Of a stretch of DNA of 64,000 nt, positions 1 to 64,000 are shown piece after piece. A program made the position numbers and the translations under genes. Within the stretch, counting starts at the first letter, position 1, and the number at the start of each line of letters is the position of its first letter. Source of the stretch: Pseudomonas sp. B6002 (lineage in GTDB: Bacteria; Pseudomonadota; Gammaproteobacteria; Pseudomonadales; Pseudomonadaceae); assembly GCF_013385985.1 (NCBI RefSeq), contig NZ_JACAOY010000006.1, forward strand, positions 202,119-266,118. The letters run 5' to 3'. The notes under the pieces were generated by a model. It saw nothing but the letters and a program-made list of their open reading frames with translations. It searched no databases and was not told the origin of the DNA.

Positions 1-867
1 GACCAAAACCTGATCGAAAAGCACGGTAAGGAACAGGGCCTGGACATCAAGGTGGATTGGAACAGCATTTCCGGCGCCACCGCGATGAATGAATCGCTGC
101 TGGCCGGCGCGCTGGACGTGGTCTCCGCTGGCGTGCCGCCAATGCTCACGCTGTGGGACCGCACCAAGGGCAAGCAGAACGTCAAGGCCATCGCCTCGCT
201 GGGCTCGATGCCCAACTACCTGCTCACCAACAACCCGAACGTGAAAACCCTCAAGGACTTCAGCGAGAAAGACCGTATCGCCGTGCCCGCCGCTGGCGTG
301 GGCTTCCAGTCTCGCACCTTGCAGATCGAGACCGCCAAGCAATTCGGCAATGACCAGTACAAGAAATTCGACGACATCTCCATCAGCCTGGCCCACCCCG
401 ATGCCACGGCGGCGTTGATTGCCGGTGGTTCGGAGATCAATGCGCATTTCTCCAGCCCACCGTTCCAGTACCAGGAACTGCTGAACCCCAATGTGCACAA
501 GGTGCTCAGTTCCTACGACATCCTGGGTGGGCAGGCGACGTTCAACGTGCTGTACACCACGCAGAAATTCCACGACGAAAACCCCAAGACCTACAAGGCG
601 TTCTATGACGCACTGGCCGAGGCTGAAAAAATCATCAAGGCCGATAAGCCAGCGGCCGCCAAGGCCTACATCCGCGTAGAACAGTCGAAACTGCCGTTGG
701 ATCTGGTGGAAAAGATCGTCCAGGATCCGGAAATCGACTTCACCATCGTGCCGCAGCGCACCTTCATCTACGCCGAGAAATTGCAGGAGCTGGGTGTGCT
801 GAAAAACAAGGCCGCCAGCTGGAAGGACTACTTCTTCGAAGAAGCCCACGGCGGCAACGGCAGCTGA
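1..867 (+). CDS. ABC transporter substrate-binding protein, NitT/TauT (sulfonate/nitrate) type, 5' end outside window
   Basis: The reading frame is open from base 1 and the first in-window codons already encode mature protein, so the start and signal peptide lie upstream. The visible 288 residues have the periplasmic binding protein type II fold of the SsuA/TauA/NrtA group: an N-terminal stretch asking whether a small molecule has been delivered (SGATAMNESLLAGALDV), a TLWDRTKGKQNVKAIASL segment, and a helical C-terminal lobe. Such proteins capture sulfonates, taurine, nitrate or thiamine precursors for an ABC importer. Its permease and ATPase genes should lie upstream; nothing transporter-like follows on this strand before the repeats. 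A sulfonate ligand is an inference from the sulfur genes 12 kb further on. Confidence 0.8.
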   Translation, partial: DQNLIEKHGKEQGLDIKVDWNSISGATAMNESLLAGALDVVSAGVPPMLTLWDRTKGKQNVKAIASLGSMPNYLLTNNPNVKTLKDFSEKDRIAVPAAGVGFQSRTLQIETAKQFGNDQYKKFDDISISLAHPDATAALIAGGSEINAHFSSPPFQYQELLNPNVHKVLSSYDILGGQATFNVLYTTQKFHDENPKTYKAFYDALAEAEKIIKADKPAAAKAYIRVEQSKLPLDLVEKIVQDPEIDFTIVPQRTFIYAEKLQELGVLKNKAASWKDYFFEEAHGGNGS

Positions 868-902
868 TCCGCAACCCGTTTCTGATACCGAACACGATCA
901 AC

Positions 903-991
903 TGTAGGAGCCGGCTTGCCGGCGATAGCGGTGGATCAGCCAGAACATTGATAGCAGACACACCGTCATCGCAGGCAAGCCAGCTCCCACA
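903..991. repeat. REP-like inverted repeat pair
   Basis: Two inverted arms, TGTAGGAGCCGGCTTGCCGGC at the left and GCAGGCAAGCCAGCTCCCACA at the right, flank about 45 bases. This is the short palindromic intergenic element typical of P. fluorescens genomes; it follows the stop of the binding-protein gene. Confidence 0.85.
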
Positions 992-1014
992 TTTGGATCT
1001 CTGTTGTGATCATC

Positions 1015-1105
1015 TGTAGGAGCCGGCTTGCCGGCGATAGCTGCGTGTCAGTCGATACATTCGGTAGCTGATACACCGATATCGCCGGCAAGCCGGCTCC
1101 TACAG
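1015..1105. repeat. REP-like inverted repeat pair
   Basis: A second copy of the same element, only 23 bases after the first, with arms TGTAGGAGCCGGCTTGCC and GGCAAGCCGGCTCCTACA. It separates the two convergent genes on either side. Confidence 0.85.
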
Positions 1106-1123
1106 AGGTGTTGTGTATCCCGT

Positions 1124-2020
1124 CTACTGCGCAATCAGACTGCGCTTGATCCAGTCATACAAGTCATTCCCCTCGCTCGACAACTCACTGTTGGCGCGCC
1201 GGCACAGGTAGTACTGGCGGCCGTCATTGACCTGCAGATCAAACAACTTCACCAGCTCACCACTCGCCACATGGGGCGCCACCAGCGGCTCGCGCAGCAG
1301 CGCGCAACCGAGGCCGGTGAGGGTGGCGGTGAGTGCCAGTTGGCCGTCTTCCAGCAGCAAGCCATTGAGCGCTGTGGTGTCGACTTCGGCGGCCTCGAAC
1401 CATTGGCCCCAGGTGCCGCGTTCTTCGTCGTGCAGCAACGGCAGTTCACTCAGCGCCTGGGGAGTGTCGATGGGCCCGTGCTGCGCCAGGAACGCGCGGC
1501 TGCAATAGGGCGTCACCGCGCCAGAGATCAACGGCTCGCTGTGGTAGCCCGGCCAATGCCCGGTGCCAAAGCGGATCGACAGGTCCGCTGCGTCGCTGGG
1601 GTAGCTGCGGTGGTTGGCGTAGGTCACGTTGATGTCCAGCGCCGGGTGATCCTTCAGGAAATTCGCAAGGCGCGGGATAAACAGGTTGATGCCAAACAGC
1701 GGGATCAGGCTGATGGTGACCTGGCGCGTCGCGCTTTTTTCGCGCACGTGTTCGGTGGCGCTGCGCAGTACCGCAAAGGCTGAGCGAATCGCACGGTAGT
1801 ACTCGCGACCTTCGTCGGTGAGCACCAGGTTGCGGCCCTGGCGCAAGGTCAGCGGCTGCTGCAAAAAGTCCTCGAGCAAATGCAACTGATGGCTGATGGC
1901 CGAGGCGGAGACGTCCAGCTCGCGGGCAGCGGCATTGACCCCGCCATGGCGCGCAAAGGCTTCGAACGTACGCACGGCACGCAGGGGAGGGTCATTGGCT
2001 AACTGTTCTGATTTATTCAT
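1124..2020 (-). CDS. LysR-family transcriptional regulator (GcvA-like)
   Basis: A 298-residue protein with an N-terminal winged helix-turn-helix at about residues 15-75 (GGVNAAARELDVSASAISHQ) and a LysR substrate-binding domain to the C-terminus, the usual length for the family. The HTH and the RxGxGxWPGY-like segment resemble the GcvA/amino-acid-metabolism branch. It is transcribed away from the livH-type operon with a 172-base gap, the classic arrangement for a LysR activator controlling its divergent neighbour. The most likely target is therefore the importer and thiazoline-hydrolysis operon; the inducer is unknown. Confidence 0.85.
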   Translation of the reverse strand: MNKSEQLANDPPLRAVRTFEAFARHGGVNAAARELDVSASAISHQLHLLEDFLQQPLTLRQGRNLVLTDEGREYYRAIRSAFAVLRSATEHVREKSATRQVTISLIPLFGINLFIPRLANFLKDHPALDINVTYANHRSYPSDAADLSIRFGTGHWPGYHSEPLISGAVTPYCSRAFLAQHGPIDTPQALSELPLLHDEERGTWGQWFEAAEVDTTALNGLLLEDGQLALTATLTGLGCALLREPLVAPHVASGELVKLFDLQVNDGRQYYLCRRANSELSSEGNDLYDWIKRSLIAQ

Positions 2021-2060
2021 GTATTGAATTAAATACCAACTTTATCGCCGAATAAAGAGC

Positions 2061-2088
2061 CATAAGTGCCGTATTTGCGGCATAAATG
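2061..2088. promoter_or_regulatory. Interrupted dyad between lysR and livH, candidate LysR site
   Basis: TGCCG and CGGCA arms separated by six bases, with the A/T-rich flanks also partly symmetric. It sits in the divergent gap about 40 bases from the regulator start and about 105 from livH, where a LysR operator is expected. Position and symmetry only; unverified. Confidence 0.35.
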
Positions 2089-2192
2089 GCCTGTTCTATG
2101 TTGGGTATAACGATATGACTTTCTGATATTTGATAAAAACAGAATAGATGCTTAGTGTGCCGCCCTTGTACGCACTGAGGTCGATGGTCCTG

Positions 2193-3136
2193 ATGGATGG
2201 GTTTATCCAACAACTGCTCAACGGTTTGATGACGGGCAGTCTCTACGCGCTGGTGGCCCTGGGTTACACCATGGTCTACGGCATTTTGCGCATCATCAAC
2301 TTCGCCCATGGCGACGTGTTGATGATCGGCGCGCTGGTGGGCTTGTCGGTGATCCGCCTGTTGCAGGCGACCTGGCCCGCCTTGCCGCCGGTGCTGGTGT
2401 TGCTCTGCGCCACTGTTGTCGCCATGGCCTTCTGCGCGGTGCTGGCGGTAGTGATCGAGCGTGTTGCCTATCGCCGCCTGCGCCATGCCCCGCGCCTGGC
2501 ACCGTTGATCAGTGGCATCGGTGTGTCGCTGCTGCTGCAAACCGTTGCCATGCTGGTGTGGACGCGCAACCCGCAGATGTTCCCGCAATTGCTGCCCCTG
2601 GCGCCGATTGAAGTGCTGGCCGGCGCCTCCCCGCACCCGGCGATCACCAACGTGACGGCCCTTACCACCATCGCCATCGCCGTTTCGGTGATGGTCGCGC
2701 TGCTGGTGTTGGTGGAGCGCACGCGCTTCGGCCGGGCCATGCGCGCCGTGGCAGAAAACCCGCAAGTGGCGAGCCTGATGGGTATCAACCCCAACCGCAT
2801 CATTGTCATCACCTTTGCCATTGGCGGCGCGCTTGCCGCGTTGGCGGGGATCATGATGGCCAGCAACTACGGCAGCGCGCATTTCTACATGGGCTTTTTG
2901 CCCGGCATCAAGGCCTTCACCGCAGCCGTGCTGGGCGGTATCGGCAACCTCAAGGGCGCCATGCTCGGCGGCCTGTTGCTGGGGCTGATCGAAGCCCTGG
3001 GTACCGGCTATTTGGGTTCGGCTACCAACGGCGTGTTTGGCAGCAATTACCAGGATGTGTTTGCCTTTATCGTGTTGATCGCGGTGCTGGTGTTCCGGCC
3101 TTCGGGCTTGCTGGGCGAACGTTTGGCGACCCGCGC

Positions 3137-3140
<4 letters not shown>
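2193..3140 (+). CDS. livH: Branched-chain amino acid-type ABC transporter permease LivH
   Basis: Integral membrane permease of about 315 residues, one of two forming the channel of a HAAT-family importer. The sequence contains the family hallmark near the N-terminus (GLMTGSLYALVALGYTMVYG, then INFAHGD) and the cytoplasmic loop that docks the ATPases (AENPQVASLMGIN). I start at the ATG giving MDGFIQQ because conserved LivH homology begins there; an ATG 45 bases upstream is open but adds non-conserved residues. The stop overlaps the next start as ATGA. The operon makes the ligand more likely a cysteine precursor or other amino-acid-like compound than leucine itself (inference). Confidence 0.9.
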
Positions 3141-4218
<1,078 letters not shown>

Positions 4219-4222
<4 letters not shown>

Positions 4223-4992
4223 ACGCACCGTTGTTGCAGATTGACAAGGTCAACAAACACTTCGGCGGCGTTGCGGCGCTGACCGACGTGAGCCTGAGTA
4301 TCCAGCCCGGCGAAATCTACGGGTTGATCGGCCCCAATGGCGCGGGCAAGACCACCTTCTTCAATGTGATGACCGGCCTCTACACCCCGGATTCCGGGCG
4401 TTTCCAGCTCGATGGCCGGGACTACACGCCCACCGGTGTGCACCGGGTGGCCGAAGCCGGCATTGCCCGAACCTTCCAGAATATCCGCCTGTTCAACGCC
4501 ATGAGCGCCCTGGAAAACGTCATGGTCGGGCGCCATGTGCGCACCCGCAACGGCCTGTGGGCGGCGCTGAGTCAGCATCGTCGGGCGCGTGAGGAAGAAG
4601 CGCAAACCCGAGCCCACGCCCATCGCCTGCTGGCGTATGTGGGCCTGGCCGGGTTTGCCCATTACCGCGCCGACAGCCTCAGCTACGGCCATCAGCGCCG
4701 CCTGGAAATCGCCCGCGCCCTGGCCACCGAACCGCGCCTGCTGGCGCTGGATGAACCGGCAGCCGGCATGAACGCCAGCGAAAAAGTGCAACTACGTGGC
4801 CTGCTGGAAAAGATCCGCGACGACGGCCACACGCTGCTGCTGATCGAGCACGACGTGAAGCTGGTGATGGGCGTGTGCGACCGCATCAGCGTGCTCGATT
4901 ACGGCCAAGTCATCGCTGTGGGCCCACCCGCCGATGTGCGCCAGCACCCGGCTGTGATCCAGGCCTACCTGGGAGCCAGTGCCCATGTCTGA
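4219..4992 (+). CDS. livG: ABC transporter ATP-binding protein LivG
   Basis: A 257-residue ATPase. Walker A is GPNGAGKTTFFNV, the signature motif is the family's degenerate LSYGHQRRLEIARAL, Walker B LLALDEPAAGMN, followed by the H-loop IEHDVK. The LivG-specific ARTFQNIRLF segment is present. The same frame is open far upstream, but the ATG overlapping the livM stop fits operon spacing and the conserved start (MNAPLLQIDKVNKHFGG). Energises the importer with LivF. Confidence 0.92.
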
Positions 4993-5701
4993 AGCCCTGT
5001 TGAGTGTCGACGGTTTGCAAGTGCGCTACGGCGCCATCGAAGCCGTCAAATCCCTGGACCTGCAGATCCACGAAGGCGAGCGCGTCACGCTGATCGGTGC
5101 CAATGGCGCTGGCAAGACCTCCAGCCTCAAGGCCCTCACCGGGTTGCTGCCTGCGACCAGAGGCGAGATCCGCTTTGCGGGGCGTTCGATCCGCGGCGCA
5201 GCGCCCGACCAACTGCTGCGCCAGGGCATCGCCATGGTCCCCGAAGGGCGCGGGATCTTTGCGCGCATGAGCGTGCTGGAAAACCTGCAAGCCGGTGCCT
5301 TCCTGCGCCGTGACAACACGCAGGTGCAGCGTGAAATGCGCCAGTTGTTCGACCACTTCCCGCGCCTGCAGGAACGCCTGCACCAGTCGGCCGGCCTGCT
5401 GTCGGGCGGCGAGCAGCAGATGCTCGCGCTGGCTCGTGCACTGTTGTCTCGCCCGCGCTTGCTGATCCTCGATGAGCCGTCCATGGGCCTGGCACCGATC
5501 ATGGTGGAGAAGATTTTCCAGGTGATCGATGACGTGTGCCGCCAGGGCATGACCCTGTTGCTGGTGGAGCAGAACGCACGGCTGGCGCTGCAGGTCACCG
5601 ACCGCGCCTACGTGATGGACACCGGCCGTATCAGCCTCACGGGGCCGTCCCAGGATTTGCTTGAACACCCCGAGGTGCGCAGTGCGTACCTCGGCGAATA
5701 G
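4985..5701 (+). CDS. livF: ABC transporter ATP-binding protein LivF
   Basis: A 238-residue ATPase, the second of the pair. Walker A GANGAGKTSSLKAL, signature LLSGGEQQMLALARALL, Walker B LLILDEPSMGLAP and H-loop VEQNARLAL are all intact and match LivF spacing. The ATG chosen lies within the last codons of livG. A GTG six bases earlier is possible but less likely. Confidence 0.92.
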   Translation: MSEALLSVDGLQVRYGAIEAVKSLDLQIHEGERVTLIGANGAGKTSSLKALTGLLPATRGEIRFAGRSIRGAAPDQLLRQGIAMVPEGRGIFARMSVLENLQAGAFLRRDNTQVQREMRQLFDHFPRLQERLHQSAGLLSGGEQQMLALARALLSRPRLLILDEPSMGLAPIMVEKIFQVIDDVCRQGMTLLLVEQNARLALQVTDRAYVMDTGRISLTGPSQDLLEHPEVRSAYLGE

Positions 5702-5767
5702 ATCACCCATGACGCTACCGGACGCCCGGCGTGTTCCGACCCGCCTGAAAACCAGCAGGAACCCCAG

Positions 5768-6907
5768 ATGAACACATTGAAGAAAACCGCACTGATCGGC
5801 CTGGCCCTCAGCAGCCTCGCCAGCGCCGTGGCCCAGGCCGACCAGACCGTGCTGATCGGCTTGGCTGGCCCACTCACCGGCCCGTCCGCACGGATCGGCA
5901 AGGACCTGGAAAACGGCGCGCAACTGGCCATCGACCAAGCCAACGCCAAGCACCCGAAAATCAACGGTGAAGCCGTGACGTTCAAGCTGGTCTCCGAAGA
6001 CGACCAGTCCGACCCGCGCACCGCCGTGACCGTGGCCCAGCGCCTGGTGGATGAAGGCGTGGTCGGCGTGGTCGGCCACTGGAACACCGGCACCAGCATC
6101 CCGGCTGCGCGGGTGTACCACGACGCCGGCATTGCCCAGGTCGCCCCGGTTGCCACCGGCCACGCCTATACCCAGCAGGGTTTCGACACCAGCTTTCGGA
6201 TCATGGGCCATGACGACGATGGCGGCCGCGTGGCCGGCGACTATGCTTTGAATACCCTGAAAGCCAAGCGCATCGCCGTGATCGACGACCGCACCGCGTT
6301 CGGCCAGGGCCTGGCCGACCAGTTCGTCAAGGCCATCGAGGCGGGCGGCGCAACGGTGGTGGGCCGCGAATACGTGGACGACAAGACCATCGACTTCAGC
6401 GCCGTGCTCACCAACATCCGCAGCCAGAACCCGGACCTGATCTTCTTCGGCGGCGTCGACTCCCAGGCCGCACCGCTGGCCCGACGCATCAAGCAACTGG
6501 GCATCAAGGCACCGTTGATGGGCGCGGGCGGGTTTGTCAGCCAGACCTTCCTGCAACTGGCGCAGAACGAAGGCGAGGGCGTGATCGCCCTGGAACCGGG
6601 CCTGGCGGTCGCGCAGATGCCGGGCGGCAAGGCGTTCGAGCAGGCTTACAAGGCGCGCTACAAGGCCAACATCGAGCTGCATGCGCCGTTCGCCTACGAC
6701 GGCGTCGGCGTGCTGGTGGCGGCGATTGAAAAGGCCGACTCGGTGGATCCGCAGAAGTACCTGCCGGTGTTGCACGCCATTAGCTACCCGGGCGTAACCG
6801 GCACTATCGCGTTCGATGCCGAGGGCAACTTGAAGAAGCCGTCGTTCACCGTTTACCAGGTCAAAGCCAACCAATGGCAGCCCGTAAGCGTGGCCGGCGG
6901 TCAATAA
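5768..6907 (+). CDS. Periplasmic binding protein of the Liv-type importer (LivK-like)
   Basis: A 379-residue secreted receptor. Residues 1-24 are a Sec signal peptide ending AVAQA, cleaved before DQTVLIGLAGP; the rest is a type I periplasmic binding fold, with the GPLTGPSARIGKDLENGAQLAIDQAN start and the FGGVDSQAAPLARRIKQLGIKAPLMGAGG strand typical of Leu/Ile/Val receptors. AGGAA lies upstream of the ATG. Placing the receptor last in the cluster, 66 bases after livF, is unusual but common in Pseudomonas. It decides the ligand of the system; sequence alone does not tell whether this is an amino acid, ATC or another compound. Confidence 0.88.
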   Translation: MNTLKKTALIGLALSSLASAVAQADQTVLIGLAGPLTGPSARIGKDLENGAQLAIDQANAKHPKINGEAVTFKLVSEDDQSDPRTAVTVAQRLVDEGVVGVVGHWNTGTSIPAARVYHDAGIAQVAPVATGHAYTQQGFDTSFRIMGHDDDGGRVAGDYALNTLKAKRIAVIDDRTAFGQGLADQFVKAIEAGGATVVGREYVDDKTIDFSAVLTNIRSQNPDLIFFGGVDSQAAPLARRIKQLGIKAPLMGAGGFVSQTFLQLAQNEGEGVIALEPGLAVAQMPGGKAFEQAYKARYKANIELHAPFAYDGVGVLVAAIEKADSVDPQKYLPVLHAISYPGVTGTIAFDAEGNLKKPSFTVYQVKANQWQPVSVAGGQ

Positions 6908-6917
6908 ACAGGTCGAC

Positions 6918-7006
6918 TGTAGGAGCCGGCTTGCCGGCGATGGCGGTCTATCAGCCAAGGATGTACAGGCTGGCACACCGCGATCGCCGGCAAGCCAGCT
7001 CCCACA
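6918..7006. repeat. REP-like inverted repeat pair
   Basis: Arms TGTAGGAGCCGGCTTGCCGG and CCGGCAAGCCAGCTCCCACA flank about 50 bases between the importer and the hydrolase genes. It may act as an mRNA-stabilising or attenuating element between transporter and enzyme cistrons (inference). Confidence 0.85.
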
Positions 7007-7027
7007 TTGGTTTGGAGGAGAGATGAA

Positions 7028-7510
7028 ATGAGCAAGCTGGAAGGTGAACTGGGCATTCTTGCCCGTCGGCGGATCGAGGCCGAAATCATCAAGCCGATCT
7101 ACGAGATTCTCAAGCGCGAGCAGGGCCAGGCATTTGCCGCGGCCGTGATCGGCGAGGCCGTGGGCAACGCGGCGATCCAGGCCGGCAAACATTTTGCCGC
7201 GCTGGAAGAGCAGGGCGCCGACCTCAAGAGCTTTGTCGAACTGCAAGTGCTGTGGGAGAAGGATGACGCCCTCAAGGTCGAGATCATCGCCAGCGATGCC
7301 GAGCACTACGATTACGACGTCAAGCGTTGCCGCTACGCCGAGATGTACCACGAAATGGGCCTGGGCGAGATCGGCCACCTGCTGTCGTGCAACCGCGACG
7401 AGCTGTTTATCGTCGGCTACAACCCCGACATCGAACTGACCCGCACCCAGACCATCATGGACGGTGCCCATCACTGTGACTTCCGCTACCGGGCCAAGCC
7501 TCATGAATGA
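7028..7510 (+). CDS. L-2-amino-thiazoline-4-carboxylate (ATC) hydrolase-like protein
   Basis: A 160-residue soluble protein. The block CRYAEMYHEMGLGEIGHLL followed by SCNRDE and a terminal HHCDFRYR is the signature I associate with the L-ATC hydrolase family (AtcB/TsB), which opens the thiazoline ring to N-carbamoyl-L-cysteine. Candidate functional residues are the His in YHEMGLGEIGH and the Cys in LLSCNRD and HHCDF. I start at ATGAGCAAG, which has a strong GGAGGAGA site; the upstream in-frame GTG is within the repeat boundary. Its TGA overlaps the next ATG. The partner gene, an N-carbamoyl amino acid amidohydrolase, completes the known pathway, which supports the call. Function is from family plus context. 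Confidence 0.75.
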   Translation: MSKLEGELGILARRRIEAEIIKPIYEILKREQGQAFAAAVIGEAVGNAAIQAGKHFAALEEQGADLKSFVELQVLWEKDDALKVEIIASDAEHYDYDVKRCRYAEMYHEMGLGEIGHLLSCNRDELFIVGYNPDIELTRTQTIMDGAHHCDFRYRAKPHE

Positions 7511-8738
7511 TCACGCACGGGTAAACGGCGAGCGCCTGTGGGACTCGCTGATGGACATGGCAACGATCGGCGCCACCGAAAAGGGCGGCGTCTCGCGCCT
7601 GGCCCTCACCGATGAGGACCGCCGTGGCCGCGACCTGTTTGTGCAATGGTGCACGGCGGCCGGGTGCAGCATTCGCGTGGACGCGATGGGCAATATCTTC
7701 GCGCGCCGCGCCGGTCGCCACGACCAGCTGGCCCCGGTGCTGACCGGCTCCCATGGCGACTCTCAACCCTTCGGTGGCAAGTACGACGGCATCTACGGCG
7801 TGCTCGCCGGGCTGGAAGTGCTGCGCACCTTGAACGACCTGGGCATTGAAACCGACCGGCCCATCGAAGTGGTCAACTGGACCAACGAAGAAGGCTCACG
7901 CTTCGCTCCGGCGATGATTTCATCGGGCGTCTACGCCGGTGTCTTTGACTTGGAATACGGTTTGTCCCGCGAGGATAAAGCGGGGGTGACCATTGGCGAG
8001 GCGCTGAAAGAAATCGGCTATGCCGGCGCACATCCGGTGGGCGGCCAGGCGATACACGCCGCGTTCGAACTGCACATCGAACAAGGCCCGATCCTTGAAG
8101 CCCAGGGCATCACCATCGGCGTCGTCACCGGCGCCCAGGGCCAACGCTGGTATGAAGTGGAACTGAGCGGGCGCAGCGCCCACGCCGGTACCACGCCCAT
8201 GGACCATCGCCTGGATGCCTTGCTCGGTTTTGCCCGTGTCGTCGAGGCAGTGAACGGCCTGGGGCTGGAACAAGGTGCCGAAGGGCGCGCCACGGTGGGT
8301 ATGGCGAACATCTTCCCCAACTCACGCAACGTGGTGCCGGGCCGGGTGTTTTTCAGCGTGGAATTCCGTCACCCGGACGAAGCAGTCCTGGCGCGCCAGG
8401 ATCAGCAACTGCGCGACGCCGTGGCCCGTATCGCCGAGGGCATCGGCTTGCAGCACAGCGTGAAGCAGATCTTCCAGTACGCGCCAATTGCCTTCGACAG
8501 CGACTGTGTAGAAGTGGTACGTGCCTCGGCTGAAAAGCTCGGCCACAGCCACCGGCCAATGATCTCCGGTGCCGGGCACGACGCCTGCTACCTCAACCAG
8601 GTCGCGCCCACTGCGATGATCTTTGTGCCGTGTGTGGACGGGTTGAGCCATAACGAAGCCGAGGCCATCTCTCCCGAGTGGTCGACAGCCGGCGCCGATG
8701 TGCTGTTGCAGGCCATCCTGGCCAAATCCCGGCGCTGA
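7503..8738 (+). CDS. M20-family N-carbamoyl-L-amino acid (cysteine) amidohydrolase, AtcC-like
   Basis: A 411-residue metal-dependent amidase of the hydantoinase/carbamoylase group. Metal-ligand motifs are visible in order: GSHGDSQPFGGKYDG (His and Asp), NEEGSRF (Glu), ELHIEQGP (His), and near the end GLSHNEAE (His); GRSAHAGTTPM and GAGHDACYL form the dimerisation and substrate regions. The second-position residue of the first motif, Gly in SHGD where many relatives have Ile/Leu, is a small deviation. It removes CO2 and ammonia from N-carbamoyl amino acids. Overlap with the ATC hydrolase gene (ATGAATGA) argues that the substrate is N-carbamoyl-L-cysteine, yielding L-cysteine. Confidence 0.82.
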   Translation: MNDHARVNGERLWDSLMDMATIGATEKGGVSRLALTDEDRRGRDLFVQWCTAAGCSIRVDAMGNIFARRAGRHDQLAPVLTGSHGDSQPFGGKYDGIYGVLAGLEVLRTLNDLGIETDRPIEVVNWTNEEGSRFAPAMISSGVYAGVFDLEYGLSREDKAGVTIGEALKEIGYAGAHPVGGQAIHAAFELHIEQGPILEAQGITIGVVTGAQGQRWYEVELSGRSAHAGTTPMDHRLDALLGFARVVEAVNGLGLEQGAEGRATVGMANIFPNSRNVVPGRVFFSVEFRHPDEAVLARQDQQLRDAVARIAEGIGLQHSVKQIFQYAPIAFDSDCVEVVRASAEKLGHSHRPMISGAGHDACYLNQVAPTAMIFVPCVDGLSHNEAEAISPEWSTAGADVLLQAILAKSRR

Positions 8739-8835
8739 CAAGCGGCGATCAAACAGCACGTACATCCAATTTTCATCACCCCCGCCCACGGCACACTCCC
8801 CTCATCGCTGATCTTTCAAGGCAGAGGGGAGCACC

Positions 8836-9426
8836 ATGGACCCAGCACCAGAGACAGGGCCCGACGAAGTCGTCACCCTGGTCGTCAAACACCTGATCAA
8901 GAAAGGCCTTGAGGCCGACTATGAAGCCTGGCTGCGGCGCATTGTGCGCATCGCCGGTGAGCGCCCCGGCCACCTCGGCGTGGACGTGGTGCGCAGTCAA
9001 CAGAACGGCCTGGCGCTGTTCACCTGCGTATTGCGCTACCGCTCCACCGACGCGCTGGAGCGCTGGCTCGACTCCCCCGAACGCAACGACCTGATCGCCG
9101 AAGCTGCGCCCATGCTGGCCGACGGCGACAAGACCGAAGTCGGCGGCGTCAACGAGTTCTGGTTCTCGCCCCTGGCCGACAGCGCCGCCAAGCCGCCACG
9201 CTGGAAGCAGGCGGTGGTCACCCTGTTCGTGATCCTGCCGCTGACCCTGCTGGTGCCGCTGGTGTGGGGCCCGGTCCTGCGCCTGCATCCCTTTCTCTCC
9301 AACTACGTGGTTGCCACCTTCCTGGTGACCCTGACCATCGTGTTGCTGGTGGTCTACCTGTTGATGCCGGCGGCTACCCGGCTGTTCGCTCCCTGGCTTG
9401 AAGCCTCTGTAAAGGAAATCCTATGA
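8836..9426 (+). CDS. Membrane-anchored antibiotic-biosynthesis-monooxygenase (ABM) domain protein
   Basis: 196 residues in two parts. Residues about 10-110 form a ferredoxin-like ABM domain (VTLVVKHLIKKGLEADYEAWLRRI, then GHLGVDVV), a fold used by small heme-degrading and quinone-type monooxygenases. Residues about 130-185 contain two hydrophobic helices (VVTLFVILPLTLLVPLVW and YVVATFLVTLTIVLLVVYLL), so the protein is likely anchored in the inner membrane with the ABM domain outside the bilayer. AGAGGGGAGC precedes the start. Its TGA overlaps the next gene's ATG. Enzymatic activity is not shown; it may bind the substrate or product of the amidohydrolase. Confidence 0.7.
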   Translation: MDPAPETGPDEVVTLVVKHLIKKGLEADYEAWLRRIVRIAGERPGHLGVDVVRSQQNGLALFTCVLRYRSTDALERWLDSPERNDLIAEAAPMLADGDKTEVGGVNEFWFSPLADSAAKPPRWKQAVVTLFVILPLTLLVPLVWGPVLRLHPFLSNYVVATFLVTLTIVLLVVYLLMPAATRLFAPWLEASVKEIL

Positions 9427-11261
9427 ACGCCGATCTGATTCTGTTCAATGGCCAGTTCCACACCGTGGACCGTGAAAACCCGCGCGCCACCGCCGTCGCT
9501 ATCAGTGGTGGGCGTTTCGTCGTCGTGGGCACCGATGGCGAGGCCATGGCCCTGCGCGGCAGCGGCACCCAGGTCATCGACCTCAAGGGTCGCACCGTCA
9601 TCCCCGGGCTCAACGACTCTCACCTGCACCTGATTCGTGGCGGGCTGAACTACAACCTCGAACTGCGCTGGGAAGGCGTGCCGTCCCTGGCCGATGCATT
9701 GCGCATGCTCAAGGACCAGGCCGACCGCACGCCAACCCCGCAATGGGTGCGCGTGGTGGGCGGCTGGAACGAATTCCAGTTCGCCGAAAAACGCATGCCC
9801 ACCCTCGACGAGCTGAACCAGGCCGCGCCCGACACCCCGGTGTTCGTACTGCACCTGTACGACCGCGCCTTGCTCAACCGCGCGGCCCTGCGCGTGGCCG
9901 GCTACACCAAGGACACGCCCAACCCACCGGGCGGCGAGATCGTGCGCGACAGCAACGGCAACCCCACCGGCATGCTGGTGGCGCGGCCCAACGCGATGAT
10001 CCTGTATGCGACCCTGGCCAAAGGCCCGAAATTGCCGCTGGAATACCAGGTCAACTCGACCCGCCAGTTCATGCGTGAACTCAACCGCCTGGGCCTCACC
10101 AGTGCGATCGACGCCGGTGGCGGTTTCCAGAACTACCCCGACGACTACGCGGTGATCGAACAGTTGGCCAAGGACGAACAGTTGACGGTGCGCATCGCCT
10201 ACAACCTGTTCACCCAGAAGCCCAAGGAAGAGCTCAGCGACTTCAAGAACTGGACCGGCAGCGTCACCCTGCACCAGGGCGATGACTACCTGCGTCACAA
10301 CGGCGCCGGCGAGATGCTGGTGTTCTCGGCCGCTGACTTCGAAGACTTCCTCGAACCCCGCCCGGACCTGCCGCTGACCATGGAGCAGGAACTGGAGCCG
10401 GTGGTGCGTCACTTGGTGGAGCAGCGTTGGCCGTTCCGCCTGCACGCCACCTATGACGAGTCCATCTCGCGCATGCTCGACGTGTTCGAGAAGGTCAACC
10501 GCGACATCCCGTTCAATGGCCTGCCGTGGTTCTTCGACCACGCCGAAACCATCACCCCGAAAAACATTGAGCGCGTGCGTGCCCTCGGCGGCGGGATTGC
10601 GATCCAGGACCGCATGGCGTTCCAGGGTGAATACTTCGTCGAGCGCTACGGCGCCAAGGCCGCCGAAGCCACGCCACCGATCCAGCGCATGCTCGCCGAA
10701 GGCGTGCCGGTGGGGGCGGGCACCGATGCCACGCGGGTGTCGAGCTACAACCCGTGGACCTCGCTGTACTGGATGGTCAGCGGCCGTACGGTAGGCGGCT
10801 TGGCGCTGCACGCCGAGGGCTTGCCGCGCCTCACCGCGCTGGAACTGTTTACCCACGGCAGCGCCTGGTTCTCGTCCGAGCAAGCCAAGAAAGGCCAGAT
10901 CAAGGTCGGCCAATTGGCGGACGTTGCTGCGCTGTCGGCGGACTTCTTCAGCGTCGAGGAAGAGGCCATCAAGTGGATCGAGTCGGTGCTCACCGTGGTC
11001 GGCGGCAAGGTGGTCTACGGCGCCGGCGACTTCGAAGAGTACGCACCGCCACACGTGCCGGTGCTGCCGGACTGGTCGCCGGTGGTCAAGGTGCCCGGGC
11101 ACTGGCGCCCGGGTGCGGCGTTGCAGGCTCAGGTGCACCAATGCAGCGGCCCGTGTGGCGTGCATGTGCACAGCCATGAAAAAGCGCGTCTTTCCAGCGT
11201 GCCGGTCAGCGACTTCCAGGGTTTCTGGGGTGCGTTCGGCTGCTCGTGTTTTGCCTTCTGA
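9423..11261 (+). CDS. YtcJ-like metal-dependent amidohydrolase
   Basis: A 612-residue amidohydrolase-superfamily protein. The N-terminal small beta domain (ADLILFNGQFHTVDRENP) leads to the metal-binding HxH motif in GLNDSHLHLIRGG at about residues 60-72; later His and Asp ligands are in FRLHATYDE, WFFDHAETI and GAGTDATRVSSYNPW. YtcJ relatives hydrolyse N-acyl or cyclic amide bonds, though few have known substrates. An unusual tail from about residue 560 carries clustered Cys and His (CSGPCGVHVHSHE and GCSCFAF), which is absent from typical YtcJ proteins and could bind another metal. Translationally coupled to the ABM gene, and followed by a cysteine hydrolase, suggesting a three-gene catabolic unit. 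Confidence 0.78.
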   Translation: MNADLILFNGQFHTVDRENPRATAVAISGGRFVVVGTDGEAMALRGSGTQVIDLKGRTVIPGLNDSHLHLIRGGLNYNLELRWEGVPSLADALRMLKDQADRTPTPQWVRVVGGWNEFQFAEKRMPTLDELNQAAPDTPVFVLHLYDRALLNRAALRVAGYTKDTPNPPGGEIVRDSNGNPTGMLVARPNAMILYATLAKGPKLPLEYQVNSTRQFMRELNRLGLTSAIDAGGGFQNYPDDYAVIEQLAKDEQLTVRIAYNLFTQKPKEELSDFKNWTGSVTLHQGDDYLRHNGAGEMLVFSAADFEDFLEPRPDLPLTMEQELEPVVRHLVEQRWPFRLHATYDESISRMLDVFEKVNRDIPFNGLPWFFDHAETITPKNIERVRALGGGIAIQDRMAFQGEYFVERYGAKAAEATPPIQRMLAEGVPVGAGTDATRVSSYNPWTSLYWMVSGRTVGGLALHAEGLPRLTALELFTHGSAWFSSEQAKKGQIKVGQLADVAALSADFFSVEEEAIKWIESVLTVVGGKVVYGAGDFEEYAPPHVPVLPDWSPVVKVPGHWRPGAALQAQVHQCSGPCGVHVHSHEKARLSSVPVSDFQGFWGAFGCSCFAF

Positions 11262-11290
11262 TTACCCAACCCCCGTTAGGAGATAACCCC

Positions 11291-11905
11291 ATGGCTTACA
11301 ACCGTTTGAACAAAGATGACGCCGTCGTACTGCTGGTCGACCACCAGACTGGCCTGATCTCCCTGGTGCAGGACTTCTCGCCCAACGAGTTCAAGAACAA
11401 CGTGCTGGCCCTGGCGGACCTGGCCAAGTTCTTCAACTTGCCGACCATCCTCACCACCAGCTTTGAAAGCGGCCCCAACGGCCCGCTGGTGCCGGAACTC
11501 AAGGAAATGTTCCCGGACGCGCCATACATTCCGCGCCCTGGCCAGATCAATGCGTGGGACAACGAAGACTTCGTCAAGGCCGTCAAGGCGACCGGGCGCA
11601 AGCAGATCATCATCGCGGGCGTGGTAACGGATGTCTGTGTGGCGTTCCCGACCCTGTGCGCACTGGCTGAAGGCTTTGAGGTGTTCGTGGTCACCGACGC
11701 GTCCGGCACCTTCAACGAAACCGTGCAACAAGCCGCCTGGGCACGCATGAGTGCGGCCGGCGCGCAACTGGTGAACTGGTTCTCGGTGGCCTGCGAGCTG
11801 CAGATCGACTGGCGCAACGACATGGAAGGCCTGGCCAACCTGCTGTCCCAGCGCATCCCGAACTACCGCAACCTGATGAACAGCTACACAGCGTTTACTA
11901 AGTAA
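11291..11905 (+). CDS. Isochorismatase-family cysteine hydrolase, YcaC-like
   Basis: A 204-residue alpha/beta hydrolase of the isochorismatase-like family. Catalytic Asp17 is in VLLVDHQTG and nucleophile Cys116 in AGVVTDVCVAFP; the cis-peptide Val-Val-Thr before the Cys is typical. The closest match I recognise is YcaC, an octameric hydrolase of unknown substrate. The start was set at ATGGCTTAC, preceded by TAGGAGA; an earlier in-frame ATG would overlap the amidohydrolase. Probably works on the product of the preceding amidohydrolase. Confidence 0.82.
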   Translation: MAYNRLNKDDAVVLLVDHQTGLISLVQDFSPNEFKNNVLALADLAKFFNLPTILTTSFESGPNGPLVPELKEMFPDAPYIPRPGQINAWDNEDFVKAVKATGRKQIIIAGVVTDVCVAFPTLCALAEGFEVFVVTDASGTFNETVQQAAWARMSAAGAQLVNWFSVACELQIDWRNDMEGLANLLSQRIPNYRNLMNSYTAFTK

Positions 11906-11934
11906 TTATCGCTAGAGAACAACGCTGAACCCCC

Positions 11935-12024
11935 GTGGGAGCCGGGCTTGCCCGCGATGGCGGAGTGTCAGTCGACAGTAACGTCTGCTGATACACCGCC
12001 ATCGCAGGCAAGCCAGCTCCCACA
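11935..12024. repeat. REP-like inverted repeat pair
   Basis: Arms GTGGGAGCCGGGCTTGCCCGC and GCAGGCAAGCCAGCTCCCAC flank about 50 bases. It lies between the YcaC-like gene and the downstream regulator, inside a 183-base gap. Confidence 0.85.
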
Positions 12025-12088
12025 TTTTGTTTTGTGGTGTTGCTACTGGCGCGCTATAAAACCGCTAAATGTCCACCGAGAAGCGACA

Positions 12089-12970
12089 ATGAACCCCTTC
12101 GAAGACATGCGCCTGTTCTGCCAGGTCATGGAGTCCGGCAGTTTCACCGCCGCCGCCGAGCAACTGGGCCTGTCCAAGCAATTTGTCAGCCGCCGCCTGA
12201 TCCAGCTGGAAGATCGCCTGGGCGTGCGCCTGCTCAACCGTTCCACCCGCCGCCTGGACGTTACACCACTCGGCCAGAGTTACTACGAATCCGCCTTGCG
12301 CCTGCTCGGAGAAGTCGAGCAAGTCGAGCAGGGCATCGCCGGCCAGAACAGCGAGCCGCGCGGCACCCTGCGCCTGAGTGCGCCGTTGTCGTTTGCCATG
12401 GCCCATTTGGGCTGCCTGTTGCCGCTGTTCCTGCAGCGCCATCCCCAGGTGTCGGTGGAAGTCGACCTCAGTGACCGTCCTGTCGACCTGATCGGCGAAG
12501 GCTATGACCTGGTGCTGCGTATCGGCACCCTGGAAGACTCCACCCTGATCGCCCGCCGCATCGCCAGCATCCCGCGGGTGTACTGCGCCAGCCCCGCGTA
12601 CCTGGCCCTGCGCGGCACGCCGCAAAAACCCGAAGACCTCAATGAGCACGACTGCCTGCCATACGGCCATGGCCGTCAGGTTCAGTGGCGCTTCAAGGGC
12701 AAGGTGCAGGCGTTGAACGTGAGTGGGCGCATGCGCGTGAACAACGGCGATTTGCTGCGCGACACCGCTATCGCCGGCCTGGGGGTGACGTACTTGCCCA
12801 CCTTTATCGTCGGCGACGCGTTGAAGGACGGCCGCCTGGTCACGGTCCTGGACGACTTCGCCCCCGAAGCCCTGACCCTGTCGGCGGTGTACCCCCAGCA
12901 CCGGCAGAGTTCACGGCCGGTGCAGGCGTTGGTGGAGTTTTTGCGCGAACAGCTGGCGCAGGGCTGCTGA
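12089..12970 (+). CDS. LysR-family transcriptional regulator
   Basis: 293 residues: HTH at about residues 18-60 (GSFTAAAEQLGLSKQFVSRRLIQLE), then a CbbR-type effector domain with the LRLSAPLSFAMAHLGCLLP and RIGTLEDSTLIARRI strands of the large LysR subgroup that controls catabolic and detoxification genes. I chose ATGAACCCC because conserved homology starts there; the frame is open further up through the repeat. It points the same way as the three-gene unit before it and may regulate that unit or the convergent dehydrogenase gene ten bases downstream. Confidence 0.83.
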   Translation: MNPFEDMRLFCQVMESGSFTAAAEQLGLSKQFVSRRLIQLEDRLGVRLLNRSTRRLDVTPLGQSYYESALRLLGEVEQVEQGIAGQNSEPRGTLRLSAPLSFAMAHLGCLLPLFLQRHPQVSVEVDLSDRPVDLIGEGYDLVLRIGTLEDSTLIARRIASIPRVYCASPAYLALRGTPQKPEDLNEHDCLPYGHGRQVQWRFKGKVQALNVSGRMRVNNGDLLRDTAIAGLGVTYLPTFIVGDALKDGRLVTVLDDFAPEALTLSAVYPQHRQSSRPVQALVEFLREQLAQGC

Positions 12971-12980
12971 CGGGCAAGCG

Positions 12981-13928
12981 TCAGCGGTTGGCGAGGTTCG
13001 CCAATTCGAGACCCGCGACATACCGCTCCAGATTCGCCAAAAACGCGTCGGCAATCTCATGGCGGCTGTGAGTCGAAATCGCTGATGTATGGGGCGACAA
13101 CCGTACCCTCGGGTGCGTGTACAGCGGATGCCCGTCCGGCAAGGGTTCCGGTTCGGTCACGTCCAGCGACGCCAGGCCGACCTGCCCATTGTCCAGCGCC
13201 TCCACCAACGCCTCCTGATCCACCAAACCGCCGCGTGCGATGTTGATCAGGTGCAGCCCTGGCTTCGCGCTGCCCAGCACATCGCGGTCGACGATTTGCC
13301 GCGTCGCCTCGGTCAGCGGCGCCGCCAGCACCAGGTGATCGGCGCGGGCGAACAGGTCGTGGATGTCCTTGGCCGCCTGCACACCGTCGACGCCAAACGG
13401 CGCTGTGCTCTGACGCAACGCCACGACGTTTATGCCCAAGGCCAGTGCCTTGTGCGCCAGGCGTTCGCCAATTGCACCAAAGCCGAGGATGCCCAGTGTG
13501 GTGCCTTTGAGCGGACGCAGCGGGGTGAAACTCCACTGCGCATCGTTCACCCAGATGTCCGGCAAATGCTTGGACGCCGCAAAGATCGCCGCCAGGGCGA
13601 ACTCGGCAAGGTTGTCGGCGGCGCTGCCACGTGAGGTGGTGACCGGCGGGCCGTTGAACAGCCACTGCGGGTAGAAGTCGATGCCCGACGACACCAGGTG
13701 CACCCATTGCGCGCCATACGGCCAGCCCGGTGGCGGGGTGTCCGGGGCGGTGTAGCCGCGCACGTTGATCGGGCGCAGCAACAGGATAGTGGCCTGGGGC
13801 GGCAGGTCGCTGGGCACGCCCACCGGCACGCCGATCACCTGGGCCTGCGGGTGGTGCGCGGCGAGGCGCTGGCGGATCACGTCGTTGTAATCCTCGTCCA
13901 ACTGGCTGGCAATAATCACCTGGGTCAT
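12981..13928 (-). CDS. D-isomer-specific 2-hydroxyacid dehydrogenase
   Basis: A 315-residue NAD(P)-linked oxidoreductase. The Rossmann motif GILGFGAIGERLA is near residue 145, the catalytic Arg is in NIARGGLVD, the Glu in DVTEPEPLPDGHPLY and the acid-base His in SPHTSAIS. Such enzymes interconvert 2-oxo and D-2-hydroxy acids. Its start overlaps the stop of the acyl-CoA-dehydrogenase-like gene by four bases, so it belongs to the sulfur operon and may process the keto or aldehyde acid left after C-S cleavage (inference). Substrate unknown. Confidence 0.83.
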   Translation of the reverse strand: MTQVIIASQLDEDYNDVIRQRLAAHHPQAQVIGVPVGVPSDLPPQATILLLRPINVRGYTAPDTPPPGWPYGAQWVHLVSSGIDFYPQWLFNGPPVTTSRGSAADNLAEFALAAIFAASKHLPDIWVNDAQWSFTPLRPLKGTTLGILGFGAIGERLAHKALALGINVVALRQSTAPFGVDGVQAAKDIHDLFARADHLVLAAPLTEATRQIVDRDVLGSAKPGLHLINIARGGLVDQEALVEALDNGQVGLASLDVTEPEPLPDGHPLYTHPRVRLSPHTSAISTHSRHEIADAFLANLERYVAGLELANLANR

Positions 13929-15094
13929 GGGCGTTCCTTCTCACGTTGGGCGAACACCGCTTTGCCGACGCCTTGCAACACGGCGTCGTTCTGCGGGGTG
14001 TGTACGCGACTGCACAGCACGTCGCGGTAATGCCGTTGCAGCGGGCTATGGCGCGACAGGCCGGGGTTGCCCGAGGCCTCGATGGCCAGTTCCACGGCAC
14101 GGATGGCGTTATTGGTCACCAGGTACTTCAACTGCGCCGCGTTGGCGGCCGGGGTGTGGCCTTCTGCCGCGGCGTCGAGCAGGCTGCGGTTGGCAAACAG
14201 CAGGGTGTCGATATGGCCGACGGTCTCCTGGAACCGCGGCAGGGTCGACAGGGCTGCACCGAGGTTGGACGGCTTGCGTGCTTCCAGCCAGTTCACCAGC
14301 CAGTCCCGCGCGGCCTGGGCCACGGCGTCATACACCGATGACAGCAGCACCGACATCCACAGGAAACCCTCGCCATCCAGCTCCGGCGATGGTGCGCTCC
14401 AGGGGCTGACGCCGACGGCGTGGTCCAGCGGCACCAGCACGTTGTCGAGTACCACTTCATGGCTGCAGGTGGCGCGCATGCCCAAATGGTCCCAGGTGTC
14501 GATGATGCTCACGCCGGGGCTGTCCTTGGGCACCAGCCAGGCGCCCACCAGCGGGTCCGGGTCATCGCTGCGCGCCCACACGCTGAACCAGCTCAGGCCG
14601 TGGCTGCCGGTGGAGTAGATCTTGCGCCCGCTGATGCGCCAGCCTTCGGCCGTGCGTACCGCCGTGGTCGCCGGCAGGCCGCCACGGGCCGGGGTGCCGA
14701 GGTCGGGCTCGACGCGCAGGGCGTTGATCAACGCGCCGTTGCGTACTGCGTCCTCGGCCACTTGCTGGCGCAGGTGTGCAGGCCAGGTCTTGCTGTCTTG
14801 CAGGCGGGTGTGTTGCAGGTACTGCATCACCAGGATCAGCGCCGTGGAGGGTTCGCCCTTGGCAATCGCGCTGATCGCCTTGCGCGCCTGGGGCAGGCTG
14901 GCACCGCCACCGCCGAGGGCCTTGGGCACGGTGAGGGCGACCAGGCCGTGTTCGTGCAGCAACTTGAAGTTGGCGTGGGGGAAGGCGCCGCTCTCGTCAT
15001 ACAGGTGCGCGGTGCTCGCCAGTTCGGCGCTGAGGCGTTCGAGCAGAGCTTCGAAATTGGCGACTTCCACGGAGCGTAGGGATGGCTGAGTCAT
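13925..15094 (-). CDS. Acyl-CoA dehydrogenase-like flavoprotein (SfnB/DszC type)
   Basis: About 389 residues with the three-domain acyl-CoA dehydrogenase layout: N-terminal helices, a beta domain with GWRISGRKIYSTGSHGLSWFSVWA, and C-terminal helices ending in HYRDVLCSRVHTPQND. The HxxR(x)xxH-like C-terminal region and the lack of a clear catalytic Glu place it nearer to flavin-dependent monooxygenases such as DszC and the sulfur-starvation proteins SfnB/SfnC than to true fatty acyl dehydrogenases. These act on sulfones or thiols when sulfate is short. I used ATGACTCAG as start, with GAG nine bases before; ATGs two codons upstream are equally open. Confidence 0.75.
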   Translation of the reverse strand: MTQPSLRSVEVANFEALLERLSAELASTAHLYDESGAFPHANFKLLHEHGLVALTVPKALGGGGASLPQARKAISAIAKGEPSTALILVMQYLQHTRLQDSKTWPAHLRQQVAEDAVRNGALINALRVEPDLGTPARGGLPATTAVRTAEGWRISGRKIYSTGSHGLSWFSVWARSDDPDPLVGAWLVPKDSPGVSIIDTWDHLGMRATCSHEVVLDNVLVPLDHAVGVSPWSAPSPELDGEGFLWMSVLLSSVYDAVAQAARDWLVNWLEARKPSNLGAALSTLPRFQETVGHIDTLLFANRSLLDAAAEGHTPAANAAQLKYLVTNNAIRAVELAIEASGNPGLSRHSPLQRHYRDVLCSRVHTPQNDAVLQGVGKAVFAQREKERP

Positions 15095-15116
15095 AAGCAT
15101 GTACTCGATCAAAAAG

Positions 15117-15201
15117 TGTAGGAGCCGGCTTGCCGGCGATGGCGGCAGAAGGCTTTGCGCATGGCTTGGGGGCCAATCGCCGGCAAGCCGGGCTCCTACA
15201 G
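15117..15201. repeat. REP-like inverted repeat pair
   Basis: Arms TGTAGGAGCCGGCTTGCCGG and CCGGCAAGCCGGGCTCCTACA flank about 40 bases in the gap between the peroxiredoxin-like gene and the acyl-CoA-dehydrogenase-like gene, possibly splitting the sulfur operon into two transcripts. Confidence 0.85.
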
Positions 15202-15217
15202 GGGGGGGCGGTGTGGG

Positions 15218-15901
15218 TCAGATGGCGAGGCGCACGGGTTGCTGGCCCAGCAGGTGTTCCACCGCTTGCAACACCGGCTCGGCTTCCGTGCGCACCAACC
15301 AATCCGGGCTGACTTCCACGAACGCCACGGTGCCGTCCCGGGCGATCACCACCACGGTCGGTTGCGGCAATTCCCATGTCCCGGTGCCGGTGGTGTCGCC
15401 GATGTGATTGCCCTTGGCCAACGCCGCGTTTCGCGAGGCGTCGTCAAAGCTGTAGAGAATGCCCAGCCGCCGCCCGAGGTTGTTGTCCGGGTCGCTGGCC
15501 ACTAGCAGTCGCAGGGTGTGCCGGGTCTTGATCTCCACCAGGCGCTCCGGCACCTGCGGGCTGACCGCGACTAACGGCACGCCCCATTCCCGCAGGCGTG
15601 GGTAGAGCTGGCGCTCGTAATAGGGCAGGGCGAGGTTGCACGCGGGGCAGCCTGCAAAGCGGAAAAAGATCAGCACCGCCGGGCCGTCGGCCAGCAGCAG
15701 CTCACGGTTCAGTTCGCCACCTTCCACGTTCAGTAGAGTAAAAGGGTCCAGCTCGTCACCGACCTGCACGTAGTTGTCAGGCTGCGCTTCGTCCACCAGG
15801 CGCTGGCGCTGGTCGATGTTGACCTGCAAGGCGGCCGGCGCCCAGGTGGCCAGGCGTTCGGCATGCAGGTCGGCCAACTGACGGTTGAGGGACTCGCTCA
15901 T
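15218..15901 (-). CDS. Peroxiredoxin-like (AhpC/TSA) thiol protein
   Basis: A 227-residue thioredoxin-fold protein. The active region reads [17 protein letters not shown], with Cys85 and Cys88 forming a CPAC motif in the position of the peroxidatic cysteine. A CxxC at this place is more typical of the AhpC/TSA subfamily annotated as thiol reductases than of standard 2-Cys peroxiredoxins. It overlaps the NtaA-like monooxygenase gene by four bases. A role in protecting sulfur metabolites or removing the peroxide made by uncoupled flavin monooxygenases would fit (inference). Confidence 0.78.
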
Positions 15902-17247
15902 GCCAGTGCCTCCTGTTCTGTCTCCACTTCGTTTGCAACGCTGTAGCGGTTGGCCGGCACGTCCAGGCCCAGGTTGTCGCGCAGGGTCTGGCCGCTGTAC
16001 TCGGTGCGGAACAGGCCACGCTGTTGCAACACCGGCACCACCAGTTCGGTGAAGTACTGCAAGCCATCGGGCAGTACCGAGTTGATGATGAAGCCGTCGC
16101 TGGCGCCGGTCTCGAACCAGGTCTGGATCGCATCGGCCACTTGCTCCGGGGTGCCGACAAAATCACGTTTGGGCCGCGAGAACCGCAAGGCCACTTCGCG
16201 CAGGGTCAGGCCTTCGTCCCTGGCCAGTTGCTTGACGCGGTCGGAGCCGCCTTTCTGGCTGTTGGCGCCCAGGTCGCCGAGTTCCGGGAAGGGGGCGTCG
16301 AGCGGGTACTGGCTGAAGTCGTGGTCATTGAACGGGCGGCCCAGGGCGACGATCGCATCCTCTACGGTCACCAGGTCCACGGCTTGCTGGTAGCGGCTTT
16401 CCACCTCGGCTTCATCGCGCCCGACAATCGGGCGAATACCCGGCAGGATCGACAGGCTGTCGGCGTCACGCCCGAAGCCCTGGGCGCGGCGCTTGAGGTC
16501 CTGGGTGTAGGCCAGGCCTTCTTCGATGCTCTCCACGTGCACAAAGATCGCATCGGAGTGTTCGGCGGCAAAGTTGCGCCCGTCTTCGGAGGTGCCCGCC
16601 TGGAAGATCACCGGCTGGCCCTGGCGAGAGCGCGCGATATTCAGCGGGCCCTTGACCGAGAAAAACTCGCCCTTGTGTTTGAGTGCGTGCAGCTTGGCGG
16701 GGGCGAAAAACTCGCCGCTGTGTTTGTTGTAGGAGAAGGCGTCATCTTCCCAGGAATCCCACAGGCCCTTGACCACGTTCAGATGTTCCTTGGCGATGCG
16801 GTAGCGCACCGCGTGCGGCGGGTGCTCGGCCTTGCCGAAGTTGTCGGCGGTGCCGCTGAGCCAGGAGGTGACCACGTTCCACCCGGCCCGGCCGCCGCTG
16901 ATGTGGTCCAGGGACGCAAACTGGCGCGCCACCTGGTAGGGCTCGGTGTAGCTGACGGTCACGGTGGCGACCAGGCCGATATTGCTGGTCAGCGCGGCCA
17001 GGGCCGACAGGATGGTCAGCGGCTCGAAACGGTTGAGGTAGTGCGGGCTGGACTTGGCGTGGATGTGCAGGCTGTCGGCGATGAACACGAAGTCGAACTT
17101 GGCGCTTTCGGCCAGCTCGGTCTGCTGCTTGTAGAAACCAAAGTTAGTACTGGCATTCGGTTGCGCCTGCGGGTGGCGCCATTCGCCCCAGCCGTGACCG
17201 ACGCCGTGGACCATGGCACCGAGTTTGAGTTGACGTGGCTTGCTCAT
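15898..17247 (-). CDS. FMN-dependent monooxygenase, NtaA/SnaA/DszA family
   Basis: A 449-residue luciferase-like TIM-barrel enzyme of the large (~450 aa) NtaA/SnaA/DszA branch. Recognisable blocks: [17 protein letters not shown] at the N-terminus, [35 protein letters not shown], and the [14 protein letters not shown] motif characteristic of the branch; [20 protein letters not shown] follows. These enzymes use FMNH2 and O2 to hydroxylate and split C-N or C-S bonds. Neighbouring sulfonate binding protein, 15 bases upstream, suggests an organosulfur substrate. No flavin reductase gene is visible in the window, so reduced FMN must come from elsewhere. Confidence 0.86.
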
Positions 17248-17262
17248 GTTCTGCTCCTTGTT

Positions 17263-18237
17263 TCAGCGCGAGGCTTGGGAAAGTGGGACACGCTTGGCGT
17301 TAAAGCTCTTGTCGAAACCCTGCGACACGTCGATGTGCTTGGGCAGCAGGCCTTCCTGTTGGTAGGTGTCGGCCGTGGCTTGCAGGCCGCTGATCACGCT
17401 GTCGTCAATCGCCACCGGGCTCAGGTGGGTGTCCTTGGCCACCTCCAGGTGTACGGCCAGGGGCAGGCCGGTGATCTTGGCTTGAGCGGCGGCGTATTCG
17501 TCGGGGTGCACGTTGGCCCAGGCATAGGCCCGGTCGACCCGCGCCACAAAGTCATCCAGTTGCACGCGCTTGTCGGCGATCGCCTGGCCGGTGGCGGCGA
17601 AGTACAGGTGGTTGCTCAACAGCTTGTTGCCGCTGATCAGCACACGGGCGTGGCTTTGGGAGGTGACGACGGTGGTGTAGGGGTCCCAGGTGGCCCAGGC
17701 GTCGACGGTGCCGTTGTCCAGCACCAGGCGTGATTCGCTGGGCAGCAGGAAGATGAATTGCACGTCCTTTGTGCTCAGGCCGGCGCTGGCCAGGGCCTTG
17801 ATCGCCAGGTAATGGCCGATGGAGCCGCGCCCGGTGACGATTTTCTTGCCCTTGAGGTCGGCCACGGTCTTGATCGGCGAGTTCTCTGGCACCAGCAGGG
17901 CCGTGGTGTTGCGCCCTTCGGCGTGGATGATACTGACCACCTTGAGCGAGGCACCCGCGCCGAGTGCGAACACATAAGGCGCGTCGCCCAAGGCGCCCAC
18001 ATCCACCGCGCCGGCATTCAGGGCTTCACCCAAGGGCGAGGCGGAAGGGAATTCCGACCATTGGATTTCATAAGGCACATTCTTCGTTTCGCCGGAGACT
18101 TCCAGCAGCGCCTTGATGGTGGATTTCTGGTTGGCCACCCGCAGCGGTTGCAGGTCGGCGGCGTGTGCGGTGCTGATCAGGCCGAGGGCCAGGGCGGTGC
18201 CCAGGAGCAGGCGTTTGAAGGGGGTGGTAAAGACCAT
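17263..18237 (-). CDS. Aliphatic sulfonate-type ABC substrate-binding protein (SsuA-like)
   Basis: A 324-residue exported receptor. The signal peptide covers about residues 1-26, ending in ISTAHA before ADLQPLRVANQKS. Then comes the SsuA fold with EIQWSEFPSASPLGEALNAGAVDVGALGDAPYVFALGAGA, close to sulfonate receptors. No permease or ATPase gene adjoins it, so it is an orphan receptor that probably feeds a transporter encoded elsewhere, perhaps the system whose receptor ends at base 867. First gene of the sulfur operon, with the proposed operator about 115 bases upstream of its start. Confidence 0.86.
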   Translation of the reverse strand: MVFTTPFKRLLLGTALALGLISTAHAADLQPLRVANQKSTIKALLEVSGETKNVPYEIQWSEFPSASPLGEALNAGAVDVGALGDAPYVFALGAGASLKVVSIIHAEGRNTTALLVPENSPIKTVADLKGKKIVTGRGSIGHYLAIKALASAGLSTKDVQFIFLLPSESRLVLDNGTVDAWATWDPYTTVVTSQSHARVLISGNKLLSNHLYFAATGQAIADKRVQLDDFVARVDRAYAWANVHPDEYAAAQAKITGLPLAVHLEVAKDTHLSPVAIDDSVISGLQATADTYQQEGLLPKHIDVSQGFDKSFNAKRVPLSQASR

Positions 18238-18350
18238 GGGATGCAGGCTCCAGGTAGCTCGAAAAAGGGTTTGGCTACCTCCGCCTGGAGAAGGGGTCGG
18301 TGAGGACTTAACGTTATTCCCATAAAAACTCCCTGTGAAGTTCTTTTTGG

Positions 18351-18370
18351 TTATAAGTTAATCATTAAAA
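18351..18370 (-). promoter_or_regulatory. Proposed sulfur-regulon operator, copy 1 (before sulfonate receptor)
   Basis: On the minus strand it reads TTTTAATGATTAACTTATAA, matching copies near the dioxygenase, the class II aldolase and the SsuD-like gene. It sits in AT-rich DNA 114-133 bases before the receptor start. A block TGATCATT follows five bases further upstream, as it does seven bases beyond copy 4. Confidence 0.55.
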
Positions 18371-18421
18371 TACCTGATCATTATTTATCTGATTATTCCT
18401 ATATTGCATGTTAATACGACC

Positions 18422-18512
18422 TGTAGTGAGCGGGTTCGCCCCGCGCCGCGGTCTCCCAGGCGCCTGATACACACCTGACACACCGCCGCGCGGGGCAAGC
18501 CCGCTCACTACA
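18422..18512. repeat. Inverted repeat of a second REP class
   Basis: Arms TGTAGTGAGCGGGTTCGCC and GGGCAAGCCCGCTCACTACA flank about 50 bases. The sequence differs from the TGTAGGAGCCGGC class but has the same size and layout, so it is a distinct REP family member. It separates two genes on the same strand, after the rhodanese gene end. Confidence 0.8.
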
Positions 18513-18521
18513 AGTTGAGGG

Positions 18522-20105
18522 TCAGATCACGTAGAAACCGTGGGTGCCGTCGCGGGCCAGTTGCGCGACCAGGCCGAACTCCCAATCCAGGTACGCCTGC
18601 ATGGCTTCCTTGGGGTTGTCGGTGCCTTCGTACGGGCGGCGGTAACGGTCGATGCGCGGTGAGGCCAGGCGGGTTTCGCCTTCTTCCAGCGGCAGCTTTT
18701 CAGCGATCCACTGGGTGGTGCCGCCTTGCAGCAGGAACACCGGCTTGCCGGTAAGGGCTTCGACGTCTGCCACGGCCAGGCGCGCCAGTTGGCTGCTGCC
18801 GCAGGTCAACACATAACGTTCGGCGGGCGGCACCTTTGCCAGGGCGTGCGGCAACTGCGCACGCAAGGCCCAGTAGGCCCCGGGGATATGGCGCTTGACG
18901 TAATTGACGCTCGGGGTGAAATCCAGCACGGCGGTGTCGCCATGGGCCAGCCAGTCCACCAGGGTGTGGGGGCTGATCAATTCCGCCTGGGCCGGCGCAG
19001 GCACTGGCGCGACCCACGCACCGGTCTCGCTGAAATGCTCAGGCTGCAGGTCATCCAGCACATGCACTTCCCAGCCCAACTGAGCCAACCACGAGGCCGA
19101 CATATTGGCGCGCACGCCATCGTCATCCGCCAGCACCAGGCGTGCGCCGCGTACGCTGGCCACATGGTCGGTTTCCTGCACCAGCTGGCCGCCCGGTGTC
19201 GAGCGTGAACCCGGCAGGTGGCCGGCTTCGAATTCTTCCGGGGTGCGCACATCGAACAGGTAGGTGGTGCGGGTTGTTTCCTGCTGCCAGCGTTGCAGGT
19301 CGGCCAGGGTGGCGCGGCCAACACGGGCCTTGTCGGCCACTTGGCGTGCGTCCTTGGCGGCGATCTGGCGGTGTTCTTCCGAGGTCGGCGCAAAGCGGCG
19401 CGACTGGCCGTGGGCGAGTTTCTGCCCGGCGAGCGTCCAGCCGATGGTGCCGTTGCGCAGGGCTGACACCGGGTTGGCCACGCCGGCGTTGATCAGCGAC
19501 TGGGTGCCGATGATGCTGCGGGTGCGCCCGGCGCAGTTGACGATGATGCGGGTGGCCGGGTCGGGCGCCAGTTCACGGGCGCGCAGTACCAGTTCGGCAC
19601 CGGGCACGCTGATGCCGGTGGGGATGCTCATGGTTTGGTATTCGTCGAAGCGGCGGGCGTCGAGCACCACCACGTCGGCCTGGCTGTCGAGCAGTGCTTG
19701 CACTTCTTCGGCGGCGAGGGAGGGCGTGTGCCGCTCACTCTCGACCAACTCACCGAAAGCTTTGCTCGGCACGTTCACGTCGATGAACAGTTCGCCACCG
19801 GCGTTGCGCCAACCTTCCAGGCCGCCTTCCAGCAGGCTGACCTGGGTGTACCCCAGTGCAACCAGACGCTCGGCGGCACGGGCGGCCAGGCCTTCGCCGT
19901 TGTCGTACACGGTGACCTGGGTATCACGCCGTGGAATGCGCGAATTCACCTCCAGCTCAAGCTTGGACAGCGGGATATTCGCGGCAAACAACGGGTGGGC
20001 TTCGGCAAACGGCGCTTCTTCGCGCACGTCCACCAGGGCGACTTCTTCATGGTCCAGCAGGGCCTGGCGAATCTGCGCGAAGCTGCGGGTCGATACGGTG
20101 GTCAT
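18522..20105 (-). CDS. Four-domain rhodanese-related sulfurtransferase
   Basis: A 527-residue cytoplasmic protein made of four rhodanese domains, at about residues 8-110, 125-235, 265-370 and 385-480. Domain 2 has a catalytic cysteine in IIVNCAGRTRS and domain 4 in YVLTCGSSQLA. Domains 1 and 3 have Asp in the same loop (VYDNGEG; ADDDG), so they should be inactive and structural. Two active sites in one chain could pass persulfide sulfur between them. It starts inside the end of the dioxygenase gene (ATGA), so the two are co-expressed. It probably handles sulfite or persulfide released from mercaptopropionate oxidation (inference). Confidence 0.85.
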   Translation of the reverse strand: MTTVSTRSFAQIRQALLDHEEVALVDVREEAPFAEAHPLFAANIPLSKLELEVNSRIPRRDTQVTVYDNGEGLAARAAERLVALGYTQVSLLEGGLEGWRNAGGELFIDVNVPSKAFGELVESERHTPSLAAEEVQALLDSQADVVVLDARRFDEYQTMSIPTGISVPGAELVLRARELAPDPATRIIVNCAGRTRSIIGTQSLINAGVANPVSALRNGTIGWTLAGQKLAHGQSRRFAPTSEEHRQIAAKDARQVADKARVGRATLADLQRWQQETTRTTYLFDVRTPEEFEAGHLPGSRSTPGGQLVQETDHVASVRGARLVLADDDGVRANMSASWLAQLGWEVHVLDDLQPEHFSETGAWVAPVPAPAQAELISPHTLVDWLAHGDTAVLDFTPSVNYVKRHIPGAYWALRAQLPHALAKVPPAERYVLTCGSSQLARLAVADVEALTGKPVFLLQGGTTQWIAEKLPLEEGETRLASPRIDRYRRPYEGTDNPKEAMQAYLDWEFGLVAQLARDGTHGFYVI

Positions 20106-20713
20106 AGGGCAGGGCTCTTTTCTTTGGACAAATCCCAGATGTTCGGGAGGAAGGCGTTGGAATAACCGGAGATAAACAGTTTCTCGCTGCCGTCGGGCTG
20201 ATACACCGCGCGGCGCACGGCACCGATATTGGCGCCGTAGACATGGATGCTGATGGACACCTGGTCGCTGTGGGCATTGCTCACTTGATGGATATCGCCG
20301 ACCTTGGGCGAGACCGCTTCCACCTGGCCTGGCACCAACTGGATGGGCTTACCTTCGGCAACCAGGCTGCCATCGGGGGCGCGTTCAAAACCCTGGGAGA
20401 ATTCAGCGCCGCGCAACATGCCGATCAGCCCCCACACCCGGTGATCATGAATCGGCGTGCTTTGCCCGGGCCCCCACACAAAGCTGACGATGCTGAAGCG
20501 CTGGCGCGAATCGGCATGCAACAGAAATTGCTGGTAGCGCTCGGGGTCGGGTCTGGCGAATTCGTCGGGGAGCCAGTCGTCATGGCTGACCAGCTGCGCC
20601 AGGAGCTTGCCGCCACGGTGCAACAGGTCGCCTTCGCGTGGGTTGCCGTCAATCAATTCCGCCAGGGCGCCTATGAAGGCTCTCAGTCTCTCGGGGTGCT
20701 TGGCCTGGGTCAT
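20102..20713 (-). CDS. 3-mercaptopropionate dioxygenase (Gln-type thiol dioxygenase)
   Basis: A 203-residue cupin non-heme iron enzyme. The three iron ligands are His89 and His91 in STPIHDHRVWG and His142 in GDIHQVSN. Gln62 in ERYQQFLLH marks the Gln-type subgroup, and Ser155-His157-Tyr159 (VSISIHVYG) plus Arg168 reproduce, at the same numbering as I recall it, the residues described for the Pseudomonas aeruginosa enzyme (PA2602) that oxidises 3-mercaptopropionate to its sulfinate. Cysteine dioxygenases of the Arg type lack this Gln. Neighbours, a sulfurtransferase and a LysR, also match that locus as I recall it. Activity on cysteine as a side substrate is possible. Confidence 0.88.
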   Translation of the reverse strand: MTQAKHPERLRAFIGALAELIDGNPREGDLLHRGGKLLAQLVSHDDWLPDEFARPDPERYQQFLLHADSRQRFSIVSFVWGPGQSTPIHDHRVWGLIGMLRGAEFSQGFERAPDGSLVAEGKPIQLVPGQVEAVSPKVGDIHQVSNAHSDQVSISIHVYGANIGAVRRAVYQPDGSEKLFISGYSNAFLPNIWDLSKEKSPAL

Positions 20714-20782
20714 GACAACTCCATCGTGTGGTCGGTGGTGATGGGTTTATCTAAGCATAATGTTTATAGTTAATATGCTATT

Positions 20783-20802
20783 TTTTAATGATTAGCTTAT
20801 AG
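20783..20802 (+). promoter_or_regulatory. Proposed sulfur-regulon operator, copy 2 (divergent dioxygenase/LysR gap)
   Basis: TTTTAATGATTAGCTTATAG, between the divergent dioxygenase start (69 bases away) and the LysR start (128 bases away), the position expected for an autoregulated LysR operator. Strongest match of the four copies to copies 1 and 3. Confidence 0.55.
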
Positions 20803-20930
20803 CTGTAGGTAATTTAGAACCGGTCTGAATAGTGTTAGACGTTATCGATAGGTCGGTGGGCTATCCAGACCGTGTTCCGACAACTATGCTTCGCACACAT
20901 CTTAATGACTGTTCTCTATGTGCGGCCCAA

Positions 20931-21836
20931 ATGAAAATTGACGATATCGATGCCTTTGTCGAAGTGATTCGTTGCCAGTCCATTAGCCACGCCGCCGAGT
21001 CGCTGCAACTGACCCAGCCGGCCATCACCCGCCGCGTGCAGAACTTCGAGCAGGCGCTGGGGGTGGAGCTGTTCGACCGCAACACCAAGCCCCTCAAGCC
21101 TACGCTGATCGGCACTCGGGTGTATGAACAATGCCGGCTGATCCTGCGCGAAATGGATGCCCTGCGTGAGCTGGTCGCCACCGACGCGCCGCCCACCGGC
21201 CTGCTGCGCCTGGGCGTGCCGCAGACCATCGGCGATGTGGTGCTGCTCGATGCGCTCAAGCACCTGCGTACCGAATACCCCGACCTGCGCGCCCAGGTCG
21301 CCACTGGCTGGGGCAGCCAGTTGGTGGGCAAGATCGAGCGCGGCGAGCTGGACGCGGCGGCGGCGTTGTTCCCGGCAGGCAAGATCTTCCCGGACAATAT
21401 CGTCGGTGAGTCCATCGGCAAGATGGAACTGGTGGTGGTCTGCGCCAAATCCCAGCTGCCGAAAAAGCCCTGCAAGCTGGCAGACGTGTACCAGAACGGT
21501 TGGATCCTCAACCCCGACGGTTGTGGTTTCCGCGCCGGTTTGCAGCGCACCTTGTCGGATCAGGGCCTGGCGTTGCGGGTCAACCTGGAAACCTTCGGCA
21601 CCGAACTGCAACTGGGGCTGGTGGCCGACGGCCTGGGCCTTGGCCTGGTACCGCGCCCGCTGCTGGAACGCAGTGCCCACCGCGAGCACCTGGCGGTGAT
21701 GCCCCTCAAGGATTTCAAACCGGTGATGGACCTGTGGCTGATCTACCCGCACTTTCTCGGCAACCTGCAAGGGCCGGTGGACGCCTTCGGCAAGCTGGTG
21801 GCGGCTTCACTGCACAAGGTCCGCAACGCCGCCTGA
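20931..21836 (+). CDS. LysR-family regulator of the sulfur/mercaptopropionate genes
   Basis: 301 residues, starting at ATGAAAATTGAC where the family's N-terminal helix begins. HTH at about residues 14-55 (QSISHAAESLQLTQPAITRRVQNFE) followed by the linker helix and an effector domain with LLRLGVPQTIGDVVLLDALK. Divergent from the dioxygenase gene. The same position is held by a LysR beside the P. aeruginosa dioxygenase. I propose it controls the dioxygenase/rhodanese pair and, through the shared motif, the other three units of the island. The effector is unknown; thiol or sulfate-status signals are candidates. Confidence 0.82.
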   Translation: MKIDDIDAFVEVIRCQSISHAAESLQLTQPAITRRVQNFEQALGVELFDRNTKPLKPTLIGTRVYEQCRLILREMDALRELVATDAPPTGLLRLGVPQTIGDVVLLDALKHLRTEYPDLRAQVATGWGSQLVGKIERGELDAAAALFPAGKIFPDNIVGESIGKMELVVVCAKSQLPKKPCKLADVYQNGWILNPDGCGFRAGLQRTLSDQGLALRVNLETFGTELQLGLVADGLGLGLVPRPLLERSAHREHLAVMPLKDFKPVMDLWLIYPHFLGNLQGPVDAFGKLVAASLHKVRNAA

Positions 21837-21837
21837 C

Positions 21838-22162
21838 CCCTCGGGCGATGCGGCCCCTGAATTTTCGGTGGCCTCACGGCCGCCATCGCCGGCAAGCCGG
21901 GCTCCTACGGATTTGCGGCGTGCACAAGAATATCGATACCCGCAACCCTTGTAGGCGCCGGCTTGCCGGCGATGAGGCCCTTGGATTTTGCACGCATCTC
22001 GCGGCCGCCATCGCCGGCAAGCCGGGCTCCTACGGATTTGCGTCGTGAACAAGAATATCGATGCCCACAACCCTTGTAGGAGCCGGCTTGCCGGCGATGA
22101 GGCCTTTGGATTTTGCACGCATCTCGAGGCCGCCATCGCCGGCAAGCCGGGCTCCTACAGGG
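21838..22162. repeat. Tandem array of REP-like units (~125-base period)
   Basis: This 452-base gene-free gap holds a repeated block: an inward arm (CATCGCCGGCAAGCCGGGC), a spacer ending CAAGAATATCGAT, then TTGTAGGAGCCGGCTTGCCGG, GCGATGAGGCC and GATTTTGCACGCATCTCG. The block occurs at about 21880-22004 and again at 22005-22126, with a partial third ending near 22160. Spacer sequence is repeated too, so the array arose by tandem duplication and not by independent insertions. No gene is seen in it. Confidence 0.8.
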
Positions 22163-22190
22163 TGTTTGACGCTGTTATGGTTATGAAAAA

Positions 22191-22210
22191 AAATAATAAT
22201 TAGCTTAGAT
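22191..22210 (+). promoter_or_regulatory. Proposed sulfur-regulon operator, copy 3 (before class II aldolase)
   Basis: Contains TAATAATTAGCTTAGA, matching copy 2 at all but two positions over 16 bases. It lies 79 bases before the aldolase start, just outside the REP array. Confidence 0.5.
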
Positions 22211-22288
22211 TAAAATGTGCTTTTTATTATTTTTTTGCACCCCGTAGGCTTGCCTGGAAGTCCTTAAGGCCATCCAGGAAGTTTTGCC

Positions 22289-23083
22289 ATGAGCAGCGTC
22301 ACCTCGATTTCCAGCGTTTCCAACAACGTTCGCCAACGCGTCACCCCGGAAGAATGGGAAGTGCGCGTCAAACTGGCCGCCGCCTATCGCCTGGCGGCCT
22401 TGTACAAATGGACCGACCACATCTACACCCACTTCTCCGCCCGCGTGCCGGGCCCGGAGGAGCATTTCCTGATCAACGCCTTCGGCTTGCTGTTCGATGA
22501 AATCAGCGCCTCCAACCTGGTCAAGGTTGACCTCGACGGCACCATCGTCGACGACCCCACTGGCCTGGGCATCAACTACGCCGGCTACGTGATCCACAGC
22601 GCCATCCACGGCGCGCGGCATGACCTGCAGGCGGTGTTGCACACCCATACCCGCGACGGCATCGCGGTGTCGGCGCAGAAGGACGGTTTGCTGCCCATCT
22701 CCCAGCATTCCATCGGCTTCTCCGGGCGCGTGGCGTACCACGGCTACGAAGGCGTGGCGTTGGACCTGGACGAACGTGAGCGGCTGGTCGCAGACCTGGG
22801 TGACAAAAGCGTGATGATCCTGCGCAACCACGGCCTGTTGACCGCGGGTGTCAGCGTCGAGCATGCCTTTCAGCAACTGCAAGGGCTGGAGCGCGCGTGC
22901 AACATTCAGATCGCGGCGCAGGCGGCGGGGAATGCGGAGTTGATCTTCCCGCCGGCCGAGGTGGTGGCCAAGGTCGAGAAACAAGCCGAAGTGTTCAAGG
23001 CCGGCGATGGACCGGGTGTGGCGCGGCATTGGAACGCGCTGATCCGGCAGTTGGAGCGTACTGATACGGACTACAAAAACTGA
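22289..23083 (+). CDS. Class II aldolase/adducin family protein
   Basis: 264 residues of the fuculose-aldolase/adducin fold. Visible features: YTHFSARVPG early, the metal-binding HTHTRDG at about residues 117-123, and RNHGLLTAG with a third His near residue 180. Members cleave or rearrange small phosphorylated or hydroxylated carbon chains, or decarboxylate them, using zinc. The Pseudomonas subfamily is found beside sulfur-assimilation genes and its substrate is not known. Monocistronic, flanked by repeats; the operator-like motif ties it to the sulfur island. Confidence 0.8.
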   Translation: MSSVTSISSVSNNVRQRVTPEEWEVRVKLAAAYRLAALYKWTDHIYTHFSARVPGPEEHFLINAFGLLFDEISASNLVKVDLDGTIVDDPTGLGINYAGYVIHSAIHGARHDLQAVLHTHTRDGIAVSAQKDGLLPISQHSIGFSGRVAYHGYEGVALDLDERERLVADLGDKSVMILRNHGLLTAGVSVEHAFQQLQGLERACNIQIAAQAAGNAELIFPPAEVVAKVEKQAEVFKAGDGPGVARHWNALIRQLERTDTDYKN

Positions 23084-23108
23084 TCCACGGTACACAGCAG
23101 ATCCAAAA

Positions 23109-23199
23109 ATGTGGGAGCTGGCTTGCCTGCGATAGCATCAACTCGGTTCATCTGAACAACCGAGGTGTCTGCATCGCAGGCAAGCCAGCTCCCACATTT
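23109..23199. repeat. REP-like inverted repeat pair
   Basis: Arms TGTGGGAGCTGGCTTGCCTGC and GCAGGCAAGCCAGCTCCCACA around 49 bases, between the convergent ends of the aldolase and SsuD-like genes. Confidence 0.85.
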
Positions 23200-23218
23200 G
23201 ATTTTGCAGTGTTCTGAA

Positions 23219-24301
23219 TTAAGCGACCTGTTTGGCCTGTTCGCGCTCAGCAATCAGCTGGCGGGTGAGGGGGATCAGGCGCTTGCCGTAGTCGATCGCA
23301 TCATTGAGCGGGTCGAAGCCGCGGATCAGGAACGTGGTGATCCCCAGGTCGTAGTAATCCACCAGTGCTTCAGCCACCTGTTCGGCGGTGCCCACCAGGG
23401 AGGTGGAGTTACCCTGCGCCCCGAGCAACCCGGCGATACCGGTCCACAGGCGCTTGTCCAAGCGTGTACCTTGCGCCGCTGCCGCGAGCAGTCGACGCGA
23501 TCCTTCATTCGGCGGTTCGCGCCGCACAAAGCCATTTTTCTCAGCCAGCGCAGTGGCCTGTTGCAGGATGCTGTCGGCACGCGCCCACGCCAGTTCTTCG
23601 GTCTCCGCGAGGATCGGCCGCAGTGACAGACTGAAGCGAATCGTGCGCCCATGCTTGGCTGCTTCGGCGCGTACCTGGGTCACGATTTCGCGCACTTGCT
23701 CATAGGTTTCACCCCACAACGCATACACGTCAGCATGCTTGCCCGCCACCGCAATCGCGGCCGCCGAAGACCCACCGAAGTACAGCGGGATATGCGGCTG
23801 TTGCGGCGACTTTACCGTGGAGTGCGCGCCTTCGACCTGGTAGTAAGTGCCGTCGAAATCGAACGGTTGCTCGCTGGTCCATTCCTGGCGCACCACGCTC
23901 AGGTATTCGTCGGTGCGCGCATAGCGTTCGTCCTTGCCGATATGGCTGCCGTCGGCACGCAACTCACGGTCGTCGCCGCCGGTGATGATGTGCACGGCGG
24001 TGCGCCCGCCGTTGAACACATCCAGCGTGTTGAACTGGCGGGCGGCGAGGGTGGGCTGGGCAAAACCCGGGCGGTGGGCGATCAGGAACTTGAGCTTGCT
24101 GGTCACGCTCGCCGCGTGGGAGGCGATCAGCGTGCTGTCGGGGCTGTTGGAATGGAACGCCACCAGGGCGCGGTCGAAACCGGCTTCCTCGTGGGCGCGG
24201 GCCACGGTTTCGACGTAGTCCGGTTGCAGGGTCGGGCCGCTGCGCGGGTGGATTTCGGAAGCGTGGTGGCCGCCGATATAGCCGATGAATTCGATGCTCA
24301 T
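23219..24301 (-). CDS. FMNH2-dependent alkanesulfonate-type monooxygenase (SsuD-like)
   Basis: A 360-residue luciferase-like TIM barrel of about SsuD length. Blocks shared with alkanesulfonate monooxygenases include EEAGFDRALVAFHSNSPDS, LKFLIAHRPGFAQPTLAARQFNTLD, GGRTAVHIITGG, PLYFGGSSAAAIAVAGKHADVYALWGE and the C-terminal LVGTAEQVAEALVDYYDLGITTFLIRGFDP. These enzymes release sulfite from unactivated sulfonates when sulfate is limiting. SfnG (dimethyl sulfone) and MsuD are close alternatives I cannot exclude. Transcribed alone from an AT-rich region holding the fourth copy of the proposed operator. Confidence 0.87.
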   Translation of the reverse strand: MSIEFIGYIGGHHASEIHPRSGPTLQPDYVETVARAHEEAGFDRALVAFHSNSPDSTLIASHAASVTSKLKFLIAHRPGFAQPTLAARQFNTLDVFNGGRTAVHIITGGDDRELRADGSHIGKDERYARTDEYLSVVRQEWTSEQPFDFDGTYYQVEGAHSTVKSPQQPHIPLYFGGSSAAAIAVAGKHADVYALWGETYEQVREIVTQVRAEAAKHGRTIRFSLSLRPILAETEELAWARADSILQQATALAEKNGFVRREPPNEGSRRLLAAAAQGTRLDKRLWTGIAGLLGAQGNSTSLVGTAEQVAEALVDYYDLGITTFLIRGFDPLNDAIDYGKRLIPLTRQLIAEREQAKQVA

Positions 24302-24405
24302 GGTCTTTCCTTGTTCAGTGCGTGGTGGTCACCTCCACCGGGCAAGGGGTCGGTTATTCGCCTTCAAAGTAGGGGCAGGGGCAAGGCCTGTAAAATGCCG
24401 ATTGG

Positions 24406-24425
24406 TTCTAACCTAATTATTAAAA
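24406..24425 (-). promoter_or_regulatory. Proposed sulfur-regulon operator, copy 4 (before SsuD-like gene)
   Basis: The minus strand reads TTTTAATAATTAGGTTAGAA, 105-124 bases before the monooxygenase start. TGATCATT follows at 24433-24440, echoing the same block beside copy 1 and suggesting a composite site. Confidence 0.5.
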
Positions 24426-24565
24426 TAAAGAATGATCATTTTTTTGTGTATCAGTAATATGCATTTTGTGGCTGCATAAAAAATGCCCTTTGCATTCCCG
24501 CGGTTGAATTGGTGTTGAGAGTGGTTATCATCACGCCTCGTTCATCAGCCATTGGGAATGCCTTC

Positions 24566-25300
24566 ATGACCACCGCCGATCCGTATGCGTTATCTGCCGA
24601 ATTCTACGATGTGCTGTGCGAGCAGCAGTGGTTGCAACGCGGCGGGCCTATCGCCCGGGCGTTGCAGGAAGTGGACCCCAACGGGGTGATTCTGGATGTC
24701 GGCGCCGGCACCGGGCCGTGTGTTCAGGTGATCGCCGAGGCCTTGCCCAACGCGCGCATTCTTGCGGTGGAACCTTCGGCCGCCATGCGCGCGGCGTTGG
24801 TGGGGCGGATCATGCGCAGCAGCGATTTGCGCCAACGCGTCACCGTGTTGGCCGGCACCCTCGAGCAGGTCACCTTGCCGTCACGCCTGTCCGCGGCGGT
24901 CATCTGCGGCACCATTGGTTACCTCGATACAGCACAGCGCCACCACCTCTGGCAGCAACTGGCCGAGCGCCTGGATGAGCGCGGCCTCGTCATCGTCGAC
25001 GTGATGATGCTCAAGGCGCCGCAAACGGTGCCGCTGATGCAGGTCGCCAACGCGGACATCGGCGAACACACCTACCACGTCGCCCTGCAGGGTGAGCCCG
25101 CCGGCGGCGACCTGATGCACTGGACCCTCGACTATCAGGTGCGTGCCGGCGAGCAGGTGCTGCGCCAGTTCCAGGCCGACCATCACTGGCACACCTTCGG
25201 CCTCGAACAGGTCGCCGAAGAGGCCGGCGCCGCAGGGTTTGTGCTTGAGCCTTTGGGCGATGCGCTGATCCCCGCCGCAGTCTTGCGCAAGCGCAGTTAA
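24566..25300 (+). CDS. Class I SAM-dependent methyltransferase
   Basis: 244 residues with the glycine-rich SAM motif VILDVGAGTGPCVQVI at about residue 36 and the acidic loop ILAVEPSAAMRAAL after it. The frame is open upstream but the conserved fold starts near the ATG that gives MTTADPYAL. The substrate cannot be read from sequence. It lies between the sulfur island and the siderophore transporter and shares direction and a short gap with the latter, so it might methylate a siderophore intermediate (for example O- or C-methylation); equally it may be unrelated. There is no Fur-box match strong enough before it to decide. Confidence 0.7.
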   Translation: MTTADPYALSAEFYDVLCEQQWLQRGGPIARALQEVDPNGVILDVGAGTGPCVQVIAEALPNARILAVEPSAAMRAALVGRIMRSSDLRQRVTVLAGTLEQVTLPSRLSAAVICGTIGYLDTAQRHHLWQQLAERLDERGLVIVDVMMLKAPQTVPLMQVANADIGEHTYHVALQGEPAGGDLMHWTLDYQVRAGEQVLRQFQADHHWHTFGLEQVAEEAGAAGFVLEPLGDALIPAAVLRKRS

Positions 25301-25394
25301 TCCCGATTCGGGGGGCCGTTGCAGGTTACGGGCGGCGCCCCTTTGGCGGATCCCGTTAGATGGGCTTTTTCAGCATTTGGGGCAGGGTGAACAC

Positions 25395-26651
25395 ATGCAA
25401 TCGGTTGTCGAGACTTCCCCCGCCAGCCCGCGCGCGGCGGTGACGCGGGATTGGCGAATTGTGCTGGTGGTGGCCGGTCTGTACCTGGCCCAGGGCTTGC
25501 CGGTGGGACTGGCGTTCCAGGCGTACCCCACGCTGTTGCGCAACATGGGCGCCTCCCTCGACCTGGTGGCGTTGACCCCGTTGGCGAGCCTGCCGTGGGT
25601 GGCCAAGCTGTTCTGGGCCGCTGCCGTGGAAAACCGCTGGAGCCCGCGCCTGGGGCGGCGTCGCAGCTGGATTCTGCCGTTGCAGGCAGGCTCGGTGCTG
25701 ACCCTGGCGGCCATGGCGCTGGTGCCCTTTGATGTGCCGAACATGGGTCTGTTGCTGGGCCTGATTGCCTTGCTCTCGCTGTTCAGTGCCACCCAGGACA
25801 TCGCCGTCGATGGCCTGGCCGCCGAGCGTTTGCCGAGCGCCAGCCTGGGGCGCGTCAACACCTTCCAGGTGGCGGGTTTCATGGTCGGCATGCTGCTCGG
25901 CGGGCCGGGCACGATGCTGCTGTTCGATCACTTCAGCGCGCCGCTGGTCTTTACCTTGTTGGCGGCTGTGGTGCTGCTGTGCAGCCTGCCGGTGCTGTTC
26001 TGGCAGGAGCCCGCTGCATTGCCGGCGGCAGACAAAGCCAGCCTGCGGCGCTTCTTCAAACGTCGGTTTTCCGGGCGCCTGACGGCCCTGGTGATGCTGG
26101 TGACTCTTGGCGGCTCGACGTTCTTCGGCCTGGCCAAATTGATCCTGCTCGATGATGGCTGGTCGGTGAGTGATGTGGGGGTGCTGGCCGGTGTCGGGCA
26201 GTTGCTCACCATCATCGTTGGCTGTGGCGTGGCCGGGTTGTTGCTGCGCCATTACTCGCGCTGGAGCACCTTGCTGACGGGCCTGGCGATGGTCGGTTCG
26301 GCCGGAGTGCTGTGGCTGGGTCTGGTGCTGCAACCGGGCCTGTCGGGCATGGGGTATGTGAGCGTGGCGACAGTGCTGGGCGGGCTGGGCATTGGTGTCA
26401 CCAGCGTGGCGTCCTACACCTTGGCGATGCGCTTTGCGCAGTTGGGCGAACAGCCGGGCACGGACTGTTCGGTGTTCCAGGGCTTGCAGACCCTCGGCGA
26501 TATCCTGGTGTCTTCGGTGGCCATCGGCGTGGCGGCCAGCTGGGGTTACGCCAGTGGCCTGGGCGTCGGCTTGCTGGCCCTGGCTGCTGCGCTCGGCATG
26601 CTCTGGCATGTGCGGCGCAGCACCCGTGGGCTGGGGTTGGACGACGCCTAA
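25395..26651 (+). CDS. MFS transporter, AmpG/YbtX-like
   Basis: 418 residues with about twelve transmembrane helices. The start (QGLPVGLAFQAYPTLLRNMGASLDLVAL) and the loop SATQDIAVDGLAAERLP are hallmarks of the AmpG-like MFS group to which YbtX/Irp8 of the yersiniabactin locus belongs. Likely moves the siderophore or its iron-free form across the inner membrane (inference; direction not known). ATGCAATCG is preferred to the TTG 18 bases before it. Its stop overlaps the stop of the convergent thioesterase gene by four bases, leaving no room for a terminator. Confidence 0.82.
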   Translation: MQSVVETSPASPRAAVTRDWRIVLVVAGLYLAQGLPVGLAFQAYPTLLRNMGASLDLVALTPLASLPWVAKLFWAAAVENRWSPRLGRRRSWILPLQAGSVLTLAAMALVPFDVPNMGLLLGLIALLSLFSATQDIAVDGLAAERLPSASLGRVNTFQVAGFMVGMLLGGPGTMLLFDHFSAPLVFTLLAAVVLLCSLPVLFWQEPAALPAADKASLRRFFKRRFSGRLTALVMLVTLGGSTFFGLAKLILLDDGWSVSDVGVLAGVGQLLTIIVGCGVAGLLLRHYSRWSTLLTGLAMVGSAGVLWLGLVLQPGLSGMGYVSVATVLGGLGIGVTSVASYTLAMRFAQLGEQPGTDCSVFQGLQTLGDILVSSVAIGVAASWGYASGLGVGLLALAAALGMLWHVRRSTRGLGLDDA

Positions 26652-27442
26652 GGCATTTCAAGGGCCTGGGAGTGATTCACCCCCAGGTACCGGCTGACAC
26701 AGCGCAATACCGCCTCACGCTGGGGCACCAGGTAAAAATGCCCGCCTTCAAAGTGGTGCACCTGCAGGCCTTCACGGGTTTCCTGTGCCCAGGCCTCGGC
26801 ATCCCCGGGGTTCAGCTCTCGATCATCACGCCCCACCAGCACCTCGATGGGCACGTTCAAGCGCGCACGCTCGGGGGCGGGCCGGTACGTCTCGATCAAC
26901 TGGTAGTCATTGCGCAAGATCGGCAAGGCCATGGCCTGCAGTTCCGGTGAGGTTTGCAAGGCCTTGGGGCTGCCACCCAACGCGGCAATGTCTGCCAGCA
27001 ACCGCGCATCGTCCGCCAGGTGCAGGCAGCCGCCGTGATGACGTTCAGGGCCTTCGCGGCCTGACACCATCAAGCAGATCGGCAGCCTCAGCGCCTGGCG
27101 TTGCAAGGCCAGGCACAGCTCATGGGCCACCGCCGCGCCCATGCTGTGGCCGAACAGCGCATAAGGGCGGTCGAGCCATGCGGGCACGGCCGCCATCAGG
27201 GCATTCACCAGCGCATGCATGTGTGGGATCAACGGCTCATTGATGCGCTCTTCGCGCCCGGGCAATTGCACGGCGATCACTTCAATACTCGGCGGCAGCA
27301 GGCGCGCCCAATCGGCAAAAAAACGGGCGCCGCCGCCGGCATGGGCCAGGCAGAACAGGCGCTGGCGGGCCAGGGGGCGCGGTTCGAAACGGCGCACCCA
27401 GCGTTGCTGATGCTGTTGCAGGTGCAGGATTTCATTGAGCAC
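26648..27442 (-). CDS. Type II (editing) thioesterase, PchC/YbtT-like
   Basis: 264 residues, alpha/beta hydrolase. The start LFCLAHAGGGARFFADWARLLP and the nucleophile elbow ALFGHSMGAAVAHELC (Ser nucleophile) match the external thioesterases that clear misloaded acyl groups from NRPS carrier proteins; the catalytic His is in HHFEGGHFYLVP. The start is set at a GTG inside the end of the reductase gene because GAGGAA lies eight bases before it; an upstream ATG is possible. Last gene of the biosynthetic operon. Confidence 0.87.
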   Translation of the reverse strand: MLNEILHLQQHQQRWVRRFEPRPLARQRLFCLAHAGGGARFFADWARLLPPSIEVIAVQLPGREERINEPLIPHMHALVNALMAAVPAWLDRPYALFGHSMGAAVAHELCLALQRQALRLPICLMVSGREGPERHHGGCLHLADDARLLADIAALGGSPKALQTSPELQAMALPILRNDYQLIETYRPAPERARLNVPIEVLVGRDDRELNPGDAEAWAQETREGLQVHHFEGGHFYLVPQREAVLRCVSRYLGVNHSQALEMP

Positions 27443-28514
27443 GGGGCAGGTTCCTCGTTGGGGCAACCCAGGCCTGCATGGCCAGGGGCACCGGGGGCTC
27501 GGGGTGGATGGCTTGGGCGGGGCCCAGCACAGTGCCCAGTTGCTGCCAGGCTTTGCAGCAACTGAGGTGGAACTGTGCCAGGGCCGAGTCGTTGGGCTGT
27601 CCGATTGCGGCGTGTACCCGCAGCAAGGCGTGGGCGATGCTGTCGGGCCACAGGTCGCTGAACACCTCGCGCAAGGTCGGTGGCTGCGGATGACCGATCA
27701 GGCTGCTCACCGCCAGGTCCAGGGCTGGGGCGTCGCCGTCCATTTCCAGCACGCCCTGGGCATTGCGGTGCACGTGGGCGCGGGGGCTCCACAGCACGCT
27801 GGCGTGGGTGTCGGTCAGGCTCAACGTGCCGCCACGGGTGCCCAGCACAATACGGTGCAGCAACTGGGTGTGGTTGTCCGGATCGCCCGGGTGCATCTGG
27901 TTCTGCACCCGCAAATGCAGGGGGATTCCGGCCAGTTCGCCGCTGATGCTCATGAACGGCCCCACGGCTTCGGCGTGCAGGTTGAAGGCCCAGGGGCGCA
28001 GGCCGCCGAGGGCCTGGCCGAGCATCTCCACCAGCGGGAACAGCACGTGCACGCTGCAGGCGGCTTCGATGTACTCGGCTTCACGCAGGCTCAGCACATG
28101 GCGCGCCGCGTCGATAAAACACCGCACGGGCGCCAGGTCGCTGTAGAACGGATTGAGCCGGTACAGCACGCCGTGCTGCCGGGCCAGGCGCAGGCAGTCG
28201 ACCACTTCGTCGTGATGCACCGGGTGCTCCTGGACCACGTTGATGCCTCGGGCCAGCAATGCCTTGGCCAGCTCGGTGCCATGGCCGCCGACCACCGCCG
28301 AACGCACGGCCACGCAGGCCAGGTCCACCTCGGGCAGCTCCTCGACATTGCGGTACAGCGGCACCTGCCAGCGCCGGGCACAGGCCTCGGACGCTGCGCT
28401 GCCGCGTCCCAGGATGCCCACCACGTGGTAGTGCGCCGGCAATCGCGCAAGGCCTTGCAGGTAGACATTGCCGAAGGTGGTGCCGCATACAATCACCCTT
28501 AATACCGTGCTCAT
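27432..28514 (-). CDS. Thiazolinyl imide reductase (PchG/YbtU-like)
   Basis: A 360-residue Gfo/Idh/MocA-fold oxidoreductase. The NADPH-binding N-terminus is VLRVIVCGTTFGNVYLQGLAR, and VVQEHPVHHDEV and YRLNPFYSD are the motifs I recognise from Irp3/YbtU and PchG, which reduce one carrier-bound thiazoline to a thiazolidine. GAGGAAGG precedes the ATG, which overlaps the preceding gene's stop. It should act in trans on the NRPS-bound intermediate. With three rings predicted, which ring it reduces is open. Confidence 0.88.
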   Translation of the reverse strand: MSTVLRVIVCGTTFGNVYLQGLARLPAHYHVVGILGRGSAASEACARRWQVPLYRNVEELPEVDLACVAVRSAVVGGHGTELAKALLARGINVVQEHPVHHDEVVDCLRLARQHGVLYRLNPFYSDLAPVRCFIDAARHVLSLREAEYIEAACSVHVLFPLVEMLGQALGGLRPWAFNLHAEAVGPFMSISGELAGIPLHLRVQNQMHPGDPDNHTQLLHRIVLGTRGGTLSLTDTHASVLWSPRAHVHRNAQGVLEMDGDAPALDLAVSSLIGHPQPPTLREVFSDLWPDSIAHALLRVHAAIGQPNDSALAQFHLSCCKAWQQLGTVLGPAQAIHPEPPVPLAMQAWVAPTRNLPRAQ

Positions 28515-29608
28515 AACACGCCTTCCTCTTCGGCCGTGGTCGTCTGCGCCGCCAGGTTGACGATGCTCAGGGCCTGGCACGCAGAGTCGGCTTGCACGGC
28601 CGTGATCACGTCGTCGGGCATCAGGCAGTCACCGGCCCAGTGCGCGCCACGCCAGGACGGATCGCGCAGCAACTGCAACGTCGCACACACCGCGACGCAG
28701 GCACTCAGCCCATAACTGTCCTGGCTGCTCAGTACCGCGCGTTGGCGCACGGCTTGCCCGCCACGCCAGCCGCTGAGTTCCACGCTCAGCCGGTAGTACG
28801 GGCGACGGCCGAGCAATTGCAGTTCAGCGGCGTGCACCAGTTGCGCCACCGCAGCGGGCAGGGCGCTCGGGTCCTGGCTCAGGCGTTGGCATGACGCAGC
28901 GATCAGCGCCGGGATCTCGGCCTGGTCGAATACGTTATGAAAGCTCGCCCGGGGCACACCAAGGGTGCGCGCCAGGCGTTGCAGTTCATCGGTGAGGTAG
29001 GCACTGCAAAACACCGCTTCGGGAAAGCCCGCCAGGCGCTGAGCCTGCTGCTCGATTGGCGATGCTTGCACACGGCCTTCTACCCATTGGGCGTTCGGCG
29101 TACCAAAGCCGCCCAGGGCGCTGAGCAACACATCGGCACCGCCGGCCTGGCTGCAATGCTCGCGGCCACCGGCGTGAATGTGCAGGCTACTGACCCGGTC
29201 GAAGCCCCGATTCGCCATCCAGCGCGGCAGCAACGCAGTAAGGCCCGGAAACACCCCGGCGCCGATGATTGAAGGCTGACGGGCACCCTGTAACGCCGTC
29301 AGCAACGCCGCATTGCCAAAGGCATCCACATACGCCGCACCCGCCGCCTGGGCGGCTTGGGCCACGCGGTCACCCACTTGCCACGACGGCCCCGCGCAGT
29401 TGAGGACCACCTGGCAGCCGCTGCAAAACGCCGCCAGTGCCTGTGGGTCGAATACATCCAACACCCCTCCATCGACATCTTCTGGCCAGCTTTGAGCCCG
29501 GCGCTGGCCTGCACGCACGTGCACGTCCGCCTGCCGCCGCAACTGAGCCAGCGCCGCGCTGCCCACGGCCCCTCCGGCGCCGACCAGTCCAACCAAACGC
29601 CGGCTCAT
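28511..29608 (-). CDS. Saccharopine dehydrogenase-like NAD(P) oxidoreductase in siderophore operon
   Basis: 365 residues. An N-terminal Rossmann fold (LVGLVGAGGAVGSAALAQL) and the segment VVLNCAGPSWQVGDRVAQAAQAAGAAYVDAFGN are typical of the saccharopine-dehydrogenase-like family; PSIIGAGVFPGLTALL follows. True saccharopine dehydrogenase is not expected here. It is locked into the operon by ATGA overlaps on both sides, so a step in ring modification is likely, for example a second imine reduction. It shares its motif pattern with the gene at 62818-63927. Pyochelin and yersiniabactin loci of P. aeruginosa and Yersinia have no such gene; the enantio-pyochelin locus has a different second-type reductase (PchK) whose relationship I cannot test. 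Confidence 0.75.
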   Translation of the reverse strand: MSRRLVGLVGAGGAVGSAALAQLRRQADVHVRAGQRRAQSWPEDVDGGVLDVFDPQALAAFCSGCQVVLNCAGPSWQVGDRVAQAAQAAGAAYVDAFGNAALLTALQGARQPSIIGAGVFPGLTALLPRWMANRGFDRVSSLHIHAGGREHCSQAGGADVLLSALGGFGTPNAQWVEGRVQASPIEQQAQRLAGFPEAVFCSAYLTDELQRLARTLGVPRASFHNVFDQAEIPALIAASCQRLSQDPSALPAAVAQLVHAAELQLLGRRPYYRLSVELSGWRGGQAVRQRAVLSSQDSYGLSACVAVCATLQLLRDPSWRGAHWAGDCLMPDDVITAVQADSACQALSIVNLAAQTTTAEEEGVL

Positions 29609-32600
29609 GCGGGCACCTGCGCGCCCAGCAGCACGGGCAACAGTTGGCTGACATGGGGCGCCTGCATGCACGACACATGGTCGCCGCTGATGGTCTGCAA
29701 GCTGATGTCGCCCAGCGCCAAATCATTCCAGAAACCGCGCATATCGCCTTGCAGGCCCGGCAGGAAATGCAGGGTCTCGTCGTCGAGCAGGATGCGCAGG
29801 TCACCGGTAAACGGCGCCGGTTGGTAACGCGCCACGGCATTGAGGCTGTGGCGGAACACGCGGAACAGCGCCTGCACTTGTTCGGCTGGCATCGGCTCGG
29901 CTTGGGTCTGTACCTGAGCGGCGAGGGCTTGCAGACGCCTGTCGCTGGGTTGCTCGGCGAGCTGGCGGTAGCTGGCCGCGATGGGCGCCCATTCACCATC
30001 CAGCTGTTGCAGGCAATCGGCCGGGAGTTGCCGGCCGTGGCGCTCGATCAAGTGCGCCAGGGCACTGTGTAAACCGGCGTCGTCGACCGCATGCCCGGCC
30101 GCCTGGATATCGGCCCCGAGCAAGCGGCCGAAGGCGCGTTCCAGCAACAGTTCATCGGCGATTTCATAGCGGAAGCGGTCGCTGCTGATTATGCTCACGG
30201 TGCCCACCTGCGCACCGGCTTCCAGCAAGCAGCGGGCGACCTCAGTGGCCAGCAGGCCGCCCATGCAATAGCCCACCAATTCGAAGCGCAGGTTGCCGTG
30301 GGCCAGCAGTTCACTGGCATACCGTGCGCCCAACTGTTCGATCAATTGTTCGGCGTCCACCTTCAGGTACGCCGCTTCATCCAGCAGGCTCAGGCCCAGG
30401 ATCGCACCTTGGCGTTGCGGCGCCGTGCGCAGGGCGGCGAGCAGGCTGCGGTAAGGGGCGAGGGTGCCGCTGCCGTCGTGCAGCAACACATGCACGGTGC
30501 TGCACGCCGGGTCGCGAGCCGGCGCCAGTACGCTCAAGCACGATGCGTCGGTGGCGTGGCCGGTGGGCGCTTGCGCCGGCGCATCCTGCAAGCGTGCGGC
30601 GATGGCCTTGACCGTGGGTTCACGCAGCACTTCGCGCAGCAGGCGATCCCATTCCCAGCCTGAGGTTTCCGGCAGTTGCTCGCGCATCTTGGCGACGATC
30701 TGCGCCACCAGCAGCGAGTCGCCACCGGCTGCGAAAAAGTCCTGGTCCCGGGCCAAGTCGGTGCAACCCAACGCTTGGCTCCAAAGCTTGGCGATACGTT
30801 GTTCCAGATCGGTTTGCGGCGCTTCACCGCTGTCCATCACGCTGCTGCCTTGAGCCTGCAGGCGCTGGGCCAGGCGTGCGCGATCGACCTTGCCATTGGC
30901 CGACAGGGGCAGGCTTTCGAGCACTTGCAGCTGGCTTGGCACCATGTAGCCGGGCAGGCGCTGGTGCAGGTAGTCCTGCAGTTGTTCACTCCCCAGCGCC
31001 ACGCGACGCGCCGGGAAGCGTGTGACAAATGTGGTCTGGCCCGCGCAATCGAGCACGTCCTGGGCCTGGGGCCACGCGGCCACCAGTTCGGCGCCGGCGT
31101 CGCTGAACAACGCCTGCCATTGGGCGCGGCTGATAAAGGTCTGGTCACTGCCGGCGCGCAAGTCGGTGAAGCCGTCCAGGCCTTCCTTGAATTCCATGGA
31201 GGTCAGCAATGAAAGGATCTCGCGGGTGGCCTCCATCACCAGCAAGTGCCCACCGGGCGCTGCCAATTCGCGCAGGCTGTTCAACACCGTGGGCGCATGG
31301 CGGGCGTTGTGAAGCACGTTGGCGCAGACGATCAGGTCCCAGCTTCCCGCGTTCAGCCCCTGGGTCAGGGCATCGCTGTTGATGTCGAACAGGCCGAAGC
31401 GCACCCACGGTCGGTCGGCAAAATGCTCACGTGCTTCGTTGATAAAAAACGTCGAGACGTCGGTGAACAGGTAATCCACGGCAAACCCATCCAGGGCCGG
31501 GATCAAGTCGCGGCTGGTGCCGCCCACCCCGGCGCCGATTTCCAGCACCCGTAGCGGCAGGCCGAGGGCGGCGCGCTCACGGGCAATGTGCTGGGCGCTG
31601 GCGCAGATCACCTGGTTCATGCAGCGCATCAACAGGTTTTCGTGATAGGCCGCCAGCGCGGTGTCCATGCTGCCCTGGGGGAACAGCAGCGCCAGCGGGT
31701 CGACCTCGCCACTGAGCAACTGCGGCAGGCGCTCGCTGGACTCGTGCAAATAACGCAGCAGTTCGGCGCCATAGTTCAGGCGTTGCTCCAGGGCATTCAT
31801 GGCCTGCCAGCACACGGCGCGCTGGTCGGCCGCGGGGGCTTCGCCCAGGCGGTAGCCGTCGGCGTCTTGCAACAGCCAGCCTTCGTTGACCAGCGCCTTG
31901 AGCCAGCGGCGCATCAGGCGTTGATGGGCCGGCGCAACACGGCATTGCTGCTGCACCTGGGCCAGGCTGTGGCGGGCCTTGGCATCGGTGAACAGCCCGG
32001 CGTCGCGCAGGGTCTTGAGGATGTCGAGCAGGGCGATACGGTTGGCCATCGCCACCCATTCGGCGAACAGGCTGCGGTCCAGCTGTTCGGTGGCCTGGGC
32101 GCCACATGCCAGGGCACTGTCGGCCAGGGGCGCGGCGCTGCTGTCGGTGTTCAGGTGGCGCGCCTCGACGAACGCGGCCAGGCGGCGCTCCATCGGGTTG
32201 TCACCGCTGAGCAGCACCACGCCGTGGGCCACGTCCGGGTGTTCGTTGAGCAGGCTTTCGATTTCGCTGAGTTCGATGCGGTGCCCGCGCAACTTGACCT
32301 GGGTGTCTTCGCGGCCGAGGAACTCGATCTGCCCGTCGGCACGGTAGCGGCCGAAGTCGCCAGTACGGTACAGCCGCGCGCCGCTGTGGGGGTGGCGGAC
32401 AAAACGCTGGTCGCTGCGCTCGGGGTCGTTGAGGTAACCGTCTGCCAGGCCCACGCCGCCGATGTACAACTCGCCGGCCACGCCGTCCGGGCGGTCCTGG
32501 AATTGTTCGTCCAGCACATGGAACTGCTGGTTGGCCAAGGGGGTTCCGTAGGGAATGCTGCGGGCGTTGGCGGGGACGCTGTCGATCTCATGGCCAATCG

Positions 32601-35079
32601 ACCAGATCGCCGCCTCGGTGGCGCCGCCCAGGCTGATCAAGCGCAACCCAGGGCAATGGGCCTTGATCGCACCCGGCAGGCTGACGGCGATCCAGTCGCC
32701 GGACAACAGCGCCACGCGCAGGCATTTGGGCGCGGCATAGGGTTCGGCCTCCAGGTAGCTGCAGAGCATCTGCATCTGCGCCGGCACCGAGTTCCACAGG
32801 CTGACCTGATGCAGGTTGATCAGGCCGGCCCAGTGCGCCGGGTCGCTGCGTTGGGCCGGGTCGGGCAGCACCAGCGTGGCGCCCGCGAGGAAGCTGCCGA
32901 ACAGGTCGTACACCGACAGATCGAAGCCGAGGTTGGCCAGGCCGAGCACGCGGTCCTGTGCGCTCAACGCCACCCGCTGGTTGATATCGAGCAGGGTGTT
33001 GAAGGTGGCGCGGTGGCTCATCATCACGCCCTTGGGCCGCCCGGTGGTGCCCGAGGTGTAGATCACATAGGCGAGGCTGGCCGGATCGGTTTTCACCTGG
33101 GGCAACTGCTCGAAGGGCAATGGCGCCAGGCGCTCGACGGCGATTAACGTGGCATGCTCTGGCCAGATACGGTGTTCCGCCTGGGCGGTGTCGGTGAGCA
33201 CGTAGCGGATGCCCGCGTCTTCAAGAATCGCGTCACGGCGTGCCTCTGGCTGGCCGCTGTCGATAGGCACATACACCGCGCCTCGCAACAGCGTGCCGAG
33301 TACGGCGGCCACCTGGTCCACCCCCTTGTCGAGCACGATGGCGACCTTGGCACCCACCTGGCAGCCTTCGCGGTGCAAGGCTTGCGCCACGGCGTTGGCC
33401 CGTTCGGCCAGGGCGTGGTAGCTGAAGGTGCCTTCATGGGTGATCAGTGCCGGGGCCTGCGGCGTGCGTTGCAGGCTGTCGACAAACCCGTCGTGCAGGC
33501 AGCCTTGGGGCCAGTCGACCTCGGTAGCATTGCTGTGCAAGTGGCGTTCGGCCATGGCCGCGGGCAACTGCGAGGGGCTCGCGGCCTGCCAACAGGCCGG
33601 CTGTTCGGCCAGCTCGCGCAGTAACTGTTCGAAGCTGACAAACGCGGCCTCCACCAGGCCTTCGGGGAACACGCCGCTGCGCACGTCCCAGTTCACTTGC
33701 AAGCCTTGCGGGCCTTCGCTGACCTGGCAGTCCAGCCACACCTGGGGCGTCTGGGTGATGCCATAGCCCAGGGTGGCACCGCGCATGAACGGGCGCGCTT
33801 CGCCCACGCCCAGGGTGCTGGTGAACACCACCGGCATCAGGCTGCGGCCGTGGACCCGGGCGCGCTCACGCAGCACTTCTATGCCGGAGAAGGCGCCATG
33901 CTCCAGGTCTTGCCACAGCTGTTCCTGCAAGGCACTGGCGCGTTGGTGAAAATGGCTGTCGGCGGGCGGCTGCACCGCCAGCACGTTCACCGCGGTGAAG
34001 TCGCCCAGCACCTTGTCGATGTCGGCGTGCAGCGGCGGGCGCTTGAGCACGGTGACACTCAGGCTGAACGCCGGTCGGCGTGACCAGCGCCCCAGTGTCT
34101 CGGCGAAGGCGGCAAGCACGGCGGCCGAGGGCGTGAGGCGTTGTTGCGCGGCGTGGGCGCAGAAGCGTTGCCACTGCGCAGGGGAGAGGCCGGTGGCATG
34201 GCGTTTGAAACGCGGCGCCTGGCCCTCTACCGGTTCCAGAGTGGGCAATTCGGGTGCCGGCGGCAATTGCTCGAGGCGTGCCAGCCAGTAGTCGCGGTCA
34301 CGGCTGTGGCGGGCTTGCGCGGCGGGGGTGTCGAGGGCCGCGCGCTCGGCCAGCAGGGCATCGCGAAAGGTCAGTTCCAGCGCCGGCAGCGGCTGCTCGG
34401 GGGCGTGATAGAGCTGGTCCAGCTCCCCCAGCAGGCACTGGATGCTGACAAAGTCGGCCACCAGCAAATCAATCGACAAGTGCAGGCGACTGCCGTTGTT
34501 GCGTTGGCTCAGGCGCAGTTCGTACAGCGGCCAGGCGTCGGCGGCGTACACGCGGTGGGCCAGGTCTTCGCGGGTGGCCAGCAGCGCCAGTTGCTCGGCA
34601 TCGGCAGGCAGTGCACGCAGGTCCTGGCTGTGCAGCGCCGGCAGTTCCACCTCGGGCAGTACCTGCTGGTGGCCAGCTTGGGCAATCACCGCACGCAGCA
34701 TCGGGTGACGCAGAATCAGTTGGTGCCAGGCGCGCTCCAGGCGCTTGGGGTCGAGGGCCGGGCCATCGAGTTCCACATAGCCGTGGCAACCGACACCGCC
34801 GTAGTCGTAGGCATCGCTGCGACCCACCAGGTAGGCGGCTTGCACATCGGTGACGGCAAAGGGTTGGAACTGGTTGGCCGGGTCGGCAACCACCTCTGCC
34901 TGCTGCGGGCTGAACCACTGCAACAGCAGCTCCTTGTGCTCGCGCAGGCGTTGTTTGAGGGCGTCGTCCAAGGCGCCGGCCGGTGCGCGAAACCGCAGCT
35001 GGCCGGCTTCGGCCCACAGGCGGATACCCAGGGCTTCGCATTCAGCGAGAAAGTGCGACAGGTTCAATGGGGAATTCAT
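29605..35079 (-). CDS. Nonribosomal peptide synthetase, PchF-like: Cy-A(MT)-PCP-TE
   Basis: 1824 residues, close to PchF in size. Order: an N-terminal docking-like region (1-55), cyclisation domain with DLLVADFVS (DxxxxDxxS) near 206, adenylation domain with YTSGTTGRPKGV near 676, an N-methyltransferase inserted between A8 and A10 (VLEIGAGVGGTSRDL near 1181), carrier protein with AAGGDSLL near 1454, and a thioesterase near 1540-1820. The specificity residues read DLYNLSLIW, the textbook cysteine code. The thioesterase elbow is GYCMGG with Cys1605 where Ser is usual. Adds and cyclises the third cysteine, probably N-methylates the ring after reduction, and releases the product. Start chosen at the ATG overlapping the previous stop. 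Confidence 0.92.
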   Translation of the reverse strand: MNSPLNLSHFLAECEALGIRLWAEAGQLRFRAPAGALDDALKQRLREHKELLLQWFSPQQAEVVADPANQFQPFAVTDVQAAYLVGRSDAYDYGGVGCHGYVELDGPALDPKRLERAWHQLILRHPMLRAVIAQAGHQQVLPEVELPALHSQDLRALPADAEQLALLATREDLAHRVYAADAWPLYELRLSQRNNGSRLHLSIDLLVADFVSIQCLLGELDQLYHAPEQPLPALELTFRDALLAERAALDTPAAQARHSRDRDYWLARLEQLPPAPELPTLEPVEGQAPRFKRHATGLSPAQWQRFCAHAAQQRLTPSAAVLAAFAETLGRWSRRPAFSLSVTVLKRPPLHADIDKVLGDFTAVNVLAVQPPADSHFHQRASALQEQLWQDLEHGAFSGIEVLRERARVHGRSLMPVVFTSTLGVGEARPFMRGATLGYGITQTPQVWLDCQVSEGPQGLQVNWDVRSGVFPEGLVEAAFVSFEQLLRELAEQPACWQAASPSQLPAAMAERHLHSNATEVDWPQGCLHDGFVDSLQRTPQAPALITHEGTFSYHALAERANAVAQALHREGCQVGAKVAIVLDKGVDQVAAVLGTLLRGAVYVPIDSGQPEARRDAILEDAGIRYVLTDTAQAEHRIWPEHATLIAVERLAPLPFEQLPQVKTDPASLAYVIYTSGTTGRPKGVMMSHRATFNTLLDINQRVALSAQDRVLGLANLGFDLSVYDLFGSFLAGATLVLPDPAQRSDPAHWAGLINLHQVSLWNSVPAQMQMLCSYLEAEPYAAPKCLRVALLSGDWIAVSLPGAIKAHCPGLRLISLGGATEAAIWSIGHEIDSVPANARSIPYGTPLANQQFHVLDEQFQDRPDGVAGELYIGGVGLADGYLNDPERSDQRFVRHPHSGARLYRTGDFGRYRADGQIEFLGREDTQVKLRGHRIELSEIESLLNEHPDVAHGVVLLSGDNPMERRLAAFVEARHLNTDSSAAPLADSALACGAQATEQLDRSLFAEWVAMANRIALLDILKTLRDAGLFTDAKARHSLAQVQQQCRVAPAHQRLMRRWLKALVNEGWLLQDADGYRLGEAPAADQRAVCWQAMNALEQRLNYGAELLRYLHESSERLPQLLSGEVDPLALLFPQGSMDTALAAYHENLLMRCMNQVICASAQHIARERAALGLPLRVLEIGAGVGGTSRDLIPALDGFAVDYLFTDVSTFFINEAREHFADRPWVRFGLFDINSDALTQGLNAGSWDLIVCANVLHNARHAPTVLNSLRELAAPGGHLLVMEATREILSLLTSMEFKEGLDGFTDLRAGSDQTFISRAQWQALFSDAGAELVAAWPQAQDVLDCAGQTTFVTRFPARRVALGSEQLQDYLHQRLPGYMVPSQLQVLESLPLSANGKVDRARLAQRLQAQGSSVMDSGEAPQTDLEQRIAKLWSQALGCTDLARDQDFFAAGGDSLLVAQIVAKMREQLPETSGWEWDRLLREVLREPTVKAIAARLQDAPAQAPTGHATDASCLSVLAPARDPACSTVHVLLHDGSGTLAPYRSLLAALRTAPQRQGAILGLSLLDEAAYLKVDAEQLIEQLGARYASELLAHGNLRFELVGYCMGGLLATEVARCLLEAGAQVGTVSIISSDRFRYEIADELLLERAFGRLLGADIQAAGHAVDDAGLHSALAHLIERHGRQLPADCLQQLDGEWAPIAASYRQLAEQPSDRRLQALAAQVQTQAEPMPAEQVQALFRVFRHSLNAVARYQPAPFTGDLRILLDDETLHFLPGLQGDMRGFWNDLALGDISLQTISGDHVSCMQAPHVSQLLPVLLGAQVPA

Positions 35080-38000
35080 AAGGTGCCTTCCTCGAAATGC
35101 TCGGCGTGTTGTTCGGTAGGGCTGCCCAGGTAGTCGCACAGGGCGGCGATGCTCGGATGAGCGAAGAGTTCGCGCAGGCTCAGCGGGGCCAGGCACACGC
35201 GGCGGCGCTTGAGGGTTTCCACCAGGCGCGTGGCGCTCAGGCTGTCGCCCCCCAGCAGGAAAAAATCACTGTGGCGCCCGGGGATCGGGCGTTGCAGCAC
35301 CTCGCTCCAGATCTCCGCCATTTCCCGTTCCTGCGCACCTTGCGGGGCATCGCTGTGTTCAGTTGCGATGTCCGCCAGGCATTGACGCAGCGCATTGCGG
35401 TCGGCCTTGCCGTTGGCGCTCAAGGGCAGCTCGTTGAGCAGGTGCAGGCTGGCGGGCAGCATGTAGTCCGGCAGGCGCTGGCGCAGCTGTTGACGCAGCA
35501 CTTCCAGCGACACCTCGCCGTCGACCACCACGGCGGCGGCCAGGCTTGGCGGGTTGCCCAGGGTTACCGTGAGCGCCTGGCGTACCTGCGGGCAGGCGAG
35601 CAGGGCGTTGTCGATTTCCCCCAATTCAATGCGATGGCCGCGCACTTTTACCTGTTGGTCGCGGCGGCCGAGAAACTCCAGGCTGCCGTCCGGCCAGTAG
35701 CGGCCCATGTCGCCGGTGCGGTACCAGCGCTGGCCGTCATGCTCGACAAAGCGCTCGGCCGTCAGCTCGGCTGCGCCGCGATACTCCATGGCCACGCCGC
35801 GCCCGCCAATCCACAGCTCGCCGGTGACCCAGTCCGGGCAATCGCGCCCTTGGCTGTCCACCACGCGATAGCACTGGTTGCCCAGCGGGCGGCCGTACGG
35901 GATCGATTGCCAGTGGCGGGGCAACGGCAGGCAAACGGGCTGGTAGTTGGACCAGATCGCCGCTTCGGTGGCACCGCCCATGGCGATCAACTGGCAGCGA
36001 CCATGACTGGCCGCGTGCAGGCGCGCCGGCAGGTCGAGGCCGATCCAGTCACCGGACAACCAGGCCTGGCGCAGCGGCAAGGTGTCGGCCACGGTCAGCA
36101 ACATGTCCAGCAGCATCGGCACCGAGTTCCACAGGGTGACCTGGTGTTGCTGGATCAGGCGCTGCCAGGCCGAGGCATCGCGGCGCTGCTCTTCATCCAG
36201 CAGCACCACGCTGCCGCCCACCGCCAGCACGCCGAAGAGGTCGTACACCGACAGGTCGAAGTCCAGCGCGGACACGGCCAGCAAGCGGTCTTCGGCACCG
36301 ATGACGAAGCGCTGGTTGAGGTCGTCCAGAGTATTACAGGCGGCGCGATGGCTGATCTGCACACCCTTGGGCTCACCGGTGGAGCCGGAGGTGAAGATCA
36401 CGTAGGCCGGGCTGTCGACGCTGACGGCGACGGGCGCGGGCAGTGCTTCGCTGTGCAGGGCCAGGGCCAATTGTTCGGCATCCAGGGTCAGGCGAATGGC
36501 TGCGCGCTGTTCGATGCGTTGGCGGCGCTCCAGCGGTTGGCGCATGCCCATCGGCACGTAGCAGGCGCCGGCGGCCAATACGCCGAACAGGGCGATCACC
36601 GCGTCAGCCCCCCGGGGCAGGTGCACGCCAATGGCGTCGGCGGGTTGCACGCCCTGGGCCTGCAGCCAGGCGGCCACCCGCAGGGCGCCTTCACGCAATT
36701 GCCCATAGCTGACGCGGCGCTCGCCGTCGATCAGGGCCAGGCGTCGGGAGGCGATGGCGAAGGGCGCGTCGAGCAGGGTCCGGGGGGCAATCTCGACGGC
36801 AGTGGCATTAGCCTGGGCGCGTATTTGCGCTTGGTTGCCTGGCAGTGGCAAGGCCAATGGCGCCTGCCAGTCGGCGTCGATCAGCCCGAGCAAAGCCTGA
36901 GTGTAGCTGGCAAAGGCGGCGTCCAGCAGGCCCTCGGGAAACAGCGCATCTACCGCATCCCAGCACAGCACCAGCGCGCCGCGATGTTCATAGAGCTGGT
37001 GGTCGAGCCACACCTGCGGGGTTTCCGACAGGCCGCCAGCGACGATGTCCGGGAAGCCTTCGGGCAGGTCTTGCAGCAGGTCATCGGCCAGCCCCAGGGT
37101 GCTGGTGAACACCACCGGCAATGCGGCGGCCTGCGGTCCGACTCGGCGGGCGCGTTCGCGTTGCACCCAGATGGATGAGCACGCTGCGTGTTGCAGCACA
37201 TCGGCGACTTGCGCCTGCACCGCCTGGGCTTCGCTGAGGAAGCTGGCGTGGGCGCGCGGGTAGACACTCACCGGCGCCAAGGACGTGAAGTCCCCGAGCA
37301 CCTGGCCAATCTGCGGGTGCAGGTCCTGGCGGTCGAACAGCGTCAGGTTGAGGGTGTGCGGCTGGCCGTCGCTCCAGCGCGCCAGGGTCTGGGCATATAC
37401 GCTCAGCAACAGCACCGAGGCGGTGATGCCAGACTCGCGCGCCCGTTGGCGCAAGGCTTGCCACTGCGGCGCGGCCAGGCGGAATTCGCGGCGGCTGAAG
37501 TGCACCTCGCCCAACTGCTGCGGCGCGGTGTGCAACGGTAGCGCCGGCGGGCCGGGCAGGTCGTCCAGGCGTGCCTGCCAATAGGCCTGGGCGAGTGCAA
37601 GGCCCGCCGGGTCGGGTTGGACCTGCAGCACGTAATCGCGAAACGACAGGTCCAGCGCAGGCAGTTGCGTGTGCGGCTGGGTGTAGAGCAGCGCCAGTTC
37701 CGCCAGCAGGCGCTTGATGCTCAGGCCGTCGAGGGTCAGGTAGTCGAAGAACAGCCCGACACGCCAGCCGTGCTCGCCATAGCTGACGGCATGCACCTCG
37801 AACATCGGCCACTGATGGCGCGGGCGCGATGCCCAGCACTCGGCCAGGCGCTGACGGGCGGCGGCCGCGTCAGGCGCCTGGTGCCGATGCACCTGCATCG
37901 GCGGCACCTCGGGCAGGATCACCTGCTGGTCATCGCCCACCAACTGCGCACGCAGCATTTCATGGCGCTGAATGAGGCGGTCCCAGGCCTGTTCGAAGCG

Positions 38001-41000
38001 TGGAATGTCCAGCGCTGCGCCGTCCAGTTCGATCAGGTAGGTGGTGCCGCACGACAGCGGCAGGCCCTGGCTTTGTCCGCGCCAATAAGCTTGTTGCACT
38101 TCGGTGAGCGGGAAGGGTTGATGGCGTTGGCCGGGGTTGGCCACCAGGCGTTGCTCGGCCTGTACACCGGGGGTTTGCAACTGCGCCACGAACTCCGCCA
38201 GGCGCGGCGTGGCAAACAGCTGCCGCAGGCTCTGCGCATTGGCCAGGCCAGCGCGGCGCAGGCGTGCGCTGCATTGGGTGGCGAGCAGGCTGTCGCCGCC
38301 CAAACGGAAGAAATCACTCTGGCGATACACCTGGGCACCGGGCAGCAGCTCGGCCCAGATCGCGGCAACCTGTTGCTCGCGTTCACCGCACGGCGCTTCG
38401 TTGGCGGTGGCATGTTGCGGGTGAGCCTGCTCGGCCAGTGTCACCAGTGCGTGGCGGTCGAGTTTGCCGTTGGCACTCAGGGGCAGCGTGTCCAGCAACA
38501 GCCATTGGCTGGGCAACATGTAGTCGGGCAGTTGCGTGCCGAGGGCCTGGCGCAGTTCCTCGGTGCACAGCGCCCCTTCGGTCGGGACCACCGCCGCCAA
38601 CAGGTGCAACGGCGTACCCACCGCCAGGGCCACCGCCTGGCGGATGCGCGGTTGCACGAGCAGGGCGTTTTCGATTTCGCCCAGCTCGATACGGTGGCCG
38701 CGCACTTTCACCTGGTGGTCGCGGCGGCCGAGGAATTCCAGGCGGCCATCGGGCCAATAGCGGCCCAGGTCACCGGTGCGGTACCAGCGTGCGCCCTGGT
38801 GTTCAACGAAGCGCTCGGCGCTCAGGTCCGGCGCACCTCGGTAACCGTCGGCGACGCCCGCACCGCCGATCCACAGCTCGCCCGCCAGCCAATCCGGGCA
38901 GTCGCGGCCCAGGCTGTCGACCACGCGATATTGCTGGTTGCCCAACGGCGTGCCGTAAGGGATCGAGCGCCAGTGCGCCGGCAAGGGCAGGTCCACCGGT
39001 TGATAGTTGGACCAGATCGCCGCCTCGGTGGCGCCGCCCATGGCGATCAAGCGGCAACCGCCGTTGCTGGCCGTGTGCAGGCGTGCAGGCAGGTCGAGGC
39101 CGATCCAGTCGCCGGACAGCCACGCCATGCGCAGCGGCAGCGTGTCGGCCACGGTCAGCAGCATGTCGAGCAGCAACGGCACCGAGTTCCACAGGGTGAC
39201 CTGGTGTTGCTGGATCAGGCGGTTCCACATCGAGGCGTCGCGGCGTTGCGCTTCGTCCAGCAGCACCACGCTGCCGCCCACGGCCAGCACGCCAAACAGG
39301 TCGTACACCGAGAGGTCGAAGTCCAGTGCTGACACGGCGAGCAAGCGGTCGTTTTCAGTGATGGAGAAACGTTGGTTCAGGTCGTCCAGAGTATTGCAGG
39401 CAGCGCGATGGCTGATCTGCACGCCCTTGGGTTCGCCGGTGGAGCCGGAGGTGAAGATCACATAAGCCGGGCTGTCGGGGCTCACCGCCACAGGTGCCGG
39501 CAGCGGCGCGAAGGCCAGGGCGTGATCCAGCCAGGCAGGGTCGATCAGCGTGTCGATGGCGGCACGTTGGCAGATGCGTTCGCGACGCGCCTGGGGCTGG
39601 CTCGGGCTGAGGGGCACATAACACGCGCCCGCCGTGAGTACGCCATACAACGCCAGCACCGCACGATGGCCACGGGGCAGGCACACGCCCACCGCGTCAC
39701 CCGGTTGCACACCCTGTTCCAGCAGCGCTGCAGCAATCCGCAGGGCGCCCTGTTGCAGCTGTGCGTAGGTGATGCGCTGGTCGCCATTGATCAGGGCCAG
39801 GCGCTCACCGCTGATGGCAAACGGCGCTTGATGCAGCGTGCGTGGAGCAATCGCGGTGGCGGTGGCGTTGACCTGTTGGCGCACCTGGTGCTGCTGCGCT
39901 GGCAAGTGTGCGAAGGCGGGCGCATCCCAAGCATTGTCGTGTTGCAGGTTGTGGAGCAGGTCCAGGTAGGCGCCGAACATGGCGTCCAGCAGGCCCTCGG
40001 GAAACAGCGCGTCCTGGGCATCCCACGCCAGTAGCAGGGCGCCGTCCTCTTCGTAGACCTGGTGGTCGAGCCACACCTGCGGCGTCTGGGAAATCATCTG
40101 GGTGAGGGCGCCGAGGGTTTGCGCGTCCCTTTGGCCCAACAGCGGCGTGCCGAGGTTGCAGGCAAACACCACCGGCGAAAAACTGCGCTGGCCCGCACCA
40201 CGTAGGGCGAGGTCGCGTTGCACCTGCACCCCGGAATAGTCGGCGTGGGCCATGTCGCGGTGGAACTGCGCCTGCACCTGCATCAGTTGCTGGGCGACGC
40301 TGCCGGGCTGGCGCAGGTCGACTTCGAGCAACAGCAGGTTGGTGAAGTCCGCCACGACTTGATCCAGCCCCGGCGTGTCGCCCTGGCGATCGAACAGCGG
40401 CAGGTTGAGCAGAAAGTGCGGCACCTCGCTCCAGCGCCCCAGCACCTGGGCGAAGGCCCCGGCGAGCAGCATGGCCGGGGTGAGCTGGCGCTTGGCGGCG
40501 GCCTCCCGCAGGCGTTGCCACACCGCTGGCGTGAGGCGTTGCTGGCGACGGGTAAAGCGCACCTGCTCGATGGCCTCGGGTTCGCAGGCCAAAGGCAGGG
40601 CGGGGCCGGCGGGCAGGTGGTCCAGTCGCGCCTGCCAGTACTGCGCGGCGCTGGCTTTAGGGGCCGGGCGTTGGGCCAGGTAGTGCGCGAAATGCCAATC
40701 GCGCCCGGCCTCGGTCAGGCGTTCGCCACGGTACAGCGCGGCCAGGTCACGCAGGATCAGGTGCAGGCTGTGCACGTCCGCCACCAGCAGGTCGAGGTCG
40801 AAGTGCAGGCGCGTACGGCCCTCGGGCAGCAGGCTAAGTTGCAGCCCGGCGACTTCGCCGTGTTCGACCGCCAGTTGCCGGTGGGACAGGCTGTCACGCG
40901 TCGCCTGCAAGGCCTGTTCCCGGGCCGCCGGTGCCAGGCCGCGCAGGTCGTGAACCTGCAGCGCGGACATGCCGTCGTCGAGGATCTGCTGGCGGCCTTC

Positions 41001-41453
41001 GTCATCAAACCGCGCACGCAACATGCCGTGCCATTGCTGCAACCCTTGCCAGGCAAAGGCTAGTTGCTGCGGGTCGAGGGCGTCGCCGTCCAGCTCCAGG
41101 TAAGCGTGACAACCGACGCCGCCCAGCACCTGCTCGGCGCCTCGGCCAATCCAGTAGGCGTGTTGCACGTCGGTGAGGGCGAAGGGCGCGGCAGGGTCGA
41201 TCACGACAGCCGCGTTGGCCGCTTTACGCGGGGTGGCCGTGAGGCGTGGCAGCCAGTGGGCGAGGGTCGGTTGTTCGATCAGGTCGGCGAAGGTCACGGG
41301 GGCGCCGGCCTGGCGCCATTGGTTGACCAGGCGCATCAGGTGCAGGGAGTCCAGTCCCAGCTCGATCAGGTTGGCTTGATCGTCCAGCGCCGGGCCACCG
41401 TGCAGCAGCGCGCCAATCTGTTCGCGCAGGTGTTCGACCGTCAGCGCACTCAT
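35076..41453 (-). CDS. Nonribosomal peptide synthetase: ArCP-Cy-A-PCP-Cy-A-PCP
   Basis: 2125 residues. Aryl carrier domain with Ser36 in LGLDSLHLM; Cy1 with DLLVADVHS near 224; A1 with FTSGSTGEPKGV near 668; PCP1 with LGGDSLLAT near 1053; Cy2 with DYLTLDGLS near 1244; A2 near 1688; PCP2 with LGGDSLSAT near 2070. Both A domains read DLYNWSMIW, a variant of the cysteine code. PchE has one Cy-A-PCP and yersiniabactin HMWP2 has two Cy but a single A, so two complete modules in one chain is unusual. Neither A domain carries the inserted epimerase/methyltransferase-like domain of PchE and HMWP2: A8 (QVKVRGHRIELGEI) runs directly into A10. Loads salicylate and builds two thiazolines. Confidence 0.92.
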   Translation of the reverse strand: MSALTVEHLREQIGALLHGGPALDDQANLIELGLDSLHLMRLVNQWRQAGAPVTFADLIEQPTLAHWLPRLTATPRKAANAAVVIDPAAPFALTDVQHAYWIGRGAEQVLGGVGCHAYLELDGDALDPQQLAFAWQGLQQWHGMLRARFDDEGRQQILDDGMSALQVHDLRGLAPAAREQALQATRDSLSHRQLAVEHGEVAGLQLSLLPEGRTRLHFDLDLLVADVHSLHLILRDLAALYRGERLTEAGRDWHFAHYLAQRPAPKASAAQYWQARLDHLPAGPALPLACEPEAIEQVRFTRRQQRLTPAVWQRLREAAAKRQLTPAMLLAGAFAQVLGRWSEVPHFLLNLPLFDRQGDTPGLDQVVADFTNLLLLEVDLRQPGSVAQQLMQVQAQFHRDMAHADYSGVQVQRDLALRGAGQRSFSPVVFACNLGTPLLGQRDAQTLGALTQMISQTPQVWLDHQVYEEDGALLLAWDAQDALFPEGLLDAMFGAYLDLLHNLQHDNAWDAPAFAHLPAQQHQVRQQVNATATAIAPRTLHQAPFAISGERLALINGDQRITYAQLQQGALRIAAALLEQGVQPGDAVGVCLPRGHRAVLALYGVLTAGACYVPLSPSQPQARRERICQRAAIDTLIDPAWLDHALAFAPLPAPVAVSPDSPAYVIFTSGSTGEPKGVQISHRAACNTLDDLNQRFSITENDRLLAVSALDFDLSVYDLFGVLAVGGSVVLLDEAQRRDASMWNRLIQQHQVTLWNSVPLLLDMLLTVADTLPLRMAWLSGDWIGLDLPARLHTASNGGCRLIAMGGATEAAIWSNYQPVDLPLPAHWRSIPYGTPLGNQQYRVVDSLGRDCPDWLAGELWIGGAGVADGYRGAPDLSAERFVEHQGARWYRTGDLGRYWPDGRLEFLGRRDHQVKVRGHRIELGEIENALLVQPRIRQAVALAVGTPLHLLAAVVPTEGALCTEELRQALGTQLPDYMLPSQWLLLDTLPLSANGKLDRHALVTLAEQAHPQHATANEAPCGEREQQVAAIWAELLPGAQVYRQSDFFRLGGDSLLATQCSARLRRAGLANAQSLRQLFATPRLAEFVAQLQTPGVQAEQRLVANPGQRHQPFPLTEVQQAYWRGQSQGLPLSCGTTYLIELDGAALDIPRFEQAWDRLIQRHEMLRAQLVGDDQQVILPEVPPMQVHRHQAPDAAAARQRLAECWASRPRHQWPMFEVHAVSYGEHGWRVGLFFDYLTLDGLSIKRLLAELALLYTQPHTQLPALDLSFRDYVLQVQPDPAGLALAQAYWQARLDDLPGPPALPLHTAPQQLGEVHFSRREFRLAAPQWQALRQRARESGITASVLLLSVYAQTLARWSDGQPHTLNLTLFDRQDLHPQIGQVLGDFTSLAPVSVYPRAHASFLSEAQAVQAQVADVLQHAACSSIWVQRERARRVGPQAAALPVVFTSTLGLADDLLQDLPEGFPDIVAGGLSETPQVWLDHQLYEHRGALVLCWDAVDALFPEGLLDAAFASYTQALLGLIDADWQAPLALPLPGNQAQIRAQANATAVEIAPRTLLDAPFAIASRRLALIDGERRVSYGQLREGALRVAAWLQAQGVQPADAIGVHLPRGADAVIALFGVLAAGACYVPMGMRQPLERRQRIEQRAAIRLTLDAEQLALALHSEALPAPVAVSVDSPAYVIFTSGSTGEPKGVQISHRAACNTLDDLNQRFVIGAEDRLLAVSALDFDLSVYDLFGVLAVGGSVVLLDEEQRRDASAWQRLIQQHQVTLWNSVPMLLDMLLTVADTLPLRQAWLSGDWIGLDLPARLHAASHGRCQLIAMGGATEAAIWSNYQPVCLPLPRHWQSIPYGRPLGNQCYRVVDSQGRDCPDWVTGELWIGGRGVAMEYRGAAELTAERFVEHDGQRWYRTGDMGRYWPDGSLEFLGRRDQQVKVRGHRIELGEIDNALLACPQVRQALTVTLGNPPSLAAAVVVDGEVSLEVLRQQLRQRLPDYMLPASLHLLNELPLSANGKADRNALRQCLADIATEHSDAPQGAQEREMAEIWSEVLQRPIPGRHSDFFLLGGDSLSATRLVETLKRRRVCLAPLSLRELFAHPSIAALCDYLGSPTEQHAEHFEEGTL

Positions 41454-44413
41454 GGCTGCACCTCCGCGGCGCGCTGGGTTTCAACGGCCAGCACGCGCAC
41501 ATGGGGGGCGATGCTGGCGAGTTTTTCGCGGGTTTCTTCCAGTTCCCGTTCGGGCAGCGACAACGAGACAATCCCCGCGCCGGCCTGCACCCAGGCCTGG
41601 CCCTGGTCTTCGAACACGCTGCGCAATACCAGGGCGGCGTCGAGGCTGCCGTCGCTGTCGGCGATCAGCACGCAACCGCTGTAGAGGTCGCGGCTGCGGC
41701 CCTCGTGCTCGGCAATCGCGGCGATGGCTTCACGCTTGGGAATGCCCGATGCGGTCACGGCGGGGAACAGCGCGGCGAAAGCGTGCCAGGCATTGCAGTC
41801 GGGCTTGAGCCGGCCTTTGAGGCGCGAACTCAGGTGCTGCACGCTGCCTCGCCGCGAGATGCCCATGAACTCGCTGACCCCCAGGCCTTGTGGCTCGCAG
41901 ATCGGTTGCAGCTCTTCAAACGCCAGCTTGACCGACACCGCGTGCTCGGCGATTTCCTTGGGGTCCTGGTACAGCGATTGGCGCAGGCGCGCTTCCTCTT
42001 CCACGTCACGGCCCAGCGCGCGCGTGCCGGCCAGGGGCTGGGTGCTCACGGCGCCGCCGGCACTGACTTCCACCACGGTTTCCGGGCTGAAGCCTACGCA
42101 GGAGAACCCGCCCTGATGATGGATGAACGAGCGCGCCGGCGTGTTGGCGCGCCGCCCGGCGCGGTAGCTGGCCACCAGATCGACGCGACCGTCGAGGGGC
42201 ACTTTGCGCGACAGGATGATCTTCTGGTAATCGCCACGGACGATCTGCGCCACGGCGCTTTCGACCTGGCTGCAATACCGCGCAGCGTCATGCCCGGCGA
42301 CGTCCACTAAGGCGGCGCGGGGCAACGGTTGATCCAGGGCGCACTCGGCGTCCAGCGCCTGCACGCGGCTTTGCGCGGCGGCGAGGGCGGCCGGTTGCAG
42401 GGCGCGAATCAGCGCGCAGCCTTCGCGCAGGCGGATCTCCAGGGTGGGGATGTCCAGGTGCAGCAGCGGGCGTGTGCTGGGCAGGTCTGCCAGTTGGTAA
42501 AAGCGTCGCGCCAGTTCAAAGGTAGCAGTGCCGTAGGCGCGCCACTGTTCGAAGGGCAGGGCCTGGGCGGCTTTTTCCAGGGCCAGCGGGATGTCGTCGG
42601 CGGGCCAGCTCCAGCGCTGGCCGGCCACGCTCAATTGCACGGTGCTGCCGCTGAGGCGTACCTGGGCGATGCTGCCCACACCGAGGGACCATTCGCCCTG
42701 GTGCTCGTAAAGGGTCAGGTCCTCGGGCAGGTAGACACCGGCCAGGGCGGCCGCCAGGTCCTGCGGTTCGGCACTGATCGGCACGCGGCATTCCAGGTAG
42801 CGCTGGCGGGGTTCGGCATTGCATTGGAAGCGTTGCTGCAATTGGCGTTTGTCGAGTTTGCCGACGCTGGTCAGGGGCCAGCTGTGCAGGATTTCCAGTT
42901 GGTCCGGCCACTTGTGGCGCGGCAGGCCGAGGCCCTGGAAATGCTGGTGCAGGGTGCTCAAGGCAAAGGGTTGCGGCGTGTGCAGGATCACGCAGGCGCA
43001 CACCCGTTCGCCCAGGCGTTCGTCGGTGAGGGCGACCACGGCGGCGTCTTGCACCAGCGGGTGTTCGCGCAGCAGTTGTTCGATTTCGGCAGCGGCGATT
43101 TTTTCGCCGGCGCGGTTGATCTGTTCCTTGATCCGCCCCTCGACCACCAGGTTGCCGTCGGCGGTCCAGCGCGCCAGGTCGCCGGAATGGAAGAAGCCTT
43201 CGGCGTCGAACACCTGGCGGTTGTGGGCGTCGGCACGGTAATAGCCGGCGATGGTGTAGGGGCCGCGCACGATCAGCTCGCCGACTTCGCCGGGGGCGAC
43301 GGGGGTGCCATTCGCGTCCACCAGGCGCACGTCGTCGGCGCTGCACAGGGGCCGGCCTTGGGTATTGAGCACCACCGATTGCGGGTCATCCAGGCGGGTG
43401 TAGCAGAGCAAGCCCTCGGCCATGCCGAACACTTGTTGCAGGGCGCAGCCCAGGGCGGGCGCGACACGTGCGGCAACGTCGCTGGACAGCCGCGCGCCGC
43501 CGACCTGCAACAGGCGCAGGCTCGACAGGTCACTGTGGTCCCACTCGCGCGCCTGCAGCCACAGCTTCACCAGGGGCGGCACCAGGGCGGTGTGGGTCAC
43601 GCGGTGGCGGGCGATCAGATCGAAGGCTTCATCGGCCCCGGCCGTGCGCGAGAACACCACGCGACCGCCGCTGGACAAGGCACCGATCAGCCCCGGGCAA
43701 GCCAGTGGAAAGTTATGCGCGATGGGCAGGGCGGCGAGGTACACCGAGTTTTGGTCGAACCCGCAGAGTTGCGCAGACGCCATGGCGTTGTAGGCGTAAT
43801 CGGCATGGCTGCGCGGGATCAGTTTGGGGGTGCCGGTGGTACCGCCGGACAGCAACAGCAACGCGGTGCTGTGGGGGTCGACCTTCGCCGGTTCGCGCAG
43901 CGCGCCGTTGACGCTGGCCAGGGTCACGCCTTGAGCGGCCACGGCACCGGCGATGATCAACTGTTTCAGGGACGGGCACAGCGCCAATTGGCGTTCGGCC
44001 ATGGGCCGGTAATCAAAGCCCAGGAAGCGCTCGGCGACGATGTAGGCACTGGGTTCGGCCAGCTCGCACAGGGCCTGGATTTCCCGTTCGCGGTGCGCCG
44101 GCATGGCCAGGATCGGCCATGCGCCCACCCGCAACAGGGCGAACAGGGTGCGGGCGAAGTCGATGCCGTTGGGCAGTTGCACCAGTACGCGGTCGCCGCT
44201 GTGGATGCCGAGGTCGGCCAGCCCACCGGCGAGGCAACACACTTGATGTTCGAAGTCGCGGTAGCTCAGTTGTTGCTCGCCTTCGATCAGGGCGATGCGT
44301 GGTCCGAAGGTGCGTGCCCAGCCTTGCAGGTGCTCATTCAGGCTTTGGGGTTGCCACAGGCCGCCTCCGGTCAGGTGCTGGGCTTGAGTGTCGCGCCAAT
44401 GAAGAGGGTGCAT
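41450..44413 (-). CDS. Fusion of salicylate-AMP ligase (PchD/YbtE-like) and salicylate synthase (Irp9/YbtS-like)
   Basis: 987 residues. Residues about 1-540 are an aryl-acid adenylation enzyme: SGGTTGTPKLIPRSH is the P-loop, and Asn234/Cys239 in HNFPLACPG occupy the ring-binding pocket, Cys instead of Ser indicating salicylate rather than 2,3-dihydroxybenzoate. Residues about 545-985 are a chorismate-utilising enzyme of the Irp9/MbtI type, with PLAGTRALGRD, GSVQHLSSRLKG, FPAVTASGIPKREA and a glycine-rich C-terminus; these enzymes make salicylate from chorismate in one step, which explains why no pchB is present. The two activities are separate proteins in the systems I know. AAGGAG lies eight bases before the ATG. 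First gene of the operon, behind a Fur-box. Confidence 0.92.
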   Translation of the reverse strand: MHPLHWRDTQAQHLTGGGLWQPQSLNEHLQGWARTFGPRIALIEGEQQLSYRDFEHQVCCLAGGLADLGIHSGDRVLVQLPNGIDFARTLFALLRVGAWPILAMPAHREREIQALCELAEPSAYIVAERFLGFDYRPMAERQLALCPSLKQLIIAGAVAAQGVTLASVNGALREPAKVDPHSTALLLLSGGTTGTPKLIPRSHADYAYNAMASAQLCGFDQNSVYLAALPIAHNFPLACPGLIGALSSGGRVVFSRTAGADEAFDLIARHRVTHTALVPPLVKLWLQAREWDHSDLSSLRLLQVGGARLSSDVAARVAPALGCALQQVFGMAEGLLCYTRLDDPQSVVLNTQGRPLCSADDVRLVDANGTPVAPGEVGELIVRGPYTIAGYYRADAHNRQVFDAEGFFHSGDLARWTADGNLVVEGRIKEQINRAGEKIAAAEIEQLLREHPLVQDAAVVALTDERLGERVCACVILHTPQPFALSTLHQHFQGLGLPRHKWPDQLEILHSWPLTSVGKLDKRQLQQRFQCNAEPRQRYLECRVPISAEPQDLAAALAGVYLPEDLTLYEHQGEWSLGVGSIAQVRLSGSTVQLSVAGQRWSWPADDIPLALEKAAQALPFEQWRAYGTATFELARRFYQLADLPSTRPLLHLDIPTLEIRLREGCALIRALQPAALAAAQSRVQALDAECALDQPLPRAALVDVAGHDAARYCSQVESAVAQIVRGDYQKIILSRKVPLDGRVDLVASYRAGRRANTPARSFIHHQGGFSCVGFSPETVVEVSAGGAVSTQPLAGTRALGRDVEEEARLRQSLYQDPKEIAEHAVSVKLAFEELQPICEPQGLGVSEFMGISRRGSVQHLSSRLKGRLKPDCNAWHAFAALFPAVTASGIPKREAIAAIAEHEGRSRDLYSGCVLIADSDGSLDAALVLRSVFEDQGQAWVQAGAGIVSLSLPERELEETREKLASIAPHVRVLAVETQRAAEVQP

Positions 44414-44454
44414 GGTTCGGGCTCCTTGTGAGGGTCGCTGGAAAGCTGGTTTGT

Positions 44455-44473
44455 TGAGAATCATTCTCCTTAT
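44455..44473 (-). promoter_or_regulatory. Fur-box-like site before siderophore biosynthetic operon
   Basis: The minus strand reads AAGGAGAATGATTCTCAAC, with the GAGAATGATTCTC palindrome characteristic of Pseudomonas Fur sites, 42-60 bases before the ligase/synthase start. It lies in the 255-base divergent gap and could also repress the ABC transporter genes. Confidence 0.72.
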
Positions 44474-44527
44474 TCAACGAATGGACTGCCCGAAACCGAA
44501 CGTCATGGCCCTGATCCGAATTTTTTG

Positions 44528-44538
44528 GTTACAACCTT
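44528..44538 (+). promoter_or_regulatory. Candidate AraC/PchR-type activator site, copy 1
   Basis: GTTACAACCTT, identical over eleven bases to the reverse complement of a stretch before the activator gene at 49209-49219. It is in the divergent promoter gap of the biosynthetic and ABC genes, on the side of the latter. Confidence 0.4.
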
Positions 44539-44668
44539 ATGCCCAAAAGTGCGCAGCGCCGGGCCAGCAATAATTCCCATCCGGGGCCTGTGCGAACCGA
44601 TCAGGGGAGCCGTCGACCGGCCGCTTGATCAATCATCCCGGGACACTCGAATCAGGCTGGGGATGGCG

Positions 44669-46450
44669 ATGAAAACTGAACAGGCCGACGCGCCAACGCC
44701 GAGCTGGCGTTGGCTGCTACGGGGCCAGGGGCGACGATTGGGCCTGGCGGTGGCCATGGCGGTGCTGGCAGCGGCGGTGGAGTTGCTGCCGTTTTTCCTG
44801 CTGGCCCAAGCGGTGAACCGCGTGGTGCAGGGCGGGCCTGGCGTGGGGGCTGACCTGTTCACCCTGGCCGGCTGGATGGCGGCGGCCCTGCTGGGCAAAT
44901 ACCTGCTGTACACCCTGGCGTATTACCTGAGCCATGTGGCGGCGTATCGCGTGTTGCTCAACACCCGGCGTGCGTTGGTGCGGCATTTGTCGTGGGCGCC
45001 GCTGCCGTGGTTGAGCCGCTTGAGCAGCGGCGAACTCAAGCAGCGGGTGATCCAGGATGTGGAGCGCATGGAGCAATTTATCGCCCACCACAGCGTCGAG
45101 TGTGTGGCGGCGTTGTTGAGCCCGATCTGGGTATTCATCGCCCTGTGCCTGCTCGATTGGCGCCTGGCGTTGTGTGCCTTGTTGCCGGTGCCGTTGGCGC
45201 TGCTGGCCCAGGCCTGGATGATGCGCGGCCTGGGTGAGCGGCTGGCGCAGTACGCCGGGGCGGTGGATGACCTGGACGGCGCGACCCTGGAGTTCTTGCG
45301 CAGTGCACCGTTGATGAAAGCCTTCCGCCAGGACGCCCGTTCGTTCAAGCGCATGCGCGAGGCCTTGGCCCATTACCGGCAATTGATAGGCCGCATGATC
45401 GGCATGACGGTGCCCGGCTGGTCGGTGTTCGTGGTGTTGCTGGGGGCCAACGTCGTGGTGCTGTTCCCCGTGGGGTTGTGGTTGTACGGCGCGGGGCAGT
45501 TGACCCAGGCCGAGCTGGTGCTGGTGTTGATCCTGGGCACCGGCATGCTGCGGCCGTTGTTACGGGTGGCGCGGCTCAATTCCCAGGTGCAGGAAATCAT
45601 GGGCGGCGTGCGTCGGTTCGCGCCGTTGCTGGTGTGGCCGCAGCCTGCGGGCGGGCGAGATCAAGCCTTGAGCCCGCCGCTGGAGGTGATGTTTGAAGGG
45701 GTGTCGTTCAGCTATGACCCGCAGCCCGTGTTGCAACACATCGACCTGCACTTGCCTGCCGGGCAGATGACTGCGTTGGTGGGGCCCTCTGGCAGTGGCA
45801 AAAGTACCCTGGCCTGGTTATTGGGTGGGTTGCTGGACGCTGAAAGCGGGCAGGTGCGGGTGAACGGTGAGCCGTTGTCGGCACTCAGCGAGGCTGCCCG
45901 CGCAGCGACGGTTGGGGTGGTGTCCCAGGACGCGTTCATCTTCCAGGGCACGTTGCTGGATAACCTGCGCATCGGCAGTCCCGACGCGACCCTCGAACAA
46001 ATCGACAGCGCCCTGCGCGTGGCCCAGGCCGAGGACTTTGTACGGGCCTTGCCAATGGGGCTGAACACGCCGATGGATGAGCGTGGCGTACGTTTGTCCG
46101 GGGGCGAACGCCAGCGTATCGGCCTGGCCCGGGCGCTGCTGGCGCAGACGCCGATCCTGGTGCTGGACGAGGCCACGGCCTTTGCCGACAGCCGTACGGA
46201 GCAGCGCTTTTACCAGGCGCTGCGCGCCACCTGGCCGGACAAGACCTTGCTGGTGATTGCCCACCGCCTGACCAGCATTTGCGACGCCGAACAGATCGTG
46301 TTGCTGGAGCGCGGGGTAATCCAGGCATCGGGCACTCACGGCCAGTTGCTCGCGCGCAGCGGCACTTATGCCACGCAATGGCAGCACCAGTTCGACAGCG
46401 AAGACTGGACCATCCGAGAAGGGAGTACGCAGCATGCACGGGTTGATTGA
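44669..46450 (+). CDS. ABC transporter, fused membrane-ATPase half-transporter (YbtP-like)
   Basis: 593 residues: six transmembrane helices in about 1-320, then an ATPase with Walker [16 protein letters not shown]-loop VSQDAFIF, signature RLSGGERQRIGLARALL and Walker B ILVLDEATAFAD. The type IV exporter-like fold matches YbtP/YbtQ, which together import ferri-yersiniabactin, and PchH/PchI of pyochelin loci. ATGAAAACTG is preferred, with GGGGA just before; a second ATG six bases upstream is possible. Overlaps its partner by 17 bases, so the two form a heterodimer. Confidence 0.88.
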   Translation: MKTEQADAPTPSWRWLLRGQGRRLGLAVAMAVLAAAVELLPFFLLAQAVNRVVQGGPGVGADLFTLAGWMAAALLGKYLLYTLAYYLSHVAAYRVLLNTRRALVRHLSWAPLPWLSRLSSGELKQRVIQDVERMEQFIAHHSVECVAALLSPIWVFIALCLLDWRLALCALLPVPLALLAQAWMMRGLGERLAQYAGAVDDLDGATLEFLRSAPLMKAFRQDARSFKRMREALAHYRQLIGRMIGMTVPGWSVFVVLLGANVVVLFPVGLWLYGAGQLTQAELVLVLILGTGMLRPLLRVARLNSQVQEIMGGVRRFAPLLVWPQPAGGRDQALSPPLEVMFEGVSFSYDPQPVLQHIDLHLPAGQMTALVGPSGSGKSTLAWLLGGLLDAESGQVRVNGEPLSALSEAARAATVGVVSQDAFIFQGTLLDNLRIGSPDATLEQIDSALRVAQAEDFVRALPMGLNTPMDERGVRLSGGERQRIGLARALLAQTPILVLDEATAFADSRTEQRFYQALRATWPDKTLLVIAHRLTSICDAEQIVLLERGVIQASGTHGQLLARSGTYATQWQHQFDSEDWTIREGSTQHARVD

Positions 46451-48146
46451 AGGGCTGCGCCAAGTGGTGAGCATTGCCGATACGCGCTCGCCGCGCCTGT
46501 GGTGGGGCTTGGGTTTTCGCGTGTTGGAGCGGGCGTGTGCGATTGCGCCGTTCTTTCTCGGGTTTGTGTGGCTGCTTGAACCCGCGATGCCTTCACTGGT
46601 GTGGCTGGGCGTGGGCTTGGCGGCACTGTTGGTAGCGCAGTTGGTGTGTTCGCACTTCGGCCAGCTCAACAGTTTTCTCGGCGGTTATGAGTTGATGCAC
46701 GGTTACCGGCGCCACTTGCTCGACCATGTGGCGCATCTGCCGTTGGGCGCGCTTCGCCAAGAGAGGATCGGGCAACTGGGTGAGCGCTTGACGGAAGACG
46801 TCAAGCGTATCGAAACCATTTTCACCCACGTGCTCGGTGAGTTGCTGGCATCGCTGGCGGTGCCGTTGCTGTTCATCGGCGTGCTGGTGTGGGTGGACTG
46901 GCGCCTGGCCCTGGCGCTGCTGGTGACGTTGCCCTTGGCGTTTGTGTTGTTGAACCGCTTGAGCGGGTTTTTCCTGGCGGCGGGCCGGCGCAAGCAGCAC
47001 AGCTTTATGCAGGCGGCGGGGGTGCTGGTGGAGTTTATCGGCGGGCTGCGCACCTTGCGTCTGTTCAATCGCGCCGGGGCGTGGCGCGAACGGTTGGACC
47101 AGCAGTTCGGCGAGATTGAACGTCACAGCCTGGGGGTGGAAGTGTGGGGCGGCAGCGCCATCCAGTTGTACCGGTTGTGCGTGGACTTGAGCCTGGTGCT
47201 GCTGTTGCTCGTGGCGGGCCTGCTGGCGAATGCCGAGCAACTGCCGGCGCTGACCTGGATGTTGTTCGCGCTGGTGGCGCCGCGTTTGCTCGACCCCTTG
47301 CTGGATGTGGCGGCGTACCTGAGCGAACTGCGCGGCCTGGCCCAGGCGCAAGCGCGGTTGCAGGCCTTGCTGGAGATGCCTGAGGTTGCCGAGCCCTCGC
47401 AGCCGGTGGCGCCACAGGGCCACGGCGTGCGTTTTTGCGAGGTGGGCCTGCGTTATCCCGAACAGCCGGAGTGGGCGTTGCAGGGGTTGGATTTTGCCGT
47501 GGAGCCAGGGCAGATGCTGGCGATTGTCGGGCCTTCCGGCGCCGGTAAAAGCAGCGTGCTGCATTTGCTGGCGCGCTTTTATGACCCGCAGCAGGGGCGT
47601 ATTGAACTGGGGGGCGTGGACGTGCGCGACATGCGCCTGGACCAGCTGTACGCCGCGTGCAGTTTCGTGTTCCAGGACGTGCAACTGTTTGACGCCAGCG
47701 TGCTCGACAACGTGCGCCTGGGCAAGCCCGACGCCAGCCTGGCGCAGGTGAGGCACGCCTGTGCCCAGGCCGGTTGTGATGAGTTTATCCAGCGTTTGCC
47801 CCAGGGGTATGACACGCCCATCGGCGAGAACGGCCAGCGGTTGTCGGGGGGCGAACGTCAGCGTTTGTCGATCGCCCGGGCGTTGCTCAAGGACGCGCCG
47901 ATTCTGTTGCTGGACGAAGCCACGGCGTCGGTCGACCCGCTGGCGCAGCATGAGATCCAGCGCGCGCTGTCACGCCTGGCCCAGGGCCGTACGCTGATCA
48001 TGGTGGCGCACCGTTTGCGCACGGTGCGCCATGCCGATGTGATTCTGGTGCTGGACCAGGGGCGTATCGTCGAGCGCGGCCGCCACGCGCCGTTACTGGC
48101 ACGTGGCGGGCTGTATGCCGAGTTGTGGCAACAGCAGGCGGGGTAA
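46434..48146 (+). CDS. ABC transporter, fused membrane-ATPase half-transporter (YbtQ-like)
   Basis: 570 residues with the same layout as its neighbour: transmembrane domain to about residue 310, then Walker A GPSGAGKSSVLHLL, signature RLSGGERQRLSIARALL, Walker B ILLLDEATASVDP and the H-loop MVAHRLRTV. Both ATPase sites look complete, unlike heterodimeric exporters with one degenerate site. Converges on the AraC gene, three bases apart at the stops. Confidence 0.88.
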   Translation: MHGLIEGLRQVVSIADTRSPRLWWGLGFRVLERACAIAPFFLGFVWLLEPAMPSLVWLGVGLAALLVAQLVCSHFGQLNSFLGGYELMHGYRRHLLDHVAHLPLGALRQERIGQLGERLTEDVKRIETIFTHVLGELLASLAVPLLFIGVLVWVDWRLALALLVTLPLAFVLLNRLSGFFLAAGRRKQHSFMQAAGVLVEFIGGLRTLRLFNRAGAWRERLDQQFGEIERHSLGVEVWGGSAIQLYRLCVDLSLVLLLLVAGLLANAEQLPALTWMLFALVAPRLLDPLLDVAAYLSELRGLAQAQARLQALLEMPEVAEPSQPVAPQGHGVRFCEVGLRYPEQPEWALQGLDFAVEPGQMLAIVGPSGAGKSSVLHLLARFYDPQQGRIELGGVDVRDMRLDQLYAACSFVFQDVQLFDASVLDNVRLGKPDASLAQVRHACAQAGCDEFIQRLPQGYDTPIGENGQRLSGGERQRLSIARALLKDAPILLLDEATASVDPLAQHEIQRALSRLAQGRTLIMVAHRLRTVRHADVILVLDQGRIVERGRHAPLLARGGLYAELWQQQAG

Positions 48147-48149
48147 GGG

Positions 48150-49040
48150 TTATTCCAGCGCGCCGCGCCGGGCATCGCGCGGCAGTACGCCGTACTGTTT
48201 GCGAAACGCCACGCTGAAGTGGCTGATGTTGCTGTAGCCGAGCATCGAGGCGGTGTCGGTCACCCCATGGTGCTGCAGCAGTTGGCGCGCCTTGCCCATG
48301 CGTTCGCGCTGGAACAGCGCGTAGATGCTCACATCGAACATGGCCTTGAACCCACGCTTGAGCTTGAGCTGGTTGAGCCCGGTCTCGCGGGCCAGTTGCT
48401 CGATGGTGGGCGCGGCGCTGAGGTCCATCAGCAGGCGTTCGCGGGCGGCCAGCAGTTGCTTCTGTTCACGCCGGGAAATCTGCTCGCTCTGGTCCTTGGG
48501 GTTGAAGGCCTTGAGATGCCAGGCGAGGAATTCCAGGCTGGCCGAATGCACCAGCAGCGGCGAGGCTGAATCATCCCCCAGCAGGCGTTCCAGGCGCAGG
48601 GCGGCGTCCTTGATGCGCTGGTTGCCGTGGGTGGTGTGCAGGCAGAAGTTGCCTTCGATGCTGTCGCCCAGCCGCTGGTAATCCTCGCCGGCCAGTTCGC
48701 TGAGGCGCTGGGGCGTGATGCGCAGTTCGAGGTTGCGGTGGGCGGGAGCAAACGCCAGCTCGAAGCGTTCGGCAGGGGCGAAGCTGGTCATCAGTTGGTC
48801 TTTGCCCAGGTGCAGGTCTTTGCGGCCGACGCGCACGTCGATATCGCCGTTGAGCATGCAGCTGAAGTGCAGGTGAGGGTTGTCGTCGATGGTGCTGATG
48901 CGCACCGCGTCCGTGGCGTTGAAGGTCACCAGGGAGACTTCCAGGCCGGGTTGGACCACTTGGGTTCGCACGTGACAGCCAGGCGGGCCGGCCTGGGGCG
49001 CGGTTTCGTCAAAGAAGGTGGAAGCGCGAAGCTGGTACAT
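48150..49040 (-). CDS. AraC-family activator of siderophore genes, PchR-like
   Basis: 296 residues, the length of PchR. The N-terminal half is a small-ligand sensing domain (LHFSCMLNGDIDVRVGRKDLHLGKDQL); the C-terminal 100 residues carry two HTH motifs (IEQLARETGLNQLKLKRGFKAMF and ASMLGYSNISHFSVAFRKQYG). PchR and YbtA bind the ferri-siderophore and activate synthesis and uptake genes, and an equivalent role is likely here. CGAGGA lies six bases before the ATG. Its own promoter has both a Fur-like site and the GTTACAACCTT motif, suggesting iron repression and self-control. Confidence 0.87.
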   Translation of the reverse strand: MYQLRASTFFDETAPQAGPPGCHVRTQVVQPGLEVSLVTFNATDAVRISTIDDNPHLHFSCMLNGDIDVRVGRKDLHLGKDQLMTSFAPAERFELAFAPAHRNLELRITPQRLSELAGEDYQRLGDSIEGNFCLHTTHGNQRIKDAALRLERLLGDDSASPLLVHSASLEFLAWHLKAFNPKDQSEQISRREQKQLLAARERLLMDLSAAPTIEQLARETGLNQLKLKRGFKAMFDVSIYALFQRERMGKARQLLQHHGVTDTASMLGYSNISHFSVAFRKQYGVLPRDARRGALE

Positions 49041-49189
49041 GGTCGTCCTCGCAGGCAACCGCCCAGGTGACCTGGGCAGGGGGCAGACGGCTCGCAAGTG
49101 TCCTTGTTCCTGCGCGGACCCCTGTTACGGAGAGGCCAGCGCATTGCCCGGAAATCCCTGCGAGCTTTCAAGATGGATCGCAGGCTATT

Positions 49190-49210
49190 ACTAATCGTTC
49201 TCATTTGCAA
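49190..49210 (-). promoter_or_regulatory. Fur-box-like site before the activator gene
   Basis: The minus strand contains GCAAATGAGAACGATTAGTA, a good Pseudomonas-type Fur sequence around the AATGAGAA core, 150-170 bases before the AraC start and just downstream of the receptor stop. Confidence 0.55.
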
Positions 49211-49219
49211 GGTTGTAAC
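49209..49219 (-). promoter_or_regulatory. Candidate AraC/PchR-type activator site, copy 2
   Basis: On the minus strand GTTACAACCTT, identical to the copy at 44528-44538. It abuts the Fur-like site, so activator and repressor could compete here. Confidence 0.4.
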
Positions 49220-49226
49220 GTTAGTC

Positions 49227-51296
49227 TCAGAACTCCATGCCCACCCGCACGCCCAGGGTACGCGGCTGGCCGGCGATGACCATGCCGTTGGCCATGGCGC
49301 GGGTGAAGTAGGTGGTGTCGCCCAGGTTCTTGCCGAACAGGCCGATGGTCCACTGCTTGAGGCGATAATCGATGTTGGCGTCCCACAGGGTGTAGGCGCC
49401 CTGGGACAGCGTGGCGTTCGGGTATAGATAGGATTGGCCCTGGCGCGTCAGGCCGGTGCCGACGGTGATGTGGTCGGTGGCCGCCCAGTCCATCGACATG
49501 CCGTAGCTGTGCTTGGGTGTGCTGGGGAATTGCTTGCCGGAATAGTCCACCGCGCCACGGTTGTAGTCGTCGAACTGCGCCTCAAGCAACGCGGCGTAGG
49601 CATTGACCTGCACCGACTCCACCGGACGCACCGTGGCGGTCAGTTCCAGGCCTTTGTTGTGGGACTTGCCGGCGTTGCTGGTGGAGGTCTGGCCGCCGCC
49701 GTCCTCGACGATCACCTGCTGGTCGCGCAGGCGGGTGTAGAACACGTCGGCGCCGACTTCCCACACCTTGCTCGGCGCGCGGTAGCGGTAGCCCAGCTCG
49801 GCGTAGCTGCCGTATTCCGGGTGGTAGGCATCGCCAGCCGCGCTGGCGGTGGTGGAGTAGGTGTTGAAGCCGGACGCCTTGTAACCGCGCGCCAGCACCA
49901 GGTAGGTGAAGTGCTGGTCGTTGGGGCTGAACTCCAGGCTGAAACGCGGCAGGGCCACGGTTTCGCTGACCTTGCGGTCGTTGAACGATTCCAGGCTGGC
50001 GAAGCTGGTGTCGGGCACGCCGTCGCCATTGCTGTCGAACATGCCGCCCTGCGTGCTGCTCCAGTCCATGGTGCGGCGGTTGTGTTCCACCCGCAGGCCG
50101 ACGGCGGCACGCCATTGCGGCTGGAAGCGCCAGCCCAGCTCGCCGAAGGTGGCGACGGTGTCACCCTCGACCTTGGCCTTGGTGGCACTGAGGAAATACG
50201 GGCTGAGGTCGAAGGTGTAGGGCGCGTCGCGGCGCACATGGGACAGGAAGCCGCCCACCAGCCAATCGATGTTGCCCTTCTGGCCGTTGAGTCGGGCTTC
50301 ACCGGTGTACTGGCGGGTCTTCATGTCGTAGCCGGCGGTGCCGCCGAAGATCGATTTAGGCAACCAGTAATCCCACTCGGTCTGGTTGGCGCCGACGTTG
50401 ACCACCAGTTGCGTGTCATCGGCAAAGCGCTTGCGGTATTCGCCGGTGAACAGGGTGTATTCGGTGTTGTTGGTGCCGGCGTCGGTGGCGTTGGACTGGT
50501 ACTTTTTCGCCAAGTCGCGGGTGGCGAAATAGTCGTTGTCGCCATGGGTGTTCATGTGGTGCAAGCCGAAGCGCCACTCGCCGCCGTCGTCGTCCAGGTG
50601 CAGCAATTTGATACGGCCGAAACCGCTGTCCCAGCCGGCAGTATCGTGGCGGCCTAGGGTGGCGTTGGCGATCATGCCATCGTTCTTTTCGCCGCCGACG
50701 GTCACCCGCACGGCGGTGTTTTCAGTGAGGGGCAGGTTGCCGGTGACTTCGGCGCGCTGCTGGTTGTGGGTGCCGTATTCGAGCTTGACCTTGCCACCCG
50801 CCGTGAACTCCGGGTCTCGGGTGCGCAGGGCCACCAGGCCGCCCATGCTGTTTTGCCCGTACAGGGTGTTTTGCGGGCCGCGCAGGATTTCCACTTGGTC
50901 GATGTCGTACAGCTGGCCGAGCACCAGGCCGTTCATGGGCACGCCGTCGATGTACACGCTGTTGCTGATGCTATCGCCCTCATCATCGGAAAAACCCAGG
51001 CCACGAATGGTCAGCGACGGCGTGTGCTGGGTGAAGGTGCTGAAGTACAGGTTGGGTTGGCGCTGGGCGACTTCGCCAAGGGTGTCGAGGTGGCTGTCCT
51101 CGATTTTTTCGCCCTTGACCACGCTGACGCTGTTGGTGGTCTTGAACTGCGGCGTGTCCTGCTTGGTGGCCGTGATGACGGTGGCATCCAGCTCATCGAC
51201 GGTCACATCGGCGGCCATCGCCGATTGCATCAGTGGCAAGGTGCAAGACAAAAACAAGGCACAGCGTACGGCTTGGGAGAGGGAAGAGCGTTCCAT
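49227..51296 (-). CDS. TonB-dependent outer-membrane siderophore receptor (FyuA-like)
   Basis: 689 residues: a signal peptide (about 1-28, ending QSAMA), a TonB box in LDATVITATK, a plug domain with SLTIRGLG, SVYIDGVPM, VEILRGPQNTLYGQNSMGG and LRTRDPEF, and a 22-strand beta barrel ending in ...RVGMEF with a terminal Phe, the outer-membrane insertion signal. Size and the plug pattern match the FyuA-type receptors for ferri-yersiniabactin more than the FptA pyochelin receptor. Presumably takes up the Fe(III) complex made by this locus. Fur-box-like sequence lies just upstream. Confidence 0.9.
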   Translation of the reverse strand: MERSSLSQAVRCALFLSCTLPLMQSAMAADVTVDELDATVITATKQDTPQFKTTNSVSVVKGEKIEDSHLDTLGEVAQRQPNLYFSTFTQHTPSLTIRGLGFSDDEGDSISNSVYIDGVPMNGLVLGQLYDIDQVEILRGPQNTLYGQNSMGGLVALRTRDPEFTAGGKVKLEYGTHNQQRAEVTGNLPLTENTAVRVTVGGEKNDGMIANATLGRHDTAGWDSGFGRIKLLHLDDDGGEWRFGLHHMNTHGDNDYFATRDLAKKYQSNATDAGTNNTEYTLFTGEYRKRFADDTQLVVNVGANQTEWDYWLPKSIFGGTAGYDMKTRQYTGEARLNGQKGNIDWLVGGFLSHVRRDAPYTFDLSPYFLSATKAKVEGDTVATFGELGWRFQPQWRAAVGLRVEHNRRTMDWSSTQGGMFDSNGDGVPDTSFASLESFNDRKVSETVALPRFSLEFSPNDQHFTYLVLARGYKASGFNTYSTTASAAGDAYHPEYGSYAELGYRYRAPSKVWEVGADVFYTRLRDQQVIVEDGGGQTSTSNAGKSHNKGLELTATVRPVESVQVNAYAALLEAQFDDYNRGAVDYSGKQFPSTPKHSYGMSMDWAATDHITVGTGLTRQGQSYLYPNATLSQGAYTLWDANIDYRLKQWTIGLFGKNLGDTTYFTRAMANGMVIAGQPRTLGVRVGMEF

Positions 51297-51324
51297 GGTG
51301 TCCACGCCTGAAGGAGAATGGCGC

Positions 51325-51345
51325 AAATGATACGGGTTCTCATTT
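51325..51345 (-). promoter_or_regulatory. Fur-box-like site before the receptor gene
   Basis: AAATGA and TCATTT arms 21 bases across, with AAATGAGAACCCGTATCATT on the minus strand, 29-49 bases before the receptor start. Shares the AATGAGAA core with the site before the activator. Confidence 0.6.
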
Positions 51346-51396
51346 TCCGCACTACCCGATTCGGGTCTTAAATCACCCGATTGCAGTGCAACGTAG

Positions 51397-52251
51397 CTAG
51401 CCTTTTGCCTCCTTAAGCGCAATGGTCGCGGGAGACGGCGCGTTCAGGGCCCCGGCACGGTCTGCCAGGTAACGCGCTGGCGGTTGGCCGACGGCTTTGC
51501 GGAACATGGTGATAAAGCCGCTGGCGTTCTCATAGCCCAGGTCCAGCGCCACCGTCTGTACGCTCTGGCCCTTGGCCAAGCGTTGCAACGAGAGGATCAC
51601 GTGCAACTGCCGGCGCCAGCGGCCAAAACTCAGGCCCAGTTCCTCCAGCAACAGGCGCGTCATGCTGCGTTCGCTCATGCCGATGCGCACCGCCCACTGG
51701 CCGAGCGTGGCCTTGTCGGCGGGTTCGGCCAGCAGGCTGTCGGCCAGGCGGCGCAAGCGCGGGTCCTGGGGCATGGGCAGGTGCAGGGCCTCGATGGGCG
51801 CGGCCGCCAATTCATCCAGCAGCGTATTGATCAAACGGCCCTGGGCACCGTCCTCGTCATACAGCAGCGGGAAACTCACGGCCTTGCTGATCAACTCATG
51901 TAACAACCCTGACACCGCCAGGGTGCAGCATTGCGGGGGCAGGGCGCAGGCGGCGTCGGGGTCGATCAGCAGGCAATAGACTTCTGCTTCGCCCGAGCCG
52001 CGAGCCGCATGGGAGACGCCGCCGGGAATCCACAACGCGCACTGCGGCGGCACGATCCAGATACCCGCTTCGATCTCGCAATGGATGACCCCGCGCAGGG
52101 TGTACAGCAACTGGCCTTTGCGGTGGGCGTGCTGCGCATGCTCCCAGGTGTCCGACGTGCTGGTGGCGCCCACGGCCACCACGGCGCGGGGGAATTGATC
52201 TGCATCCCTGACCATCGAGCGGTCATGCATTTCAAGGCGGTGGTGTTTCAT
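51397..52251 (-). CDS. AraC-family regulator with cupin sensor domain (NimR-like)
   Basis: 284 residues. The N-terminal half is a cupin barrel (HAHRKGQLLYTLRGVIHCEIEAGIWIVPPQCALWIPGGVSHA), the C-terminal part has two HTHs (LGQWAVRIGMSERSMTRLLLEELG and VQTVALDLGYENASGFITMFRKAVGQPP). This is the NimR/YdeO-like group that often controls a divergent efflux gene. Here the divergent gene is the small protein at 52362. Start ATGAAACACC chosen since an earlier start would run into that gene. The frame upstream is open but uncovered by homology. Unlikely to be part of the siderophore regulon. Confidence 0.8.
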   Translation of the reverse strand: MKHHRLEMHDRSMVRDADQFPRAVVAVGATSTSDTWEHAQHAHRKGQLLYTLRGVIHCEIEAGIWIVPPQCALWIPGGVSHAARGSGEAEVYCLLIDPDAACALPPQCCTLAVSGLLHELISKAVSFPLLYDEDGAQGRLINTLLDELAAAPIEALHLPMPQDPRLRRLADSLLAEPADKATLGQWAVRIGMSERSMTRLLLEELGLSFGRWRRQLHVILSLQRLAKGQSVQTVALDLGYENASGFITMFRKAVGQPPARYLADRAGALNAPSPATIALKEAKG

Positions 52252-52361
52252 GGCGGAGATCGCAGGTTGGCTGAATTGCGAAACAGTCTGGCTATTCTGT
52301 GCAATGCCGTCCAGCGGGCCGATCGATACAGTGAGATCCATTCTCAACAAGGAGCTCTGCC

Positions 52362-52772
52362 ATGCGACTCGACAGCACAACATTCCCGGTGGTGAAAATC
52401 GTTTTCGACGCTCCCAACGAAGGCGGCCCGGCTGACGCTTTCCTGGTCTTCGAAGGCCTCCTGGCCCGGCAGCAAGCTTTTGTGCTGCTGCATGAAAAAG
52501 CCGTGGATGAAAGCAATCACGAACACTCCCACGAAGAGCGCAAGCACGCGTCAATCTGGATGAAGAAAAACAAGCAGGCGCTGCGGGCCTACGTCAGAGG
52601 CATGATCCAGGTCGAGCCAAGCGCCGCCAAGCGCCTGGCCCTCAAGCCGTTTGCCGTGACCTTCGGCAAGGCCTGGGGCTATCCGCTGCTGGTGGTAGAG
52701 TCCCAGGACCGCGCCTGGGCGCTGGCGCGGGATGTGCTGGATGAGCAGGTGTCGGATGTGGCGCATTTCTAA
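52362..52772 (+). CDS. Conserved small protein of unknown function
   Basis: 136 residues, soluble, no signal peptide or membrane segment. Features: an acidic/histidine patch DESNHEHSHEERKHASIWMKKNKQALR in the middle and a C-terminal alpha/beta stretch (FGKAWGYPLLVVESQDRAWALARDVLDEQ). Proteins of this pattern exist across Pseudomonas but I do not know a function. AAGGAG seven bases before the ATG makes it a well expressed real gene. Divergent from the AraC regulator by 110 bases. Confidence 0.7.
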   Translation: MRLDSTTFPVVKIVFDAPNEGGPADAFLVFEGLLARQQAFVLLHEKAVDESNHEHSHEERKHASIWMKKNKQALRAYVRGMIQVEPSAAKRLALKPFAVTFGKAWGYPLLVVESQDRAWALARDVLDEQVSDVAHF

Positions 52773-52790
52773 ACAACGCCACACGTCCCT

Positions 52791-52874
52791 TGTAGGAGCC
52801 GGCTTGCCGGCGATAGGGTCTCGGGTTTTGCATCGCACTCAGGGACGCCATCGCCGGCAAGCCGGCTCCTACAG
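52791..52874. repeat. REP-like inverted repeat pair
   Basis: Arms TGTAGGAGCCGGCTTGCCGGC and GCCGGCAAGCCGGCTCCTACA around about 40 bases, between the small gene and glutaminase. Confidence 0.85.
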
Positions 52875-52972
52875 GTTTACCGAGGTGTTGTTCAGTCCAC
52901 CTAAATCGCCCGCTTCAGGTATCCTCCGCGCCCCGCATATCACCGATTCAAAGACAGATGACAGGACAAGAC

Positions 52973-53881
52973 ATGCAGGCGATGCTTTCGTCGATCCTCG
53001 ACGAAGTGCGCCCCCTGATCGGCCTCGGTAAAGTCGCCGACTACATCCCCGCACTCGCCGACGTGCCCGCCAACCAGCTCGGTATCGCCGTGTACGGCAA
53101 TGACGGCTCGGCCTATTGCGCCGGCGATGCCGACACCTTGTTCTCGGTGCAGAGCATTTCCAAGGTATTCAGCCTGGTGCAGGCCATCGACCACGGCGGT
53201 GAAACCATCTGGGAACGCCTGGGCCATGAGCCTTCCGGGCAGCCGTTCAATTCCCTGGTGCAGCTGGAATTCGAACGCGGCCGGCCACGCAACCCCTTCA
53301 TCAACGCCGGTGCGTTGGTGATCTGCGACATCAACCAATCACGCTTTGCCGTGCCGATCTTGTCGATGCGCGATTTCGTACGACGCCTTTCAGGCAACCC
53401 GCAGATCCTGGTCAACAGCGTGGTCGCCGACTCTGAAGCCCAACACGGCGCACGCAACGCCGCCATGGCCTACCTGATGAAATCCTTCGGCAACTTCCAC
53501 AACGACGTGGACGCCGTGCTGCACAGTTACTTCAACTACTGCGCCCTGCAGATGAGCTGCCTGGACCTGGCCCGCGCCTTCAGCTTCCTGGCCAACGAAG
53601 GCGTGAGCGCCCACAGCGGCGAACAGATCCTCACCGCGCGCCAGACCAAGCAAGTCAACTCGATCATGGCCACCAGCGGGCTGTATGACGAAGCGGGCAA
53701 CTTTGCCTATCGCGTGGGGTTGCCGGGCAAGAGTGGGGTAGGCGGCGGGATCGTCGCGGTGGTACCGGGGCAGTTTACGGTGTGCGTGTGGTCGCCGGAG
53801 TTGAACACGGCGGGGAACTCGCTGGCGGGGATGAAGGCGTTGGAGTTGTTGAGCGAGCGGATAGGGTGGTCGGTGTTTTGA
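52973..53881 (+). CDS. glsA: Glutaminase
   Basis: 302 residues, the serine-dependent beta-lactamase-like glutaminase that hydrolyses L-glutamine to glutamate and ammonia. The SxxK active site is Ser61/Lys64 in [10 protein letters not shown]; further family blocks are [10 protein letters not shown], the [18 protein letters not shown] region, [11 protein letters not shown] and [16 protein letters not shown]. The start is the ATG after AGGACAAGAC; an ATG five codons earlier lacks a ribosome-binding site. Monocistronic. Confidence 0.93.
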
Positions 53882-53890
53882 GATGAGGCT

Positions 53891-53913
53891 GTTCCCATGC
53901 AGAGCGTGGGAAC
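53891..53913. repeat. Short palindrome of a common Pseudomonas intergenic type
   Basis: GTTCCCA and TGGGAAC arms around a nine-base loop, ten bases after the glutaminase stop. May act as a weak transcription stop or stabilise the 3' end. Confidence 0.55.
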
Positions 53914-53987
53914 GAGCTATTTTGCGCATGACATCAAACTGCCACTTTGCGCCGCTACGCTGAAGGCTACTCCCAAGGATATGCACC

Positions 53988-54458
53988 ATGAAACGGACTT
54001 TCACTGCCTTCGCCTTTCTATTGCTGCTGTCGCTCGCCAGCATCGCATCTGCCGATATACCGGCGTCACCCGCCGCCCGTGCTTTCATCGCCAAACAGCA
54101 CATGGGCAAGAACCTGCAGCAGTTTGCACAATTAGCAGCGAGGACGACGGTGACCTACGCGATGGTTGCCGAAAAGATCGGGCCGGCCGGGGCCAGGAAG
54201 GCGCTCGATGAGCAAATCACGCAATTGCTACCCAAGTACCAGCCACAGTGGGATTTGAACCTGGCTGAGGCTTACCAGCAATCGTTTACCGATGAGGAGA
54301 TGGCGTCCCTCGCCGCCGAGGGGCAGGCCTCGAAATACGCCAGCAAAGTGACTGCCAAGCAGCAAGAGGTAAGTGATCGCATGAAGGCTAAATCAACGCC
54401 TATTCTTAAGGCGTTGATCACAGATGCATTAGCGGCGTTGATGCCCCTGGGCGTTTAA
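53988..54458 (+). CDS. Exported DUF2059 family protein
   Basis: 156 residues. Signal peptide at 1-22 (MKRTFTAFAFLLLLSLASIASA) before DIPASPAA, then an all-helical domain with WDLNLAEAYQQSFTDEEMASL, the pattern of the DUF2059 family of periplasmic proteins with unknown role. Transcribed toward, and 21 bases from, the lspA stop, so the two genes are convergent. Weak spacing before the ATG; no operon partner. Confidence 0.72.
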   Translation: MKRTFTAFAFLLLLSLASIASADIPASPAARAFIAKQHMGKNLQQFAQLAARTTVTYAMVAEKIGPAGARKALDEQITQLLPKYQPQWDLNLAEAYQQSFTDEEMASLAAEGQASKYASKVTAKQQEVSDRMKAKSTPILKALITDALAALMPLGV

Positions 54459-54479
54459 TAACTAGGCGGTGCTGCCCGG

Positions 54480-54989
54480 TCAGACTCGGGTTTTGCGCGG
54501 CTTAACAAACAAATCCAGCATCAGCCACAACGCCCCGGCGGTGATGGCGATATCGGCAAGATTGAACACGCCGGTATGCGTCGGGCCCACGTTCAACACC
54601 ATGTAGTCGACCACATGACCGTCGCGGAACACGCGGTCGATCAGGTTGGCGATACCGCCCAGGGCGATGGCGTACAGCGGCAGGACTTTACGCAGCGGTT
54701 GGCTCCAGTTGGACAGCGACCACCACAGCGCCCAAACCACTACGACGGCAACCCCTACGATAAAAATCAGCTGCTTGAGCTGTGGCGGCAACGCTGCGCC
54801 CAGGCTCAGGAAGGCGCCGGGGTTGAGGCTCAATTCCAGTGCCAGGTTGAAGGGGGTTGTGCCGAATTTGAAGCTTTGGGTTTGCAGCGAAATCAGGGCC
54901 AATAGTTTGACCAACTGGTCGGCTGCAATAAAAGCGATGCCGGCGAGGAGGGCAAAGGTACGGCCTCGCAGTAGGGACGACGTGCTCAA
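54480..54989 (-). CDS. lspA: Lipoprotein signal peptidase (signal peptidase II), unlinked copy
   Basis: 169 residues, an inner-membrane aspartic protease that trims lipoprotein signal peptides. Four hydrophobic segments are visible, with catalytic Asp residues in DGHVVDYMVLNV and FNLADIAI and the conserved NxGAxF-like LNPGAFLSL. Start set at TTG: AGGAAG lies seven bases before it and the protein then has standard LspA length and N-terminus; a longer ATG start would add 34 residues without family similarity. It is not in the usual ileS-lspA-fkpB-ispH setting, so this is either a second copy or a rearranged one. Catalytic residues look intact. Confidence 0.82.
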   Translation of the reverse strand: MSTSSLLRGRTFALLAGIAFIAADQLVKLLALISLQTQSFKFGTTPFNLALELSLNPGAFLSLGAALPPQLKQLIFIVGVAVVVVWALWWSLSNWSQPLRKVLPLYAIALGGIANLIDRVFRDGHVVDYMVLNVGPTHTGVFNLADIAITAGALWLMLDLFVKPRKTRV

Positions 54990-55151
54990 GCGGTAACTTC
55001 CTGTTCCGGGTCGATCGATAGCGCCCGAAGATAGCTCAGGCGCCTCGAGCCGTCTACGCGAAGTCCGCTCACAACAAAAAGGGGGTCTCATCCTTGAGAT
55101 CTGAAGGCCGCGAGCCTACGCCAGGTTTGTGACGAAATGATGAGCGCAGGA

Positions 55152-56420
55152 TCAGCTCACATTGAGCCGATCCAGCAGGCTGTACCACGCCACTCCAGCG
55201 CCAATGTAAAACCGTTGCAACCCATGCATCGGCAAACGCTGCAACGGCGTAACCGGGTAGGCAAACTCCGCGTTGCTGTCACACAAACGCCCGGCCAATT
55301 GCTGCCCCAAACTGGTACACAACGCGATACCTCGGCCATTACACCCCAACGCCAACGTGAGCCCCGGTGCCGGTTCATGGACGTGGGGCATAAAGTCCCG
55401 CGTGATCGCGATCCGTCCCGCCCAGCGGTACTCGAATTCCAGTGGGCCCAGTTGCGGAAACAGCAGCGCCAGTGAGCGCTCAAGGTGAGCGAAATCCGTG
55501 GGGTCAGTGGGGTCGTTGAACAACCCACGCCCGCCCATAAGCAAGCGCCCATGGCTGTCCTTGCGAAAATACAGCAAGAGCCGCTGCGCGGTGGACACCG
55601 TTTCCTGCCCCGGCAAAATGCTCTCGGCCGCACGCCCACTCAACGGCTTGGTGGCGACGATAAAACTGTTGGCCGCCAGGATGCTCTGGGCCATGCCCGG
55701 CCACAGGTTGCCGCTGTAGCCATTGGTGGCCAGCACCACACGATCCGCCGCGACCTGGGCACCGCCAGCCGTCTGCAACTGCCAGCCGGAACCCTGGCGT
55801 TGCAAACCCGTTACCGCACTTTGCCCATGAATCCGTACACCCGCTGCCAACGCCGCGCCCACCAAACCACGCGCATAGGCCAAGGGTTGGATCGCCCCGG
55901 CACGACCATCCAGCCAGCCACCGGCAAAGGCCTCGCTGCCCATGCGCGAAGCTACCGCTGTCGCATCCAACGCCTGCACTGGCACGCCGCGTCGCGCCCA
56001 TTGCTCGGCCCGTGCGTGCAACCCGGCCACGCCTTTTTCGGTGTATGACACTTGCATCCAACCCTTGCGCACCGGGGCGCAATCGATGCGGTGTTTTTCG
56101 ATCAACCTGAACACCAGGTCGGCCGAATTCGACACGGTGGAAATCAACGGCTCGGCACGCTCTGGCCCGTACATCTTCACCAGCTGTTCCGGGTCGTATT
56201 TGAGTGTCGGGTTGACCTGCCCACCATTGCGCCCGGAGGCGCCCCAGCCCGGCTCGTTGGCTTCCAGCACGCACACACTTACGCCGCGTTCGGCCAAGTG
56301 CAGGGCGGTGGACAGGCCGGTATAGCCGGCGCCGACAATTGCCACATCCACCTTCACCGACTCACCCAGCGCCGGGGTTGGCACGGCCGCCGGTGCGGTC
56401 GCTGACCACAATGACTTCAT
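55152..56420 (-). CDS. FAD-dependent oxidase, PuuB/DadA-like
   Basis: 422 residues of the DAO/glycine oxidase fold. Dinucleotide motif [21 protein letters not shown] near residue 30 and [18 protein letters not shown], the signature of gamma-glutamylputrescine and other amine/amino acid oxidases; the C-terminal GGRGLF and [15 protein letters not shown] sit by the flavin. It oxidises a primary or secondary amine to imine with hydrogen peroxide. Fourth gene of an operon with an amino-acid ABC importer, coupled by ATGA, so it likely degrades the compound that system brings in. Confidence 0.83.
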
Positions 56421-57169
56421 GACAGGCTCCGCGTATCGCCGGTGGGGTGCAGCACGCGGCGCAGGAAGTCCTGGGTGCGCGGTTGCTGCGGGTTGCCCAA
56501 CACTTGCTCGGCTGGCCCGCTTTCAACGATGTAGCCACCGTGCAGGAAGCACACGCGGTCGGCCACTTCCCGGGCAAACCCCATTTCGTGGGTGACCACG
56601 ATCATGGTCATGCCTTCGTCGGCGAGGGTGCGCATCACCGCCAGCACGTCGCCCACCAGCTCAGGGTCGAGGGCTGAGGTGGGTTCGTCGAACAGCATGG
56701 CTTCGGGTTTCATCGCCAGTGCGCGGGCGATGGCCACGCGTTGTTGCTGGCCGCCGGAGAGTTGTTCCGGGTAGGCATCGGCCTTGGCGCTCAGGCCGAC
56801 TTTCTCCAGCAACACGAGGGCTTCTTCGCGGGCCTGCTGTACGGGTTCACCCTTGACGTACACCGGGCCTTCCATGACGTTTTCCAGCACGGTGCGGTGG
56901 GGGAACAGGTTGAAGCGCTGGAACACCATGCCCATGCGGCTGCGCAGGGCGTGCACGGTCTTGCTGCCGCGCTGCACGGTTTCGCCGAACACATTGATGT
57001 GCCCGCCGTCGTAGGCTTCCAGCGCATTGATGCAGCGCAACAGGGTGGATTTACCCGAGCCCGACGGCCCGATCAGGCACACCACTTCGCCCTTGGCCAC
57101 GTCCAGGTCGACGCCGTGCAGCACGCGGTGGCTGCCGTAGTGTTTTTGCAGTTGGCGAATCTCGATCAT
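56417..57169 (-). CDS. Polar amino acid ABC transporter ATP-binding protein
   Basis: 250 residues, PAAT family ATPase. Walker [16 protein letters not shown], signature [15 protein letters not shown], Walker [15 protein letters not shown]-loop [19 protein letters not shown] overlaps on both sides. Energises uptake by the permease and receptor encoded upstream. Confidence 0.9.
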
Positions 57170-57834
57170 GCTTTTTTCCTCCGGCCCAGGTGCTGTTCCA
57201 TGCGGCGCAGGCCATACACCAGCGGCAGGCTCATCAGCAGGTAGAGCAGGGCGACCAGGGTGTAGACGGTCATGTTCTGGAAGGTCGACGAGGCGATCAG
57301 TTGGCCCTGGCGCGTCATCTCCGCCACGGTGATGGTGGACACCAGGGACGAGTCCTTGAGCATCATCACCAGCGTGTTGCCATAGGGCGGCAGGGCGATG
57401 CGAAACGCTTGGGGCAGGATCACCCGGCGCATCATCAGCACCGAGCGCATCCCCAGGGCTTCGGCGGCCTCACGCTGGCCCTGTTCCACGGCAATGATGC
57501 CGGTGCGGAAGTTCTCGGCCTGGTACGCCGAGTAGGCGATGCCCATGCCGATCACTCCGGCATAGAACGCGGTGAGGTGCACGCCCATGTCCGGCAGCAC
57601 AAAGTAGATGTAGAACAGCTGCACGATGATCGGCAGGCCACGGATCACGTTGATGATGGTGCTGGCGGTCCACGACAGCGCACGGATCGGCGACAGCTTG
57701 AGCAACGCCAGCACCAGGCCGATGGCACTGCTGAGCAGGAACGACAGCACGGTGATCTGGATCGTCACCCAGGCGCCTTGCAGCAGGATCGGCAAGAAGT
57801 CCTGGGCGTTTTGCAGGAACTCGGTCGGGTTCAT
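57166..57834 (-). CDS. Polar amino acid ABC transporter permease (HisM/GlnP type)
   Basis: 222 residues with five hydrophobic segments and the EAA coupling loop [50 protein letters not shown] is a typical loop of this family. A single permease suggests a homodimeric channel. Overlaps the receptor gene stop by four bases. Confidence 0.9.
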
Positions 57835-58613
57835 GGGCGCACCTGGGTATCAAGCCCCCACTTCTTGAGGATGCTGTCCAGGGTGCCGTCGGCCTTGATG
57901 CTGGCGATGGCGCTGTTCAGGCGTTCCAGGGTCTGGGTGTCGCCCTTGCGCACCACCAGGCACACTTCGCCGACGTTGGTGGGTTTGTAGTCGGCGGCCA
58001 GTTTCACGCCTTTAAACAGCTTCTGGCGGATCTGGTAGGCCACCACCGGCTGGTCGCCCACGGCGGCCTTGATGCGGCCCAGGGACAGGTCGCGGACCAT
58101 CTCGCCGATGGAGTCGTAGGTGCGGATTTCCTTGAAGATGCCGAGCTTGTTTAGTTGGTCATAAAAGATGGTGCCGGCCTGCACGCCGACCACCTGGTCT
58201 TTGAGGGGGGTCAGGTCGGGGTAGCTGGCGTTGTCGTCGGCATTGATGATCAGGCCTTCACCGTAGGCGTACACCGGGGCGCTGAAGTCGACGACCTTGG
58301 TGCGTTCCTCGGTCTTGAGCATGCCGGCCGAAATGAAGTCCAGCTTGCCGGAGGTGAGGGAGGGGATCAGCGCGGCGAAGTTGGTCTGTTCGATCTGGCT
58401 GGTGAAGCCGCCAGCCTTGCCCACGGCCTCGGCTACGTCGACCATCACCCCCTGAATGCTGTTGCTCTTGATGTCGAGGAAGGTGAACGGCGAACCACTG
58501 GCCGTTGCACCGACTTTGTACGAGGACGCACTTTCTGCGTGCACGGCGCTGGCGCAGAGCGTGGCGCACAGGGCGAAGGCAAGGCGGCGAAACAAGGGCG
58601 AAAGACTGTTCAT
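57831..58613 (-). CDS. Polar amino acid ABC transporter substrate-binding protein
   Basis: 260 residues; signal peptide at about 1-26 (ending CASAVHA), then a type II periplasmic fold (VDVAEAVGKAGGFTSQIEQTNFAALIPSLTSGKLDFISAGM) as in HisJ/ArgT-like receptors. First gene of the operon; TGGAGTAACC precedes the ATG. Divergent from the IclR gene. Ligand is an amine or amino acid, probably the oxidase substrate. Confidence 0.88.
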   Translation of the reverse strand: MNSLSPLFRRLAFALCATLCASAVHAESASSYKVGATASGSPFTFLDIKSNSIQGVMVDVAEAVGKAGGFTSQIEQTNFAALIPSLTSGKLDFISAGMLKTEERTKVVDFSAPVYAYGEGLIINADDNASYPDLTPLKDQVVGVQAGTIFYDQLNKLGIFKEIRTYDSIGEMVRDLSLGRIKAAVGDQPVVAYQIRQKLFKGVKLAADYKPTNVGEVCLVVRKGDTQTLERLNSAIASIKADGTLDSILKKWGLDTQVRP

Positions 58614-58689
58614 CGGGTTACTCCAGAAGGAAAACGGAAAGTCAGTACCGCAAGCGGCTGCCGATGAAAACGCAAGCTCTATGCCATTT

Positions 58690-58705
58690 CGATTGATAAA
58701 AATCG
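58690..58705. promoter_or_regulatory. Inverted repeat overlapping the -35 box, candidate IclR operator
   Basis: CGATT and AATCG arms with six bases between, covering the -35 element of the promoter at 58693-58721. This placement fits IclR autorepression and control of the divergent transporter operon. Confidence 0.35.
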
Positions 58706-58721
58706 TATTTCGCTATATAAA
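58693..58721 (+). promoter_or_regulatory. Sigma-70-type promoter, iclR side
   Basis: TTGATA at 58693-58698 and TATAAA at 58716-58721 with a 17-base spacer, both near consensus, about 105 bases before the IclR start. Confidence 0.55.
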
Positions 58722-58829
58722 ATCGACAAAATGAACCATTCGTATCGATATGCGATATTTAGTGGTCTATTTTTGTGTTTTACGGTAGAAATATCGCCAC
58801 GCCTGAGCCACCTACGCCGCGAGTCCGCC

Positions 58830-59609
58830 ATGTCTGAAGAACGCAACAGTTTGCACAACCAATCCCTGGAAAAAGGCCTGTCGGTGCTCAAGGCATTCAG
58901 CGCCCAGCGCCGCAGCATGAGCCTTGCAGAGGTGGCCGAGGCGGCCGGCATGACCAAAAGTTCGGCCCAGCGCATGGTGTTTACCCTCGAAAGCCTGGGT
59001 TACCTTCGGAAACACTCGCGCACACGCCATTACCAACTCACACCTCGGGTGCTGGAGCTGGGCTTCAGCTACCTGGATGCGCATTCGTTGATCGAAGTGG
59101 CCAACCCGTTTCTGTCGGAACTGACCCGGCTGACCGGCGAAACCTCGTGCCTGACCGAGCCTGCGGGCTACGACATGACCTACATCGCGCGGTTCGTCAG
59201 CTCGGGGTTTGTGCCGGTGCACATGCCGATCGGCTCGCGGGTGCCGATGTACTGCACGGCGTCGGGGCGCGCCTATTTGAGCGCGCTGCCGCAGGAGGAG
59301 GCGCTGGTGCTGATCGAAAATAGCCAGCGCATTGCCCACACCAGCCAGACACTGACGGACGTCGAGCAGATTCTGCAATCGTTGCAACAGGTACGCGAGC
59401 AGGGCTACGCAGTGAATGGCCAGGAACTGTTCCTGGGTGACATGACCATCGGCGCGCCCGTGCTGGGTGCGAATGGTCGGCCGGTGGCGGCCGTGCACGT
59501 GGTGGCGCCGACCAGCCGCTGGACCAGGGCGGATGCAGAGCAGCAGCTGGCGCCGGCGTTGTTGCAGTGTTCGCGAGCGCTGAGCAACTCAGCCCGGAAC
59601 CTGGAATAA
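58830..59609 (+). CDS. IclR-family transcriptional regulator
   Basis: 259 residues: N-terminal winged HTH (SLEKGLSVLKAFSAQRRSMSLAEVAEAAGMTKSSAQRMVFTLESLGYL), then the GAF-like effector domain (VNGQELFLGDMTIGAPVLGANGRPVAAVHV). IclR members such as PcaR and KdgR respond to aromatic or sugar acids. Divergent from the amine transporter/oxidase operon, its likely target. The ATG giving MSEERNS is used because the family homology begins there. Confidence 0.84.
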   Translation: MSEERNSLHNQSLEKGLSVLKAFSAQRRSMSLAEVAEAAGMTKSSAQRMVFTLESLGYLRKHSRTRHYQLTPRVLELGFSYLDAHSLIEVANPFLSELTRLTGETSCLTEPAGYDMTYIARFVSSGFVPVHMPIGSRVPMYCTASGRAYLSALPQEEALVLIENSQRIAHTSQTLTDVEQILQSLQQVREQGYAVNGQELFLGDMTIGAPVLGANGRPVAAVHVVAPTSRWTRADAEQQLAPALLQCSRALSNSARNLE

Positions 59610-59638
59610 CTCCACCCTCACATCCGCCGCCAATCCAC

Positions 59639-59794
59639 TGTAGGAGCCGGCTTGCCGGCGATAGCGGTGTGTCAGTCAGCACATAGGGCACTGGAAGACC
59701 GCTATCGCAGGCAAGCCAGCTCCCACAGTTGATCTCATTGGGCTTGAGGGTATCAACTGACACACCACCATCGCCGGCAAGCCGGCTCCTATAG
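59639..59794. repeat. REP-like cluster (pair plus one extra arm)
   Basis: A full pair at 59639-59727 (TGTAGGAGCCGGCTTGCCGGC ... GCAGGCAAGCCAGCTCCCACA), then a single inverted arm at 59770-59793, so the element is one and a half units long. Located between two convergent genes. Confidence 0.8.
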
Positions 59795-59804
59795 CAGCCC
59801 AAAC

Positions 59805-59834
59805 AAAAAATGCGCCCCGTGGGGCGCATTTTTT
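59805..59834. terminator. Bidirectional Rho-independent terminator
   Basis: A TGCGCCCC/GGGGCGCA stem with a two-base loop, flanked by A6 and T6. It serves both the IclR gene on the plus strand and the carboxynorspermidine dehydrogenase gene on the minus strand. Confidence 0.9.
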
Positions 59835-59850
59835 GGTCAGCAATTGCCTA

Positions 59851-61095
59851 TCAGGCAGTCGCATCCCACGCACGATCACCGTGCTCGTCCTTGATGCGGG
59901 TCGGCAGGCCCATCACGTCCAGCGCCTTCAGGAACGGCTCAGCCGGCAGTTCCTCGACGTTGGCCATGTGCTTCACGTCCCACTCGCCACGGGCTACCAG
60001 CAGCGCAGCGGCCACCGGTGGCACGCCTGCGGTGTAGGAGATGCCCTGGCTGTCAGTTTCAGCGAAAGCTTCTTCGTGACATGCCACGTTGTAGATGAAC
60101 ATCTCATGCGGCTGGCCGTCCTTGGTGCCCTTGACCAGGTCGCCGATGCAGGTCTTGCCGGTGTAGCCAGGGGCGAGCGAAGACGGGTCGGGCAGCACGG
60201 CCTTGACCAGTTTCAACGGCACCACTTCCAGGCCTTCGGCGGTAGTGACCGGCTTCTCGGAGAGCAGGCCGAGGTTTTTCAGTACGGTGAACACGTTGAT
60301 GTAGTGTTCGCCGAAGCTCATCCAGAAACGCACGTTGGGCACGTCGAGGTTTTTCGACAGCGAGTGCACTTCATCGTGGCCGGTGAGGTAGAGGTTCTGC
60401 GAACCGACAACCGGCAGGTCATCAGTGCGTTTGACTTCGAACATGGTGTTGCTGGTCCACTGGCTGTTCTGCCAGCTCCACACCTGTCCGGTGAACTCGC
60501 GGAAGTTGATTTCCGGGTCGAAGTTGGTGGCGAAATATTTGCCATGGGAGCCGGCATTGACGTCGAGGATGTCGATCGAATCAATGCGGTCGAAATGCTG
60601 TTGCTGCGCCAGCGCGGCATACGCGTTGACGACACCCGGGTCGAAGCCCACGCCGAGGATGGCCGTGATGTTCTTCTGTTTGCACTCTTCCAGGTGGTTC
60701 CATTCGTAGTTGCCGTACCACGGCGGGGTCTCGCAGACCTTGCCCGGCTCTTCGTGGATGGCGGTGTCGAGGTACGCAACGCCCGTGTCGATGCAGGCAC
60801 GCAGTACCGACATGTTGAGGAACGCGGAACCCACGTTGATGACGATCTGCGAGTCGGTCTCACGGATCAGGGCCTTGGTCGCTTCCACGTCCAGGGCGTT
60901 CAGCGCGAAGGCTTGGATGTCGGCGGGCACCTTGAGGCTACCCTTGGCCTTGACGCTGTCGATGATGGCCTGGCATTTGGAGATGTTGCGCGACGCGATA
61001 GCAATACGACCGAGTTCGTCGTTGTGCTGCGCGCACTTGTGGGCCACCACCTTGGCGACACCTCCTGCACCAATGATAAGAACGTTCTTTTTCAA
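59851..61095 (-). CDS. Carboxynorspermidine dehydrogenase (saccharopine-dehydrogenase fold)
   Basis: 414 residues from a TTG start, with AAAGGAGAG upstream. NAD(P)-binding motif LIIGAGGVAKVVAHKCAQ at the N-terminus; GVGFDPGVVNAYAALAQQQHFDRIDSIDILDVNAGSHGKYFATNFDPEINF is the Lys9/CANSDH family core. It condenses aspartate semialdehyde with a diamine to carboxy-norspermidine or carboxyspermidine with NADPH. Followed by the matching decarboxylase gene, 28 bases away. Together they form the alternative route to spermidine/norspermidine. Confidence 0.9.
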   Translation of the reverse strand: MKKNVLIIGAGGVAKVVAHKCAQHNDELGRIAIASRNISKCQAIIDSVKAKGSLKVPADIQAFALNALDVEATKALIRETDSQIVINVGSAFLNMSVLRACIDTGVAYLDTAIHEEPGKVCETPPWYGNYEWNHLEECKQKNITAILGVGFDPGVVNAYAALAQQQHFDRIDSIDILDVNAGSHGKYFATNFDPEINFREFTGQVWSWQNSQWTSNTMFEVKRTDDLPVVGSQNLYLTGHDEVHSLSKNLDVPNVRFWMSFGEHYINVFTVLKNLGLLSEKPVTTAEGLEVVPLKLVKAVLPDPSSLAPGYTGKTCIGDLVKGTKDGQPHEMFIYNVACHEEAFAETDSQGISYTAGVPPVAAALLVARGEWDVKHMANVEELPAEPFLKALDVMGLPTRIKDEHGDRAWDATA

Positions 61096-61123
61096 TTGCT
61101 TTATCTCTCCTTTATCCGCCAGC

Positions 61124-62221
61124 TTACGAAAGGCTGGACAGGTAGTCGTCGTAACCAAATTCACGAACCACTTCGACGGTACCGTCGAGTTGTTTCACTA
61201 CGATGGACGGCATTTTCAGGCCGTTGAACCAGTTTTTCTTGACCATGGTGTAGCCTGCGGTGTCGATGAACGACAGCCGATCGCCGATGGCCAGCGGACG
61301 ATCAAATTGATACTCACCGAAGATGTCCCCGGCCAGGCAGGATTTGCCGCACACCATATAGGTGTGTTCGCCTTCGCTTGGCGCCAGCTTGGCGTTCAGG
61401 CGATAGATCAGCAGGTCCAGCAGGTGGGCTTCGATGGAGCTGTCTACCACGGCCAGGTTCTTGCCGTTGTAGAGGGTGTCGAGCACGGTGACTTCCAGGG
61501 AAGCACTGTTGGTGATCGCCGCTTCGCCGGGTTCCAGGTAAACCTGCACGCCGTACTTCTCGGAGAACGCCTTGAGGCGGGCGCAGAACGCGTCCACGGC
61601 ATAGTCTTCACCGGTGAAGTGGATGCCGCCGCCGAGGCTGACCCACTCGACCTTGTGCAGCAGCGCACCGAAGCGCTCTTCGATCACGCCGAGCATCTTG
61701 TCGAACAGGCTGAAGTCGCCGTTCTCGCAGTTGTTGTGGAACATGAAGCCGGAAATCTGATCGATCACGCCTTCGATTTTTTCCGGATCCCATTCGCCCA
61801 AACGGCTGAACGGGCGCGCCGGGTCGGCCAGCAGGTAGTCGGAGCTGCTCACCTGCGGGTTCACACGCAGGCCACGGGTCTTGCCCTCGGAACGTTCGGC
61901 AAAGCGCTGCAGCTGGCTGATCGAGTTGAAGATGATCTTGTCGCAGTTATCCAGCATCTCTTCGATTTCATCGTCGGCCCAGGCCACGCTGTAGGCGTGC
62001 GCCTCGCCTTCGAACTTCTGGCGACCGAGCTTGAGCTCGTACAGCGACGACGACGTGGTGCCGTCCATGTACTGCTGCATCAGGTCGAACACCGACCAGG
62101 TGGCAAAGCACTTGAGCGCCAGCAACGCCTTGGCGCCGGACTGCTCGCGTACGTAAGCGATCTTCTGCATGTTGACCAGAAGCTTCTGTTTATCGATGAG
62201 GTAGTACGGCGTTTTGATCAT
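61124..62221 (-). CDS. nspC: Carboxynorspermidine decarboxylase
   Basis: 365 residues, PLP-dependent, alanine-racemase-like fold type III. The lysine that binds PLP lies in KALLALKCFATWSVFDL near residue 32-45, the glycine-rich phosphate site in LGGGIHFTGEDY, and the C-terminal CGKSCLAGDIFGEYQFDRPL contains the active-site cysteine on the partner subunit. Removes CO2 from the dehydrogenase product to give spermidine or norspermidine. Same operon as the dehydrogenase. Confidence 0.92.
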   Translation of the reverse strand: MIKTPYYLIDKQKLLVNMQKIAYVREQSGAKALLALKCFATWSVFDLMQQYMDGTTSSSLYELKLGRQKFEGEAHAYSVAWADDEIEEMLDNCDKIIFNSISQLQRFAERSEGKTRGLRVNPQVSSSDYLLADPARPFSRLGEWDPEKIEGVIDQISGFMFHNNCENGDFSLFDKMLGVIEERFGALLHKVEWVSLGGGIHFTGEDYAVDAFCARLKAFSEKYGVQVYLEPGEAAITNSASLEVTVLDTLYNGKNLAVVDSSIEAHLLDLLIYRLNAKLAPSEGEHTYMVCGKSCLAGDIFGEYQFDRPLAIGDRLSFIDTAGYTMVKKNWFNGLKMPSIVVKQLDGTVEVVREFGYDDYLSSLS

Positions 62222-62332
62222 TTTTGAGAGCCTGCGGCGGTGCCTGCCAAAAAAGGACACGCATTGTGCCCGCACTTGGATCGAATCGAAAGGTTAGCGG
62301 GCGGATTTTGCCTGCATCACATTTGAAAGCGC

Positions 62333-62821
62333 CTACAAGTCTGGCGAATTCTCGTGACTGTTTGACGCGTGGCGGCGCAAATACTCGGCCATGGCGGCAA
62401 AGCGTTGGCGTGTTTCATGTTCGAAGAGGCGGTTGGCCAACGGGTCCAACAGCCAGCCGATCCAACGCGGGCGCAGGCGTACATTAAAGGTATAGATCAG
62501 CTCTGAGGTGGCGTTGTCTAGATCACGGTGACGCATGGAGGCTGACCACCCGTCGAACCAGCCGGCAGGTTCCACCAAGACGGCGGCGGCCACTTTGGCA
62601 GGCACATAGTTGACGAAGCGTGTGCGCATCGCGAACCAGCGTTTCCAGCCACGCCCTTGGTTAAAGGTAATTGCGCCCTTGTACGGATGGCTGCCGCCGC
62701 CTTCCACGCCCGCGCGCGACAGCAGCGTGTCCCACTGCATACGCACACTGTGGTTATGGAACGCCTCGAATGCCTCGGCGGCACTGGCCGGCATGATCAG
62801 CGTGATGCGGCGTTGGCTCAT
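62333..62821 (-). CDS. SRPBCC-fold (START/Bet v1-like) protein
   Basis: 162 residues, a single helix-grip domain (RRITLIMPASAAEAFEAFHNHSVRMQWDTLLSRAGVEGG, then AELAAEVLVEPAGWFDGWSASMRHRD-like strands). These proteins bind hydrophobic ligands or act as lipid carriers. No catalytic residues apparent. It overlaps the preceding saccharopine-dehydrogenase-like gene by four bases. Confidence 0.75.
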   Translation of the reverse strand: MSQRRITLIMPASAAEAFEAFHNHSVRMQWDTLLSRAGVEGGGSHPYKGAITFNQGRGWKRWFAMRTRFVNYVPAKVAAAVLVEPAGWFDGWSASMRHRDLDNATSELIYTFNVRLRPRWIGWLLDPLANRLFEHETRQRFAAMAEYLRRHASNSHENSPDL

Positions 62822-63927
62822 GGGGTGCTCTCGACGATGGTGGTGGTGAAGCCCCAGCGTTGAAACTCCGCGGTGAATTCATCCAACTGCAGAAAGCCCA
62901 GGCAAGGGAACGCGCCGGTTTGTGGGAGCTGGTTTTTTGCAAGTTTCAGCGCGAGCAGCAAGGCAGCCATGCAGGGTATTTCCGGGCCGTCGCCACCGGG
63001 TGCGGTGAGGTGCCAAGTGAGCGAGCCAGGTTGGCCATCGCTGCGCAAGCCTTGCACCTTGACTTGCATCGCGCCGGTCTCGCTGCCGAAGCGGTCGAGC
63101 ACACGGCTGGAGAAAGCGTCGAGCTGGGCGGCGTAGCGGCTGATCGGCAGCGGCAGGCCGAGCCGACGCAAAGCGGCAGCCAACCACAGGGCGAGGTGTT
63201 GGACGGGCAGTTCAAGGGCGGCATGAAAGGCCACGTCACGCACGCCCGGGTAGCGCAGCGGAAAGAGCGCGAGGTCTGGCACATCGCAGGCGGCGCCCCA
63301 GCGCTTGCCGATCTTCGCGAAGCTGAAGTGGCGCAGGTCTTGCCAGCCGAACTGACGGGTCCAGGCACCGTCGTTCCAGCGCTCGAATTCCAGGCCCGCA
63401 TAACCGAACACGGCCTGGATAGTTGCGACGCCACGGCTGGCTTGCTGGCCGGGGGCGATGACGGTCTGGAGGCTGTCGATGCGGCTGAAAGAGTGGGCCA
63501 GGTGATCGACCACGGCAGAGGACAAGCCGGGTACGCTGCTGGCGCCGGAAATCGCCAGCACACCCGCCGCTTTTGCCTGCTCATCCACGTTCGCGGCGAA
63601 CTGCGCGACAAAGTCGCGGCCGTCTGCCAGGTCCAGGTAATGCGCCCCGGCTGCACATGCCGCCTTCGCTACTCGGTAATCCTGACCTTGAAAGGGCCCC
63701 GCGCAATGAATGACCAGGCCGGGTTTGGCTTCAATCAGGCGCTGCTCAAAATCGGCGGCGCTGACATCCAGGGGCAGCGTGGCCACGCTCTGCCCGTCAT
63801 CCAAGGCATGCAGGCCTCCACGCGAACTGCGACTGGCGGCGACCACCTCGATACCCGGTTCAAACGCCAGGCGTCGACAGATCCGCAGCCCGAAATTGCC
63901 CAGGCCTCCAATGACAATGACGCGCAT
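62818..63927 (-). CDS. Saccharopine dehydrogenase-like NAD(P) oxidoreductase
   Basis: 369 residues. Rossmann motif VIVIGGLGNFGLRICRRLA and VIHCAGPFQGQDYRVAKAACAAGAHYLDLADGRDF, then AISGASSVPGLSSAVVDHL; the same motif pattern as the siderophore-operon gene at 28511-29608, implying a common origin. The ATG follows CCTCAAGGAAGAACC. Function is unknown; no lysine-degradation partner is present. Confidence 0.77.
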   Translation of the reverse strand: MRVIVIGGLGNFGLRICRRLAFEPGIEVVAASRSSRGGLHALDDGQSVATLPLDVSAADFEQRLIEAKPGLVIHCAGPFQGQDYRVAKAACAAGAHYLDLADGRDFVAQFAANVDEQAKAAGVLAISGASSVPGLSSAVVDHLAHSFSRIDSLQTVIAPGQQASRGVATIQAVFGYAGLEFERWNDGAWTRQFGWQDLRHFSFAKIGKRWGAACDVPDLALFPLRYPGVRDVAFHAALELPVQHLALWLAAALRRLGLPLPISRYAAQLDAFSSRVLDRFGSETGAMQVKVQGLRSDGQPGSLTWHLTAPGGDGPEIPCMAALLLALKLAKNQLPQTGAFPCLGFLQLDEFTAEFQRWGFTTTIVESTP

Positions 63928-64000
63928 GGTTCTTCCTTGAGGGGGGAGGTGAGGGCGGCAGTATAAAGGGTGACCCATCGCCTTCGCAGCCTCGCTAAAG

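Follow-up and report, generated by a model that had tools for sequence, protein, structure and literature searches.

Sorangibactin is made by an assembly line of two proteins, SrbC with seven domains and SrbD with five (PMC10127202). Feeding revealed that its first residue is Ser, which a P450 turns into an oxazole, although antiSMASH called every A domain of this line Cys (PMC10127202). Two trans-acting methyltransferases (MTs) and a VOC protein are proposed for the pathway, homocysteine thiolactone is added at release, and sorangibactin A was lost on deletion of srbE/F/G and of srbI (PMC10127202). The sorangibactin/coelibactin family has two reductases, one like saccharopine dehydrogenase (SacDH) and one like Irp3, together with a salicylate synthase and ligase and a thioesterase (TE) with a Cys nucleophile; coelibactin's own product has resisted isolation. 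In Pseudomonas, mupirochelin is ascribed to the MchA/MchB line, predicted to be Cys/Thr-Cys-Cys with Thr proposed as the first unit, and salicylate is supplied by an isochorismate synthase and a lyase (PMC10080011). Equibactin starts from salicylate and has three Cy domains, an MT domain and predicted thiazoline rings without a PKS, with one A domain, an E domain and a TE whose Ser is replaced by Ala (PMC3672683). Pyochelin and enantio-pyochelin have two Cys modules only, and yersiniabactin has a PKS module between the second and third Cys. For enantio-pyochelin of the P. protegens type, the line consists of PchE without an inserted domain and PchF with MT and TE, accompanied by a PchK-type reductase, PchC and the PchA/PchB salicylate route. 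Ulbactins are polycyclic compounds derived from three cysteines. An extract of PMC12819058 cites ulbactins together with two thiazolinyl imine reductases in Pseudoalteromonas flavipulchra S16.

Gene content and assembly plan

The window, that is, the whole stretch of 64,000 nucleotides of Pseudomonas sp. B6002 that we analysed, contains an apparently intact gene set for making and importing what is probably a salicylate-capped iron chelator, judging from its sequence (Table 1). The six biosynthetic ORFs are joined by overlaps of 4-11 bases. Comparison with Pseudomonas sp. P7548 gave dN/dS values of 0.044-0.187 across the six operon genes, indicating that the operon is under purifying selection in that comparison. 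In P. viridiflava p11.D4 (L010), the NRPS 2 gene is split into two overlapping frames across Cy3, which is either a frameshift or a sequencing error.

Table 1. Features of the siderophore locus in the window
Feature	Position	Strand	Evidence or remark
Weak Fur-like box 5' of the MT-permease pair	24517..24535		13/19; 30/500 shuffles
Trans-acting SAM methyltransferase, P0008	24566..25300	+	Homology to Streptomyces coelibactin-like MTs
RhtX/FptX-like siderophore permease, P0007	25377..26651	+	TIGR02718 294.5 bits, below cut-off 356.15
Type II thioesterase (PchC/YbtT kind), P0006	26648..27442	-	PF00975 167.1 bits
Thiazolinyl imide reductase (TIR; Irp3/PchG family), P0005	27432..28514	-	TIGR01761 310.4 bits, cut-off 188.8
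Saccharopine-dehydrogenase-like reductase (PchK/SrbE/MchE kind), P0004	28511..29608	-	PF03435 32.1 bits
NRPS 2, P0001: TubC_N docking-Cy3-A3(embedded MT)-PCP-TE	29605..35079	-	Pfam and motifs; 1824 aa
NRPS 1, P0002: ArCP-Cy1-A1-PCP-Cy2-A2-PCP	35076..41453	-	Pfam, codes, Cy motifs; 2125 aa
Fused salicyl-AMP ligase and Irp9-type salicylate synthase, P0003	41450..44464	-	NCBIfam
Fur-like box 5' of the biosynthetic operon	44450..44474		14/19; reached by 1/500 mononucleotide shuffles
ABC half transporter, P0011	44669..46450	+	Homologues within relatives' loci
ABC half transporter, P0012	46368..48146	+	Like P0011; same pairing in relatives; later in-frame starts possible
AraC-type regulator, P0010, in PchR/YbtA position	48150..49040	-	HTH_18 63.7 bits
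TonB-dependent outer-membrane receptor, P0009	49227..51296	-	Pfam matches: plug and beta-barrel
Fur-like box 5' of the TonB receptor gene	51329..51347		14/19; 0/500 shuffles

By Pfam, NRPS 1 has three carrier domains plus two of condensation type and two for AMP binding; NRPS 2 has a TubC_N match and then single-module matches of the condensation type, AMP-binding, methyltransferase, carrier and thioesterase. There is no ketosynthase match among the eight cluster proteins scanned and no acyltransferase match in P0001-P0003. The preliminary description of this DNA had read ArCP-Cy-A-PCP-Cy-A-PCP followed by Cy-A(MT)-PCP-TE in these coordinates and frames, with a salicylate cap and no PKS, and the Pfam matches and P0003 bear this out. 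Its further suggestion, that no known compound fits this plan, fails because SrbC and SrbD of sorangibactin form the same assembly line, two coelibactin-like Streptomyces loci have an identical domain string, and mupirochelin and equibactin come close. As regards domain order, this is what the description itself had named as a refutation.

P0003 matches the NCBIfam model salicyl_syn TIGR03494 with 449.3 bits (cut-off 325.15) and DHB_AMP_lig with 613.5 bits, under the cut-off of 723.55. Its first ATG sits within the Fur-like box, and the true start is therefore likely at 44413. The ligase-synthase fusion, unlike the arrangement in the sorangibactin/coelibactin family, recurs in L009, L011 and G003; among the marine lines, Pseudoalteromonas has it. 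Mupirochelin shares the SacDH, TIR, ABC pair, TonB receptor and AraC regulator with the window (PMC10080011), whereas its gene order differs, and in loci of the mupirochelin type both trans MTs gave matches to the embedded-MT kind instead of P0008. Equibactin, with its single A domain, E domain and altered TE, also departs from the window. Unlike enantio-pyochelin, the window has three modules, and no Irp3-type reductase was found in seven 20-kb enantio-pyochelin-type stretches.

Fur-like boxes were scored out of 19 against a consensus, with 500 mononucleotide shuffles as the null; of six promoter stretches, two had no box above chance. The permease gene adjoins the MT gene in L071 and L072 as well. 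The boxes, the TonB receptor and the permeases point indirectly to iron-repressed production and ferric uptake, which are predicted for the locus.

The first module and its substrate

The three Cy cores read DLLVADVHS, DYLTLDGLS and DLLVADFVS, all of which fit DxxxxDxxS, and the Cy domains also have their PVVF and TPQV motifs. Cy1 can be aligned over its full length with the solved Cy domains of PchE, HMWP2 and EpoB. Degeneration of Cy1 was considered because FACN replaces the FTST of the other two Cy domains; this was ruled out, since FACN is common to Cy1 of marine, G003, Azospirillum and enantio-pyochelin-type lines, and PchE has FASN. Recomputed A-domain codes are DLYNWSMIW for A1 and A2 and DLYNLSLIW for A3, extracted at the GrsA positions. 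A PchF-like protein of B. arboris, in what we take to be its pyochelin locus, has the code DLYNWSLIW, with W at position 299 also there. The published Cys codes with which our extraction agrees include, in an extract of PMC3672683, HMWP2 DLYNMSMI and PchF DLYNLSLI. Thus, the intact Cy motifs and the Cys-like codes of the preliminary description held up when re-read and recomputed. As read from the sequence, the code shared by A1 and A2 is Cys-like. Furthermore, A1 and A2 have homogenised cores, with 80-100% amino acid identity at residues 662-931 and 43-67% elsewhere in the A domains, as expected if one substrate serves both.

A plain coelibactin/sorangibactin/mupirochelin type of pathway would differ at this point: A1 would load Ser/Thr, giving an aryl-oxazoline and two thiazolidines, perhaps with homocysteine thiolactone release. 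This reading agrees with the domain order and with the arrangement NRPS1-NRPS2-SacDH-TIR plus type II TE and MT, which is that of the Streptomyces loci, with the misprediction of sorangibactin A1 as Cys, and with the Cys nucleophile (GYCMG) of the NRPS 2 TE. However, window A1 has S301 and W331, whereas the Ser/Thr-type A domains compared have G301 and H331 (DLWQLGLVH twice, DLFNLGLIH once, DLYSMGLIH twice). These five A domains form one clade in the A-domain tree (100/98) with window A1 outside, and the mupirochelin- and coelibactin-like lines seen all have such a Ser/Thr-like code in their first modules. On code and tree position, we rejected A1 as a hidden Ser/Thr domain of the coelibactin-like kind; the window thus appears to lack the Ser/Thr-type, aryl-oxazoline-forming first module of that family. 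Window Cy1 likewise groups with Cys-type lines, apart from Streptomyces/Pantoea Cy1. The Cys nucleophile was also discarded as a mark of thiolactone release because it occurs in 20 of the 20 TEs compared, among them three window-type, one pyochelin-type and seven enantio-pyochelin-type; the yersiniabactin-type line had no TE match in this comparison. In addition, neither the P450 nor the VOC family has a Pfam match in the eight cluster proteins scanned, and those strains of the P. corrugata subgroup that carry mupirochelin likewise lack a P450. Taken with these observations, Ser/Thr loading is unlikely.

Relatives and distribution

The domain sets comprised 11 of the 18 loci of one set plus earlier loci. 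Ten of the 57 Cy rows were left out of the Cy tree as near-duplicates. The trees contain a single mupirochelin-type A1 (G010) and lack the first Cy of mupirochelin-type lines because the sequence stretches taken end there; several branches were flagged as long, including G010 A1 and the marine lines' fourth A domains. The three window Cy domains belong to separate positional clades, and all of them, as well as the A1/A2 pair, group with G003 and the marine lines of Pseudoalteromonas piscicida 2515 and Vibrio lentus, which are probably ulbactin-type. This grouping, with the three cysteines and two reductases of the ulbactin producer, would suit an ulbactin-like line whose three cysteines end up in a fused polycyclic thiazolidine and not in a linear acid. 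The marine lines, however, have a fourth module after three Cys modules, ending in a reductase domain (NAD_binding_4), and no match to the embedded MT or the TE, whereas the window ends in MT-PCP-TE. A fused polycyclic product is therefore highly improbable.

By path length, the embedded MT of NRPS 2 has its closest neighbour in enantio-pyochelin-type PchF, and the locus also has a PchK-type reductase, a PchC-like TE and an FptX-like permease. These would accord with a pyochelin/yersiniabactin congener that has only two rings, as enantio-pyochelin does, because one of the modules is skipped. We consider this very unlikely because all three modules are complete, their Cy, A and carrier motifs are intact, they are under purifying selection, and every Cy has its own positional clade. 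Unlike yersiniabactin, the window has no PKS module between the second and third Cys.

In genus searches, which were even samples drawn from a larger group, the locus type occurred in 2 of 399 Pseudomonas genomes, its own included. The two other carriers of the locus each have a homologue of P0008, which occurred in 2 of the 399 sampled genomes, own included. Homologues of P0004 were found in 21 of the 399 genomes, and all 21 adjoin NRPS and salicylate genes.

Tailoring genes and proposed product

The two reductases P0004 (SacDH/PchK type) and P0005 (Irp3/PchG type) are unrelated and lie right after NRPS 2, an arrangement that L027, L028 and L030 share. P0005 matches Irp3/YbtU in the PDB (E 2e-38), and an extract of PMC11626248 reports that thiazoline reduction in S. 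venezuelae requires a pchK homologue. The TIR and SacDH trees leave the nearest other line of either reductase without resolution. P0008, the only trans MT against two proposed for sorangibactin, scores 170-176 bits against the stand-alone MT of two coelibactin-like Streptomyces loci and 137-138 bits against the MT fused to their imide reductase. The reductases and the trans MT thus appear to resemble those of the coelibactin family.

We consider a three-Cys siderophore locus the likely explanation, its proposed product being a salicyl-thiazoline-(N-methyl)thiazolidine-N-methylthiazolidine acid. P0003 would convert chorismate to salicylate and load it, and each of the three modules would add one cysteine and close it to a thiazoline ring. 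The two reductases may reduce rings 2 and 3, although both could act on a single ring; N-methylation of ring 2 would fall, by homology, to P0008, and that of ring 3 to the embedded MT. Hydrolysis by the TE would release the carboxylic acid, with a predicted formula of C18H23N3O3S3 and an [M+H]+ of 426.0974, or 412.082 or 410.066 if less modified; the corresponding iron adducts would lie at 479.009, 464.993 and 462.978. A product containing Ser would come to 410.120, and one with an added homocysteine thiolactone to about 525.11. Given the homocysteine thiolactone added to sorangibactin, free-acid release is not certain. Export of the product would be followed by return of its ferric complexes, with the TonB receptor and either the ABC or the FptX-like permeases as the route. 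The three-Cys composition is very probable, and the exact pattern of reduction and methylation has a nearly even chance of being right. The three rings, one of them N-methylated, of the preliminary description thus keep their basis in three Cys-type modules and one embedded MT, but reduction and methylation of the rings probably go further than it assumed. More tentatively, the line may be a mosaic of a marine ulbactin-type Cys core, coelibactin-type tailoring, and a single protein that both makes and activates salicylate, yielding an undescribed linear salicyl-thiazoline with two consecutive N-methylthiazolidines.

No study of a Cys-only version in Pseudomonas was found in a literature search that covered few subscription journals, and looking for Pseudomonas gingeri siderophores, Pseudoalteromonas piscicida thiazolines and fused salicylate synthases brought up nothing on the locus. 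The extracts of PMC7696170 and PMC5876480 likewise had nothing on it, and those of PMC13238742, PMC8719888 (pyochelin-like clusters in a Pseudomonas collection), PMC8704066, PMC6836290, PMC6814731 and PMC11934131 gave no match. The proposal of an undescribed product is weakened by a domain plan already known from related molecules, and it keeps its ground in the predicted composition, with what appears to be a Cys-type A1 in place of Ser/Thr.

In summary, Pseudomonas has a form of the coelibactin architecture whose first module is of Cys type. It offers a natural comparison for the roles of two different reductases and a trans methyltransferase in such pathways, and the ligase-synthase fusion and the homogenised A cores are handles on the gain and loss of Cys modules. 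The expected masses make the locus testable by a single LC-MS comparison.

Domain plan of the locus and known precedents

The host genome is 6.68 Mb, and six minus-strand genes of the locus (26648-44464) overlap end to start. Pfam searches reproduced the NRPS domain order of the preliminary description, and no ketosynthase was found in the eight cluster proteins scanned, consistent with its claim that the locus lacks a PKS. The recomputed cyclisation (Cy) cores and all three A-domain codes (DLYNWSMIW twice and DLYNLSLIW) agreed with its values as well. The left flank of the window (13925-24301) encodes a protein with four rhodanese stretches, two luciferase-like monooxygenases, an acyl-CoA-dehydrogenase-like protein and an NMT1-like binding protein; this is reminiscent of organosulfur use, here adjoining a cysteine-rich pathway.

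Genes of the predicted siderophore locus
Feature	Position	Strand	Remark
Methyltransferase (P0008) and RhtX/FptX-like permease	24566-26651	+	
Type II thioesterase	26648-27442	-	
Thiazolinyl imide reductase (TIR)	27432-28514	-	
Saccharopine-dehydrogenase-like reductase (SacDH)	28511-29608	-	
NRPS 2	29605-35079	-	
NRPS 1	35076-41453	-	
Fused salicyl-AMP ligase/salicylate synthase	41450-44464	-	First of the six overlapping genes
Two ABC half transporters	44669-48146	+	
AraC regulator (P0010)	48150-49040	-	
TonB receptor	49227-51296	-	

It had also been stated that no compound matches this plan. This was wrong, because sorangibactin, mupirochelin and equibactin, as described in the reports cited here, and two Streptomyces loci are precedents. 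The sorangibactin assembly line is described as SrbC with seven domains and SrbD with five; the sorangibactin TE has a Cys nucleophile, and the accompanying proteins are SacDH-like SrbE, methyltransferases SrbF/G, P450 SrbH, Irp3-like SrbI and the VOC protein SrbJ. In the finished compound, a salicyl-oxazole carries two N-methylthiazolidines and a homocysteine thiolactone (PMC10127202). MchA/MchB of mupirochelin (Pseudomonas sp. NCIMB 10586) are reported with predicted Cys/Thr-Cys-Cys and similar tailoring genes (PMC10080011), and equibactin with salicylate, three Cy domains and a methyltransferase (MT) domain without a PKS (PMC3672683). The loci of Streptomyces sp. SAT1 and S. clavifer share the window's domain string. 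Mupirochelin (509.1345) and sorangibactin C (m/z 509.1332) are reported with one formula, C22H28N4O4S3, and similar gene sets (PMC10080011, PMC10127202). A homocysteine thiolactone like that of sorangibactin, in place of iterative module use, may account for the puzzling fourth residue of mupirochelin. One mupirochelin-type locus (L054, G372:C1:6113000-6132999) is broken over several frames, as if decaying or poorly sequenced.

Cysteine-type A domains and marine relatives

The first A domain is DLWQLGLVH in both coelibactin-like Streptomyces lines and DLFNLGLIH in G010, the sole mupirochelin-type line seen whole, and the first two are DLYSMGLIH in a Pantoea line, whereas A1 of the window is of the Cys type. 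These five A domains formed one clade (100/98) in the A-domain tree; window A1 was Cys-type and sister to A2. The A1/A2 pair and its orthologues joined Cys A domains of Pseudoalteromonas, Vibrio and Pseudomonas G003 (98/98), and A3 grouped, less firmly, with the fourth A domains of the marine lines of Pseudoalteromonas piscicida 2515 and Vibrio lentus (83/90). In the Cy tree, each of the three Cy domains took a different positional clade. Cy1 grouped with the first Cy domains of the marine lines and G003 (94/91), Cy2 with the second and third ones of those same lines (100/100), and Cy3 with the Cy domain on the second NRPS of the marine lines (100/99). The ligase grouped with that of Pseudoalteromonas (91/89) and the embedded MT, weakly, with enantio-pyochelin-type and Azospirillum MTs (82/82), while the trees of SacDH, TIR and salicylate synthase gave no nearest line with support.

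The marine lines differ from the window in having one additional Cys module and a fourth module ending in a reductase domain (L011 29660-34189, L012 11809-16506). They are probably ulbactin loci, since a Pseudoalteromonas strain is the reported source of ulbactins and of two new thiazolinyl imine reductases (as cited in PMC12819058). Their fourth A domains may be degenerate because the codes are diverged (DLWNMSQIW, DLLNFSLVT) and the branches long. Given these placements and the differing end of the marine lines, the window looks like a mosaic of a marine-type Cys core and coelibactin/pyochelin-type MT, TE and tailoring; the trees lend good support to the marine-type core, but not to any origin of the tailoring genes. 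In Pseudomonas G003 (G003:C1:3511000-3525000; L018, L019), a ligase-synthase fusion adjoins one NRPS with an ArCP and three modules of the Cy-A-PCP type, each with the code DLYNMSMIW; no MT or TE was matched in this NRPS.

Modules 1 and 2 of NRPS 1 share 80-100% protein and 76-92% DNA identity (30-residue blocks) over residues 662-931, which include the substrate pocket, versus 43-67% protein identity in the remaining A-domain parts and 30-63% in the Cy domains. A1 of three strains cluster together, as do A2; therefore, this homogenisation is older than the split of the strains. The first three A domains of G003, Pseudoalteromonas and Vibrio cluster within each line. Those of the V. lentus NRPS (L012 1886-11812) are at zero branch length, being near-identical tandem modules.

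Selection and Fur-like boxes

The locus is shared with Pseudomonas sp. P7548 at 95.9-99.0% protein identity and a dN/dS of 0.044-0.187 (six genes). NRPS 1 is 83.3% identical to that of P. viridiflava p11.D4 across 1636 residues (dN/dS 0.138), and for the pair of reductases the identity to Pseudomonas G192 is 78.6% and 84.0% (dN/dS 0.147 and 0.159); contig C189 of G192 seems to be the same record as p11.D4. The NRPS 2 counterpart in p11.D4 (L010 4729-7217) is split into two overlapping frames across Cy3, a frameshift or sequencing error that counts against intactness in that relative.

Matches of 14/19 to the Fur consensus lie ahead of the biosynthetic operon and the TonB gene, reached in 1/500 and 0/500 shuffles, respectively, that preserve base content only. 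The box ahead of the methyltransferase gene is weak (13/19, 30/500 shuffles). When the whole window is cut into 751 overlapping stretches of 170 bases, 14 of them score at least 13. The shuffle test detected no Fur-like box above chance in the ABC and AraC (P0010) promoter stretches; a 13/19 match lies at 49184-49202, just beyond the tested AraC stretch. A second AraC-type gene behind the TonB receptor (51397-52554, minus strand) has a 13/19 match at 52388-52406 (2/500 shuffles), its start position being assumed.

Tailoring genes and predicted product

SacDH-like homologues (E 1e-25 or better) were found in 21 of 399 sampled Pseudomonas genomes, with neighbourhoods of window type in two (own and G192), mupirochelin type in 12 and enantio-pyochelin type in seven, as labelled by gene order against published loci and not by reference sequences. 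In S. venezuelae, thiazoline reduction is reported to require a pchK homologue (PMC11626248). P0008 homologues (E 1e-20 or better) occurred in 2/399, the same two genomes as the window-type SacDH, and also in P7548. The ligase-synthase fusion was matched over most of its length in 2/200 Pseudomonas genomes, own included, and was also found in Pseudoalteromonas and, as a single tblastn piece, in a Klebsiella plasmid. In two Streptomyces loci, relatives of P0008 are both stand-alone and fused to imide reductase; this fusion suggests, by analogy, reduction and then N-methylation of one ring.

Salicylate and three cysteines, all cyclised, would give C16H15N3O3S3. Two reductions and two N-methyl groups would lead to C18H23N3O3S3 (computed [M+H]+ 426.0974), two reductions and one methyl to 412.0818, and one of each to 410.0661. 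Code-based substrate calls have failed once already within the sorangibactin-type family, according to PMC10127202, and this is the main weakness of the verdict. The assembly plan is already known; what is new is the predicted Cys-only composition in this setting.
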